Assembly (NCBI RefSeq): GCF_032854445.1
Contig: NC_088307.1
Span: 3,348,001-3,412,000, forward strand
From: Liolophura sinensis
Lineage: Eukaryota > Mollusca > Polyplacophora > Chitonida > Chitonidae
Reading direction: 5' to 3'
DNA: 64,000 nucleotides
Part shown: positions 1 through 64,000 of the stretch, piece by piece
How the letters are laid out: every line of letters starts with the position of its first letter
Numbering within the stretch: the first letter of the stretch is position 1
Made by a program: the position numbers and the translations under genes
The notes under the pieces: generated by a model
Databases searched by the model: none
Seen by the model: the letters and a program-made list of their open reading frames with translations, nothing else
What the model was told of the DNA's origin: nothing

Positions 1-1285
1 GGTTAATGAATAAGGCAGAAGTCTGAAGTTAACATTAACAGAAGTAAATTTAAAAACCTACCAAAATCACAATAAGAATGTTAAGGTACGTCATTTATTT
101 CACATATTTTTAACAATGGCCTTATTGAAATAAAGAGGAAACATTGATTTACATATTTGTACTCTGTAATTTTTTAGATACATGCACATGCACACTACTG
201 TGGTCGATTTATGGGGAAATAAAGCAGGCTGGGCCAGGGAAAATGTAACCAGATGAGGATTTGAACCTGTGACTTCATTGGTCATGTTGGTCAAAGATCA
301 GGAAACGTCAGTATCCCATCTGCCATAAAGGGAACAGTGTGGCCAATGACTATGATCACCTAGCAGAGGAAAGCTACCAAACAGGCAGCTTAATAATTAA
401 AGGACAATGCTTACACGTGTGCATGTGTGTAGGTTTTGTGTAAATGGGAACAACTGGCATCATTTGTAATACTGTCAGTTTCATGGACATCAAGAATGGA
501 GCTGGCTGATCAAAGATTCGATACCAGCATTTCTGTTAGCCATGGAAGCATTTCTCTTACAAGATATGGAAGCATCTAACTACTACCCTTTGATACACAT
601 GGGCTTTTATATTTACACGACAAAGACCTAAAGACAGCCGTTTAGACTTTCCTGAAGACTTGATCGCTTAAGAATATAGGTAATCAATAGATACAGGTAG
701 CGCTGCCCACTGTGGACAAATGTCAGCAGTATGGGGGTGTCATATACATGTACAGAAGGATCAGATCTATTGACTTTTCATAGGAATGAACCACACTGGA
801 ACTTGTCCAAGAAATCAGTCAGGTAAACCATCCAGGTGCAAAGGTTTACTTGTGAACATGAATTGATTTCCCACGGGCCGGGCTTTCACACAGGTATCCG
901 GTATGTCACCTTAAATCACTGGCCTCCTATTGGCTTTTCATGGTCACAGGTATACACGTACCATGGCTCTTGGCCAGCTTCGTTAGCTCAGGTAACTAAG
1001 TGTAATTGGAGTCAATCCAATGGAAAGTTTTCCCTCACCATGATCACAGCATGTTCATCAACACCCACATGTGTTTGTGTGTTGTTTTACTGTAAATATG
1101 AACAAGCCGAATACAGTAGGCAGCTTTCAAAGTAGGAAATTAATCGAAGGAGGATTACTTTGTCATGGGTATGTACCAGTAACAGATACCTTGAAAAGAC
1201 TACATACCTGTATAACTCCAGAGAAGTAATACACTGTATTTCCTCTAAACTTTGGTATGTAAAACTGCACTCTCAGAAGCAGGAA
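1..1285. other. No gene recognised
   Basis: AT-rich non-coding DNA with only short chance reading frames on either strand. Around positions 250-275 a short stretch resembles a tRNA B box on the minus strand and may be the relic of a SINE, but no element boundaries can be drawn. Confidence 0.4.
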
Positions 1286-1523
1286 GGCATTACAATGCTA
1301 CTTTTCATGAAAATACTTCACGAAAAGACATGAAGTAGTTGTATACAGTAGATGAATCAGTCAGAATCAACGAAAATGCTACGCTTGAAAAATGCTAAAC
1401 TTCAGGCATTAAAATGCTACTTTTCATGAAAACACTTCACGAAAGACATTAAGTAGTTGTATACAGTAGATGAATCAGTCAGAATCAACGAAAATGCTAC
1501 GCTTGAAAAATGCTAAACTTCAG
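1286..1523. repeat. Tandem duplication, 119 bp unit, 2 copies
   Basis: The block beginning GGCATTACAATGCTAC at 1286 recurs from 1405 (GGCATTAAAATGCTAC) and runs to the shared end AATGCTAAACTTCAGG. The two copies differ at only a few positions, so the duplication is recent. It is non-coding. Confidence 0.85.
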
Positions 1524-1986
1524 GGAAAATACAGTAATTCACAAGACAAGAAAAAAAACAAGAACTTTGCTCTGAAAAGTATGAATTTTCAAGCACTAAC
1601 ATAATGGTGGAGGAAAGTCACGAATCAGTAGTTTTTGGAAAATTTGGAATTGAATCATGTATGTTTTTGTAATCATACATTGTACCTAGATAATATTTCA
1701 ACGCCTTAAAACTATATGCATACATATACCTAATTTGGTACATTCATTCATATGAAAATACAACAGTATTACTTCTATGTTAACAGCGGATACTTTTCTC
1801 AGACCATACCTCTGTATATGTATGTCACAGATTTAGAACAAGTGCATAAAAATAACATTTCTGCGTCAATAGAACCCTATTTTCAGAGCACAGACCCATC
1901 ACAGTTTATCTACAGTCTGACACTGTGGATTAACGGGGTTTGTCGTACAAGTTATCACCCCTGGTCAACAGGGTTTTCACATACAC

Positions 1987-2640
1987 ATGGATTTCCAAAT
2001 AAACCATCATCACTTTTCATGACCAAATCTCACATGACTTCCACAATATGAAAAGTGAAAATCTAAAGACAAGACTGCAGCAATAAACAATGCCATGCAT
2101 GGATCAGGTAGTTAACAAATCAGACTGGGAAAAAAATCAACCAGCAATTCACGGATTTGCAAATAAACCGTCATCGCTTTTCATGACCAAATCTCACATG
2201 ACTTCCACAATATGAAAAGTCAAATTTGAAGACAAGATTGCAGCATTAAACAATGTACATGCATGCATCAGGTAGTTAACAATCAGACTGGGGAAAAAAT
2301 TACCAGCAATTCACGAATTTCCAAATAAACTCATCACTTTTCATGATCAAATCTCACATGACTTCCACAATATGAAAAGTGAAAATGTAAAGACAAGACT
2401 GCAGCAATAAACAATGCCATGCATGGATCAGGTAGTTAACAATCAGACTGGGAAAAAAATCAACCAGCAATTCACGAATTTCCAAATAAACTCATCACTT
2501 TTCATGACCAAATCTCACATGACTTCCACATTATGAAAAGTCAAAATCTGAAGACCAGATTGTAGCACTAAACAATGTACATGCATGCATCAGGTAGTTC
2601 ACCATCAGACTTGAATAAAAATCTACCAACAACAATTCAT
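1987..2640. repeat. Tandem repeat, about 162 bp unit, 4 copies
   Basis: Four copies start near 1987, 2152, 2316 and 2476, each opening with a TTTCCAAATAAAC-type motif and containing CTCACATGACTTCCAC and CATCAGGTAGTT. Copy length varies from about 160 to 165 bp through small indels. No coding potential was seen. Confidence 0.85.
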
Positions 2641-2769
2641 GTGATTAACTACGTGTACAATACTATATTCAGTACAAACATTGGAACATACATAGCAGGA
2701 AAAAAATGATCGATTTTTTCTTAACTCTATAATTTTCGGGTTTAAAACCACAAAACTGTAAAAATTTCT

Positions 2770-3055
2770 GAAATGATTGAAAAAACAAAAGCCTGAATTC
2801 CAGGGTTGTTCTAGAAACCTTCATTCGTGAGGATTGTTCCAGCACTGTGTCAGGTATTCTGCCAGAAAGATTTAGAAAAAGTTTTTTCAATTCCCCCAGG
2901 AAATTTGATTTTATGAAGCAAAAAAAAAGCCTCAATTCAGGACATCTTATTCTCAAAACTTTCACTTCTAAGGGTTGTTCTAGCACTCTAGTAATGGATT
3001 CTGCCAAAAATATTCCGTAAACTTTCCATAATTTCCAAGAAATTTGATTTTATTT
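2770..3055. repeat. Degenerate tandem duplication, about 140 bp unit
   Basis: Two diverged copies share GGTTGTTCTAG, ATTCTGCCA and AAATTTGATTTTAT blocks about 140 bp apart. The 112-residue minus-strand reading frame across it simply repeats the same peptide twice and ends in low-complexity sequence, so I treat it as repeat and not gene. Confidence 0.65.
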
Positions 3056-3094
3056 AAAAAAAAAAAAAAATTTCTATAAAATTCCACTTATTGT

Positions 3095-3252
3095 AATTGA
3101 ACCTTTTTGCATGTTTCCCTGGTGTTTGTTCAAGCATATTCTGACTGCGTTGACTGATAAAATTATACACGTACTTTTTATGAGGCCCTGAATCCTTCAC
3201 ATTAAAAAGGTGCATAAAGTTGCTCTTTCATATGAGTAAAGGTTGAAGAATT
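3095..3252. mobile_element. MITE-like element, TTCAACC terminal inverted repeat family, copy 1
   Basis: The left end reads AATTGAACCTTTTTGCATG and the right end CATATGAGTAAAGGTTGAAG, which are inverted and complementary with mismatches. The interior shares CAAGCATATTCTG and AAAGTTGCTCTTTCATATG with copies at 12.2 and 36.1 kb. There is no coding capacity. Confidence 0.55.
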
Positions 3253-4027
3253 AGGGTAAATCCTGAAAACTTTTTTCTTGGATGACCATTGCACCCCAGT
3301 GTAAGCCATTCAATCAGAAAGGTTCTGGGTTGAACTCTTCCACAGAACCACTCTGAAATTACCACCACAAATAACACCACAAGATACATAAAGGCTTCCT
3401 CACTCACATTATAGCCTGGACCTATAGATCTGTCTGACCGATCACAGGCTGGGGCTGAAAAGGAACTGTCGTTCTGTTTGTAAATGGCACTGTATGTCTG
3501 ACAAAACCCGCTATCTGTTTTCTTTTTGGTTTATTTGGGGCTGTCAATTCAGTTCATGTCAGTGTCAAAAGTCAATCCCTGACTGAAGAGCAGGCATAAA
3601 ATATTTGCACTCAGGGGCAGTTTCGTTGCAGACTTTTATCGTTCACGCTGTTGACATACATAAAAAAACTAAACTCATTTGTGTATTGAAATAGCAGCAC
3701 CTACATAAAATGCAGGTTGACATCGAGTGAACAATTTTTATAACGACAACCTTGAACACCTGACCATTTCTAAGTGCTAATCCTTTCATACACAAAGGCA
3801 ATGGAATTCACTGTCTAGACAAATTCACAAACATGCACCAACCTGGAATAGTCCATTTCACTTTTCAAAATACAATAACTTACTGCATTCTAAAAAAAGG
3901 CCGTTAGAGCATGTCTTCATGTCAAAATAAAGTAAATAACTCATTTGACATTTTGCAAACCTTACTGTGATGAGATTTCAGTCTTAATAGTGGCAACAAC
4001 TCTGCGATCAGATGGTTTAGATTTTCA

Positions 4028-4275
4028 GGTAAATTAGACAATGCCTAAGTTAGATAATGCATAATTTAAATGTGTAAATTAAATAATGCATAACTTAGAC
4101 AAAGTGTAATTTAGATGTATAAATAAGATGATGCATAATGTAGATGTGTAAATAATGTGTAAATTAGAAAATGCATAATTTAGATGTGTTGTGTGAAAAT
4201 TAGATAATGCATAAATTAGATGATGTGTAATTAAGATGTGTAAATTAGATAATGGGATAAATTAGACAATGCGTA
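4028..4275. repeat. AT-rich degenerate short tandem repeat
   Basis: Imperfect repetition of TTAGATAATGCATAATTTAG and TTAGATGTGTAAA blocks of roughly 15-30 bp. It is low-complexity and non-coding. Confidence 0.7.
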
Positions 4276-4311
4276 CCTGTACAGTTATGACAAGACTCAG
4301 TGTATGTATGA

Positions 4312-4510
4312 ATGTATATTTGGGGTTTAACGTCGTACTTATCAACTGCTCAGTCGAGGCGGAATCCATGCTGCTAAAGTGTAGCTGTCACTGAAGTATC
4401 ATGCCGAAGACACCAAACAGAACACCCCACCCAGTCACATTATGCTAATACTGGGCCAACTAGTCCTGTTTCATTGCTCTACGAGCCTCGCAGTGAGTGG
4501 CAAGATTCAG
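4312..4510 (-). mobile_element. SINE family B copy
   Basis: Starts with the family tail GGGGTTTAACGTCGTACTTA (here read in reverse orientation) and continues through the diagnostic block CACCCCACCCAGTCACATTA. It lies immediately upstream of the splice acceptor of the TRIM coding exon. Confidence 0.75.
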
Positions 4511-4611
4511 ATCGTGCTTTTAGCTGCCATGGTATTCTGTAACAAACTGGGCTCTGACACTACAAGTAACACTACTTGTATTTTGTTTTTTTCGTCAGTT
4601 TCAGGCTTAAC

Positions 4612-6882
4612 ATGGATGAAAACCACTGTGATGAGAAAGGTGAGAGGACTCCGCGTGACGTTGTCAGCGAGGTTATTCCACGGGCCGTCGTCTGCTGTCC
4701 TCTCTGTGGGGAGGAGTTTAGACAGCCCAAAATCCTGCCCTGTCTCCATAGTTACTGTCAGCAGTGTCTTCAAGGGTATCTTGCTCATGCTACCAACACG
4801 GAATCCAGGGACAACATCCGCTGCCCAGAGTGCAACACAGATGTTTTCGCAGACAGTTACGATATATCAAATTTGTCAGATAATTTTTTTGTCAGACGAC
4901 TTTTGGATCCAATCAAAACTCAGCAGAAAAACGACAAGCAGTGCAGGCAATGCTCTGGGACTCTATCTGGTACCAATGACTCAAAGTCTGCCGGGTTTTA
5001 CTGCGTAAACTGTGAGGAACATCTCTGCGCATCTTGCACTCAATCACACCAAGAAGAAAATGAGACAAGTAGCCACAAGGTAGAGCCAATGGAACCAATT
5101 AAGGGAGACAACCCAAGACAAACATTACCACCAACGAATGGCACTTCTTCTCTTCCACAATGTTGCAAGTATTACGACCCCTTGGATGTCGGATCCCTGT
5201 TTTGTGTGAACTGTGATATTCTGACGTGTTCCGAATGCTGCGTTAAGAGTCACAGTAGTCACAGGTGCGCAGAGCTGAATGCAGTCGCCATGAACTTTGA
5301 AAACAGAGTGGACGAACCCCTGCTGGACCTGGAGGACAGTGCTCATCAGCTGTCCGAGAACTTGACCACCATGACCCAAGCCAGAGATGACCTCCTGGCA
5401 AAGCAGAAGAAACTGTGGGACTGCGTTGTCAGGCGCAAAGAGTTCTTGGTGGAAATGATTGAGAGCTATGCTCAGACAGTAATCGCAGAAGTGGATCGGC
5501 AAGTCGAGCAGAAGTTAGCCAAGGTTGAGCAGGAGAGGGTAAACACTAAGTACCACATCTCCTCCATAAATGCTGTGTTAAATTTCACAGACAATCTCTT
5601 GGCCTATGGCACAGACGAAGAAAAAGTGTCCCAGCGGAAAAAAATCGGTGGAAGAATACGAGAGTTAAGTGAAATGGAAATTAAAGATGAAGTCCTTTTG
5701 CCCACAGACTTAGACTTCACACAACCAGAAGTTACTGTGGAAACCATTTGTGAGATGTTCGGAGAACTGATAGGAGCTGCATCTTCCAGCACACTGCGTC
5801 AAGAACAACGAAACCATCCATGCACCAGCAATCAAACCAGCATAGACTCTGGTCATTTCAGCGAAGTGAACGGGGAGATGACAGACTTAGGTGCCAGCCT
5901 TGATGGTAGACGATCATCTCTCAGCAGCTTGCCGGAGAAACCTGACAGAGTTCGCAGAAAATCTGTCCAGTTTGACAATCATGTAACTCAGGCAAGGTAT
6001 GAGACAGACCACATTTTCCACTTGGATGATTTCATCAGAAAATTCCCAATCCCGTCCGGAATTGAGCGAGACTGTATTAAGGGTATGGGCATCAACAACA
6101 ATGGCGACATCATTATTGGTGCCGTTCACACGCAAGGTCAGTGTATCTACATTGTGGAAAAGCGTGGAATAATTCGAGGCAAGGTACCAGTGGAGGGCTG
6201 GCAGATTCACTCTGTGGCCAGCGACGGTAAGGTTTCCATGATTGTAACTCGGGGCAACAATCGCTACAAAGTGCGCGTTCTCTCTGAGGATTGCAACAGG
6301 CCACTTGTGGACGAGTGTCACATCCAATGCTATGGCTTCAATTTTGTCACAGCAAACTCGCTCAGCCAAGTCATAATTGCTGCAAACAGGTATGGCAAAG
6401 TTTGCGGAACAATGGGCAAGGCTGCCAAATCTGGAGGAAACATTGCCATCTATGATAAAAGGGGTCATCTGCTTCACAGATTTACAAACGAGAACTACCA
6501 GGATTTCAATCTGTATGTTCTGGAGAGGCCTTGTTGTGTGGCCGTGGACAAGGCTGGAAACATTTACGTCGCCGACGCCGGCAGCCACCTGGTGGCAGGG
6601 TTTAGCAGCTCCGGTGATCTCCTGTTTACATTTGGGAATAGCGACACAAATGACGATGAAATTTACGAGGGACCAGACTCTGTTGCATTAGACTACTGTG
6701 GTAATCTGATTGTCACGGACAAAAAAGCCAACAGAATAGATATCCTAACTGTGAGGGGTCAACTCAAAAAAACCCTGTACACAAGTGATACACCCAAGTT
6801 TGTATCTGCTGGCCTGGACAAACAGATCATGGTTACCTCCCCTGAAGGACTGATTCAGTTTTATGAGTACATGCATCTCTGA
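4612..6882 (+). CDS. TRIM-type RING/B-box/coiled-coil/NHL protein (likely E3 ubiquitin ligase)
   Basis: A 756-residue protein in one uninterrupted coding exon. The first ATG is at 4612; a pyrimidine tract ending in AG at 4596-4597 looks like a 3' splice site, so a non-coding 5' exon probably lies upstream. Order of domains: a C3HC4 RING (C29, C32, C44, H46, C49, C52, C71, C74); B-box 1 (about C111-H155); B-box 2 (about C184-H217); an alpha-helical coiled coil (about 225-345); a polar linker; then a C-terminal beta-propeller (about 455-756), with the clearest NHL repeats from 637 (VAVDKAGNIYVADAGSH and VALDYCGNLIVTDKKANRI). No filamin domain is evident, unlike TRIM2/3/71. By family it should act as a cytoplasmic E3 ligase with the propeller binding RNA or protein. 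The exact orthologue is not assignable because this family is lineage-expanded in many invertebrates. Confidence 0.9.
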   Translation: MDENHCDEKGERTPRDVVSEVIPRAVVCCPLCGEEFRQPKILPCLHSYCQQCLQGYLAHATNTESRDNIRCPECNTDVFADSYDISNLSDNFFVRRLLDPIKTQQKNDKQCRQCSGTLSGTNDSKSAGFYCVNCEEHLCASCTQSHQEENETSSHKVEPMEPIKGDNPRQTLPPTNGTSSLPQCCKYYDPLDVGSLFCVNCDILTCSECCVKSHSSHRCAELNAVAMNFENRVDEPLLDLEDSAHQLSENLTTMTQARDDLLAKQKKLWDCVVRRKEFLVEMIESYAQTVIAEVDRQVEQKLAKVEQERVNTKYHISSINAVLNFTDNLLAYGTDEEKVSQRKKIGGRIRELSEMEIKDEVLLPTDLDFTQPEVTVETICEMFGELIGAASSSTLRQEQRNHPCTSNQTSIDSGHFSEVNGEMTDLGASLDGRRSSLSSLPEKPDRVRRKSVQFDNHVTQARYETDHIFHLDDFIRKFPIPSGIERDCIKGMGINNNGDIIIGAVHTQGQCIYIVEKRGIIRGKVPVEGWQIHSVASDGKVSMIVTRGNNRYKVRVLSEDCNRPLVDECHIQCYGFNFVTANSLSQVIIAANRYGKVCGTMGKAAKSGGNIAIYDKRGHLLHRFTNENYQDFNLYVLERPCCVAVDKAGNIYVADAGSHLVAGFSSSGDLLFTFGNSDTNDDEIYEGPDSVALDYCGNLIVTDKKANRIDILTVRGQLKKTLYTSDTPKFVSAGLDKQIMVTSPEGLIQFYEYMHL

Positions 6883-7655
6883 ATACCAGATATGATACAC
6901 TAAACTTTCAACAAATTAGAGTAATGCATTTAATAAGAAGGAAAAACCATGTTCTTGATAAAACATGGAAAAGTATTGCAGTTATAACATGCCAACTTCA
7001 GGTTTCTTAAAACTGAAAGTTTTCCGCAAACAACATTTTGAAACATTTTGAGAAAACTATGGGGTGTAGAGGAATAATATGTACAATTTTATGAAGCTTT
7101 CAAGAAACTAATCCTTCAGGATCCATTTTATTGAAAAAAGTGCTTTAAAGGTTGAAAATTTTAAGGATTTACAGCATGTTAAAATGTCCACAGTAGACCA
7201 TTTTAGTTTCCTGTACATATGTATCTGAAGGCTCATCTTAAAATTAAAGACCAGGAAATATGTTACCAACGTCCAGATGTTAACAGATGAAATCTACATA
7301 CAAAATTTGAATCATCCTCCATAAAACACTCTATCAAACTTGTGAATCAACTGTGATATTAACTGTCTGTATAAGGCCAGGAGAAAATCTTAGGCCTGCT
7401 ATTTATTTAGGCTTGTTTCAGAGCATAATTATGCCAGAACTTCTACAATTAGATACTCTTGGCAAAGCCATGAAGTTAAAAACCAAGTTTTACAATCAAA
7501 TATCTATATAATGTAGAATTCATGTTCAAAGACTGGACAAAATGAGGTGTTTTCATGTGCACAGTTTGATTCATATCTAAGATGCTAAGAAATCTTGGCT
7601 GAGACTTGACTATCATTGCAAGGTCAACTGCAAAGTATTTACTTTTGTTTAGTTA
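6883..7655 (+). other. Presumed TRIM 3' untranslated region and intergenic DNA
   Basis: AT-rich sequence directly after the TRIM stop codon, without reading frames of note. No polyadenylation site can be placed with confidence. A plus-strand AATAAA near 8270 is one candidate but is distant. Confidence 0.35.
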
Positions 7656-7846
7656 ATTATTTGATTGGAGTTTTATGCCATACTCAAGAATATTTCACTA
7701 ATATGACAATGGCCAGCATTATGGTGAGAGGAAATGAGGCTCGTGGGAGACCCACAGCCATCGGCAGGTTGCCAGACAAGTCTTCTCATGTGCGACCGCT
7801 TTAGTGACAGGCTCCTGGGTCATTATGCTGCACTAGCATGCTAACA
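7656..7846 (-). mobile_element. SINE family C copy, nearly full length
   Basis: Shows the family tail (TTGATTGGAGTTTTATGCCA, then AAGAATATTTCACT), the body with CCAGCATTATGG and the tRNA-like head at the right end (GGTCATTATGCTGCACTAG). It is diverged from the 22.8 and 51.7 kb copies, so it is an older insertion. Confidence 0.75.
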
Positions 7847-8387
7847 ACTAGTTCCATCATTTACATTTGCAAAAATATATGAAAATGAAAGAGTGTCAGC
7901 TACTACAATGTCATGATGTTTCAACATCAAAATGGCAACCCTGGTATTTGGAAAATATAAGATAGTCCTTTTTCTCATAGCATGTATTTAAATGTGGCCA
8001 AAGGTAAGCTATGGATTCCCTACAAAATAGTAAACTGACATCATCTTCACAACTTCTATATTTCGTTAAATTTAAAGAGCAAAACAGAGATCTTTGCAGT
8101 TCACCTTTGCAGAACAAACAAATTATGAAAGTCATGTTTAAGGCAGTCAAAATTATTTATTTGTTTTTGTTAGAAGTGTGTATTCACTGTTGTTAATCCT
8201 TTTATTTATTTATTTTTTTTTTGTCTCAGGACTGCTAATCTTAGAACAGTTTGCCATAATTTACAATGTTAAATAAAGATCACTCCAAGCAGCTATTTTC
8301 CTGTGTTAGTATCAGCATGTCACGCGCGCGTGTGGAGTGTACACATGCAATCCAGGCACACACACCCCCACACACTATAAAAGTCAG

Positions 8388-8533
8388 TTAAAGGATACAT
8401 GATGAGGAATTCTAAAACAAAGATTATGGTTATATGGGATATAAAAAAGGTTATGCTTAACAAAAATAGGTTGGGACACATCCTAAACTGCACCTTACAG
8501 AATGAGAACGCAAACTTCTCATGTATCCTTTAA
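8388..8533. mobile_element. MITE with TTAAAGGATACATGA terminal inverted repeats
   Basis: The left end TTAAAGGATACATGATGAG is mirrored by CTTCTCATGTATCCTTTAA at the right end, enclosing about 110 bp. It has no coding capacity. It resembles the element at 25.98 kb, whose ends start TTAAAGGGATAC. Confidence 0.65.
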
Positions 8534-8715
8534 ACTAAAAGAAATCTAAACAATGAAGTAAGGTTCACCCTACAAACAACTGAAAACTTTGTGTAAAGAT
8601 GGTTTTATTTATTTTTTCAGATTTTTTTTAAGAGACAAAAATTTAAAAAAATAAGTGGTGTATGTAGTGATGCGAACTTTGATTTTAAGAGGTTTTTTCC
8701 TTTACCGGTAATTAC

Positions 8716-11700
8716 CTGAGCTTCCTCGGGGTTGTCTGGGGCATAGACGGCATACCCTTCTTCACACAGCACGTTGTTCACGTGGATGTCCTCGTCTGTG
8801 TTTGTATCCGTCAGGTAAACAGACAGCACGTAGTCCTGAGCAAGGGATAGACAAAGGGGAATAATTACATGACTAATTCACTTTTCCTAGCCAAAAAATA
8901 CAATTTTCATGTTTCTCAAGAATATCCTTACCAACTAACAAGGCATTCAGAGAATCCCACCAGCTTGCCTGCTATAGCAGTCAACTAGACAATGGAATCA
9001 GAATAAAGATCAAAGGTGTAAAGTGCTGTGATGGTAAAGTGCTGTGATGGTAAAGTGCTGTGATGGTAAAGTTCTGTGATGGTAAAGTGCTGTGATGGTA
9101 AAGAAGTCACTGGGGGAAGTTCATGCACAAAACTGAGACAGTGGTCTCTGATATGCAAATTGTGAACTGCATGCAGCAATCCATAAACAATTCCAACGTT
9201 GTGAATGGATGAGAAAATAATGAGCTATGGTAGTACAAAAAACTTCATTGTGGGGTGTTCGAGCACCAACTCGCTCGAGTGGTCTTTGATATGCAAATCG
9301 CTTCCCATGATTAGCTATCCCTGTACTAAGGGTGGCTACTGCAGCCCTCTGATTGGCTGAACAAATACTCAGCTGAGAACAGTCACTGTCTGCGTGGATA
9401 GTTTAAACATTCCCTCACAGAACAGGAGGACACATGCATCAGCCAGTGTCGTAGGCTCCTAGTACCAATACGGATGTGGAAAGCTTTCTACAGATATTGT
9501 GTATACCAGGTGAACTGGTATACACCGAAGTAAATTCTTACACTTTACAAACCTGGTAAAGTAGATTGGGAGACAAAAAGCTTATCTACATAAGTGCTTG
9601 CATCAGAAACTGTAGCCCTACATGAAAGACTTGTACAGATCTGTGTTACAGAATGCAGTCAATCTGAATGTGTGTCCACAAAACGGGAAAATGGTGACAA
9701 ATCTGGCGAAACGGCCAGAGCAACCCAATGCCCTTTTTGTTCTCCTTCATGTAGGTAGGCATGTGCATAAAAATTACAGATCTACATGAAACTTTTCCTG
9801 ATTACGAACATTGTAAATCTGGTAAGGTTCATAAATACTCATCAGCAATAAAGTCACAGAAACCCTGTATGCGAGAAATTGTTGTCCTGTATGCAGGTTT
9901 AATTTCTAGAGAACATGTTTACTACAGAAAATAAACTGAAGTTTATATAACTGGTAAATTAGGCTTACAAAAAAAAGCCTAACCTTCAATCCATGTATGA
10001 TAGCCCAATATACAACACCTGAAAAAAAAACTTAACCTACAATCAATGAATGACAGCCCATTATACATGTACAGAAGTTAAAATAAAAAAAAAATTAACC
10101 TTCAATCAATTTATGACAGCCCATTATACATGTACAGAAGTTAAAATAAAAAAGCTTAACCAGATACCAACACCGACACTTTTCCCCTCGCTCTCACAAT
10201 ACTTCTCCTTACTTCATACTGGCGAGTTAAAAACCACCCCTTCAGCAATTATAATCTGTACTTTCAAAATACAAAGAAATCTATTTCTACAACGTATGGG
10301 TGGAAGTTTTGTTCCTTAATTCACTTCCAAATATTACTAAACTTTCTTTTTGTCAGGGAGGTGGCAGTGGACTTTCAAGCACAAAGCACGGTTCCTTAAC
10401 CTTGAGATGCATATACGTCTATATTTATTTTTTCTTAACAAATTGTAACATGGTAATTATGATTGCGTTATTTGTTTGCTTGAGTTATCCACTTTTGAAG
10501 CTTCAAACAAAATACATTCAAATCACATTCAAACCAGCTTAAGTTTTTTCAACGAGAAACTTTAAATACATGATCAGGTCAGCAAATTCAGAATCTGAAT
10601 TCACGCAAGCACTAGAATGTAATATTTATTTTTATTTATTTATTTGATTGGTGTTTTATGCCATACTCAAGAATATTTCACTTGTACGACGGCAACCAGT
10701 ATTATAGTGGGAGGAAACCGGGCAGAACACAACCATCAGCAGGTTGCTGAGAGACCTTCCCACTTACGGCAGAATGTAATAACCAAGTTTTATGATATAA
10801 TTATGAGTGTGAGCTGTGCAACCAACAAAACCTAAAACTCATTTTTCCTGATTCTGAGAGTTCTACCGACCTTAAAAAGATGGTCTGGGGTCTGTCTGGA
10901 AGGCAAATTGATAACTACTGGAGATCTGCTTGATAGCCAAAAGTAACATTTGACGACTAACATTAGGATGTAAAAATGCACTTTTCTGGGGTAATTATAA
11001 GGGCAGACAGATGTACCTTTAGATCTGTGACTTCAGCAACAACAGCTTTATTCCCCACTAAATCCAGCATCCTCCTCATCGTGGCCACGGTCCAGCCCTG
11101 AAATACACAAGGCAAGACAACCATGAACTCCTTCTCCTGCACTATTCACACAGTCCAGCCCTGAAATACACAAGGCAACACTAACATGAACTCCTACTCC
11201 TGCACTATTCACACAGTCCAGCCCTGAAATACACAAGGCAATACAACCATGAACTCCTACTCCTGCACTATTCACACAGTCCAGCCCTGAAATACATAAG
11301 GCAAGACAGCCATGAACTCCTACTCCTGCACCTTTCACACAGTCCAGCCCTGAAATACACAAGGCAACACAACCATGAACTCCTACTCCTGCACCGTTTA
11401 TATACACAAGGTCACTTTCAGATACATACATGCATTCCAGCGTGAGCAACTGTTCTGGTTGATTAGATGCTCGGAGACATACACGTATTCCAGCGTGAAC
11501 AATTGTTCTGGTTGACCAACTGCTGGGAGACGTACACGTAATTCAATGTGAGCAACTGTTCTGGTTGATCAGATACTAGGAGACGTACACGTAGCTTGTC
11601 TGAACTGTGGCTGTTAAGCAGGCTGACCACTTACTGTCAAAAAAAGCCCAACAAACAATGTCCAAGGCTGGGATTGAACACTCGCCTCACATGGCTTGTG

Positions 11701-14700
11701 GTTGGGAGTCACAAAACTGACTCACTGAGTCACATCCAGCTTCCCAGAATTCATATGACTGATAGATTATCATATACTACCCTAGAGTTACCCCAATTCC
11801 TCAACCACTTTGCATAAATGAAGGAGCAACTTTCAGCGCAATTCATGCACATTTTTTTCATTTTTCAAAACCACATTGGTTGGGTTGGCCAGTGTCAGGG
11901 TTTCACGCAAAGCCTAATTTTATCAGTCAAAACAGAATAATGCCAGACTATGCTAGAATAAATACCTTGCAAACACGCGGGAGGTTGAAGAATTAAAGTA
12001 TACTGATATTCTGACCACATGGTTCCAAACGTGTCACTGATGATGTGGACAACAAACACAAAATAATAAGAAAGATACCTGTTTTAAGTGTGCACCAGTA
12101 CACAAGCTCAGAACAGACCATAAGCTAGACAAAACCAAAACACACATCCATTTATTCCCCTTTACAACAATGCAGAGTTTCGGGACGATCCATGCTTTAT
12201 TGTCATTCTTCAACCCCACGTGTGCAAGGTGTTCATTCAAGCATACCCTAAAGGCATTATGCTCTGTAGACTGGTAAACTTATACATTTTGCCAAGCTCT
12301 AAAACCGGTCAATATAGATCTGTGTCCAAAATCAAAATAAAAATGTGCATAAATTCCACTGAAAGTTGCTCTTTCAAATGTGAGTTCATGAAAAATTTCA
12401 GATGCCACAAATATAAAATGCAATAAACTTGCTAAATTAGCATATGTTACTCCCTAGGGGGACACTACATGTACTTTCACATAGGTAGACTTGCCATTGA
12501 CATACACAAATGTTTAGTTTTCAGTTTAGAATACTGACCGATATTAATGGGTTTATTTACTCATTTATTTGACTGGAGTTTTACCCCATATACAAAAATA
12601 TTTCACTACGGTGGGAGGAATCTGAGCAGATCCAGTGGGAAACCCACGGCCATCTGCAGGTTGCTGGAAGGCTCACTGATGATATTCAAAAGCTAACACT
12701 TACGGTCTTTGGAGCAGTCATATCAGTCAGTCTGGCTTGCAGTGCTTGACACGGCAAGCGTAAATACCGCCTCCTGAAACAACAATGCGGATGAATTCAA
12801 TAACCAGAAATCTTCCTCCTAAAACAACAATGCGGATGAATTCAGTAACCAGAGGTCTTCATCCTAAAACAACAATGCGGATGAATTCAATAACCAGAGG
12901 TCTTCCTCCTAAAACAACAATGCAAATGAATTCAATAACCAGAGGTCTTCTTCCTAAAACAACAATGCGGATGAATTCAATAACATGAGGTTTTCCTCCT
13001 AAAACAACAATGCGGATGAATTCAATAACCAGAAATCTTCCTCCTAAAACAACAATGCGGATGAATTCAATAACCAGAGGTCTTCTTCATAAAACAACAA
13101 TGCGGATGAATTCAATAACCAGAGGTTTTCCTCCTAAAACAACAATGCGGATGAATTCAATAACCAGAGGTCTTCCTCCTGAAACAACAATGCGGATGAA
13201 TTCAATAACCAGAGGTCTTCCTCCTAAAACAACAATGCGGATGAATTCAGTAACCAGAGGTCTTCATCCTAAAACAACAATGCGGATGAATTCAATAACC
13301 AGAGGTCTTCCTCCTAAAACAACAATGCGAATGAATTCAATAACCAGAGGTCTTCTTCCTAAAACAACAATGCGGATGAATTCAATAACATGAGGTTTTC
13401 CTCCTAAAACAACAATGCGGATGAATTCAATAACCAGAAATCTTCCTCCTAAAACAACAATGCGGATGAATTCAATAACCAGAGGTCTTCTTCATAAAAC
13501 AACAATGCGGATGAATTCAATAACCAGAGGTTTTCCTCCTAAAACAACAATGCGGATGAATTCAATAACCAGAGGTCTTCCTCCTGAAACAACAATGCGG
13601 ATGAATTCAATAACCAGAGGTCTTCCTCCTAAAACAACAATGCGGAAGAATTCAATAACCAGAAATCTTCCTCCTAAAACAACAAGGCGGATGAATTCAA
13701 TAACCAGAGGTCTTCCTCCTAAAACAACAATGCGGATGAATTCAATAACCAGAGATCTTCTTCATAAAACAACAATGCGGATGAATTCAATAACCAGAGG
13801 TCTTCATCCTAAAACAACAATACGGATGAATTCAATAACCAGAGGTCTTCCTCCTAAAACAACAATGCGGATGAATTCAATAACCAGAGGTCTTCCTCCT
13901 GAAACAACAATGTGGATGAATTCAATAACCAGAGGTCTTCTTCATAAAACAACAATGCGGATGAATTCAATAACCAGAGGTCTTCCTCCTAAAACAACAA
14001 TGCGGATGAATTCAATAACCAGAGGTCTTCCTCCTAAAACAACAATGCGGATGAATTCAATAACCAGAGGTCTTCCTCCTAAAACAACAATGCAGATGAA
14101 TTCAATAACCAGAGGTCTTCCTCCTAAAACAACAATGCGGATGAATTCAATAACCAGAGGTCTTCCTCCTAAAACAACAATGCGGATGAATTCAATAACC
14201 AGAGGTCTTCCTCCTAACACAACAATGTGGATGAATTCAATAACCAGAGGTCTTCCTCCTAAAACAACAATGCAAATGAATTCAATAACCAGAGGTCTTC
14301 TTCCTAAAACAACAATGCGAATGAATTCAATAACCAGAGGTCTTCTTCATAAAACAACAATGTGGATGAATTCAATAACATGAGGTCCTCCTCCACTCAG
14401 GGTCACAGAGAAAAAAACATAATGATCCCAAACGACAAACCGGACATTGTGAATGTGTATAATGTCACCAACCTTTGTCATAAATGTGTATAATGCCATC
14501 AACCTTCAGCAAGTTACTGATGAACTTTTACACATGTCACATACCAATTATGAACAAAATATTGGTAGATGACAAGCCTTCTCCACATTATGGCCACAAA
14601 AGCATCATCGACAGTTTGTACCCAAGGCCCCCATGCACAGTGAGTAAGAGTGAATCATCCAATTTACACTTACCTGAGCATACAGAGGGATGTCTTGGGC

Positions 14701-17700
14701 ACAGTACAGGTATTCCCATAGTCAACATAGTACACCTGAGAAACAAAAAATCTTTTTTTTATGCAATCACTGCAATGGTTTGTGTGTATGCTTGGCGTTT
14801 GACTAAGTTGACATTAGACTGACACCGAGCCAGCCAACCAATCCTGTTTCATTGCTGTAACTTCTCAGTGCCGAGCATCAAGAAAGGTAGCAACAAGTTC
14901 CATTTTCAAAGTCTTTGGCATGACCCAACCTGGGTTTGAACCCAGGTCTCCTAACTCAGAGGCAGACACTTTAACCATTAGGTAACAGGAGTAGACGTTT
15001 CTGCAGTTGTACCAAAAGAATCACCCAAGACTGACATGAACATGATTTACAGGGCATGAAGCATGATATTAATGAAAGACACTGTTCCAATTCAACCTCT
15101 ACAGATATCAGAATGACAAGATTTCAGCTGCAGTATTAACACAAAAGTAAATTTTTAAATACTTGAAAATTTTTTCTTGCTTTGTACATGAACACCTACT
15201 TTTCTGTTACACCTTAACCATATTAACAGGTAACCAGTTTTCACAACAGGTGGTTTATCAATTTAGAATATTTCCTTCATAATATACCTTGACATGTTCT
15301 ACCCAATTACTTACCTGTACAAAATCTAAATCCTTGATACCCACAATAACTCCCCTGTGCCAGTTTTCATCCTCAGGAAAGATAACTGCACACACCTGTC
15401 CCACCACAATCATAGATTCCGGCATCTTGTACCGCTCACCTGCCTTTGTTTTATAAAAGCTGAAATCAAATGAAAAAACTACAGATTTACTCTACCTGTT
15501 GACTGGAACATAAAACAGAAGGCACAGGTACCTTCAGACTGGTTATCTCTTCATTGATGCATAAATCTAACATATCAGGGTAATACTGTTAAGTACTTAT
15601 TATTCTCTGGAATTTATTTTCGCAGATTTTCTCCAAAAATTTGTTCGTGGGAATAAATTTTCATGTTTTTAAGAGAATACTGAAAAACAGATCTTAAAAT
15701 TTTCCAAGATATAATATGGCCAAAATTATTCAAGCACGTCAAACATGTATCATCATGGGTGGCTTTAATCCTCCTTTGATTCCTGAGGTGTCACTAATCC
15801 TCATGATCTGGATCAGAGATTAAAACAATGGGGGATGGATAATCACTACGTAAGAAGATCACTTTTGCACCTAGGCTGAGCAGTACTCAAACAGGTGTCA
15901 CTTCTTTTCGAATCACTGATGAGCACTTTTAAACACCTAGCAAGGTGACCTGTCACCTTTTGAACAGTTCCAATGCAAAACATATGAATTCAACATTATT
16001 GGCGCCAGTCACTCATTCTTTATCAAGCAACATGGTAAGTTTTGCATTGTTTTCAGTTTTAATCTTCCTCTGTAGCAGGTCAGAAACCGCAAACATTGCC
16101 GTAGCTGTCAAACGGCCATTGTTTTGTTGTACACACTTCATAGTTTGTCAGAAGGTCACTCACTGGACCACAGGAGAGACATAGCCGATAGGATCGCGTG
16201 TATCAGAGCGACATTCATTAGAAGCCAGCACGTGCTGGTATCTACTTTCCTTTCACTTTACGGGCATAGCAAAGATTGATCAAACTAAAGACGAATAAAC
16301 TCCCACTTTGTTTTATACCCACCAAGCCTTAGCACCAGAGTTTGTATATATTTAAACCATAATCCCCTCTCCCTGCTGCTGAAAAATTTAGCTGGCCCAG
16401 CCGTCTTTCTTATCGCAACCCCCGTTACCCTGGCAAAGATTTCACTTCATTATTACTACTACCAGTAGTATATGATTCAATACTGGATGCTTTTTTTTTT
16501 TTGCTAGAATTATTTTTCGCTGTAAATTATTGACCGCGAAAATTAATTCCACACGAAAATTAAGTACTTCACAGTTGTCAAGATTTTACGATGGCATATA
16601 GGGTGTAGCTGCCAGTTAACTCAGAGTCATACCAGGAATGTAAGAAGCAGAGACTTGCAGTACTGTATTACATTGCTAACTCTGCTTTCCGCTCCATTCA
16701 TGGAAGCCAATGTACATGTAGGGATTCTTACTCTAAACTTTCCATCAAATCTTCCAGAGCCATTGACGTCTCACGACCACGAAGCTGCAGCCAGAATCTG
16801 GAAGGGTTGTTAATGTTGGACACGTAGACCTCGATGTACTCCTTCTCAGCGACAGCCGGGTGGAGATGCCCCAGGGGTAGAGGTTTGTATGAGGTGCCAT
16901 AACTCACTATGTCATCGGGGAGCTCAGAGGTAGCTGCTGAGGTATTCACAGACACTGATGCAGGCTGTGGTGTGAAGATTGTAAATGAATTTATTTATTT
17001 GAACAGTGCTGATTCTTATTCAATGACATACTCAAGAATCTCACTGACAGTCATCATTATAAAAGGGAGGGTTGAACATTTTTGTCAGCGTACCCCAAAA
17101 TAAATTTACCCAGACACATTTTCTGAAAAGGGGAGGAAACAAAAAAAAAAAACATCTGGAATTCAACCAAAGAGGGGTGAAGCAAATAGGAGTGCCAACC
17201 TTTGGCAAGTCAGTGATGAATTTTGCCCTCATGTAACATATATCTACAGATGTGTAAACCATACTGGAAGGTGCTAAAGAACACAAGGCTATGCTATGAA
17301 CCTCAAATGGGATTTCTGTGGGTATCTTTCTGAACGAATGAATGGCATTGTGGTAGACCTAGGCATGTTCATTTGACATCACCAGTTATATGTTCACATT
17401 GAAAATATAACATTACTGGCATTTATAATAGACTGAGACTTGTGGTAGACCTAACCATGTTCATATGACATCACAAGTTATATGTTCACACTGAAAATAT
17501 AACATTACTGGCATTTATAATAGACTGAGACTTGTGGTAGACCTAACCATGTTCATATGACATCACAAGTTATATGTTCACACTGAAAATATAACATTAC
17601 TGGCATTTATAATAGACTGAGACTTGTGGTAGACCTAACCATGTTCATATGACATCACAAGTTATATGTTCACACTGAAAACATAACATTACTGGCATTT

Positions 17701-20700
17701 ATAATAGACTGAGACTTGTGGTAGACCTAACCATGTTCATATGACATCACAAGTTATATGTTCACATTGAAAATATAACATTACTGGCATTTATAATAGA
17801 CTGAGACTTGTGGTAGACCTAACCATGTTCATATGACATCACAAGTTATATGTTCACACTGAAAACATAACATTACTGGCATTTATAATAGACTGAGACT
17901 TGTGGTAGACCTAACCATGTTCATATGACATCACAAGTTATATGTTCACACTGAAAATATAACATTACTGGCATTTATAATAGACTGAGACTTGTGGTAG
18001 ACCTAACCATGTTCATATGACATCACAAGTTATATGTTCACACTGAAAACATAACATTACTGGCATTTATAATAGACTGAGACTTGTGGTAGACCTAACC
18101 ATGTTCATATGACATCACAAGTTATATGTTCACATTGAAAATATAACATAACTGGCATTTATAATAGACTGAGACTTGTGGTAGACCTAACCATGTTCAT
18201 ATGACATCACAAGTTATATGTTCACACTGAAAATATAACATTACTGGCATTTATAATAGACTGAGACTTGTGGTAGACCTAACCATGTTCATATGACATC
18301 ACAAGTTATATGTTCACACTGAAAATATAACATAACTGGCATTTATAATAGACTGAGACTTGTGGTAGACCTAACCATGTTCATATGACATCACAAGTTA
18401 TATGTTCACACTGAAAACATAACATAACTGGCATTTATAATAGACTGAGACTTGTGGTAGACCTAACCATGTTCATATGACATCACAAGTTATATGTTCA
18501 CACTGAAAATATAACATTGCTGGCATTTATAATAGACTGAGACTTGTGGTAGACCTAACCATGTTCATATGACATCACAAGTTATATGTTCACATTGAAA
18601 ATATAACATTACTGGCATTTATAATAGACTGAGACTTGTGGTAGACCTAACCATGTTCATATGACATCACAAGTTATATGTTCACACTGAAAACATAACA
18701 TAACTGGCATTTATAATAGACTGAGACTTGGTAGACCTAGGCATGTTCATTTGACATCACAAGTTATATGTTCACACTGAAAATATAACATTACTGGCAT
18801 TTATAATAGACTGAGACTTGTGGTAGACCTAACCATGTTCATATGACATCACAAGTTATATGTTCACACTGAAAATATAACATTACTGGCATTTATAATA
18901 GACTGAGACTTGTGGTAGACCTAACCATGTTCATATGACATCACAAGTTATATGTTCACACTGAAAATATAACATTACTGGCATTTATAATAGACTGAGA
19001 CTTGTGGTAGACCTAACCATGTTCATATGACATCACAAGTTATATGTTCACACTGAAAATATAACATTACTGGCATTTATAATAGACTGAGACTTGTGGT
19101 AGACCTAACCATGTTCATATGACATCACAAGTTATATGTTCACATTGAAAATATAACATTGCTAGGCATTTATAATAGACTGAGACTTGTGGGTAGACCT
19201 AAGGCATGTTCATATGGACATCACGAGTTATATGTTCACACTGAAAATATAACATTACTGGCATTTATAATAGACTGAGACTTGTGGTAGACCTAACCAT
19301 GTTCATATGACATCACAAGTTATATGTTCACACTGAAAACATAACATAACTGGCATTTATAATAGACTGAGACTTGTGGTAGACCTAACCATGTTCATAT
19401 GACATCACAAGTTATATGTTCACACTGAAAACATAACATAACTGGCATTTATAATAGACTGAGACTTGTGGTAGACCTAACCATGTTCATATGACATCAC
19501 AAGTTATATGTTCACACTGAAAACATAACATTACTGGCATTTATAATAGACTGAGACTTGGTAGACCTAACCATGTTTCATATGACATCACAAGTTATAT
19601 GTTCACACTGAAAACATAACATTACTGGCATTTATAATAGACTGAGACTTGTGGTAGACCTAACCATGTTCATTTGACATCACAAGTTATATGTTCACAC
19701 TGAAAATATAACATTACTGGCATTTATAATAGACTGAGACTTGTGGTAGACCTAACCATGTTCATATGACATCACAAGTTATATGTTCACACTGAAAATA
19801 TAACATTACTGGCATTTATAATAGACTGAGACTTGGTAGACCTAACCATGTTCATATGACATCACAAGTTATATGTTCACACTGAAAATATAACATTACT
19901 GGCATTTATAATAGACTGAGACCTTGTGGTAGACCTAACCATGTTCATATGACATCACAAGTTATATGTTCACATTGAAAATATAACATTACTGGCATTT
20001 ATAATAGACTGAGACTTGTGGTAGACCTAACCATGTTCATATGACATCACAAGTTATATGTTCACACTGAAAATATAACATTACTGGCATTTATAATAGA
20101 CTGAGACTTGTGGTAGACCTAACCATGTTCATATGACATCACAAGTTATATGTTCACATTGAAAACTAACATTACTGGCATTTATAATAGACTGAGACTT
20201 GTGGTAGACCTAAGCATGTTCATATGACATCACAAGTTATATGTTCACACTGAAAACATAACATAACTGGTATTTATAATAGACTGAGACTTGGTAGACC
20301 TAGCCATGTTCATTTGACATCACAAGTTATATGTTCACACTGAAAATATAACATTACTGGCATTTATAATAGACTGAGACTTGTGGTAGACCTAACCATG
20401 TTCATATGACATCACAAGTTATATGTTCACATTGAAAATATAACATTACTGGCATTTATAATAGACTGAGACTTGTGGTAGACCTAACCATGTTCATATG
20501 ACATCACAAGTTATATGTTCACATTGAAAATATAACATTACTGGCATTTATAATAGACTGAGACTTGTGGTAGACCTAACCATGTTCATATGACATCACA
20601 AGTTATATGTTCACACTGAAAATATAACATTACTGGCATTTATAATAGACTGAGACTTGTGGTAGACCTAAGCATGTTCATATGACATCACAAGTTATAT

Positions 20701-23700
20701 GTTCACACTGAAAAATATAACATTACTGGCATTTATAATAGACTGAGACTTGTGGTAGACCTAACCATGTTCATATGACATCACAAGTTATATGTTCACA
20801 CTGAAAACATAACATTACTGGCATTTATAATAGACTGAGACTTGTGGTAGACCTAACCATGTTCATATGACATCACAAGTTATATGTTCACATTGAAAAT
20901 ATAACATTACTGGCATTTATAATAGACTGAGACTTGTGGTAGACCTAACCATGTTCATATGACATCACAAGTTATATGTTCACACTGAAAATATAACATT
21001 ACTGGCATTTATAATAGACTGAGACTTGTGGTAGACCTAACCATGTTCATATGACATCACAAGTTATATGTTCACATTGAAAATATAACATTACTGGCAT
21101 TTATAATAGACTGAGACTTGTGGTAGACCTAACCATGTTCATATGGCATCACAAGTTATATGTTCACACTGAAAACATAACATTACTGGCATTTATAATA
21201 GACTGAGACTTGTGGTAGACCTAACCATGTTCATATGACATCACAAGTTATATGTTCACACTGAAAACATAACATAACTGGCATTTATAATAGACTGAGA
21301 CTTGTGGTAGACCTAACCATGTTCATATGACATCACAAGTTATATGTTCACACTGAAAATATAACATTGCTGGCATTTATAATAGACTGAGACTTGTGGT
21401 AGACCTAACCATGTTCATATGACATCACAAGTTATATGTTCACACTGAAAACATAACATTACTGGCATTTATAATAGACTGAGACTTGTGGTAGACCTAA
21501 CCATGTTCATATGACATCACAAGTTATATGTTCACATTGAAAATATAACATTACTGGCATTTATAATAGACTGAGACTTGGTAGACCTAACCATGTTCAT
21601 ATGGCATCATACATAGAAAAATAGACTGAGACTTGACCATGAAGTATGAATGTTCAATTTAAACAAAAAGCGCAAATGCAGACTGTTTCTTGTTTATACC
21701 AAAAACTCATTCCCTGCGACTGAGAAGAGCAGCTTACGTTGAGCAGGCTGTGTTCAACAGGTCTGATCTCAGGGGGCGACATGAGCGAATCGGAAGGAAA
21801 CTCTATGCCTGAAACTATCATCTCACCTACAACAACAACAACAAGAATTATTTACTTATTGGTGTTTTACCACACTCACTATGAGTGCTTGGCACACTCA
21901 ACAACATTACAACAGTATGAATTACAGAATTTAAATACATGTAGCTTGCAACAGCGGGCTGTTGATTAAAAAACTCACTGATGACTTTTTTTTTTTATCA
22001 GAAGTGATATTTAATACATGCAGAAATGACAAAAAGTTTCCAATTATATTATCAGATGACAGCATATGCGCTGTTGCAATTACTTCTCTCTCTACCCTGG
22101 CTTTAGCTTACCTTTTCCATTCATGGGACAGGTTCTCACCTGTTTCAACTTACTATTCTCTTTACAAACTTCAAAAGACTCTAATTCAACAGCCCTTTTA
22201 AATTAAAATTATTTATCACGGTATAATTTAACAACATGATCCAAGTGAAAGTTTTAATGCATACGAAAGTTATCAGATTTTGGGAATTCCACGTTTGTAA
22301 CTTTAATGATTAAAACCAATGTATATTCTTTTGTAATAAAACAAAAAATACACATCAGCAGACGCTTGTGACTTTCCCACGGGGCTCTGCTGACTGCTGT
22401 CATATTAGTGAAATATTCTTGAGTACATCCTAAAACACTAATCAAACAAACAAATTAATAAATAATAATACAAATTTGAATGTGACAATTACAGGAATTG
22501 AAGCAAATTCTCCTAGTTTTTGTTTCAGGCAGTCATGAGGAGAGTCTCAGATTCCTGTTGATAGTGAAGTCCTGATCACTCACCGTTTCCAACATATTTC
22601 AGGTTGAGGTATTTATCCATGACTGACAACAGCATGCCATCCATTGTCTTGAACCCTAGCTCCACTGGGTCCAGCACTTTGCCTGTTAAACGCTGAATTA
22701 GCATTAAAATCAGTTATCACTTTCACTTTCAATCCACAAGACAAAATATTATTCCTCAAACAAAATTTTATCAAAGTGTTACAATATCTAAAGCAGTTAT
22801 TGTAAGAAAACTGATGACAAATCACAAATAAGAAAATCTTTTATTTTTTTTTTTTTGATTGTTGTTTTACGCCGTACTCAAGAATATTTCACTTATACGA
22901 CGGCCGCCAGCATTATGGTGGGTGGAAACCGGGCAGAGCCTGGGGGAAACCCACGACCATCCGCAGGTTGCTGGCAGACCTTCTCACGTACGGCCGGAGA
23001 GGAAGCCAGCATGAGCTGGACTTGAACTCACAGCGACCGCATTGGTGAGAGACTCCTGGGTCATTACGCTGCGCTAGCGTGCTAACTGACCGAGCCACGG
23101 AGGCCCCGAAAATCTTTTAATATGCAATAACAATTTTATAGATCTGGCTGGTTTTTAAACTTGATCTGCGGTTCAAAAGCATAACACAAAATGAACCAGC
23201 GCACAGAAAATGAACCAGCATACAAAATGAAAAATTTTCTTGAAAACAAACAATACTTTACAGAGCTATTACATGAAAACCAAAGTGTGACAGACAGATG
23301 ACAGACCCCTAATATTTCTTTCTCAAGTGGAAAATCAAAAGAACTAATGCAAACCTACTTCATTAGCCTTGTACTGACACAGCCTTCCTCAGACATAATT
23401 CCTGTATATGCATAGCTAATCCAATAATCCTGAAACATCCCACTTCGTCATGAAGTCATCAAGAAAACAAAAACTCAGGCAGCAAACCTACCTGATACAC
23501 TTCTGCCAACTCTGACCGAAACACACCCTCTTTGTGATGTAGCAGGACCCAACGAAGCTCCTCTTTAAACTCATCATCAAATTTACTATTTGCTTGTAAC
23601 TCCTTCTGTTCTTCCTCATGCTGCTTTTCAGGTGATGGAGGTTTAGCTGAAACAGATGGGAGACTTCTGATGAAAGAGAGATTGGGGGGAGGGCTTCAGG

Positions 23701-26700
23701 CTTCTGGCGAAAGAGAGATTGGGGGAGGGGCTTCAGTCTTCTGATGAAAGAGAGATTGGGGGAGGGGCTTCAGTCTTCTGATGAAAGAGAGATTGGGGGG
23801 AGGGCTTCAGGCTTCTGATGAAAGAGAGATTGGGGGGAGGGGCTTCAGTCTTCTGATGAAAGAGAGACTGGGGGAGGGGTTCAGGCTTCTGATGAAAGAG
23901 AGATTGGGGGGAGGGCTTCAGACTTCTGATGAAAGAGAGATTGGGGGGAGGGCTTCAGGCTTCTGGCGAAAGAGAGATTGGGGAGGGGCTTCAGTCTTCT
24001 GATGAAAGAGAGATTGGGGGAGGGGCTTCAGTCTTCTGATGAAAGAGAGATTGGGGGAGGGTTTCAGGCTTCTGATGAAAGAGAGATTGGGGGGAGGGGC
24101 TTCAGTCTTCTGATGAAAGAGACTGGGGGAGGGCTTCACGCTTCTGATGAAAGAGAGATTGGGGGAGGGGTTTCAGGCTTCTGATGAAAGAAAAATTGGG
24201 GGGAGGGCTTCAGGCTTCTGACAAAAGAAAGATTGGGGAGAGGGGCTTCAGGCTTCTGATGAAAGAGAGATTGGGGGAGGGGCTTCAGGCCTCTGATGAA
24301 AGAGAGATTGGGGGAGGGGCTTCAAGCTTCTGATGAAAGAGAGATTGGGGGGAGGGGTTTTAGTCAATGAAAGAGAGATTGGGGGAGGGGTTTTAGTCAA
24401 TGAAAGAGAGATTGGGGGGAGGGGTTTTAGTCAACGAAAGAGAGATTGCAGCCAGGGGTTTTAGTCATGTTAGTCTTCTGACGAAAGAGAGATTAAAGCC
24501 AGGGGATTTAGTCTTTAGAAGAAAGAGGGGCTGGGGTCAGAGGGCTTTGTTTTCACATGAAACAACGAGTCAGAAGGATTAGATTTTAGAAGAAATAGGC
24601 AAAGGAGGCAAAAGATTGAGTGTCCGGAAGAAAAACTTCTGAAATTTGATTTCTGGAAGGTAGCAACTGTTGACCCATGTAAAGCGTTAAGTCCAAATAA
24701 ATGTCAGGTTTAACTCTTAGAGGCTACTGACTTTCACAAAACGGAACAGACAAGAAAGTATGGAAGCCAGATACTCCATGTTTATTTATTTGAGTGGTGT
24801 TTTTTACGCCGTACTCAAGAATATTTCATTTATATGACAGCAGGTAGCAATTTGGTGGGAGGTAACGAGGCAGAGCCTGGGGAAACAGATCTGTTGCTAA
24901 ACTTACATTTCGGTTGAATGCGGGCATCAAACAGCAGCCAATCAGATGCCGAGGGGCGTTCTACACGGACAATATCCTGCAATTCACCGACAAACTGAAG
25001 CACACTGTAATAGCCTAACTCCGTGAGGCCAAGGTCTTTATTGTACTTTGCCTGAAACATAAACTACATCTGTTAAAATATTTTTAAAATTTACACTTTT
25101 GGCAAGTACTGCACTTGACCTCAAATTTCATGAAAGGGCGAAGATCAGCAGAAACATTCGATGACAGTGGCATAACTCAGTAAAATGCTCTAACCAGGTA
25201 AACTTTATGATCACGGAAATGTAAGTACCAGTACTTAAAATTTTATACACAACCTCACAAACTGAAATAAATTTGTTTTTAAGATATTAGTTAAAGGAAT
25301 CGTGAACATAATATCAACATTTACTTTACCACGATATGGCTTAACAATGCCCATGTGATGTTAAGCCACCATCAATCATTCATTCATTCAACAACAACTT
25401 TAAACTCAATTTCAAAAGCATGCATATATATAAATTGACACCTACATCAAACAACTAACCTTATACTCCTGAATGAGTCTGGATGCCAGAATACCCTCGG
25501 GTTTAGCAGCCAGAAGCTACAAGAATATGTTCAAAACACAAATTAAATAGACACACACATGGTAACTGAAGACACAATGGAGCAGGATCATATATAGGTT
25601 CATTTTACTTCTGGATACTGCTGGGCACCCAAATTTATTAAGCTGTAATAAAAATAACAACTAAATTGAACAAGAACATAAATATTTGATTAGCAGTTTA
25701 AAAAGTTAGCTTTTCATGCAAACTTCTTTGAATCACAGACTTAAAAGCACTCAGAAAGCATCATTTTGTGTTGTATTTTATACAGTTTCTTTATCCACGG
25801 TCACAATGTCATCTTTAAACTTTTGGATCAAGGCATTCATTAATTTTCTAGATTTAAGCCCTGTCAGGTGGATTGTGCTGAAAAATGTACCACTTGCATG
25901 ATGACTTAGTCTAACACTCCGCGACACTTGGGGAAAACAACAACTCCCACAGTCTCAGACAAGCCTTGATTTAACGGTTGCCTTAAAGGGATACAGAATC
26001 ATTTCTGATTGGCTTGTGTGAGAGATAGGCAAGTGCAAGCTATCCTTAGCCTGAGGTGAATTTTAGATACAGTAGATTCATTCAAACATGACCAAACGGT
26101 TTAACCCATGAAAGCCTATTTCCACTGTCAGCCAATCAGCATCAATTTCGTATCCCTCAAAGTAGGAAGGTGCTTATTTCGACAGCCTTCAGTAGCCACA
26201 TACTGATGCAGTCAAGACAATTACTGATTTACCTGTTCGTTACAACCACACAACATTTGAATCACAGTCAGACTGGTCACGCCTAGAGACAGTTTCATAA
26301 GCTATAGGTTTGTAACAACTGCTGTGCGATACATTTTTCAGTTTAATCCATGTGTAAAACTACTAGTGTGACTGGTAGTGAAACCTTCAAGCCATGACTT
26401 GACCTCATACAGTGTGGATTAGCCTCCATTAAAATTAATGAGCCTCTTCTGTCATCTTGTCTCGAACTTTTCTTTTTTTAATGTGTGTTGATAAACCAAC
26501 CCATCAGTGGCTTGCAGACCCTCAGTTAGCAGTTTACAGCATGGCACAGCGCAATGCCTATCGTAAAGTCTGCCATGCTTCTGTGAAGCCACAGTGCAGT
26601 GCGTCCTGCTTCAAAAAAACACTTTATTTGATTTGCTGTCTTTTTCTGCAAAACAATACTGCAAATATCTTCATCGGCTTGTCGTATTGTATTCACTGAA

Positions 26701-29700
26701 CAACGCTTCTGACTGCGGGACAGTTTTTTTCCCTCCAAATAATGAAGAGCAACCATAAAATCAGAAACCACTGTTAGCCTGATAATTCTTACCGCGAAAC
26801 GCGCACATATTATTCGCAACCGTGAATCAACAAGCTTGCACAATTAAACTTAAACGTTAGACCATTGCCAACAGTGTGCCCACTTAGGGTCGACTGGAGA
26901 GGAAGCGCCAGTCCTCCCACAAAACACTACCCACACAAAGTTTAATCCATCTTTTTGTAGTTCTATGAAATCGACGAATGCAACTATCAAAGCAACAACA
27001 ACGACAACTTCTGAGTCAGCCATCTGTCTTGAAGATTTATACAATCTTATAAGATAATAAAATCTTTATACAAAGTACTCCTCAAGCATACCAGGCAAAA
27101 CTATTCAAGAAGAAAACTTTTTTTGTAACTTTTGAGAAAAAAAAATGATTCTAAGGGTATGAATTTTACAAATGACTTAAATGACTGAATTAAGAGATGT
27201 CAGTTACAGCAACGTTTTGTTTCAAATTCCTTACCTAAAGCTATTAGTAAAAACTCCTGAACAAAATAACATTCATGTCCATGGTGCTATTTGTATTTGA
27301 TGTAGCGGAAATCGCAAATATAAAATAAATTTAAAAAAAAGAGATATGAATTAAACATCAATACAACAATTTCCTAAACAACTGTTTAGGTACTTAAGTT
27401 AATAAACTGTCTGCTAAGGAGTATTTCATTTAAAAAAGTTCTTCCCCTTTAAGGAATGCATTTAATGTGATACTGATGTCTGCTGGCAAGGCTTACATAT
27501 GTGAAAACATCCATTTTTTACTACCAGTGAAAGAGCTTTAATTCCACTCCAAGGGTGACATGGTATTAAAATTGACATATATTTAAACTATGACTTTAGA
27601 CCTAAACTGGCCTTGAATTACAACATACCCAACTCCAGCAGTGCCAAGTTCTTAGCGGCCGGGGACCGCAGGTCAGTGGATGCCCGGCTATTACATCTAT
27701 AACACTCATGCCCCATGCCTTTAATGAAGCGGTCCCCAGACACCTGCCTATTATGGCTAGAACACTTATCCCCCATGCCTTTAATGAAGCGGTTCCCGGA
27801 CACCTGGCTACTATAGCTAGAACACTCATGCGCCATGTCTTTAATGAAGCGGTTCCCAGACACTTGGCTATTATGGCTAGAACACTTATCCCCCATGCCT
27901 TTAATGAAGCGGTTCCCAGACACCTGGCTATTATGGCTAGAACACTTATCCCCCATGCCTTTAATAAAGTGGTCCTCAGACACCCGGCTATTATGGTCAG
28001 AACACTCATCCCCCATGCCTTTCATAAAGCGGTCCCCGGACACCTGGCTATTATGGCTAGAACATTCATCCCCCATGCCTTTAATGAAGAGGTTCCCAGA
28101 CACCCGGCTATTATGGCTAGAACACTTATCCCCCATGCCTTTAATAAAGTGGTCCTCAGACACCCGGCTATTATGGTCAGAACACTCATCCCCCATGCCT
28201 TTCATAAAGCGGTCCCCGGACACCTGGCTATTATGGCTAGAACGTTCATCCCCCATGTCTTTAATGAAGCGGTCCCCAGACACTTGGCTATTATGCCTAG
28301 AACACTCACGCACCATGTCTTTAATGAAGCGATCCCCGGACACCCGGCTACTATAGCTAGAACACTCATCCCCCATGCCTTTAATAAAGCTATCCCCGGC
28401 TACAACAAACAAGTTTTCAATCATGATATGAACACTAATAGCGTATTCCAAATAAGTACCTGACTCCCAAGGTTTTAAAGATGGCCTTACCTGCTGAATT
28501 TCCTTCTTCATCACTTGGCTAATATTGGAGGTGTCATCATCATCATCAGACTCCATGGACCCATCACTCTCCAAGTCATGAAGACTGGAATCAGGGCAGG
28601 TAACTCTGCTCTCCACAGGCGACTGTCCCCCCTGAATACAATGTGCCTCATCCTCTCTTCTATCATTATGTGGAACAGCTCTAATGATGGGACTGACACC
28701 TAAAAAATGTAAATATTATCCTTTTCCATTCTTGGAAGTAACATTAACTTGTTTCTTTTCTATCTGGGTACTTTCATATATAAGTGAGTGGGATTTGACA
28801 TCTCGCAAGTGGGGGTGAAGAGATTTCAGGAAGGCTTTTCACTTAACTCTACTTTATTTTTTGGGCTGGACAGTTGCACTTTTATGGTTACTATTTATTC
28901 TGACATTTATCCTCATCACATTCCAAAACAAATCTGCATTTTTCTGTAATTTGTACTTGCACTTCCTAGTGGATAAGCAGAGTCGGCATTTCAGGAGTCC
29001 CGCAAGTAGATATGGACAAGACAGTGTGGGGACTCTAGCAAACTAACACAGCTAAAAGGTGAGATTTTGCAGTATTGCTAGGGTGAACACAAATCTCACA
29101 AAGCGGGATCTGTCGTCTCAATGGCGCCGTTAGCAGCTGGGGTATAATCAGGCCTTTCAGCTGCATTAGTTCACCTGAGCTCCCCCCACCCTATCTCATC
29201 TGAACCTGCATGATCTCGCCAGCTTCCTGAAATGCCGACTTGGCTAATAACCATCAAGTCAGGCTATAAATACAATTCAACCAAAATGTTGGAGAGCACT
29301 CGCTATCCACATGAATTCTAAATTACATGTATTACGTAACCCGTCTCCACCTTGTCAGGCCCACAGCTACCCAACCATTTCAAAGACTTGCCTCGGAATC
29401 TATGAGTGAGAGGCATGTTGCCTAGGTCACGCTGGGGTTTGTTCTGGGGCTGGCTGTCACGTGCCGAAACACTGTTACTTCTCCATGGTTGGGATGGTTT
29501 CTGTGCTCCCTGCCAAGATTGCTGTTGGCCATGCCCTCTGCCCAAGTACACCATGTAGTCACTGCCATAACGCTCCATTGCCACAACAGACTGCCCATGC
29601 AGATAATCTATCACCTTATACAAGCTGTTAAAGCCTAAATGACGCCATTCAAACTGCACACCAAACCGCTTTAAAAAAGCTCCTTCCAACTGAGTGAGAC

Positions 29701-30154
29701 GTAACCCTGATCTGTAAGATTTCAAAAGTTCCAGGACCTGGTTTCTGGTGGATGCTGGCACAAAAGGCTGCGAGTCAGGGCGATGATAGTACCGTCCGCT
29801 CCCCACACTACGTTGACTAGACGAGCATCCCATGCGTCTTCGTCTTTGCTCTTTTTTAGCTTTGTCGGATAATCTCTGCCTTGAAACGAGACTAGCGATT
29901 CTTTTAGTTTCCTCATTTACAACGGCCTTTAAAATCATCTGACCGGCTTGCCAGGATACATGAACCACGTCTGGCATGTCTTTAACCATGTCTTCCACTC
30001 CATAGTAACCCAGTTCCCGATAGGGTAGCGTGCTGCCCACAAAACTAGCGTAATCATCTCTTAGTTGTTTAGCTGTCAAACCAATCGGTGTGGACAGTAA
30101 CAGCGACCGTATGTCTACTGCTACCTTTTCACGAAGCTCTAGAATATTGGTCAT
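8716..30154 (-). CDS. TDRD5: TDRD5 orthologue (LOTUS/Tudor domain protein), 13 exons, C-terminus not found
   Basis: Exons on the minus strand: 29392-30154, 28491-28699, 25460-25516, 24907-25051, 23492-23646, 22584-22692, 21738-21826, 16732-16964, 15315-15459, 14674-14735, 12704-12773, 11017-11097, 8716-8835. All phases join, giving 746 residues. The start is ATG at 30154 (MTNILELREKV). LOTUS (OST-HTH) domains lie at about 6-80, 135-205, 318-385 and 410-483. An extended Tudor domain covers about 549-740, with NINNPSRFWLQL, NWHRGVIV and the core VYYVDYGN. The first LOTUS plus the IASLVSRQRLS motif match TDRD5 better than TDRD7. Known family role: germ granule (nuage) scaffold in the piRNA pathway; Tudor aromatic residues bind methylated arginine and LOTUS domains bind Vasa/DDX4 or RNA. 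Intron 1 probably uses a GC donor (AG|GCAAGT). The last exon found ends at a donor at 8715, so at least one more exon is missing; vertebrate TDRD5 is about 980 residues. Introns hold five tandem arrays. Confidence 0.9.
9017..9102. repeat. 16 bp tandem repeat, about 5 copies
   Basis: GTAAAGTGCTGTGATG is repeated head to tail in TDRD5 intron 12. One copy carries a G-to-T change. Confidence 0.85.
9153..9360. promoter_or_regulatory. Two octamer (ATGCAAAT) sites plus an inverted CCAAT box
   Basis: ATGCAAAT occurs at 9153-9160 and 9291-9298, each in the same longer context (GTGGTCTYTGATATGCAAAT). GATTGGCTGA (inverted CCAAT) lies at 9351. The grouping resembles histone or snRNA-type upstream elements, but no such gene is seen nearby. 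It lies inside TDRD5 intron 12. Confidence 0.3.
9499..9525. other. Perfect 11 bp stem with 5 nt loop
   Basis: GTGTATACCAG is followed by GTGAA and then CTGGTATACAC. The arms are exactly complementary. The sequence does not match the histone mRNA stem-loop or a transcription terminator known to me. Confidence 0.6.
9965..10160. repeat. Tandem repeat, about 53-63 bp unit, 3 copies
   Basis: Copies carry AACCTTCAATCAAT, ATGACAGCCCATTATACATG and ACAGAAGTTAAAATAAAAAA blocks. The last two copies are almost identical. It lies in TDRD5 intron 12. Confidence 0.8.
10624..10770 (-). mobile_element. SINE family C copy, truncated
   Basis: Tail (TTGATTGGTGTTTTATGCCA) and body are present, ending near CCTTCCCACTTACGGC. 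The tRNA-like head is missing. Confidence 0.75.
11092..11400. repeat. 63 bp tandem array carrying the TDRD5 exon 12 splice acceptor
   Basis: Units start at 11092, 11155, 11218, 11281 and 11344, exactly 63 bp apart; the last is truncated. On the minus strand each unit contains GTGTATTTCAG followed by GGCTGGAC, which is the real exon 12 acceptor and first exon bases (junction at 11097/11098). The copies therefore place four extra acceptors upstream of exon 12. The 133-residue minus-strand reading frame through the array is not in the exon's reading frame. Confidence 0.9.
12203..12383. mobile_element. MITE-like element, TTCAACC family, copy 2 (right end decayed)
   Basis: Opens with CATTCTTCAACCCC and shares CATTCAAGCATACC, GGCATTATGCTCTGTAGACTG and AAAGTTGCTCTTTCA with copies at 3.1 and 36.1 kb. 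Confidence 0.5.
12551..12675 (-). mobile_element. SINE family C fragment
   Basis: Degraded tail (TTTGACTGGAGTTTTACCCC) and part of the body (AAACCCACGGCCATCTGCAG). The middle section has a deletion. It lies 30 bp from TDRD5 exon 11. Confidence 0.6.
12774..14385. repeat. 45 bp tandem array carrying the TDRD5 exon 11 splice acceptor, about 36 copies
   Basis: The array abuts exon 11 (junction 12773/12774). On the minus strand each unit ends TTGTTGTTTTAG|GAGG, matching the true acceptor TTGTTGTTTCAG|GAGG; several copies (near 13175, 13580, 13895) have the identical CAG form. The long plus-strand reading frames (127 and 322 residues, repeating MRMNSITRGLPPKTT) are products of a 45 bp unit without stops in that frame and not genes. 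A nine-unit block (405 bp) is itself duplicated: the series starting at 13010 recurs at 13415. Confidence 0.95.
14806..14998 (-). mobile_element. SINE family B copy with tRNA-like head
   Basis: The right end, read on the minus strand, gives a tRNA-like head with TAATGGTTAAAGTGTCTG (A-box region) and GGGTTCAAACCC (B box). The body has CCAATCCTGTTTCATTGCTG. The 3' tail is missing. Confidence 0.7.
15591..16569. mobile_element. 979 bp non-autonomous element with about 40 bp inverted ends
   Basis: The left end AAGTACTTATTATTCTCTGG and the right end (reverse complement AAGTACTTAATTTTCGTGTG) continue with matching GGAATT-ATTTTCGC blocks. No transposase reading frame lies between them and no clear target duplication is visible. 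It occupies TDRD5 intron 8. Confidence 0.5.
17351..21635. repeat. 92 bp satellite array, about 46 copies
   Basis: Highly homogeneous head-to-tail units containing GGTAGACCTAACCATGTTCA, CATCACAAGTTATATG and TTTATAATAGACTGAGACT. Variation is mainly single substitutions (AATATAAC versus AACATAAC; TTACTGG versus TAACTGG) and rare one- or two-base indels. It fills most of TDRD5 intron 7, between exons at 16964 and 21738. There are no open frames through it. Confidence 0.97.
22375..22462 (+). mobile_element. SINE family C 3' fragment
   Basis: Body remnant GGGGCTCTGCTGACTGCTG followed by the tail GTGAAATATTCTTGAGTACA and an A/T-rich end with AATAAATAATAA. Confidence 0.65.
22844..23107 (-). mobile_element. 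SINE family C, full length
   Basis: On the minus strand the element opens with a tRNA-like head (GGCCTCCGTGGCTCGGTCAG with A box; GAGTTCAAGTCCAGC with B box). It continues through the conserved core with GGTTTCCCCCAGGCTCTGCC and ends in the tail AGAATATTTCACTTATACGA (read on plus) and a T-rich run. It lies in TDRD5 intron 5. Confidence 0.9.
23664..24480. repeat. 37 bp tandem array next to the TDRD5 exon 5 acceptor, about 22 copies
   Basis: Units carry CTTCTGATGAAAGAGAGATT then a G-rich run and GGCTTCAG. On the minus strand the array is pyrimidine-rich with repeated CTCTCTTTCATCAG, and it stops about 17 bases upstream of the real exon 5 acceptor (ATCTGTTTCAG at 23647). Degenerate copies extend to about 24640. 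Small reading frames on both strands are repeat artefacts. Confidence 0.9.
24781..24886 (-). mobile_element. SINE family C, truncated
   Basis: Tail TTTGAGTGGTGTTTTTTACG and part of the body (CGAGGCAGAGCCTGGGG). It ends 21 bases from TDRD5 exon 4. Confidence 0.75.
25984..26162. mobile_element. MITE with TTAAAGGGATAC ends
   Basis: The left end TAAAGGGATACAGAATC continues to CTGATTGGCTTG. The right end, reverse complemented, reads TTTGAGGGATACGAAATT and continues to CTGATTGGCTG. The interior is about 115 bp and non-coding. It lies in TDRD5 intron 2. Confidence 0.6.
27690..28405. repeat. 60 bp tandem array, 12 copies, in TDRD5 intron 2
   Basis: Units of exactly 60 bp (20 codons) contain CCCCCATGCCTTTAATGAAG and GGCTATTATGGCTAGAACAC. 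Because the unit is a multiple of three, long open frames exist on both strands (up to 332 residues on minus, 251 on plus). The minus frame is continuous with TDRD5 exon 2, but exon 2 has a good donor (CAG|GTAAGG at 28490). Joining exon 2 to the exon at 25516 restores a complete LOTUS domain, so the array is intronic. A three-unit (180 bp) block is duplicated within it. Confidence 0.9.
28981..29240. mobile_element. MITE-like inverted-repeat element, about 260 bp
   Basis: AGTCGGCATTTCAGGA at the left is matched by TCCTGAAATGCCGACT at the right, a 16 bp perfect inverted pair. The interior is non-coding. It lies in TDRD5 intron 1; no target duplication is certain. Confidence 0.5.
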
Positions 30155-30574
30155 AATGTAACTTAACGTACACTACTAACTTTCTTGAACTTCCCATCAA
30201 AATATACACTCTTCGTTTCGAACTTTCCATTAATTCCTAAAGAACTCCTCGTCGACCAAACCCGAAATTCCAGCACTTTACGTACACTAATATTTTCCCG
30301 CGACCATGTGTCGAGTACTGCGCATGCGGGATGTGACAAGCCAAAATAAGAATCAGTTCAGTAAACGAAATTTAAACAAAGGCTACAAAACGTTACTTTT
30401 TTGACTACCGATTAAAATGAACAAACCCAATCAGCAGGAAGCAAGTCACAAGCGCAATACACCAAACTGTACTAAATATCCATAAAGTGGTTTTATTGCA
30501 GTGATCTGTTTCCATTCCTCCACGCTAGTTCTCATTTTAACGGACGCTGTATCCTGAAAGTTGAAATACTGACA
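30155..30574. promoter_or_regulatory. Divergent promoter interval between TDRD5 and TTC19
   Basis: Only 420 bp separate the two start codons, which point away from each other, so the promoters must overlap or adjoin. It contains TGCGCATGCGGG at 30319-30330, one base from the NRF-1 consensus YGCGCAYGCGCR, in keeping with a nuclear gene for a mitochondrial protein (TTC19). No TATA box is obvious for either gene. Confidence 0.6.
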
Positions 30575-31912
30575 ATGTTAGCGCTTTGCAGATGTAGAAA
30601 TGTCCAGCTTGCCAGATTGTTATCCATCTTAAAGTCTTGTCAGAGACAGGTTCTTGGTAAAACATGCAGTTTTCTTCGGTGTCAAGATGCCAAGCTACTG
30701 TCACCCAGGTAGTAGGGATTAGTGGGGTAGATTTGATAACATATTTTCATCACTGAAAAACAAATACAGTATATGGACTCACATTGTGCATAATTGCATA
30801 GGAAAGTTCATCAGAAAGTTGCGAAAGGTTGGTTGTTTACTCTGGGCCTGAAAATGACCGTCATAATATAGGTGAAAAATACGTATATTTGGCATTTAAC
30901 AATCATCTTTTGATCTTACTGTATTTCGGACAATAATCAAATAAACTAAATATAATGACGATATTTTTCTTGCAGAAGGTTCCCAGCAGTTGCCCTGGGC
31001 TTTACACTTCCAAGCTTCTTGGGATTGTTTGGACAGAAAGAAGAGGAAGAAGATCCTGTCATTATGTCAATGAAGAGAGCGAAATTAAGTCAGATGAGAG
31101 ATGATCTTGTTGGGGCAGAGCGATACTATCATGAGGCCTTGGCACAGGTGAACCAAAAAAGAGCAGCCAATAACATAACCGAAAAAGACTTTTTGTTTGC
31201 TGTTACGAATATAAATGATTGTTTGGCAGAGCTTGCTCTGGTTCAAGGACAGTTAGACACAGCAGACAGGTTGTATAAAGAGGTCATGAAAGGTTGCCTA
31301 CAAATTGGGTTGGAGCAGACTGATAATGCTATCGTGGAGTTGTCTATAAAGCTGGCAAGTATCTATGCCATGCAGAACAAAATGGCTGAAGCTAGATTGG
31401 GGTTTCAGCATGCTATACAGACACAGGAAAAGAAAATGATGGAGACAGAGAATCCAGATGAAAATACAAAAGCTCTTCTTGGGCTTGCATTGGAGTCATT
31501 TTCCCGGTTCCTTATGGTGCACAAGGAGTATGATGCGGCAGAAAAATATCTAACGAAGTCATACGATTTAGCAAAAGAAGTTCTGGGAGAGGAGCATCCA
31601 CAGACATTAGTAATTCTGAACGATCTCGCCACAATTGATATTATTAAAAAGAAATACAGCAAAGCCGAGGCGGCTGTGAAAAAGGCTATAGCAGTCGGTG
31701 AACGTGTGAAGTCACCAGACGTGGCCTCATTCTACTGTAACCTAGGGGCAGTTCATTTGAGGCAAGATCTTCACTTGGAGGCCAAAGCAGTGTGCACCAA
31801 AGCCAGATCAATGGCCGTGAAGGCCGGAGATGATGCTGCCAAAGTACACGCAGAACGATGTCTCAGAAAGGTGAAAGAAGTTGAGGAAAAACAACAGAAA
31901 CAAAAAGCTTGA
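30575..31912 (+). CDS. TTC19: TTC19, mitochondrial tetratricopeptide repeat protein 19
   Basis: Two coding exons, 30575-30708 and 30976-31912 (phase 2 junction, CCC AG|A), giving 356 residues; the human protein is about 380. The first 45 residues (MLALCRCRNVQLARLLSI onward) are basic, hydroxylated and free of acids near the start, as expected for a matrix presequence. A hydrophobic stretch FPAVALGFTLPSFLGLFG follows. The remainder is TPR helices, with family-typical blocks KRAKLSQMRDDLVGAERYY, DNAIVELSIKLASIYAMQN and GEEHPQTLVILNDLATID. Known role: inner mitochondrial membrane protein needed to maintain respiratory complex III by clearing Rieske-protein fragments. It ends in a lysine/glutamine-rich tail. 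It shares its promoter region with TDRD5. Confidence 0.93.
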
Positions 31913-32900
31913 TAGAATGTGAAGAGAGGCTATTCTCACTTTGTACAGAAATTTTGTGCCCTTAAGTGATGTCATTTGTTACATAGCGCTGTGATACAGG
32001 CCATACATGTGCCTGGTTAGAGAGAAAAATATCTATAAGACATCTTCATGAAAATGATGTGTGGTTAAAAACAGTATTTGAATTCTTAAAATTTTTATGG
32101 AGAAATGGTTTGTTTTAGTCTTTTATATGGAATGTTAAAGTTAACCATAAACATTTTTTATTACACTGCTATAAGTACATGTATATACAATGCTCTCTTG
32201 ATTGTTCATCTTGTTTAATATGACATATGAGGAAGAAAATGTTGTATGAAATCACAATTAGAACACTGATTATACATGTTCACCTACATGTATTTATGAT
32301 GTTACAAATCACACGGAAACACAAGTAGTGGTGGGGGGGAATTTGACTCAGCTCTATGCTGGTACCAATTCCACGAAGCCATTTCTGACGCAAGTCCAAA
32401 TTTACAAGATGATTTTAGAATTTATATTTGAGCCGTATAAGTTAAAATTTTGACCACATGGCCAGTATTATCTTAAAACACTCCCGTCAAAGGGCTTTGT
32501 GGAATCGGCCTCAGGACTTTATGATCAAATGGACATACAGGATGGTGGTTCAATCCCAGCCAGGGAACCAGGAAGTTTCAAGATTCCCTTGCATCTGGTG
32601 TTTCCAGGGCCTTGTCAACAGCACATTGTGTAGGGTCATTTTGTGGTCTTAAATTCACGTGTCCACCGTCCACATGGCATACACGAACAGTAACACAATA
32701 TTAGGGAGCGTTTGACCTCAAAAACGCCAGATGTTGAAACCCGCCTTTTTAGAACCCGGTGGCAGACCTATCATCCTCTAAGTAAAGCCGACTCTGCAGG
32801 GAAAAATCTGTTTGCCAGACTCACATGTTTGCATTGCCATGTCAGAGAGATTTTAAACTAGAGTTGCCTGGCTTGGGTTCTTGGGTACATGTATGGCATT
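31913..32900 (+). other. TTC19 3' region, no further gene seen
   Basis: AT-rich sequence after the TTC19 stop, presumably including its 3' UTR. Only short, unsupported reading frames are present. Confidence 0.35.
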
Positions 32901-33095
32901 ATTTATTTATTTTTTTTGGTGTTTTACGCAAGGCTCAAGAATGTTTCCCTTCTGTATGGCCTTATTTTGAGATGACACTCAGGTTTCTGACAGACATTCC
33001 CATGTACGACTGGAGAGACAGCCAGCATGAAATGGTCTTGAATTCACTTTGAGCACATTGGTGAGAGACCCTCACTAGCTCAGTCCGATAAGACA
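32901..33095 (-). mobile_element. SINE family C, diverged copy
   Basis: Tail TTTGGTGTTTTACGCAAGGC and AGAATGTTTCCCTT, body with AGAGACAGCCAGCATGA, and head remnant CATTGGTGAGAGACC. The central portion is rearranged. Confidence 0.6.
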
Positions 33096-33221
33096 TTTTC
33101 TACATGCAGCCAATCAGCCCTGTGGCTGAGGTCAGTGGCAGCGTTTACAACAACTGCATGCTTCATACAAATAGTTCATGCATGTATACATAATGGTATG
33201 AATGATAATATCCACCTCTTT

Positions 33222-33360
33222 GTTTTTAAGTACATGTATGTGACAGCAGATGAGTTTATGGCTGGCGAAAAGTGGAATAAACCACTACTTTTTAAGTACA
33301 TGGATGTGACAGCAGATGAGTTTATGGCTGGCGAAAAGTGGAATAAACCACTACTTTTTA
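33222..33360. repeat. 66 bp tandem duplication, 2 copies
   Basis: TTTTTAAGTACATG..GTGACAGCAGATGAG..AATAAACCACTAC occurs twice in succession with one or two differences. Confidence 0.85.
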
Positions 33361-33477
33361 CCAGACTGAAAGCCAAACCATCAAGAGCTGGAACTGAACG
33401 CGTAACCTCATTTAAACTATTTTAAGCCAGCAAAGTCTCCGGCAAGATTTCATGTACTCTTCTACCGAGGGATTTTG

Positions 33478-33815
33478 AATGAATGAGTGCTCGTGTTTTA
33501 GCGTCGTATTTAATAATTTTTCAGTCATATGGTGAGGAGAAGCCATTAGATGTGTATGCGTATACTGTGTTGCCGTTGTATAAGTGAAATATTCTTGATG
33601 ACGGAGTAAAGCTCGAATCAAATAAATATATCATGCTGAAGAAACCAGACATGACAACCCACCCAGTCACATTATACTAACACTGTGCAACCACTCTTGT
33701 TTCCTTGCTCTGTAATCTCTCATTGCTAAGCACCAAGCAAGGCAGCAACAAGAACCATATTTAAAGCCTGTGTTATGACCCCTGCTTTGATCCCGGGTCT
33801 CCCTATTTCATGGTA
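33478..33815 (-). mobile_element. SINE family B interrupted by a SINE C tail
   Basis: The family B tail and 5' part run from 33478 to about 33565. A truncated plus-strand SINE C tail (GTATAAGTGAAATATTCTTG .. ATCAAATAAATA, 33566-33632) intervenes, then family B continues (ACCCACCCAGTCACATTATA) to a degraded tRNA-like head. Confidence 0.7.
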
Positions 33816-36800
33816 ATTTTAAGAAGAAAAACTTGGGATAGGAACACCAGATTTGGCTTTGAGTATTTCATATTTATTACTAAGGCAAAACGTGAAAGTA
33901 GCTTTATAACAGACAATATCAGCAACAGATAATAAATAAACAGATGTCTTTGCATGAACTTGTCATGAATGAATATGTGCCACTTCACATATACAGTACA
34001 GTGTAGACAAGGTAGATGAAACCCTGTACATATTAGAATTCATGTACTCAGACTTACAAAAGTCATTACAATGCAGCAGCTAGGTTAACTGTATATAATC
34101 AGGGATGTTCAGCTATTTTGTTCACATTACATAGCACCAGAAAATCCGACATGTAATCTGTGGAATGGTCATTGCAAGAAAAAAAACATCAGTAAAGTGG
34201 AAGGATAGAGGTTTGACACAACACTCTAAACTTATAGCCTATGGCCTATAGGAAACATACATGAGATTTCTGGGGCGTGTACACTGGATGCCAATACAAC
34301 TGAATCAGACATTCTGGTAGCTTGTAAATGTAGGGATGCATACCAGCATAAATCATACAGTTTTGACACAGGTACTGCCTTGTTTTGGTAACGAGGCATG
34401 CAAATTAGGCACGCAGCTGTCATACATGTAGGCCATAATACCAATAAGTCTAAATAAAATAATGTACTTTCAAGTAACTGTATGGTACATGTACATAGGT
34501 TGAGAATTCAAATCCCAGAGGGTTGATGCGAGAAGGTTGTAGTTGCACGGAGTGGCAACACACATTCACCCACACACCTGAATTTAACATATTTGGACAT
34601 AACAAGATCAAACCCACCACCAGAACTACAAGAACAAGGTTTTAAAATGACTATGACCTAAATCTTTAAAGCCAGATCAAGGTTTTGTGGATGTTTGGTC
34701 AGGGGTCTCAATACTTTGGGTCGAGGTAGCAAAGAGTAGTAAGAAATATTAGAAGCTTTAAATTAATGAGGAATAGTCCAATAGTTTATGTACAGGAATC
34801 CTGGCATGTTTTGAAATAATATTGAAAAAGCTATCCACACAAAATAAAGAGAGCCCTGATTTTATTCCGTTAATACCAGCTTCCAATTACTTAAGTTCCC
34901 TTCCCAATTTTCATGAGAGTGTACAATATAACTGCTTTTTGACTTCTGACCCTTTCTGCATAACTTTTACATATGGACACAGATGAGCGGATTCGTATCA
35001 CACATTAGCTATCTATATGATACATCTTCTGCCGTACCGAAAACACAAATGGCTGTGGACAAATGTACACAATGAGAGAAATGGAGGATGGTGTACAACA
35101 GACGAGATACATGTACATCAGGTATGTCTGGAACCAGAGGCTGCTTTTCATCACTCATAATCATAATTTTAATTCCAGGCCATCACCAGATCAGGGTCAT
35201 ATGAAATATTGTGGAGACTGAGTCACCTGATTTTTGTGACCCCGGTACTTCCAAATAAGCATAATTGTAAACTTCGTCAGAAATTTTAACACCTGTATGA
35301 CGGTATCCTCTAACAACATGCGGCATTCCAGATACGGCAGGTGGGGAAGATTCAAGTTATATCTGATTTGACAGTCCTGTTAATATTTTGTCAGCAGTGA
35401 ACATGACATCTGCTTCTGGGGGTATAATGCTAACACAATGTACATCACAAACCCCATACTGTTAATTAAACAATCAACAAATTACTGTAAGAAACAGTAA
35501 ATATACATGTTTTGATCACAATATTATCCACACTAGAAATTTTACACCACAACACATAACAACTGCTCATGAATACCTTTCTTTATATGTGCTTTTTCAT
35601 GCTTCTGTGGGAGTTCAGGGGAGGTAATTCAATGGAAGTTTTCCTGAATGCATTCATGTTGTTGAATATCTCAACACAAATAATACCTCGGGGTGCTATA
35701 ACCCGGACGACGACATCTATAAAACCTTTACCAGAAATCTGATCCACAGTTTTGTTAACGCAGTCCCAGTAGTTACCAACCTCCTTGATCATTGTTCCAC
35801 TAACACAACTTGTGGATATGAACATATGTAACTTTGAGTAAGTATACCAGTAGTTACAACACCGATATTAGAACATATACGTCAAATGACAATGGTCCTT
35901 TAGCATAATATAAGTAAGACGACCCTTATGCAAAATTGGAATTTTCTGAAACGTTAAGTACTATTGTTAAGTTTTTATCGTTTTATATGATTGCTGATTT
36001 TTCAGTTTGATCTAGGGACACATTTTTAGGACTACTATATGTATTGGTCATTCAGTTATTTAACTGTCAAGAACAACCAAATCACTGCAATTCTTCAACC
36101 TTTTCACATGTTTATCTCTTTAATCAAGCATATTCTGCAGGCATTATTCTGTGCAGACAGATAAAATTGTGCTTTTTGTGCAGCCCTGAAACTGGCCAAC
36201 CTAACCAATGTAGTTTTGTTTCCAAAATCAAAATATAAGTATGTATAAATTGCACTGAAAGTTGCTCTGTCATATGCAGAAAGGTTGAGGAAATAAGTTG
36301 ATTACACCAGCAGATTCTGAGTGCATTACCTCCCCTTACCCTGTATACTTATGTCTTCATGTTTTACATGGTTGGCTAAACAAGCTCATTTATCTGAAAA
36401 ACCTGATATGAAACAAGCTTTGTTTTATGATGCTGTGTTCTACTAAGTCTCATTACAGAGGGCCCTTCTTCAACATGTTTTACAAGAGTTGTTTCCCTTT
36501 GATTATACATGTTCCACAATTTGTTCAAAATCTGGTATGGACAGTGGCATTCCTCTAAAACTACATATAATTGGTTACACAAAGAATCTTTACCTAACCC
36601 ATGGGTTACTTCAAATTCCCACACTGACTCTCTAGCTTGCATTTTCCATTGATAAACATCATGTCGTACAAAATACTAAGACTGGCTGTTTTACAAACTG
36701 GAAACCAGTCTTCGTCTTCTTGAAAATAATTTTGTGTAATAATTTGCATAAACAAATGTTTTTTTCTGTACATGTCACTTTTCATCTCTGCCAATCTCTT

Positions 36801-37369
36801 TCCAACATTCCATGTTAGCAGCAGAATGTGGGTACATACTTGAGAACAACTCTACATACATTTGAACTCCCTATAACCAAACCACAAATCGACAAACTAA
36901 GAAATTGTATTTATTTTTCTGGACTCATTCAACAGTCTGGCTCACACATATCACGAATCATCAACAAACCAAAATACACTGTGATGGAGCTGTGCACAAA
37001 AAGACAATAACAAAACAAAAAACAAAAAAAAATGGACACAGTGAAATTTAAAATTTGAGCTGGTCTTGCACAACCTCACACTATGTCTTACAACTTGGCA
37101 TCCTGTGAACTGTATGGTACAAGAACCGTTCGAAACAAAGACATCTGCTCGTGACTTTTGACTAGCCATAATTGCCTATGCAAGTAAAGACATTCATTAT
37201 CTTTTCTGACAGTAAAATCCAAAAACAGGGAAACATTATACTTGTGATTCTGTTATGTTTCATACTACCACATGGCCACTGGACGCCAGGTTGCCAGGTA
37301 ACAGGAAACAGTCTGAGATCATACGAGACTACAAAGTTCAAGTGTATACCCTAACTCCCTGCACTTCCT
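33816..37369. other. 3.5 kb without a recognised gene
   Basis: It lies between SINE B and the stop codon of SLC39A7 and may include the SLC39A7 3' UTR (minus strand). Reading frames of 60-90 codons occur on both strands (for example minus 35583-35825), but none shows a domain, a paralogue or splice-site support. One MITE-like element at 36.1 kb is listed separately. Confidence 0.4.
36088..36294. mobile_element. MITE-like element, TTCAACC family, copy 3
   Basis: The ends CAATTCTTCAACCTTTTCAC and CATATGCAGAAAGGTTGAGG are inverted complements with mismatches. The interior matches the 12.2 kb copy (GGCATTATTCTGTGCAGACAG, CCAAAATCAAAATA, AAAGTTGCTCTGTCATATG). Confidence 0.6.
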
Positions 37370-40300
37370 TCACTCATACTGAGCTATCAAAACCATCATA
37401 TAAACACCTATCAACAGAGCACCGATTTCTTTGACAGACTGCCACAGTTTTGAATCCTCGAGTAACTCTGGAATGATGGACACAGTGGCAATGTAGATAA
37501 AACCGCCTGCAGTAAACGGAAGAATCCAGGCAGTGGCTGCGTCACCGATACCCTCTGCCAGGAGGCTGCACAGGGTCCCCAACATGGCCCCAATAGCTGT
37601 AGAGAACTGCAGTAACATAGCCTGTGAAGAGAGCACAGAAATAACAGTCAGTTACACACTTATTAAATGAAAATCAGTTTATTTCACTGGCTGCAGATTT
37701 ACTGGACCATAGATAGGATAACTGATTGATTGAATATACAGGTGCTCTTTGCACTGTAGGTGGAAGTAATCAAAAGTAGCCCTATATATGAGCACAGGAA
37801 ACCAGGACTAGCCAGTTATAATGTTGGAGGAAACCATGTTTAGCCAGGCATATAAGTGGAGGAAACCAGACTTAGCCAGGTATACAGCTGGAGGAAACTA
37901 GATTGTGTCATGTATATAAGGGAGGAAACTAGTCAAAACTAGGTATTGAGCTTGGCACACATGAGAGCTTAAGACACGGCTCAACTCAATTGATCAGCCA
38001 TACCATTTTAGAGAACACCTCAAGTCGTTATTTGGCATTCATGAGCAAATAGGACCCGACACAACATCAGGTTAGTCTTACGCTCCCCTTGTATGTCAAG
38101 CCTGATTGATCGCCCTTCACCAGGTGCTGGTGTAACCTTTGTTAACACAGCCAAAACTAAAAGGGGCTTGGACCTAAGTATGACCTCATTTGTCAGTGGT
38201 GTGTCATCTTTAGTAAGAGTGACACGTTAGATAAGTAAGCCAGCCAAGTCCTTCTGATTTATGGACTTATGGATGAGATGAGACATTAGTTAGTGGTTGA
38301 ACGGATTAGAAAGTCAGTAACATGCTAAACCTTGAAAGTCATGGGAAGGTCTTCCAGCAACCTACAGGTGGTCATGTGTTTCCCCCTGGCTCTGCCACCA
38401 TAATGCTGGCTGCCGTCTATGTGTATGTATGTTTGCTTGGGGCTTATCATACTTAACAATTTTTCAGTCATATGACAATGAGGAGTCATTAGGTGTGTGT
38501 ACATATAGTGTCTTCTTTTTGCAGGGCAACTCCATGCCACCAAACTGCTTTCTCCACTGAAGTATCATGCCCAAGACACCAGACAAGACACCCCAATGAG
38601 TTCCATTATCCTGAAATTGGGCCAATCAGTCATGTTTCCTACACGTAGCTTTAACATCTCAGCGCTGAGTGCCAAGCAAGGCAGCAGCAAGTACCATCTC
38701 CGTCATGTAAGTGAAATATTCTTGAGTACAGCATAATAAAATATCATAAATAAATAAACAGAATTTTAGGTTATAGATTATCTATACATGTAGCTGTTTT
38801 AACACTTCCAAATGTCTGACAAACTGACACCAGGTCTTTTAGTCAAGCACAATTTCCCATTTCAGCTATTCTCCTCCATCTGTCATCAGTTTTACTCATA
38901 CACAATGATTACCTTCTTCTTGCTGCAGCCTGACTGGACCAGAATGGCAAAGTCTCCGATCTCATGCGGAATTTCATGTAAAAAAATAGTGATAGTTGTG
39001 ACCAGGCCCACATTTTTGCCCACCAGATAGGAGGCGCCTATCGCCAGGCCGTCAGTGAAGTTGTGGAGGAAGTCTGCTGCCAGATTTAGGTAACCTGCTA
39101 CCTTCAGATCTGATTTACCTGTATCAAAAGTAAACAAAATAATAGCAAAAAATTGAGCATAAAAATAAACTCCAAATACAGAAAATCTGCTACCTTCAGA
39201 TCTGATTTACCTGTATCAAAAGTAAACAAAATAATAGCAAAAAATTGAGCATAAAAATAAACTCCAAATACAGAAAATCAATGCATGATACCACGACAGG
39301 CAAGACAACTAAAGATCGAAACACTTTTGACACCTATGTTACGAAACAGAATTTGTCTTATTTTACCTATGACAAATCACACCCAACAATGGGAGACTCG
39401 AGGAGGAGCTACACAGAAGATTCAAATGATACCAAAACGCATGGTTATCTTCTGTGACATGTCGGTGCGTGTGTACTTAATATATGTTTTACAAGCACAC
39501 ATACACCGATAACTATCACGTAATAAAGAAAAGAACAAAACAGCTTTGGACAGTCTAGATACAAGCAGGCAGGAGTTTTACGAGTTCCCCATTACAGCTT
39601 CATTACCTTCAACAGGTGCTACGTCTTTAATATCCTCCCTGGTTTTCTCCTTTGATTCTTTCGACTCCTCTGTAGTCTTCTCCTTTTCATCATCTGACAC
39701 TTTGTCTTTGTTTGTGGCAGGTTTACTCTTAGCATCACCTTCAGCTTTTGTATCTTTGCTGTGAGAATGCGTGTGAGAATGAGAATGTGTATGCCCTCCT
39801 TTTACGTGGCGAACAAATTTCTCTACAATCAGGAAGAACAGAATACCTCCCAGCACCCACAGGCCTACACTGAGGTCATGGCTATGGTCGTGCTCTCCAT
39901 GGGAGTGCCCATGGTCATGGCTGTGGGTGTGGCCGTCTCCATGGGAATGGGGATTGACAGCATGCGGTATCAAGTGTAAGAATGCATCACCAAGTAGTCC
40001 GCCGGAGGCAAAACTGAGGAGGACTTTTAAAAGTGGGGAATGTTGATTGGTGTTATCCAGAGGAATGCCGATTAAAATCAACACTGGTGCAGCGCTGATC
40101 ACAGCTGTAGACAACAGGGCTTGAGCCCATAGCATAGCACCGCTTTGTTTGGTCCCCGGAGAACTTTTCTGAGCTACTTTTTTAGCATGTCCGTGGTCAT
40201 GAGCATGCGCGTGTCCGTGGTCATGAGCATGCGCGTGTCCGTGGTCATGAGAATGTGCGTGTCCATGATCATGAGAATGCGCGTGACCGTGATCGCCTCC

Positions 40301-40531
40301 CCCAACATGCTGATGTGGCTCGTTTGCTTCTTTCGAATACTTGAAGCTCACTGGTTCTTCCGCACCGCCGTGGCTGTGACCATGGCCGTGGTCATGGGCG
40401 TGCCCGTGCCCATGAGAATGCCCATGAGCCAAAACATCGGGCACAATGCGAGTCAACAACACAAAACATATGGAAACAAGAAATAATTTAACCGGTGTCA
40501 TCCCTGCAACACTTCTCATGGTCCGCGCCAT
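37370..40531 (-). CDS. SLC39A7: SLC39A7/ZIP7 zinc transporter
   Basis: Three exons, 39607-40531, 38913-39118 and 37370-37621, with phases 1 and 0, giving 460 residues (human ZIP7 is 469). An N-terminal signal or anchor segment ([17 protein letters not shown]) precedes a histidine-rich luminal region of repeated HGHAHDHGH and [13 protein letters not shown], partly coded by a 24 bp repeat. A second histidine-rich loop with acidic/lysine residues precedes the second half. Metal-site motifs of transmembrane helices 4 and 5 are HNFTDG (327-332) and HEIPHE (356-361). The end, [19 protein letters not shown] to LIAQYE, is typical of the subfamily. Known role: zinc release from the ER/Golgi into the cytosol (catsup in Drosophila). 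The exon 2 acceptor is tandemly duplicated in intron 1. Confidence 0.94.
37785..37945. repeat. About 33 bp tandem repeat, 4 copies
   Basis: Successive GGAGGAAACCAGACTTAGCC-like units in intron 2 of SLC39A7, with moderate divergence. Confidence 0.75.
38331..38755 (+). mobile_element. SINE C split by a nested SINE B
   Basis: The SINE C body (38331-38420, CAGCAACCTACAGGTGGTCA to CATAATGCTGGCTGCCGTC) is interrupted and resumes at about 38700 with its tail (TAAGTGAAATATTCTTGAGT). Between them lies a minus-strand SINE B (about 38421-38700). CCGTC appears at both junctions, suggesting a short target duplication. It is in intron 2 of SLC39A7. Confidence 0.75.
39095..39278. repeat. 92 bp tandem duplication carrying the SLC39A7 exon 2 acceptor
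   Basis: 39095-39186 and 39187-39278 are near-identical. Each holds the minus-strand acceptor TTTTGATACAG|GTAAATC plus the first 24 bases of exon 2. The copy next to exon 2 (junction 39118/39119) must be used. The upstream copy would add 92 nt, shift the frame and meet a TGA just after the authentic junction. Confidence 0.9.
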
Positions 40532-41324
40532 GTTGTAATGAAAGTGAGGCTGAAGACGTGGCTTTTAACAGAGGGCGCTGTGGCGTTTTTTGTAAACAGT
40601 TACACGTGGCTGATTGCCCATATGTCGCAGGAGTCCACGCTGCTCTAACACGTGTACCTGTGCTGGCGCTGTGTGATCAAGTTGTAATGAACAAGTTTGC
40701 CGAGAGGAATTTGTAAATGCTATGCTCTTTCAACTGCAAACAAGCACGTTTAATGTATAAGATAGATCGAAATTTGATAAATACACGGTCTCTTTCAGCC
40801 ACAGCAAACACTTTATATGTGAATAATGCTGAATACATCCCTTTTCATCAATAATTAATTTATGAATTTAACAATAATATTTATTTTAATTTGTTCACTA
40901 GCTCCGCCTGAAGTGTGATAGATTCACTCCGAAGGGCTATAAACCTGATTACTGTTCTCTACCCATGATCCGAACAACCTTCTTATGTGTCAGCCAAATA
41001 TTCGTGTGCTAAAGTTGGAATTAATTTCGCCACTTAAATGACTTACACGAGAATTTCCAGGCTTATTGGATCAGACAGATAAACAGTGTGTGTTAACTGT
41101 ATGCAGCCATAGCTTAAAGTAAGTGCATGAGCTATACGCATTTAGGGTCAAATTCAAGGCCTCATATTCACGTTTTTTATAACCTGTATACATAACATAC
41201 TCGATCGGTGCCTTCGCCCATACGCCCACTCGTAGCAGGACGTGGGTCGAGTAATTAAGATCCTTGCCTTTTAATCAATAGGACACGTGTACCACGCGCA
41301 GCGGGTTCAGCATGGGTTTTGTAC
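40532..41324. other. SLC39A7 upstream region
   Basis: Region 5' of the SLC39A7 start codon, presumed to hold its promoter. No TATA box or known site stands out, and no gene is visible. Confidence 0.35.
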
Positions 41325-41530
41325 AGTGAGTGAGTGAGCGCTAAGGGTTTAACGTCGTACTTAACAATTTTTCAGTCATCTGACAATCGATGTGCGTGTA
41401 ATATGCCTCCTTGTCGCAGGACGGATTTCCACCGCTCTTTTATCGAGTGTTGCTTCACTGAGACGATTCACCGAAGGCAAGTAAGCCGCAAGACTCGAGC
41501 CATTATACTGATAAGGGTCAACCAGTCGTA
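41325..41530 (-). mobile_element. SINE family A, head missing
   Basis: Tail GGTTTAACGTCGTACTTAAC and body with GGACGGATTTCCACCGCTCT and CACTGAGACGATTCACCG. It ends before the tRNA-like head. Confidence 0.75.
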
Positions 41531-41925
41531 GTACTATCCCCTTAAAGGAGAAGAAAATTTAAATATCTGTCAAATACCATTGAAAAAGTGTATGCATTTC
41601 CTCACAAGTGCATGCCATAGACAAAATTATAATATGTACTTCAACTTGATAAATTATAAATGAAGTCAGCGCCAACATTCGCTGTGGGCGACTCCATTTT
41701 GCCTAAGAACTAGGCCTGAAGTCTTCTGTCTTAGGAGGAGAATTGCCGTCGGAGACCGCCGAAGTGCAGTTCGTACATTTCCGGTAGAACTCTTTTTCCC
41801 AGAAGGTAGCCAACAGTACAGTTCGTTTTCCGCTTCACGATCGGAAAACCGGAATGTTGAACGTAGGTTCCGAGTTTTCACGAAAAAGCCGGCAGTTTTA
41901 ACGACTCTCATTGGATGAGAGGCAC

Positions 41926-41940
41926 CCCCCCCCCCCCCCG
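41926..41940. repeat. Homopolymer C run
   Basis: About 15 consecutive C bases; a likely sequencing or length-polymorphism site. Confidence 0.8.
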
Positions 41941-42029
41941 CATAAATTACAGTGTGTTAAAGATGGAGGACGCAATGGACTCAGAGATTTATGTCAGCTT
42001 TGCCGTTTTCAGGCTTTACATATATAGTG

Positions 42030-42190
42030 AGGAAAAATCGGAAGCGGGCGCTCTACCAACTGAGCAATCGGGGGCGGTCTACTTTGTACAGGGACAAAAA
42101 GCAGTCGACGATGCCCATATCATCATATCGTACAAGTGAAAACAATCTTGATTATGGCTTGACGTTAAACAATAATCATGCAATCAAATC
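42030..42190. mobile_element. Possible decayed SINE
   Basis: GGCGCTCTACCAACTGAGC resembles a reversed tRNA A-box region. It is followed by a degenerate tail (CGTACAAGTGAAAACAATCT..TGACGTTAAACAATAAT) resembling the SINE tails of this window. Boundaries are uncertain. Confidence 0.4.
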
Positions 42191-42841
42191 ATTCCATAAT
42201 TATGCATGAGTCCTACCATAGAATAAATAATAAATGTGCACTGAGATAAAAGCAACAGTTGACCCCTGAAATGAAATCTGCTCCAGTCCTCAACTATTTA
42301 CATCGCTGTCTCACTGAGAAACCAAGTCGGAGATACCATATACAATATCCTACTCAGCCACAGTAAACTATGTTGCTGAGCAGTATACTTGACTCCACTC
42401 CTCATGAGAGCAAGAACCAAAATGGTTCTTCTAGTTCCAGTATAATACTACTTGAGACTGAACCGTGGTCTCTCTCTTATAAGGAGGACGCTCTATCTAC
42501 TCGACCATCACGCTGCTGGACCATTTAGACGGAAGCTTATTTGCAGTGGTCACTGCGGGTTTCTGCACCCATAAACCTGACGGTCGTTAATCGATCAATC
42601 AATCTGTCATTCAACTAATCAATCGCTTAATTAACTGAAGCTTAATCCTTCGATATAGCAGTACTGACCAAGGGTAAACCGGTAATTCAACTTGTTCGTT
42701 TGAAGGGGAAAATGAGCCTTCTAAAGTCTTATAGACATAAAATAAGTTTTTTAAATTACGATTTCAAAGTGTATAGGGCGTATTGCATGGCAAGGTTGAT
42801 ACCGCTAAGATTCGAAGTCATGCGGAAAACATAATATTTAT

Positions 42842-42950
42842 TGCATTTATTTGATTCGTGTTTCACCCCGTAGTCAAGAATATTTCACTTATACGACGGT
42901 GGCCAGCATTATGGAGGGAGGAAACCGGGCAGAGCCCAAGGGAAACGTAA
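42842..42950 (-). mobile_element. SINE family C fragment
   Basis: Tail (TTTGATTCGTGTTTCACCCC, AGAATATTTCACTTATACGA) and body to GGGCAGAGCCC. The head is absent. Confidence 0.75.
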
Positions 42951-43232
42951 AACATAATACCATCATATCTCATTATTTTTTCATTTGTGTATAGTCCATG
43001 TCAATTATCTTCCCACCAAACATACCATGTCAACCCATCCACCAATGCTTTGGTCCCAAATGGGCAGAAATCATTTTTGCATTCACCCAGTAGTTTTACG
43101 TACGCCTGGTTAAACATAATTGTCGTATTTCACGTAGATTTTAGGCCTTAACCTTAAAGAACACGTCACTAACAAGCATGTACATGTATGTACTCACTGA
43201 TCTAAACGTATACATAAGCCTAGACGCAGGAG

Positions 43233-43498
43233 ACTGGCCGTGATAGCGCAGTTGGTAAAGCGTCCTCTGTCCTGGGTAGAGTCACACCTAAGACCTTAAA
43301 AAGGGGAATTTGTAACGTTCTCGCTTGGCTGGGCCGCTTACTTGCCTTTGGTAAGGCGTCTCAGTGAAGCAGCACTAGATAAAAGAACGGTGGAAATCCG
43401 CCCTGCAACAAGGAGGCAGATTACATGCACTATAAGGAGTTCTTCGTCGTCATATAACTGAAAAATTGTTAAGTACGACGTTAAACCCCACTCATTCA
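43233..43498 (+). mobile_element. SINE family A
   Basis: tRNA-like head TGATAGCGCAGTTGGTAAAG, body with CAGCACTAGATAAAAGAACG, tail TGAAAAATTGTTAAGTACGA. It is followed at once by a SINE C in the same orientation. Confidence 0.8.
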
Positions 43499-43668
43499 CT
43501 AGGCCCAGGAGCCTCTCTCACGAAAGCTTTACGTACGTGGGAAGGACCTACCGATGGGCCTCCCTCGGGTTCTGGTCGGTTTCCTCCCACCGCTTAATGT
43601 TGGCCACCGTCTTATAAGTGAAAATATTCTTAAATACGGCGTAAAACTCCAATCAAATAAATATATAA
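43497..43668 (+). mobile_element. SINE family C, partial
   Basis: Begins within the head (CCCAGGAGCCTCTCTC), lacks part of the tRNA region, and ends in the tail with GGCGTAAAACTCCAATCAAA. Confidence 0.75.
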
Positions 43669-43873
43669 AAATATTCGATGTCCAAGTATATACAGTAATA
43701 AAAAACACAAAATCAAATAAACTGTCTCAGCTTTTATACTTTCGATGTCAGAACGGATACTAAGTAATACAGAAATCACCATAACAGCAGAAAACGCACA
43801 AGTAATCCTTTAATATGGAAAGTTAAGCTCATGTTTATTCATAAGTGACATTTTTCGAGCATGCCGTGATACC

Positions 43874-46800
43874 CTACACCGCGATCAACCAGACCTCGTT
43901 GTGTCGGTTAAACAATGTGAAGGGACTATCGTAGCCGACTTTATATGCGACGTTGTGGTCGTATTGAATGTCGGACCCCAGTGACGACTTCAGGGCCTGG
44001 ATCTGATTGTTGTAGTCGGTGTCGGAAGCGTACCCACCGAATGATCTGAAATAAAATCACCACATATACAGGTCACCGTAATGTATTTATTTATTTTATT
44101 TTATTGGTGTTTAACGCCGTACTCAAGAATATTTCACATATATGGTGGCGGCCAGCATCATGGTGGAAGGAAACCTGGCAGAGCCCGGGGGGAAACCCAC
44201 GACCATGTAGGAAGAGGAAGCCATCTATTTAAACATTTCGCATTAAGCTCTGGTCGGTGAATGCATTAACCGACCTATACCTATATATATGCATTTCCAG
44301 TGAGGAAATCTACCAATCTATGCATTTTAAGTGTTACAGAACTGATTTAACGTCTCCAGTTCGAATGCTAAGAAATGGCCATCATAGAATCCAAAGTTTC
44401 AAATGCATTTTACGTTGAAAAAAATTTTCTGAAAAATCCAACAATTTATATGAACAGTGTCTATAATAGTCTATGATCTGAGATATATCTCAATTGAGTG
44501 TTTTCTTTACCGTGGATGATTGCTTAAGGAAACCTTATAAAAATGGAGACTATAACGCTAATGTTCGATAGTTTGTCATGAGGAAACCTTTTATCCATGG
44601 AGACTATGACGTTAATGTTCAACAGTTTGTCATGAGGAAACCTTATAAACAATGAGACTATGACGTTAATGTTTGATTGTTTGTCATGAGGAAACCTTAT
44701 AAACATGGAGACTATAACGTTAATGTTCGATAGTTTGTCATGAAGGAAGCATATAAACATGGAGACTGTAACGCTAATGTTCGATACTTTGTCATGAAGA
44801 AACCTTATAAAAATGGAGACAATAACGCTGTTTTCCGACTTCCTAACTTTTCATTAGGAAACCTTATAAACATGTAGACTAACGCTATAATTCGACAGCA
44901 TTTTGTTGGTATGTCACTTGATAGGAAACCTTATAAACAGGTACATGTAGAGATTTGCAACAAACGCAATTATATTCTCAGTCAATGCACCACGTACGGT
45001 TTTGCACCGTTTTTATTCAAGGCAGTTAGTATGAAAGGTTTAAAAGCTCTCTATTTCTTACCAAATACTTGTGCGAAGGAATATCTGCATGAAAATTTCA
45101 AAGTCTGTTGTCCATATGGTGCGTATAGGATTTCCTGACGTTTGTAGCGTTTCCTGACAGGGATAGGCACATCCAGACGTGCACAAAATCAATCATGTCG
45201 GACGTTATTTCGCTTCTACAGAAACGATCGCTCTCTATATAATTTGTAAATCTATCCTTCTGTATTCCCTTTATGCATCCTAGACCATAAAGAAAAACGG
45301 ATTTTTGTTCACCCATATGTAGAATACTGGACCAGTGTTTGCCCAAGCAGTTAACGTCCTTCCTCGCTGTAGCTTATAGGCAGTTGACGCATGAGATCGT
45401 GTGTTCGAATCATCTCTCACTTCTTGGAGCCTCTGTGGCTCAGTTGGTTATCTCTCTAGTGCCGCATAATGACCCCGGAGCCTCTCACCAATGCGATCGC
45501 TGTGGGTTCAAGTCCAGCTCATGCTGGCTTCCTCTCCGGCCGAACGGGGAAGTTGCGGATGGTTGAGGGTTTCCCTAGAGCTCTGCCCGGTTTCCTCCCA
45601 CCGTAATGCTGGCCGCCATCGTATAAGTGAAATATTCTTGAGTACGGCGTAAAACACCAATCAAATAAATAATTAAATTAATCTCTCGCTTCTTCGACTG
45701 CGGCTTTAAGTTAGGGAATTTGTCAGCTACTTGGCTAAGGACGGTAGTTTCGCCGGGTACTCCGTTTTCTTCCACCCATAAACCTGACTGCCGTCATACA
45801 AGTATACAAGACTCATGAGTATGGTGTTATACACCAGTGAAATAATTACTTTAAAAAAAGAAATACAGACACTACATTGGAATGATGGAGTTATCCACGT
45901 ACCTCACGTAGACCCGGAAGGCTGGCATCCTAACGATGTACACGAGGGGATCAGTAGGCATCGGGGGATCTTTCTGCCTGTCCTCGGGAAGCATGAACAA
46001 CATCTCCTCAGGGGCCGTCGTGCTAGACTTTCTCAGAACAGGCACGGTCATCGGCATTCTCAACCCTGGGGGAGAGGCGAAAAATCCAATATACTACATG
46101 TGCGTATACAGCTTTTTCGTAGCTTAAAATATATAAAAACAGGCATGTGTACCACTCCTAAACCCAAGTGTGACAAAACTGATCTACATCTTTTGTGTAC
46201 GAGAGGAATATACAACCTGCGTCCTTGAGAGAAAAAAAAAACAACACGTGTATTGGTTGTACACACTGAAAAATATTGTAGATGTTGAATTTTGTTCCAC
46301 TTGCTGCTGACTCGCTTGACGCTCAGCACCCAGCGGTTACAGCATGGAAACAGGACTGGTTGTCTCTGTCTCAGCATAATGTGACTGGGTGGGATGTCAT
46401 GTCTGATGTCTTCGGCATGACACTTCAGTGGCGGCAGCGACATGGACTCGCCCTGTCTTAAGAAGACACAGTATGTGTACACAGTTAATTAACCCTCGTC
46501 GTTATATGACTGAAAAATTGTGAACTACGACTTTAAAACCCCAAACATTCATTCAATTTTGTTACAGTTGTGTGTACTTGTGATAAACTGCCATTTGAGA
46601 GAGTATATTGGGGGGGGGGATAAGCTTAATTTTTTGTAGCCTTCACATTTTGTGTGTTCCTGAGTTGAGTGACATCATATAGATATCGATGAGTTACCGT
46701 GTATGATAACCACTCGAGGGATGTCCGGAGATGTCCTTCGCTTCCACGTGTATATATATGTATGTATTGCGTATCTAAGATGTTCCTCACTTCCACGTAC

Positions 46801-49800
46801 GTACGTGAGTGAGTGAGTGCTTGGGGTTTAACGTCCTACTCAACAATTTTTCAGTCATATGACGACGAAGGAATCCTTAGGGTGCATGCACGTGTAATGT
46901 GCCTCCTTGTTGCAGGAGGACGGATTTCCACCGCTCTTTTATTTAGTGCTACTTCACTGAGACGACTTCCCGAAGGCAAGTAAGTAGCCCCGCCATTATA
47001 CTGATACGGGTCAGCCAGTCGTACTATCCCCTTCACGCTGAACGCCATGCGAGGAAGTTACAAGTTCCTCTTTTAAAGTCTAAGGTGTGACTCGATCAAG
47101 GATTGAGCCTGGATCTACCGGTCCCAAAGCTGACGCTCTACCAACTGTGCTATCCGGGCCGGTACGTACGTATGTATGTATGTATGTATGGACACACGCA
47201 CGCACGCACACACGCACGCACGCACGTATGTATGTACAGCTTACCTAAGCTGTTGTATCCCCGCAGGGTGTACTTTGCTAGACGTCTGAACATGGACATC
47301 TTAGATAACCAACCATCGCTCCTCTCTGTGGCAACCCACGTGGTCGGCTCGTATTGACGCAGTTCGTAATCCTGCAAATAAACAAGTACAAACGATGTGA
47401 ATGTAAGCTTTAACTGCTACACTCAAAAAATTATTCTGTAAATTTTAACAGAAAGTCTGTTGTCTGAATGCTGATAGAATGTATTCTGTTGTTATAACAC
47501 AATATTCTGTCGTATTCAACGTAATAACCTGTTAGACTAATAGAATCTTTATGTTGAATTACTAGAATAGGTTTGTTATATTTAAAGGAATATAACGTAA
47601 TAATAGAATACACTGTCGCATCACTCAGGCAACAGGCGTTCTGTAAATATTAACAGATTAATTTTTTGAATGTAGATTGTTTGATTGCTTGCTTGATTGA
47701 GTCTTCTAATGCTGCCAATACGTAAGACTATTTCTCCTGCACAAATAAATAGTAAGTTTTATGGGAAGAGAAAAACGAAGTGCAAGCAGAAAGTAGACGG
47801 AAATTAACAATACATTGGTATTTCGATAACCGAATAACGAAACTTGCACTGCAGCACCAGATTCGTTATATCTCGTTCTTCAGTGAGCTGCTGGCTATAT
47901 GTGATAGCACCACATTTGTTTTTCGTTATTCAAATAAAGCACCACTTTGTAGACCTAGCACTTCTTAGGAACCTTACTCGAATATTGTGGCAGTCAATTA
48001 TTCGCTATTGCACAACAAGTTTACTTGAACATAAAAGTTTATAGAATGTGCACTTCTGAGATTCGCTTAACGCGCTTGAATTATATAAGAATGAACTTCT
48101 AAATAAATAGTCACGTGTTAGAGCCACATTCTAGTAATCCTCTTTTTGCACGTCCGAATAACAAATAACGTGCTAGAACCATGTTCTGCTGAACTTTTTA
48201 TTTCACATCCGAATAACGAATAGAACCATATTCGGGTAAATGTCTCATTATACACCTGAATAAGAAATAACATGCTAGCACGATATTATTTTTATTTATT
48301 TATCTTTTTCATTGGTGTTTTACGCCGTACTCAAGAATATTTCACTTATACGACGACGACCAGCATTATAGTGGGAAGAAACCTGGCTTAGCCCGGCGAA
48401 ATCCACGATCATCTGCAGGTTGCTGGTAGACGTCCCCACGTGCGACCAAAGAGGCAGCATCATCATGATAGCCAGCGTTTTATAGCAATCAGAGACAAGA
48501 TTTTAAGCGTCCATAACAGATCCAGGGCTAACGTTTATACGTCTGTAATGGTACGTTATATTGGAGATCTGATTTTAAAATTTGGTGGTATAGTACAATA
48601 TTCGTATAACGAAAAAGGAACATGAAAGTTCTGCGAGAGCCAAACCAGTCCCGTACTGGTTTGAGCCACGGGCTTAATACAGTAGTTATATCAAATCCAT
48701 TAGCAGGACAAAACACGACCATAATTTTGTCCAAAGCTACTTAATTTGCCCAATTCTCGAGCTGGATCCGTAGATTATCATGCTAAAACTATGCACCAGA
48801 TTTCAAAATATAATGTTTCCATATAAAAAATTGAGGCATTGCACAATTGCCTTTATTCGTATTTCACGATATTATATTAATTAATTGTTGAAGTATAACA
48901 TTGGTATTTAAATAAAACAAACGGCCATAATATATTAGAAAATTAACAAATTGGCCGCAAATCTGTAACATGTATAAATTGTGAAGTTTCGGGAACGGGT
49001 GGTGGTTTCATTGTAAAACAACTAACTGCTTAACAACGATTAACCTATGAGTAGCTAACTGTTGATCGCCAGTAAACAACTAGTCCTTGGCAAATATACA
49101 CTCAAAAAATTAATCTGTTAATTTTAACAGAAAGTCTGTTGTCTGTGTAATGATAGAATGTATTCTGTTATTATAACAAAGTATTCTGTAATATCCTGTT
49201 AGTCACAAAATCTTTTTATGTTGAATTGATAGAATATGTGTTTTATTTTTTAACAGGATACTCTGCTCCAATAGCAGAATACTTTCTAGCATCACTCAGA
49301 CAACAGAGTTTCTGTTAAACTTAACATATTTTTAGAGTATAATTTATGCGTCAATTCCGACAGTCGTGTACAACTCATACACCGCGCGTGAAGGGGAGAT
49401 CTAAGTCGATAACTGGAAAGCCTATTTCCTAAGCAACCTTTAACACTAATTCCCTGAGGAATATTTAAAAAATAATATGTTAACACAGCAAATACAGCTG
49501 GCAACATTTAAGAGAGAAACAATCGTCATTTTTTAGGGATGCAGGTATAAGTCAGTCGGTACTCTAGTCATGCAGCCCATATGTAATCTACATGTATTTA
49601 GGCTGATGTCACGTGATCGTCAGTAAACTTTATGTAAGACTAATCAAACGATTTTGCATCCGCTATCGATCTTTTACTGTCACCATGGCCTCGAGAAAAA
49701 TGGAGGCTTGGGAATCTCGAAAAGCAGATTAGACTCAAATGACCTGAAACTCTTCTTGTCATTCGTATACACACCGGGGCCAGATTAGAGACTCCCTCGG

Positions 49801-51581
49801 TGTTGTAACAACATTTTTATGTGAGGATTAGACTTAATGCTAACTTAGCGTTATATATACATTAGTATGCATGAAATACTGTGTATATTTGGGGAAGACG
49901 CTTGATGGCGTGTCCGTGTTCTAACAAGTTACATTCTTATGTCATACATCATTGAGGGTGTTCCAACAACACCCTTATGTCACTACTTGAGGTAGACATT
50001 AGGCGTGGTGTCAGTGTTCTAACAACGTTCTTAAGTCATGCATCACTGAGTGTAAGATTAAATGCTATCTAAGTGCTCTACCAACNNNNNNNNNNNNNNN
50101 NNNNNNNNNNNNNNNNNNNNNNNNNNNNNNNNNNNNNNNNNNNNNNNNNNNNNNNNNNNNNNNNNNNNNNNNNNNNNNNNNNNNNNNNNNNNNNNNNNNN
50201 NNNNNNNNNNNNNNNNNNNNNNNNNNNNNNNNNNNNNNNNNNNNNNNNNNNNNNNNNNNNNNNNNNNNNNNNNNNNNNNNNNNNNAAGTGCTCTAGCAAC
50301 ATCCATATGACGTATAAAAGAGGGTCAGATTAAATGCAATCTAAGTGCTCTAGCAACATCCTTATGACGTATAAAAGAGGGTCAGATTAAATGCAATCTA
50401 AGTGCTCTAGCAACATCCTTATGACGCATAAAAGAGGGTCAGATTAAATGCAATCTAAGTGCTCTAGCAACATCCTTATGACGTATAAAAGAGGGTCATA
50501 TTAAATGCTATCTAAGTGCTCTGGCAACATCCTTATGACGCATAAAAGAGGGTCAGATTAAATGCAATCTAAGTGCTCTAGCAACATCCATATGACGCAT
50601 AAAAGAGGATCAGATAAAATGCAATCTAAGTGCTCTAGCAACATCCTTATGACGTATAAAAGAGGGTCAGATTAAATGCTATCTAAGTGCTCATGCAACA
50701 TACATATGACGTATAAAAGAGGGTCAGATTAATGCAATCTAAGTGCTCTAGCAACATCCTTATGACGCATAAAAGGAGGGTAAGATTAAATGCTATCTAA
50801 GTGCTCTAGCAACATCCTTATGACGCATAAAAGAGGGTCAGATTAAATGCAATCTAAGTGCTCTAGCAACATCCTTATGACGCATAAAGAGGGTCAGATT
50901 AAATGCAATCTAAGTGCTCTAGCAACATCCTTATGACGCATAAAAGAGGGTCAGATTAAATGCAATCTAAGTGCTCTAGGAAACATCCTTATGACGTATA
51001 AAAGAGGGTCAGATTAAATGCTATCTAAGTGCTTTAGCAACATCCATATGACGTATAAAAGAGGGTCAGATTAAATGCAATCTAAGGGCTCTAGCAACAT
51101 CCATATGACGCATGAAAAGAGGATCAGATTTAAATGCTATCTAAGTGCTCTAGCAACATCCTTATGACGTATAAAAGAGGGTCAGATTAAATGCTATCTA
51201 AGTGCTCTAGCAACATCCTTATGACGCATAAAAGAGGGTCAGATAAAATGCAATCTAAGTGCTCTAGCAACATCCTTATGACGTATAAAAGAGGGTCAGA
51301 TTAAATGCTATCTAAGTGCTTTAGCAACATCACGACATATATATTTGATGAACATCGTTAATGACATCTTAGTCCTTATGAAATATATATATTTATAATT
51401 GAATCTGTCTTACCTGTCCCCTTGCAATGACTGTAAAGTTAGGACATTGGTGCGACTTGCAGAAGGCAGGTCTGCCTGTCTCTTCCCGTGGCCCAAACAG
51501 GTAGTCAAGGATACCCCCGGAGCAGACTGGGAGAAAGATGAGGCACAGCACCACAGTTAACTTACACGCACCCATCGTCAT
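43874..51581 (-). CDS. Secreted SOUL/heme-binding family protein, copy A (complete)
   Basis: Four exons, 51414-51581, 47245-47371, 45903-46065 and 43874-44045, with phases 0, 1 and 2 that join cleanly; 209 residues. Start chosen at ATG 51581 (MTMGACKL); a longer in-frame start at 51608 would lengthen the N-terminus by nine residues, but a possible splice acceptor lies between them. Residues 1-22 form a signal peptide (KLTVVLCLIFLPVCSG core). The mature part has two cysteines (CKSHQC) and an NFT glycosylation site. SOUL features are YELRQYEPTTWVATE, a GYNSLG turn, MPMTVPV, PEEMLFMLPEDRQ and the C-terminal GYDSPFTLFNRHNEVWLI. Family members bind heme or hydrophobic ligands; the secreted form here argues for an extracellular role, which is inference. 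An AATAAA on the minus strand (43834-43839) lies 35 nt past the stop. A paralogue lies at 59.7-63.4 kb. Confidence 0.9.
44080..44222 (-). mobile_element. SINE family C, truncated
   Basis: Tail TTTATTGGTGTTTAACGCCG, body to ACCCACGACCATGTAGGAAG. An internal deletion removes the centre. It lies in intron 3 of SOUL copy A, 35 bases from exon 4. Confidence 0.75.
44527..44940. repeat. 54 bp tandem array, about 7 copies
   Basis: Units contain AGGAAACCTTATAAACATGG and AACGTTAATGTTCGATAGTT, with the right-hand copies more decayed. It is in intron 3 of SOUL copy A. Confidence 0.85.
45428..45678 (+). mobile_element. SINE family C, full length
   Basis: tRNA-like head GCCTCTGTGGCTCAGTTGGT with B box GGGTTCAAGTCCAGC, core CTCTGCCCGGTTTCCTCCCA, tail GTGAAATATTCTTGAGTACG and terminal ATCAAATAAATAATT. 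It is in intron 3 of SOUL copy A. Confidence 0.92.
45750..45845 (+). mobile_element. SINE 3' fragment
   Basis: CCGGGTACTCCGTTTTCTTC and a decayed tail ending GTTATACACCAGTGAAATAA, related to families C and A. It lies next to SOUL copy A exon 3. Confidence 0.45.
46296..46557 (+). mobile_element. SINE family B
   Basis: Plus-oriented: AACAGGACTGGTTGTCTC, TAATGTGACTGGGTGGGATG, CTTCAGTGGCGGCAGCGACA, tail TATGACTGAAAAATTGTGAA. It is in intron 2 of SOUL copy A. Confidence 0.75.
46802..47162 (-). mobile_element. SINE family A, full length
   Basis: Tail GGGGTTTAACGTCCTACTCA at the left. At the right, the reversed tRNA-like head ends CTCTACCAACTGTGCTATCC. About 360 bp, the most complete family A copy here besides 63.66 kb. 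It is in intron 2 of SOUL copy A. Confidence 0.88.
47163..47238. repeat. Microsatellite (TATG)n and (CACG)n
   Basis: GTATGTATGTATG followed by alternating CACGCACGCACA and back to GTATGTATG. It sits seven bases downstream of the SOUL copy A exon 2 donor, the position at which copy B has its 71 bp array. Confidence 0.85.
47420..47672. mobile_element. MITE 1, copy 1 (TA target duplication)
   Basis: The inverted ends CACTCAAAAAATTA and TAATTTTTTGAATG extend inward through GTTGTCTG/CAGGCAAC, 253 bp in all, flanked by TA on both sides. This is the pattern of a Tc1/mariner-type non-autonomous element. It is in intron 1 of SOUL copy A. Confidence 0.8.
48290..48462 (-). mobile_element. SINE family C, truncated
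   Basis: Tail CATTGGTGTTTTACGCCGTA, core with AACCTGGCTTAGCCCGG and GCAGGTTGCTGGTAGACG, and no head. It is in intron 1 of SOUL copy A. Confidence 0.8.
49099..49339. mobile_element. MITE 1, copy 2 (TA target duplication)
   Basis: CACTCAAAAAATTAATCTG and the inverted right end TTAACATATTTTTAGAGTA, flanked by TA. About 45 bp at each end pair imperfectly. It shares most interior blocks with the copy at 47.4 kb (AGAATGTATTCTGTT, ATGTTGAATT). It is in the same intron. Confidence 0.8.
49890..51332. repeat. 57 bp tandem array with internal assembly gap
   Basis: Units contain AAGTGCTCTAGCAACATCCT, TATGACGTATAAAAGAGGGT and CAGATTAAATGCAATCT. Clear copies run from about 50050 to 51332, with decayed ones at 49890-50050. 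The gap of Ns lies inside, so the true copy number is unknown. It is in intron 1 of SOUL copy A, ending about 80 bases from the exon 1 donor. Confidence 0.95.
50086..50285. other. Assembly gap (200 N)
   Basis: Exactly 200 N bases inside the 57 bp array; most likely an array the assembly could not span. Confidence 1.
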
Positions 51582-51659
51582 CTCGCCTCTTATACTGAAA
51601 TTGATCAATTATAGCGACTACGTCTCAATGAAATGATTAAATCAAAGTGAAATCAGCTT

Positions 51660-51928
51660 AATTTATTTATTTATTTGATTGGTGTTTTACGCCGTACTCA
51701 AGAATATTTCACTTATACGACGGCGGCCAGCATTATGGTGGGAGGAAACCGGATAGAGCCCGGGGGAAACCTACGACCATCCAAAAGGTTGTGGCAGACC
51801 TTCCCACGTACGTCCGGAGAGGAAGCCAGCATGACCTGGGCTTGAACTCACAGCGGCCGCATTGGTGAGAGGCTCCTGGGTCATTATGCTGCACTAGCGC
51901 GCTAACCGACTGAGCCACGGAGGCCCCT
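51660..51928 (-). mobile_element. SINE family C, full length
   Basis: Tail TTTGATTGGTGTTTTACGCC, core AGAGCCCGGGGGAAACCTAC, head on minus with GGGGCCTCCGTGGCTCAGTC and GAGTTCAAGCCC. It lies just upstream of SOUL copy A exon 1. Confidence 0.92.
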
Positions 51929-52060
51929 ATTTATTAATCTAATTGGTGTTTAAGGCAGTACTCAAGAATATTTCACGTATACAAGGGTGGCAAGCATTAT
52001 GGTGGGAGGAAACCGGGCAGAGCGCAGGGGAAAACTTATGACATTCTGTAGGTTTGAAAT
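51928..52060 (-). mobile_element. SINE family C, truncated, abutting the previous one
   Basis: A second tail and half-body (AATTGGTGTTTAAGGCAGTA to AGAGCGCAGGGGAAAACTTA) directly joined to the full copy in the same orientation. Confidence 0.8.
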
Positions 52061-52426
52061 CAGCTTCCACTGTTAAGAGGTAAGAGCATATATTAGGAGA
52101 TAAAGATAAATTAATGAAATAAATTAGTTAGTTAAAAATAACTATGAATAATAGTATAAATAAGTAAATAAACAAACTTATGTGTTCATGACACACCGCG
52201 CCTGGAGAGCTGTACCTAACACACCTCCTGACTTCAGGCGAGAGCTAAGTGAGAGGGCACCGCGGATCCAAGTACATGAACACTTGGAGCAAAGGGCAAA
52301 TAACTCTGACTGTATACCAGTCTGGACCAATCTGAAGTTCCTCGATTTTCTATGCTCTACTCTTCTATGCTTTTGTGACATGGTGAAAACAACCCATCAT
52401 TTGCCATGTATGATTTTGAAGATTGG

Positions 52427-52845
52427 TCCTCTCCAATCAGGAACCTCCCCAATCAGGGACCTCCCAATCAGGGTCCTCCCCAATCAGGGTCCATCCCAGT
52501 CAGGGACCTCCCCAATCAGGGTTCTCCCCAATCAGGAACCTCCCCAATCAGGGACCTCCCAATCAGGGGCCTCCCCAATCAGGGGCCTCCCCAATCAGGG
52601 ATCTCCCCAATCAGGGTCCTCCCCAGTCAGGGACCTCCCCAATCAGGGTCCTCCCCAATCAGGAACCTCCCCAGTCAGGGACCTCCCCAGTCAGGGTCCT
52701 CCCCAATCAGGAACCTCCCCAATCAGGGACCTCCCAATCAGGGTCATCCCCAATCAGGGTCCTCCCCAATCAGGAACCTCCCCAATCAGGGACCTCCCAA
52801 TCAGGGTCCTCCCCAATCAGGGACCTCCCCAATCAGGGACCTGTT
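52427..52845. repeat. 16/17 bp tandem array, about 26 copies
   Basis: CCCAATCAGGGACCTCC and 16-base variants. Three overlapping plus-strand frames stay open across it (proline/glutamine/serine-rich peptides up to 232 residues) because the unit lacks stop codons. I do not consider them genes. Confidence 0.93.
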
Positions 52846-53119
52846 TTACAAACATTTGCGCAGCGCTGGCGTGCTAACCATTAAGGTGTCGATTCACAGC
52901 AACATAACTGTCAGTCACCTGATAGGTTTGTTTAATACAACTGATAGCATGCACGTTCTACGCACAGTATTACATGCAGTTTCTTTTAAAATATTGAGCA
53001 AAGTGGTTTACAGAAATAATGTTCACTTCTACACTTTCTGTACCACCCCATGTGATTCACGTAGATCAAGACATATCCTATTTTCGACTTTACGAACCAG
53101 TTAAAACAGTTCAGACTGC

Positions 53120-53970
53120 TAAAAAGAGACTGTTCCTTAAATTAAAGTACCTAGATAGAGGTCTTGATTTAATGTACATACCGTGAATTTTAAATGATGC
53201 AGAGGTTGGCAATGTTTTGCCGAATGACTTTAACATACGACAGCCCGCATGCATTTCCTACCAATATACTAAACGAATCCTTTAGAAGATATTTAATTAC
53301 GGGGAAGCAGTTAAGGGTTTTGATATGTCCGATTATACTTCTGGAAGATTCTGTTGTGACTGAATCGTAAGATTTTAGCTAACATCCATGTATACATGTC
53401 TTGACCGGTGATCTTAATATTGTAAATAATTATGATCTTCGAAATCTGCTTGTGAGGAGTACCACGTATAGATAGAGATAATTATGAGAGAATATGAGAA
53501 AATTGTCCTTCCCTTTAATACGACTATATTCAATATTCCTCACCAGGCACGATCTTTCTCATTCACTAAACGATATACTGACACTCTGCTGTCTTTAAGC
53601 AGTCCGTATATGGTAAAGGCTGTGAAAGATATTTACCCACTTTCGTTGGATTTAAAGGAAATCACAGACTCCCCAGATGGCACATCTTATCTGGACCTAT
53701 ATTTGCTCAAAAATCAACACGGTTTTCTCTCTCGAAGACTTTACGACAAGAGGGATAGTTTCAATTTTGACATTGTAAGTTATCCTTACTTGGACAGCAA
53801 TATACCGAAGGGTCCTGCATATGGCGTGTACGTATCTTCCCTTATAGCATTGATCAGATCCTGAGAGTTGTGTGAGGATTTCAATCAACGTCACAAGTTA
53901 TTACTACAAAAACTAGTGTGTCACGAATATCTGTTTCGACGCATAGATTCTGCCACGGAGGCCCTCTGTA
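53120..53970 (+). pseudogene. Decayed reverse-transcriptase element fragment
   Basis: The open part (53484-53861) encodes YLDLYLLKNQHG, LYDKRDSFNFDIVSYPYL and NIPKGPAYGVYVSSLI, blocks I recognise from the region after the catalytic core of a widespread family of retroelement reverse transcriptases in aquatic invertebrates and fish. A TGA interrupts it, and the same frame then continues with CEDFNQRHKLLLQKL, also family-like. Upstream sequence reads as related peptide only with several stops. No catalytic YxDD motif is retained here. The fragment is non-functional. Confidence 0.65.
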
Positions 53971-54234
53971 ACAACATTTAACAAAGAGATACGTCATCGT
54001 GATTAAATGCGCTTAGGGTATAGTGTTGCGACAGCTTTGCCAGAACGGACCTAAGTGACCAGACAAATACGAAAGCTTCTTTCGACCATGTGATCGTTTT
54101 CATCACACATGTCATCTGGTACTTGACTCGGTTATTATAGGCTATCGCGAGTATACAAAAAATGTACCAATGGTTCCAATGTGATGCGCTTGAGAACTTT
54201 CCACCATTAACCTAGCAATAAGCGATGCTTACCC

Positions 54235-54345
54235 AGGACTCGGTCAGGTTCCCTCTGTAGACCCTTAAACCTAAAATCGCCTTCATGTAAATGAAATATT
54301 TTTTTAAAGTACGGTGCAGTAAAACATCAAGGCAATCAGTAAAAT
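54235..54345 (+). mobile_element. SINE family C 3' relic
   Basis: Decayed body and tail: CATGTAAATGAAATATTTTT and GTACGGTGCAGTAAAACATC. Confidence 0.5.
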
Positions 54346-56025
54346 ACTTGTCTCCTCTAATATTACGAAAAACTTCCCTTTATATAAAAGCGCAGCATAT
54401 ATTGCTGCTACATACCAAAAGTTTAGACGAATAAGTTTTTAGAATGAAGGGAACCACTGTTATGTGTAGGCCTATAGCCATTGTTACAAGTGTTGTTATC
54501 TTCACTTAATGGACAAAACACTATCTATAATAACATGGCCTCTCCCTTTCACATGCATGCATATGCAAAATATGCATTAAATTAGCATGTATCGAAGTAA
54601 ATATATTGTGCTTCTTTAATTACTGAGCCGTTACTGGATCGCCTCGATAGCCCCGCAAATGGATTCATGTCTAATGCACAACTGAATTACACCGAGGCGT
54701 ATATATGCATGTAGCCGATATTTGGCCCCCATAATTTCTCATGTTGTGAGTGTCCGCATCAAGCCGTTACGAAATAGCTATTACTTGAAGAGGGTCACAA
54801 CTGTGGTCCAAGTACGAAAGTTTGTCATAGTGGTATACCCCGGGGCACCCCGGTTATACACACCCACAAAACTAATCATGTAGATGAAATGTAAGTGAAG
54901 AATTCTTCAATCTGTCGTGAAACAACAATCAAAGAAATAAGTACATTGAATATTTTCTCCAGAACAAATATTTTCAAGTGTACAAGTTTCTTATTTTTCA
55001 ATAAAATGAATTCCGCTTGAGACCTTAAACCTCTATCATACAAATACTATACACCAGAGACATGTAATACTTTGACAACGTTATGTACTTCAACAGCTGG
55101 TCTCATATTTATGACAAATCTTAAGACAATCAAAAATTCAAACACGGTTATACAATTTCAATGTTTCGCTCTATGAAGTTTAAAATTTGTTCGATGGTTC
55201 TTTACTACAGAACAATGTACCGACCACAGTTTGCGTTCTTTTCTTGTTCTGAGTTTCGCTTTTGAAACAACTGCAATGTATGGCAACGAAAAGCTTAAGA
55301 TGCTTGATAAATGTTAATTCATAAAGATTGGGTATAGATAACACTGAGTAATACGGTAGCAATATACAGCATGCAATGGGACACTTTCCAACCTTTGTTA
55401 TACTACATCGCTTGTTCTTCCTCACTCTTAGTTAAGCAGCACAAATCCACTCTTACACTCACCCTTTCTTCGTGTATCTCCTTCCCTCAGATCTGTCCTT
55501 TTGTGTTGTTGGTCGCTTTGGGTACGAATGTCGCCAGAACTGACCCTGGGGTACAATGTCATATATCCGGCATATACATACCACGCATATACGTACTATA
55601 CGATTCTTAGTGCGAAGGCATTGGATTTCACGGTCACGCATGCGCACTTGAAATAGGGTGATTATACAACAGGCTTATTTACATACCGTATCATCTGTCA
55701 GATCATTAGCATGTGTCACACCGACTCGTGTGTTTGTTTTGCATATCCTGGTAAGACTGTGATAACGAGAAAATTAATACGGATTCTTCATAAATCTGTG
55801 TCAAACATTAAGGATCCAGTGTAGCTGTTCTGTCCGTATATTTCTACTCATTAACATAACGGATTATTTTTCTTAAATGTTGCCAGTTGAGCCTTCTATA
55901 TAAATATTTTTAGGAGATGTTTTCAAAAGTTTCAGAAGTGAAGTCATTAGTCCTATCGTTTTACATTGGTAAAGTGAAAATAATAAGACATGAGAATGAC
56001 TTGACCAGTATCACGTATAGAGTAT
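54346..56025. other. 1.7 kb without a recognised feature
   Basis: AT-rich intergenic DNA between the two SOUL genes. Short frames on both strands near 55.2-55.6 kb have no recognisable domain. CGCATGCGCACT at about 55638 is an NRF-1-like site with no gene next to it. Confidence 0.4.
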
Positions 56026-56160
56026 ATTTATTTATTTATTTATTTATTTGGTTGGGGTTTTACGCCGTACTCATGAATACGACTTATACGACGGCGGCCG
56101 GCATTATGATGGGAGGAAACCGGGCTCGGCACACCAACGACTATCAGCAGTTCAGCGTTC
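56026..56160 (-). mobile_element. SINE family C, truncated
   Basis: A TTTA-repeat end, tail GGTTGGGGTTTTACGCCGTA and half-body CGGCATTATGATGGGAGGAA. Confidence 0.8.
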
Positions 56161-56564
56161 ACTGCATGGTCTTGAAATCACTATGGTGATACGGTGATGA
56201 CCATTGTCAGCCTCATTGCTGAACGGGCTACCGTATCCATGGAATTCAGATATTAAACAAATGTACAATAATAAGTTGACGCAAAAAGATTTTCATGTGG
56301 GTCGTGTTTATGTCTACAAAATGCGAAATCTTCAACAACTGTATAATGTATAACTCGATCAGGTCCAAGTCTTGACGAATACTTTCAGATTCTGTTTAGA
56401 CCTGTATTTAGCATTGACGCTAGGGAGCAGTTAACATGACATGCGGCCCCAATTACCATAAATGGAGAGGGGTCCGTATGCTACCTGATCAGTTACTTCC
56501 ACTGAATCGTCTATTACGCCCAGTATCTTCAGCATGGCATTCTATGGGGACGGCCTAAAATCCG

Positions 56565-56690
56565 GGTGGGAAACCAAGCTGGTTGTGAAACAAAGCTGGC
56601 TGGAAAACCAAGCTGATTTGAAAAGGCGGCTGGAAAATCAAGCTGGCTGGAAAAACAAGCTGATTGTGAAACACTTCTGGAAAGCCAAGG
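56565..56690. repeat. Degenerate short tandem repeat
   Basis: Imperfect repetition of AAGCTGGCTGGAAAACC and AAGCTGATTGTGAAAC blocks. Confidence 0.7.
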
Positions 56691-56784
56691 TGACTGGAAG
56701 TCGTAAATATGTCGTAATTCAAATTGATCTGATCTTTAAGAAAAAGAATGTACAATGTATGTAAGTATGTATGTATTTATGTAT

Positions 56785-57032
56785 GTATGTATTATTGGGG
56801 TTTAACGTCGAACTTAACAATTTTAGTCATATGACAACGAGGAGTCATTACATGTGTGTACACAGACTCTGTCTTCTTGTGGTAGGGCGAGTCCATGTCG
56901 TTAAAGTGCTGTTGCCACTGAAGTATCATGCCGAAGACACCAGACATTACACCCCACCCAGTCACATTATATTCATACCACGCCAATCAGTTCTGTTTCC
57001 CAGCTCTAACCTCTCAGTACCGAATGTCAGTG
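56785..57032 (-). mobile_element. SINE family B
   Basis: Tail GGGGTTTAACGTCGAACTTA, body GAAGTATCATGCCGAAGACA and CACCCCACCCAGTCACATTA. The head is missing. Confidence 0.8.
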
Positions 57033-57371
57033 ACACGATAATGGCCAATATAATAGGTGCATGGAATGCTATGTTGTTCGTTAACAGTTACACATGGCTT
57101 AAACAGTTACACGTGCCTTAAACAGTTACACGTGGGCTTGCTACCAGCAGGTCACACTGGTTCTCGCTGACCAAACACGTGTACGTGTACTGGGGTTGTG
57201 CGTTCAGCCTGTAGTCACCAAGTTTGCCGAAAGAAATGTTTAAATGATACATCGGTGTGGTGCGTTCTGCTTGAAACCAAAAGATCTCAGGGTATGTAGA
57301 AGAGAGGCCAATGTAACGTGCTCTGAATACATGTATTTCAATTTGAACTTCCTTTTTCATTTGCAAATTGT

Positions 57372-57607
57372 AGCTTCCTCGCTTGTCGTTCAGCATTAAG
57401 GGGGTAGTGCAACGACTGGTTGACCCGTATCAGTATAATGGCTCGGGCGGAGTGCCTTACTCAGTGAAGCAGCACTAGATAAAAGTGAATTGAAAATCCC
57501 TCCTGCAACACAGAGACACATTACACGTACATACACGCTAAAGACTCCTTCGTCGTCATATGGCTGAAAAATTGTTATGGCATTAAACCCGAAGCACTCA
57601 CTCACTC
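57372..57607 (+). mobile_element. SINE family A, head missing
   Basis: Starts near GCTTCCTCGCTTGTCGTTCA and contains CAACGACTGGTTGACCCGTA and GCAGCACTAGATAAAAGTGA. The tail CTGAAAAATTGTTATGGCAT has lost the usual AGTACGACG. Confidence 0.78.
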
Positions 57608-58904
57608 ATTTACAAATAAATAATGATTTATTTTCATTTGTTTTATTTATTTATTTCTTGGGTAATTCAGTTAATACCTTTTTTTGAATTCATTTATTTA
57701 TTCATTCATTGTGTTTATTTTTATCTTTTATACATACTCGTTCCTCCATTCAAACGCCAATCAAATAAAGTAATGACCAAGTAAAGCAAGTGTACTGCAA
57801 ATATTTCGAAAATATTATATGCAAATAATTTGATGTGTTTTCATATATGCTTTCCATATCCAGGTAAAACTATAGAGCCCTATACTGCAATTTTACTGAA
57901 AATGCATGTTTTCCAATAAAATGCTGTCGACTGCCAAGTATATAAAGTAGAGTACTGCATACAGATATTTCAAAGTACTAAAAAAATCTATCCCTGAATT
58001 TTTTTTCTATGCTTAAGTTGACACTAACTTCACACTTGCACAAACCCCGCGCCACCCACAACTCGCGTTTCCCTAGTTTCCCTATGTATAAATGGTTGTC
58101 CTAGCGAGGATTCCATCGGTTAGTGCCGTCACTCCAATGCTTGAAATAAATGTGTTAAGAGGAGAAATAAAAACACAACATTGTCTCAATCACTGTCTAC
58201 TGATGTGGAAAATCAAACTTAAAATCTTAAAGTACAAATGTTAAACTGTTAACATGAAGGGTTAAAATGATGAAACTGTTTAAACGCTGGCAAACGTCAG
58301 TGATAACACTTTTATAATGTTACGCAACATAATAATTGTCATTAATAATAGTCATAAGTAACATACGACGGCCTTTTAGTGCCACATAAGTTCATATTCG
58401 TTTGTTTTCTCCATGCTGATGTCTTTTGCACCTACTTGTACCAATTGGTATGGCCTAATTTCCAACGGTTTGTCAGGAAAGTTAATGAGTGAATTTTTCA
58501 GAAAATATTGTTTTACACAGAACATTATTTTTTATCCAAAGGAACACATTTTATTTACATGAGAAATTATTTTTCATAGGAAATATTGAAAATAGTGTTG
58601 AAATATTTCCATCGTGGTGAAAACAGTTTCTACTGAGGTGAGAAAACATAATTCCACCGCGGTAGAAAATTTTCCCCCCCAAAAATAAATTCACTTGTAA
58701 AATACGTTTTCCTGTTTGAAAAAAATGTCGCCGTTTGAAAACAAGATAGTTTTTCTTGTAAAACTCATTTTCTGTGCAAAGAAATCATATTCTTTGTGAA
58801 GATATTGATCTCTTTATTACAAAATCATTTCAGGAAAAAAACACATTTTCTGTGGAAAAGTATATTTTTTAAATTTATTGATAAACTTTACTAATAAACT
58901 CCTG
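57608..58904. other. 1.3 kb AT-rich intergenic DNA
   Basis: No gene seen. The part 58480-58870 is rich in imperfect GAAAAT/ATTTTC words in both orientations and may be an old repeat. Confidence 0.4.
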
Positions 58905-59390
58905 ATAAGCCCCAAGTTCAATTGAACTATAGCCTAGCACTAAAGTTAACAATTCAACTGAACTATAGCCTAGCGCTGTAGTTAACAATCCAACTGAACT
59001 ATAGCCTAGCACTATAGTTAACAATTCAACTGAACTATAGCCTAGCATTATAGTTAACAATTCAACTGAACTATAGCCTATCACTACATTTAACAATTCA
59101 ACTGAACTATAGCCTAGCACTGTAGTTAACAATTCAACTGAACTATAGCATAGCACTATTGTTAACAATCCAACTGAACTATAACCTAGCATTATAGTTA
59201 ACAATTCAACTGAACCATAGAATAGCACTACAGATAACAATTCAACTGAACTATAGCCTAGCACTACATTTAACAATTCAACTGAACTATAGCATAGCAC
59301 TACAGTTAACAATTCAACTGAACTATAGCATAGCACTACAGATAACAATTCAACTGAACTAGAGCCTAGCACTATTGTTAACAAACCACC
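58905..59390. repeat. 36 bp tandem array, 13 copies
   Basis: Units contain AACAATTCAACTGAACTATA and GCCTAGCACTA. Since 36 is a multiple of three and the unit has no stop in one minus frame, a 169-residue frame (YSSVELLTIVLG repeats) is open. I judge it an artefact: no conserved flanks or start context. Confidence 0.9.
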
Positions 59391-59697
59391 CGAGCAACAT
59401 TATGTTAGCTTACAAGGTCTTTTTTAACATTAATAACGTGAAACAGATTATGAAGGTACGGGACACAAGATATAAAGTGCTGATTTGATATTCTGACAGT
59501 TTTAGATTGTGACAATTTCTTAGCATTGCGTAGAGTGTTAAATGTCAAACACTTTAGACTGTGTTTATCAAAAAATACAAATTCTTTCCCTTCTTTACCA
59601 AAATGCCGGATTTAACATTACTAACGTTATATTTATATTAAAGTTTTAAGAATTCATGAATAATGGTAAGTGGCAATTCTCGAACATGCGTAGTACA

Positions 59698-62600
59698 CTA
59701 CGCTGCGACCAGCCAGACCTCGTTGTGTCGGTTAAACCATGTGAATGGACTATTATACCCGACTTTGTAAGCGACGTTCTGCTCGTACTGATTGTCCGAC
59801 CCCAGGGAGGACTTCAGAGCCAGAATCTCATTGTCGTAGTCCGAGTCAGAAGCGAAACCACCGAATGTTCTGAAATAAAGTCATGACATATATTAAAATT
59901 ATTGATCGTTATTCGAGTACGGCGTAAAACACCAATCAAATAAATAGATAAAACAAATATTATTCACACAAATTAGCCGCAGTTACACTAACTTCGAATT
60001 GCAGGGCTAAAAAGGGACCAGTTCGGGGCCGACTCCGCTCAGTTAACCAATGTATGACTGTGAGCGTACACTTCTAATATAGTCCGGTAGGCAGATCTAG
60101 CGTTTGAATTACATGTACCTCCAAGGGACACAAAACTCGCACCTGTCATATCGGGTATTTGCAGGCAGCTGAACAGGCAAATTTGGACGAAAACGGTGGA
60201 CTAAAAGGAGTCGTTCTAATTTAAGCTTCCAAAGTTGGCGGATCAGAAAAAGCCGGCCTAAATGAACCCGGTTTAGATTAGGACACCCTTTAGTGTAAAT
60301 TCAGAGTCGGGCCCGAGCCAACATCGATCCACCATTTTTTCCTAGTTTAACCGCGGATTTATACGATGACTGACAGTTATTGATGGAGAAAACTGACAGG
60401 AGTGCACGAGGTAAACCTTACTGACAAGTTACTGACAAACTTGACCACAGAGGTCACCGGATCAGCAGCCTTGATTACAGCGGTCGTCAGATGCGCATCC
60501 TTGATCACAGCGGTGCCCATATCCGCATCTCTGATCACAACGGTCGCCATATCCGCATCCTTGATCATAGCGGTCGCCATATCCGCCACATTGCATGGTT
60601 TATAGCCTCAGTTTTATTGATGCTGTTCCGTAATATAATCAAAGTCCTTCGGTATTTATCTATTTACGTATCCAGTACCACGATTCAAATATATTTTTTT
60701 CATGCATTTACTCAGTACTGTACAGGTAGTAGAATTATTCACGTACCTGACATAGACCTTAAGCGCTGGCATCTTAACGATGTACACGAGGGCGTTCGTC
60801 GGCATCGGGGGGTCTTTCTGTCTGTCCTCGGGCAGCATGAACATCATCTCCTCGGGAGCTGTTGTGCTGATTTTTGTCACAATGGGCACGGTCATCGGCA
60901 TCCTCAACTCTAGGGGAAGGCCAAAAGCCTATTATCAATACTCACACAAATCTTTCATAGTTTAAAATATGTATTTCTTAACGATCGGCCCTATTGAACA
61001 TTCAAACCCAACAACAACAAAAATATCCATGTCCATAAGTTTCTTATTTCGGCGTCAAAGAAACAAATATGATAAAAAATTTAAAACCAAAGAAACCCCT
61101 TGCATGATGCCAAATGGAAGGACAGAAAACGCAAGGTATCTTGTGATCACGACTTCGACTTTCTCGTGATCAAGACTTACACTTTCTCGTGATCACGACT
61201 TACACTTTTCACACAAACTGAGCTAATAATGCAAAACGAGGCAAACAATAGTCTTCACGACTATTCACGAGTCATGTCCCTTTGTCTGTGGTGCGGAAAT
61301 TCAAGCATTTATAGCTGGGTCGCTCTCCGAGTGCCTTCTAAATTGTTTGTACTTTTATCTAATTTTTGTTTATTTTTGTCCAGTTAATCTATACTTTTGT
61401 CCAGTTGTCTATGCTTCTGTCTAGCTTGTCCTCACACTGTTTTCTTGTCTCACTCCCACATGTATATACGTATGTATATAGCTTAGCTAAGCTGTTGTCT
61501 TCCTTCCACGTGTATGTATGTACGGCTTACCCAAGCTATGGAAAGCGTGCAGGTCTATTGTGTGTATGTATGCATGTACAGGTGTATATAAAGCGTGAAT
61601 GTGTGTATGTATAGCTTACCTAGGCTATAGCATCATTACCCCATGTAAACCTGTATATACATGAAGCAGGCATTCGTATACCAAGTGTCAACCAAAATAT
61701 ACACTTTAGGTCAATAATCGCAAGGCTAATTCCCAAAATGGCGTTTAACAGAAACCACCAAAGAACTAAATCAGTATATAAAGTATGAAATTAAGATGAA
61801 ACTATGCAAAAAGAAGCAGTCAACAGCTGTCATTTATATGAGGAAGATTAGAAAGAATGGTCTAGGCGAATTTAGTGAAATCAATATTCAAATCGTGTAC
61901 CATGTCGGTATATAAGTTATCAACGATAAAATATGCATGATTTGCGCTTTGATTGCAACTGTTGGTATGTTCAACTTGGCGATCTAATTCACCACGATTA
62001 ATACACGGTCCCTAGCCCCTGGCTTACCTATAGCTTACCTAAGCTGCTGTGTCCCCTCACGGTGTATTTTACCAGGCGCATATGTTGTGTATATAGTACT
62101 ATAGCTTACCTAAGTCGTTGTATCCCTTCACGGTGTATTTTACTAGGCACATATATTATATGTATGGCACTATAGCTTACCTAAGCTGTTGTATTCCCTC
62201 ACGGTGTATTTTACCAGGCACATATATTATGTGTATGGTACTATAGCTTACCTAAGCTGTTGTATCCCCTCACGGTGTATTTTACCAGGCACATATATTA
62301 TGTGTATGGTACTATAGCTTACCTAAGCTGTTGTATCCCCTCACGGTGTATTTTACCAGGCACATATATTATATGTATGGCACTATAGCTTACCTAAGTC
62401 GTTGTATCCCCACACGGTGTATTTTACCAGGCACATATATTGTGTGTATGGTACTATAGCTTACCTAAGCTGTTGTATCCCCTCACGGTGTATTTTACCA
62501 GGCGCATATGTTGTGTATATAGTACTATAGCTTACCTAAGTCGTTGTATCCCCTCACCGTGTATTTCACCAGGCGCATATACTGTGTATATGGTACTATA

Positions 62601-63372
62601 GCTTACCTAAGCTGCTGTGTCCCCTCACAGTGTATTTTACCAGGCACATATATTATGTGTATGGTGCTATAGCTTACCTAAGCTGTTGTATTCCCTCACG
62701 GTGTATTTTACCAGGCACATATATTATATGTATGGTACTATAGCTTACCTAAGCTGTTGTATTCCCTCACGGTGTATTTTACCAGGCACATATATTATAT
62801 GTATGGTACTATAGCTTACCTAAGCTGTTGTATCCCCTCACGGTGTATTTTACCAGGCACATATATTATGTGTATGGTGCTATAGCTTACCTAAGCTGTT
62901 GTATTCCCTCACGGTGTATTTTACCAGGCGCATATACTGTGTGTATGGTACTATAGCTTACCTAAGCTGCTGTGTCCCCTCACGGTGTATTTTACCAGGC
63001 GCATATGTTGTGTATATAGTACTATAGCTTACCTAAGTCGTTGTATCCCCTCACCGTGTATTTCACCAGGCGCATATACTGTGTGTATGGTACTATAGCT
63101 TACCTAAGCTGCTGTGTCCCCTCACGGTGTATTTTACCAGGCACATATATTATGTGTATGGTACTATAGCTTACCTAAGCTGTTGTATCCCTTCACGGTG
63201 TATTTTACCAGGCACATATATTGTGTGTATGGTACTATAGCTTACCTAAGCTGTTGTATCCCCTCACGGTGTATTTCACCAGGCGCATGTACATGTAAAA
63301 CGTTGAGAACCAGCCATTGCCTCTTGCTGTGGCAACCCACGTGGTCGGCTCGTATTGGCGCAGTTCGTAATC
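59698..63372 (-). CDS. SOUL/heme-binding family protein, copy B (5' exon beyond window)
   Basis: Three exons, 63246-63372, 60747-60909 and 59698-59869, have the same lengths (127, 163 and 172 bp) and phases as exons 2-4 of copy A, showing tandem duplication of a whole gene in the same orientation. Encoded blocks include DYELRQYEPTTWVATARGN, PEEMMFMLPEDRQKDPPMP and GYNSPFTWFNRHNEVWLVAA before the TAG. The signal-peptide exon is expected to the right of position 64000. Differences from copy A cluster in the second half of exon 2 (copy B FYMYMRLVKY, copy A MSMFRRLAKY). The exon 3 acceptor is a TAG. A large array containing this gene's exon 2 donor follows in intron 2. Function as for copy A; partners unknown. 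Confidence 0.9.
59907..59952 (+). mobile_element. SINE family C tail relic
   Basis: GAGTACGGCGTAAAACACCA followed by ATCAAATAAATAG. Only the 3' end survives, in intron 3 of SOUL copy B. Confidence 0.65.
60455..60595. repeat. 30 bp tandem array, about 5 copies
   Basis: GCATCCTTGATCACAGCGGT and CGCCATATCC make up each unit. The 10-codon unit leaves small open frames on both strands. It is in intron 3 of SOUL copy B. Confidence 0.85.
61460..61660. repeat. Old, decayed copies of the 71 bp donor repeat
   Basis: TATAGCTTAGCTAAGCTGTT, GTACGGCTTACCCAAGCTAT and TATAGCTTACCTAGGCTATA are diverged versions of the motif at 62.0-63.2 kb, mixed with (TATG)n-like sequence. Confidence 0.6.
62028..63245. repeat. 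71 bp tandem array of a partial exon plus splice donor, 17 copies
   Basis: Units at 71 bp spacing (62028, 62099, 62170, 62241 and so on) contain, on the minus strand, about 44 bases of SOUL copy B exon 2 (coding VKYTVRGYNSLG) and its donor CAGCTTAG|GTAAGCTATAG. The genuine exon end at 63246 is the rightmost member of the series. Copies differ by few substitutions (AAGCTG/AAGTCG; CGCATATGTT/CACATATATT). If a distal donor were used, translation would read straight into AAG CTA TAG and stop. Confidence 0.93.
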
Positions 63373-63442
63373 CTGCAACCCAACAGGTAGTTAGGATATA
63401 GACATAAGTGTTAACTGCTTGGTGGCTTGATTATTAAACTTC

Positions 63443-63520
63443 CTTGCTCGATTGTGTGCTTGCTCGATTGTGTGCTTGCTCGATTGCGTGCTTGCTCGAT
63501 TGCGTGCTTGCTCGCTTACT
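63443..63520. repeat. 16 bp tandem repeat, about 5 copies
   Basis: TTGCTCGATTGTGTGC with TGTG/TGCG variants, in intron 1 of SOUL copy B. Confidence 0.85.
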
Positions 63521-63658
63521 TGATTGATTGCTAGATTGGTGCCAAATCGCGACAATCAGGGACACTTCTCTTGTACAAAGGCGATCAGTTTGATGGGCGG
63601 AAGAAACCAAAGAGTACTGAATATTCTGCTGCCTTTGGTGGAAACCAAGAGCTCTCAG

Positions 63659-64000
63659 GCCGGCCCCGATAGCACAGTTGGCGGAGCGTCCGCTTCGCGA
63701 GCGGTAGATCCAGGGTCAATCCTGGTTCGGGTCACACCTAAGACTTTAAAGAGGAAGTTTTAACTTCCTCGCTCGGCGTTCAGCATGAAGGGGATAGTGC
63801 AACGACTGGTTGACCTGTACCAGTATAATGGCTCGGACCTTCGGTAAATCGTCTCAGTGAAGCACTAGATAAAAGAGCGGTGGAAATGCGACATGAAATG
63901 CAACAAGAAGGCACATTACATGCACTCTAAGGATTCCTTCGTCGTCATATGACTTAAAAATTATTAAGCACGACGTTAAACCCCCAAGCACTCATTTGGT
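63659..64000 (+). mobile_element. SINE family A, full length
   Basis: tRNA-like head CCCCGATAGCACAGTTGGCG (A box) with B box GGTTCGGGTCACACC, body CAACGACTGGTTGACCTGTA and CACTAGATAAAAGAGCGG, tail GACTTAAAAATTATTAAGCA. It runs to the window edge. Confidence 0.9.

Follow-up and report, generated by a model that had tools for sequence, protein, structure and literature searches.

Tandem arrays spanning exon-intron junctions in a chiton genome resemble amphioxus mirages and are compatible with random seeding

The stretch of DNA analyzed here, 64,000 bp in length and hereafter referred to as the window, corresponds to C13:3348001-3412000 in the 609-Mb, 632-contig assembly of a chiton genome published as Liolophura japonica, a name since corrected to L. 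sinensis (PMC11068029, PMC12441733). It contains the genes TDRD5 and ZIP7/SLC39A7 and two SOUL/HEBP paralogs (Table 1), and the minus strand carries all the genes that host the five arrays discussed below. TRF identifies 22 non-overlapping arrays with a period of at least 20, which together occupy 13,109 of the 64,000 bp, and in four of these 22 a splice junction lies inside the array and connects reading frames that agree with the gene family: the 45- and 63-bp arrays of TDRD5, the 92-bp duplication (x2) of ZIP7 and the 71-bp array of SOUL/HEBP. All four have one edge located 4–43 nt inside an exon, the remainder being intron. An earlier, sequence-only reading of the window had proposed that repeats of these four unit lengths include a splice site, and the presence of the junctions within the TRF arrays, with frames that join across them (as established by hand for the 63-bp array), bears this out. 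A dispersed repeat with the text ttttacgccgtactcaagaatatttca..., found at 22850-23110, 24790-24900 and 51660-51870, probably represents a SINE-like family.

Table 1. Genes, exons and tandem arrays of the window (positions within the 64,000 bp).
Feature	Position	Strand	Basis and remarks
TDRD5	about 8.7-30.2 kb	-	TUDOR + LOTUS Pfam, reading frames
TDRD5 exon GWTVATMRRMLDLVGNKAVVAEVTDLK	11017-11097	-	De novo exon; phase follows exon 12704-12773
63-bp array, 4.9 copies	11086-11394	-	TRF; spans acceptor of TDRD5 exon 11017-11097
TDRD5 Tudor-domain exon (..RRYLRLPCQALQARLTDMTAPKT)	12704-12773	-	Pfam, reading frame; donor position read from sequence
45-bp array, 36 copies	12770-14394	-	TRF; spans TDRD5 acceptor at 12773
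37-bp array, 21 copies	23664-24423	-	TRF; abuts TDRD5 acceptor
ZIP7/SLC39A7	37.4-40.6 kb	-	Zip Pfam, reading frames
92-bp tandem duplication, 2 copies (x2.0), 100% identical	39095-39279	-	TRF; spans acceptor of ZIP7 exon 38913-39118
Two SOUL/HEBP paralogs	43.9-47.4 and 59.7-63.4 kb	-	SOUL Pfam, reading frames
Paralogous SOUL/HEBP exon, same donor, no array	47245-47371	-	Comparison locus, de novo exon
71-bp array, 17.8 copies	62028-63288	-	TRF; spans donor of SOUL/HEBP exon 63246-63372

In TDRD5, the 63-bp unit comprises 51 nt of intron and 12 nt of exon, and the array encloses the acceptor TTTCAG/GGCTGGAC at 11097 (the slash marks the junction) with 12 exon nt. The 45-bp array reaches 4 nt into the exon beyond the acceptor TTTCAG/GAGGCGG at 12773, and most of its intronic copies read TTTTAG/GAGG, a weaker site than the authentic TTTCAG/GAGG. 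The 37-bp array does not include the in-frame acceptor at 23646, but stops 17 nt upstream of it within the pyrimidine tract, as the sequence-only reading had described. Each 37-bp unit also contains CTTTCATCAG/AAG, and the AG of the nearest copy (23666) would break the frame if used. A larger array with a 92-bp unit (46 copies, 97% matches) lies inside a TDRD5 intron at 17348-21609, and its minus-strand unit contains the acceptor-like TTATATTTTCAG; as a candidate for the 92-bp repeat of the sequence-only reading it was set aside, since it is intronic, with the nearest donor some 130 nt away, and includes no junction. A further array, with a 60-bp unit (12 copies, minus strand, 27618-28715 in the window), has a reading frame that stays open and connects without a break to that of the TDRD5 exon at 28491-28692 (a 365-aa stop-to-stop ORF); it may represent an extended coding repeat, a coding repeat in a retained intron, or simply a stop-free unit.

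The ZIP7 unit consists of 68 nt of intron and 24 nt of exon, with the acceptor GATACAG/GTAAATC at 39118 and 24 exon nt within the array. In the arrayed SOUL/HEBP gene, each 71-bp unit contributes 43 nt of coding sequence and 28 nt of intron, the donor TTAG/GTAAGC at 63246 lies within the array together with 43 exon nt, and this donor is kept in all 16 further copies that were scored. The corresponding intron measures 2336 nt, of which about 1218 nt are array, versus 1179 nt in the un-arrayed paralog. The paralog presents the same junction, and the two introns differ in length by roughly the size of the array, indicating that the array was added to an intron already present and did not give rise to one; accordingly, no new intron position was found at the SOUL array, the junction being common to the un-arrayed paralog. 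An eroded relic of the 71-bp unit can be recognized in the same SOUL intron, outside the main array, at 61457-61520 of the window (alignment score of 56, against no more than 24 in shuffled sequences).

For the 45-, 71- and 92-bp arrays, the exon-attached copy was computed to join the frames of both exons, and for the 63-bp junction the phases, read by hand from the upstream exon 12704-12773, also fit. Translation from the next copy encounters an in-frame stop in the 45-, 63- and 71-bp arrays and a frameshift with a stop in the 92-bp duplication; use of the neighboring copy's site hence leads to a stop or a frameshift in four of four window cases. These reading frames suggest that splice-site choice falls on the exon-attached copy.

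An independent sample of the same genome was assembled by searching it with the Pfam domains kinesin, myosin head and SNF2; the resulting 90 loci were merged into 63 segments totaling 247,022 bp. Splice matrices, which look canonical, were learned from 132 homology exons, and a de novo exon finder (score of at least 13) added 65 exons on the strand of the genes, against one on the opposite strand. Within this one assembly, the sample provides 198 exons, 321 predicted junctions and 76 arrays (period of at least 20), an array being considered spanning if it extends 3 nt or more past a junction in both directions. Thirteen of the 76 arrays (17%) span a junction, and about 4% of the sampled junctions are touched; the generality anticipated by the sequence-only reading thus extends to kinesin, myosin and SNF2 genes. 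Both acceptors and donors are spanned, in the window and in the sample. In an SNF2-family gene on C10, near 1146000, array S13 (L091) contains about 23 copies of a mostly coding unit ending in a donor (MCKLSKRQRYLYDDFMSQTK/gtaagtg), with the 8-bp direct repeat GTGATGTG at both breakpoints. Separately, two myosin-head matches about 1 kb apart (G000:C1:26642195-26642299 and 26643291-26643386) cover almost identical profile positions (118-152 and 121-152) and are possibly mutually exclusive exons.

Acceptor and donor arrays differ in the composition of their units. Across nine acceptor arrays, the intron part makes up 58–92% of the unit and never falls below 23 nt, whereas across six donor arrays it makes up 26–76% and can be as little as 15 nt or less. 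The contrast in intron fraction (Mann-Whitney p 0.026; p 0.002 for acceptors and p 0.73 for donors against a uniform distribution) was noticed before being tested and leaves out the S13 array. It suits the longer signal upstream of acceptors, namely the pyrimidine tract and perhaps the branch point.

Since arrays grow by inserting copies, what matters is whether a junction lay within the founding unit; the seed-unit null chosen for this reason reduces each array to a single unit and gives that unit a random position within its own segment. Under this null, the 13 spanning arrays of the sample compare with 8.5–10.6 expected over a range of settings (p 0.06–0.25). The base setting predicts about 9, a ratio of 1.41 (95% CI 0.75–2.41, p about 0.1), and 10 spanning arrays are observed versus 7.9 expected when only high-confidence exons are considered. 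The number of spanning arrays in the sample is statistically compatible with random seeding, and an excess above about 2.4-fold at junctions is disfavored, the 247-kb sample speaking against a large excess while leaving room for a small one. Over the first 600 nt of intron, array edges are evenly dense (0.44, 0.45, 0.51, 0.43, and 0.41 per kb in successive bins); within the final 30 nt of exons their density is 0.73 per kb (7 edges versus about 4 expected), and farther than 60 nt into exons it is 0.08 per kb. Array coverage drops toward junctions, from about 21% at 500–1000 nt to 7% at 0–10 nt. Coverage itself was dropped as the main null statistic because, with arrays growing by insertion, it overstates chance; it conveys the contrary picture of depleted junctions. 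An apparently strong enrichment by distance to the edges of homology hits mostly vanished after junction refinement, full exon annotation and use of the seed null. In the window alone, 4 of 22 arrays span a junction versus 0.8–1.0 expected (p 0.006–0.018), in the same set where the pattern was first noticed, and pooling window and sample gives 17 versus 10.2 (ratio 1.67, CI 0.97–2.68, p 0.03), a figure biased by the inclusion of the discovery window.

The most probable reading, and one in which we place considerable confidence, is that the arrays are minisatellites of the mirage type: short tandem duplications of an ordinary kind, which chanced to span a junction, then grew and were tolerated. 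A short duplication would happen to cover an exon-intron junction, presumably through slippage, a seeding step suited by the 8-bp direct repeat at the S13 breakpoints. The array would then expand by slippage or unequal exchange, like many others in this array-rich genome. The copies do sit within the intron, and the one attached to the exon joins the correct frame. Such a duplication may be tolerated because one complete splice site stays on an intact exon. The sequence-only reading had contemplated tolerance of this kind alongside nucleation, and tolerance fits better, the exon-attached copy being usable and the neighboring copy disruptive in all four window cases. Nucleation, in which junctions act as hotspots of tandem duplication through R-loops, co-transcriptional breaks or slippage at pyrimidine tracts, appears unlikely. 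The window excess (p about 0.01), the slightly raised edge density 0–30 nt inside exons (0.73 vs. 0.44 per kb) and the pooled ratio speak for it, but the confidence interval of the independent-sample ratio includes 1, the intron side presents no edge gradient toward the junction and array coverage is lower near junctions. The view that arrays nucleate at junctions hence finds no backing in the sample, and enrichment over random placement, the outcome by which the sequence-only reading proposed to be judged, is not significant within the power of these 247 kb. A combined possibility, that junctions are mild hotspots (1.5- to 2.5-fold) for tandem duplication and that intronic splice-site copies are maintained with less variation than the remainder of the unit, is likewise doubtful; were it true, the arrays would have to be regarded as something beyond passive by-products.

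The conservation of the copies bears on whether the arrays have a function, with repeated splice sites kept as splicing decoys or regulators, or as a source from which new exons and introns could arise. The AG or GT is kept in most copies (30/35, 3/3, 16/16, 19/20, 17/17, 6/6, 19/20, 8/10, and 4/5, with 0/2 in one array), the core site is invariant among the copies of the 71-, 66- and 63-bp arrays and, in the intronic copies of nine arrays, the core columns of the splice site show somewhat less variation than the remaining columns of the unit (mean rank 0.29, p 0.013). This weak extra conservation would favor a function; it is unexpected under pure neutrality and counts against the favored reading. 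Nevertheless, the copy consensus is weaker than the authentic site or broken in four arrays (45, 73, 31, and 125 bp), while equal to it in several others, use of distal sites breaks the frame in every window case and most unit lengths are not divisible by 3, making a functional role very improbable. A dispersed, introner-like element carrying splice sites and inserting at junctions is harder still to credit: its one point in favor is the location at splice sites, but the units contain the coding sequence of their own host exons, and whole-genome DNA searches with the 45-, 63-, 71- and 92-bp loci, which can miss very common words, matched only the loci themselves and, for the 71-bp array, one paralogous exon. 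The units searched are thus locus-specific, and the same sequence in many genes, the mark of introners, was not found with them. Collapse or expansion of repeats during assembly can be given almost no weight either. The two ZIP7 copies are 100% identical, and copy numbers are as assembled, but the PacBio HiFi reads average 8.3 kb (PMC11068029), longer than every junction array, and copies have diverged in most arrays.

The chiton arrays point to mirage-type arrays outside the cephalochordates, in a mollusc, with an estimate of their frequency and a null model, and the latter suggests that no special mechanism is needed for arrays to span junctions. Furthermore, they provide an extensive, naturally occurring collection of duplicated splice sites, useful for asking how the spliceosome picks the exon-attached site when as many as dozens of nearly identical copies lie nearby, and for putting models of intron gain and of splice-site turnover to the test.

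Several known systems invite comparison. A limited literature search, which does not imply an absence of reports, found no earlier report of chiton intronic minisatellites. In human segmental-duplication genes, variable internal tandem repeats have been described at exon-intron boundaries (PMC2812944); they are, like the chiton arrays, minisatellites at such boundaries, but they alter exon/intron structure and splicing, whereas the chiton arrays retain the conserved junction. The Rogers model proposes intron gain via tandem genomic duplication of AG/GT proto-splice sites (PMC4974935). It likewise begins from a tandem duplication including a splice-like site, but yields a new intron, whereas the chiton SOUL array sits in an existing one. 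Closest are the mirages of amphioxus, which supply the named system that the sequence-only reading believed to be lacking. As portrayed in two later papers (PMC3087553, PMC3902484), mirages are minisatellite-like tandem duplications of exon-intron boundaries (Canestro et al. 2002), first named in Adh3 and present also in the globins BflGb6 and BflGb9, TnC and PGBD5; they affect 5' and 3' boundaries, with many copies bearing AG/GT and splicing apparently undisturbed, and those of Adh3 exhibit length and somatic instability. The differences lie in the host, a cephalochordate rather than a chiton, in the estimation of frequency against chance for the chiton arrays, and in the evidence at hand, with splicing, length polymorphism and somatic instability shown at some amphioxus loci and the chiton arrays known from one haploid assembly. 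On the other hand, in both systems the unit spans the exon-intron boundary (4 window and 13 sample arrays in the chiton), both 5' and 3' boundaries are involved, many but not all copies keep AG/GT, units measure from tens to about 160 bp, the authentic exon is intact and unit sequences differ between genes. Judged by this sequence organization, the splice-junction arrays of the chiton resemble amphioxus mirages and are the same kind of structure.
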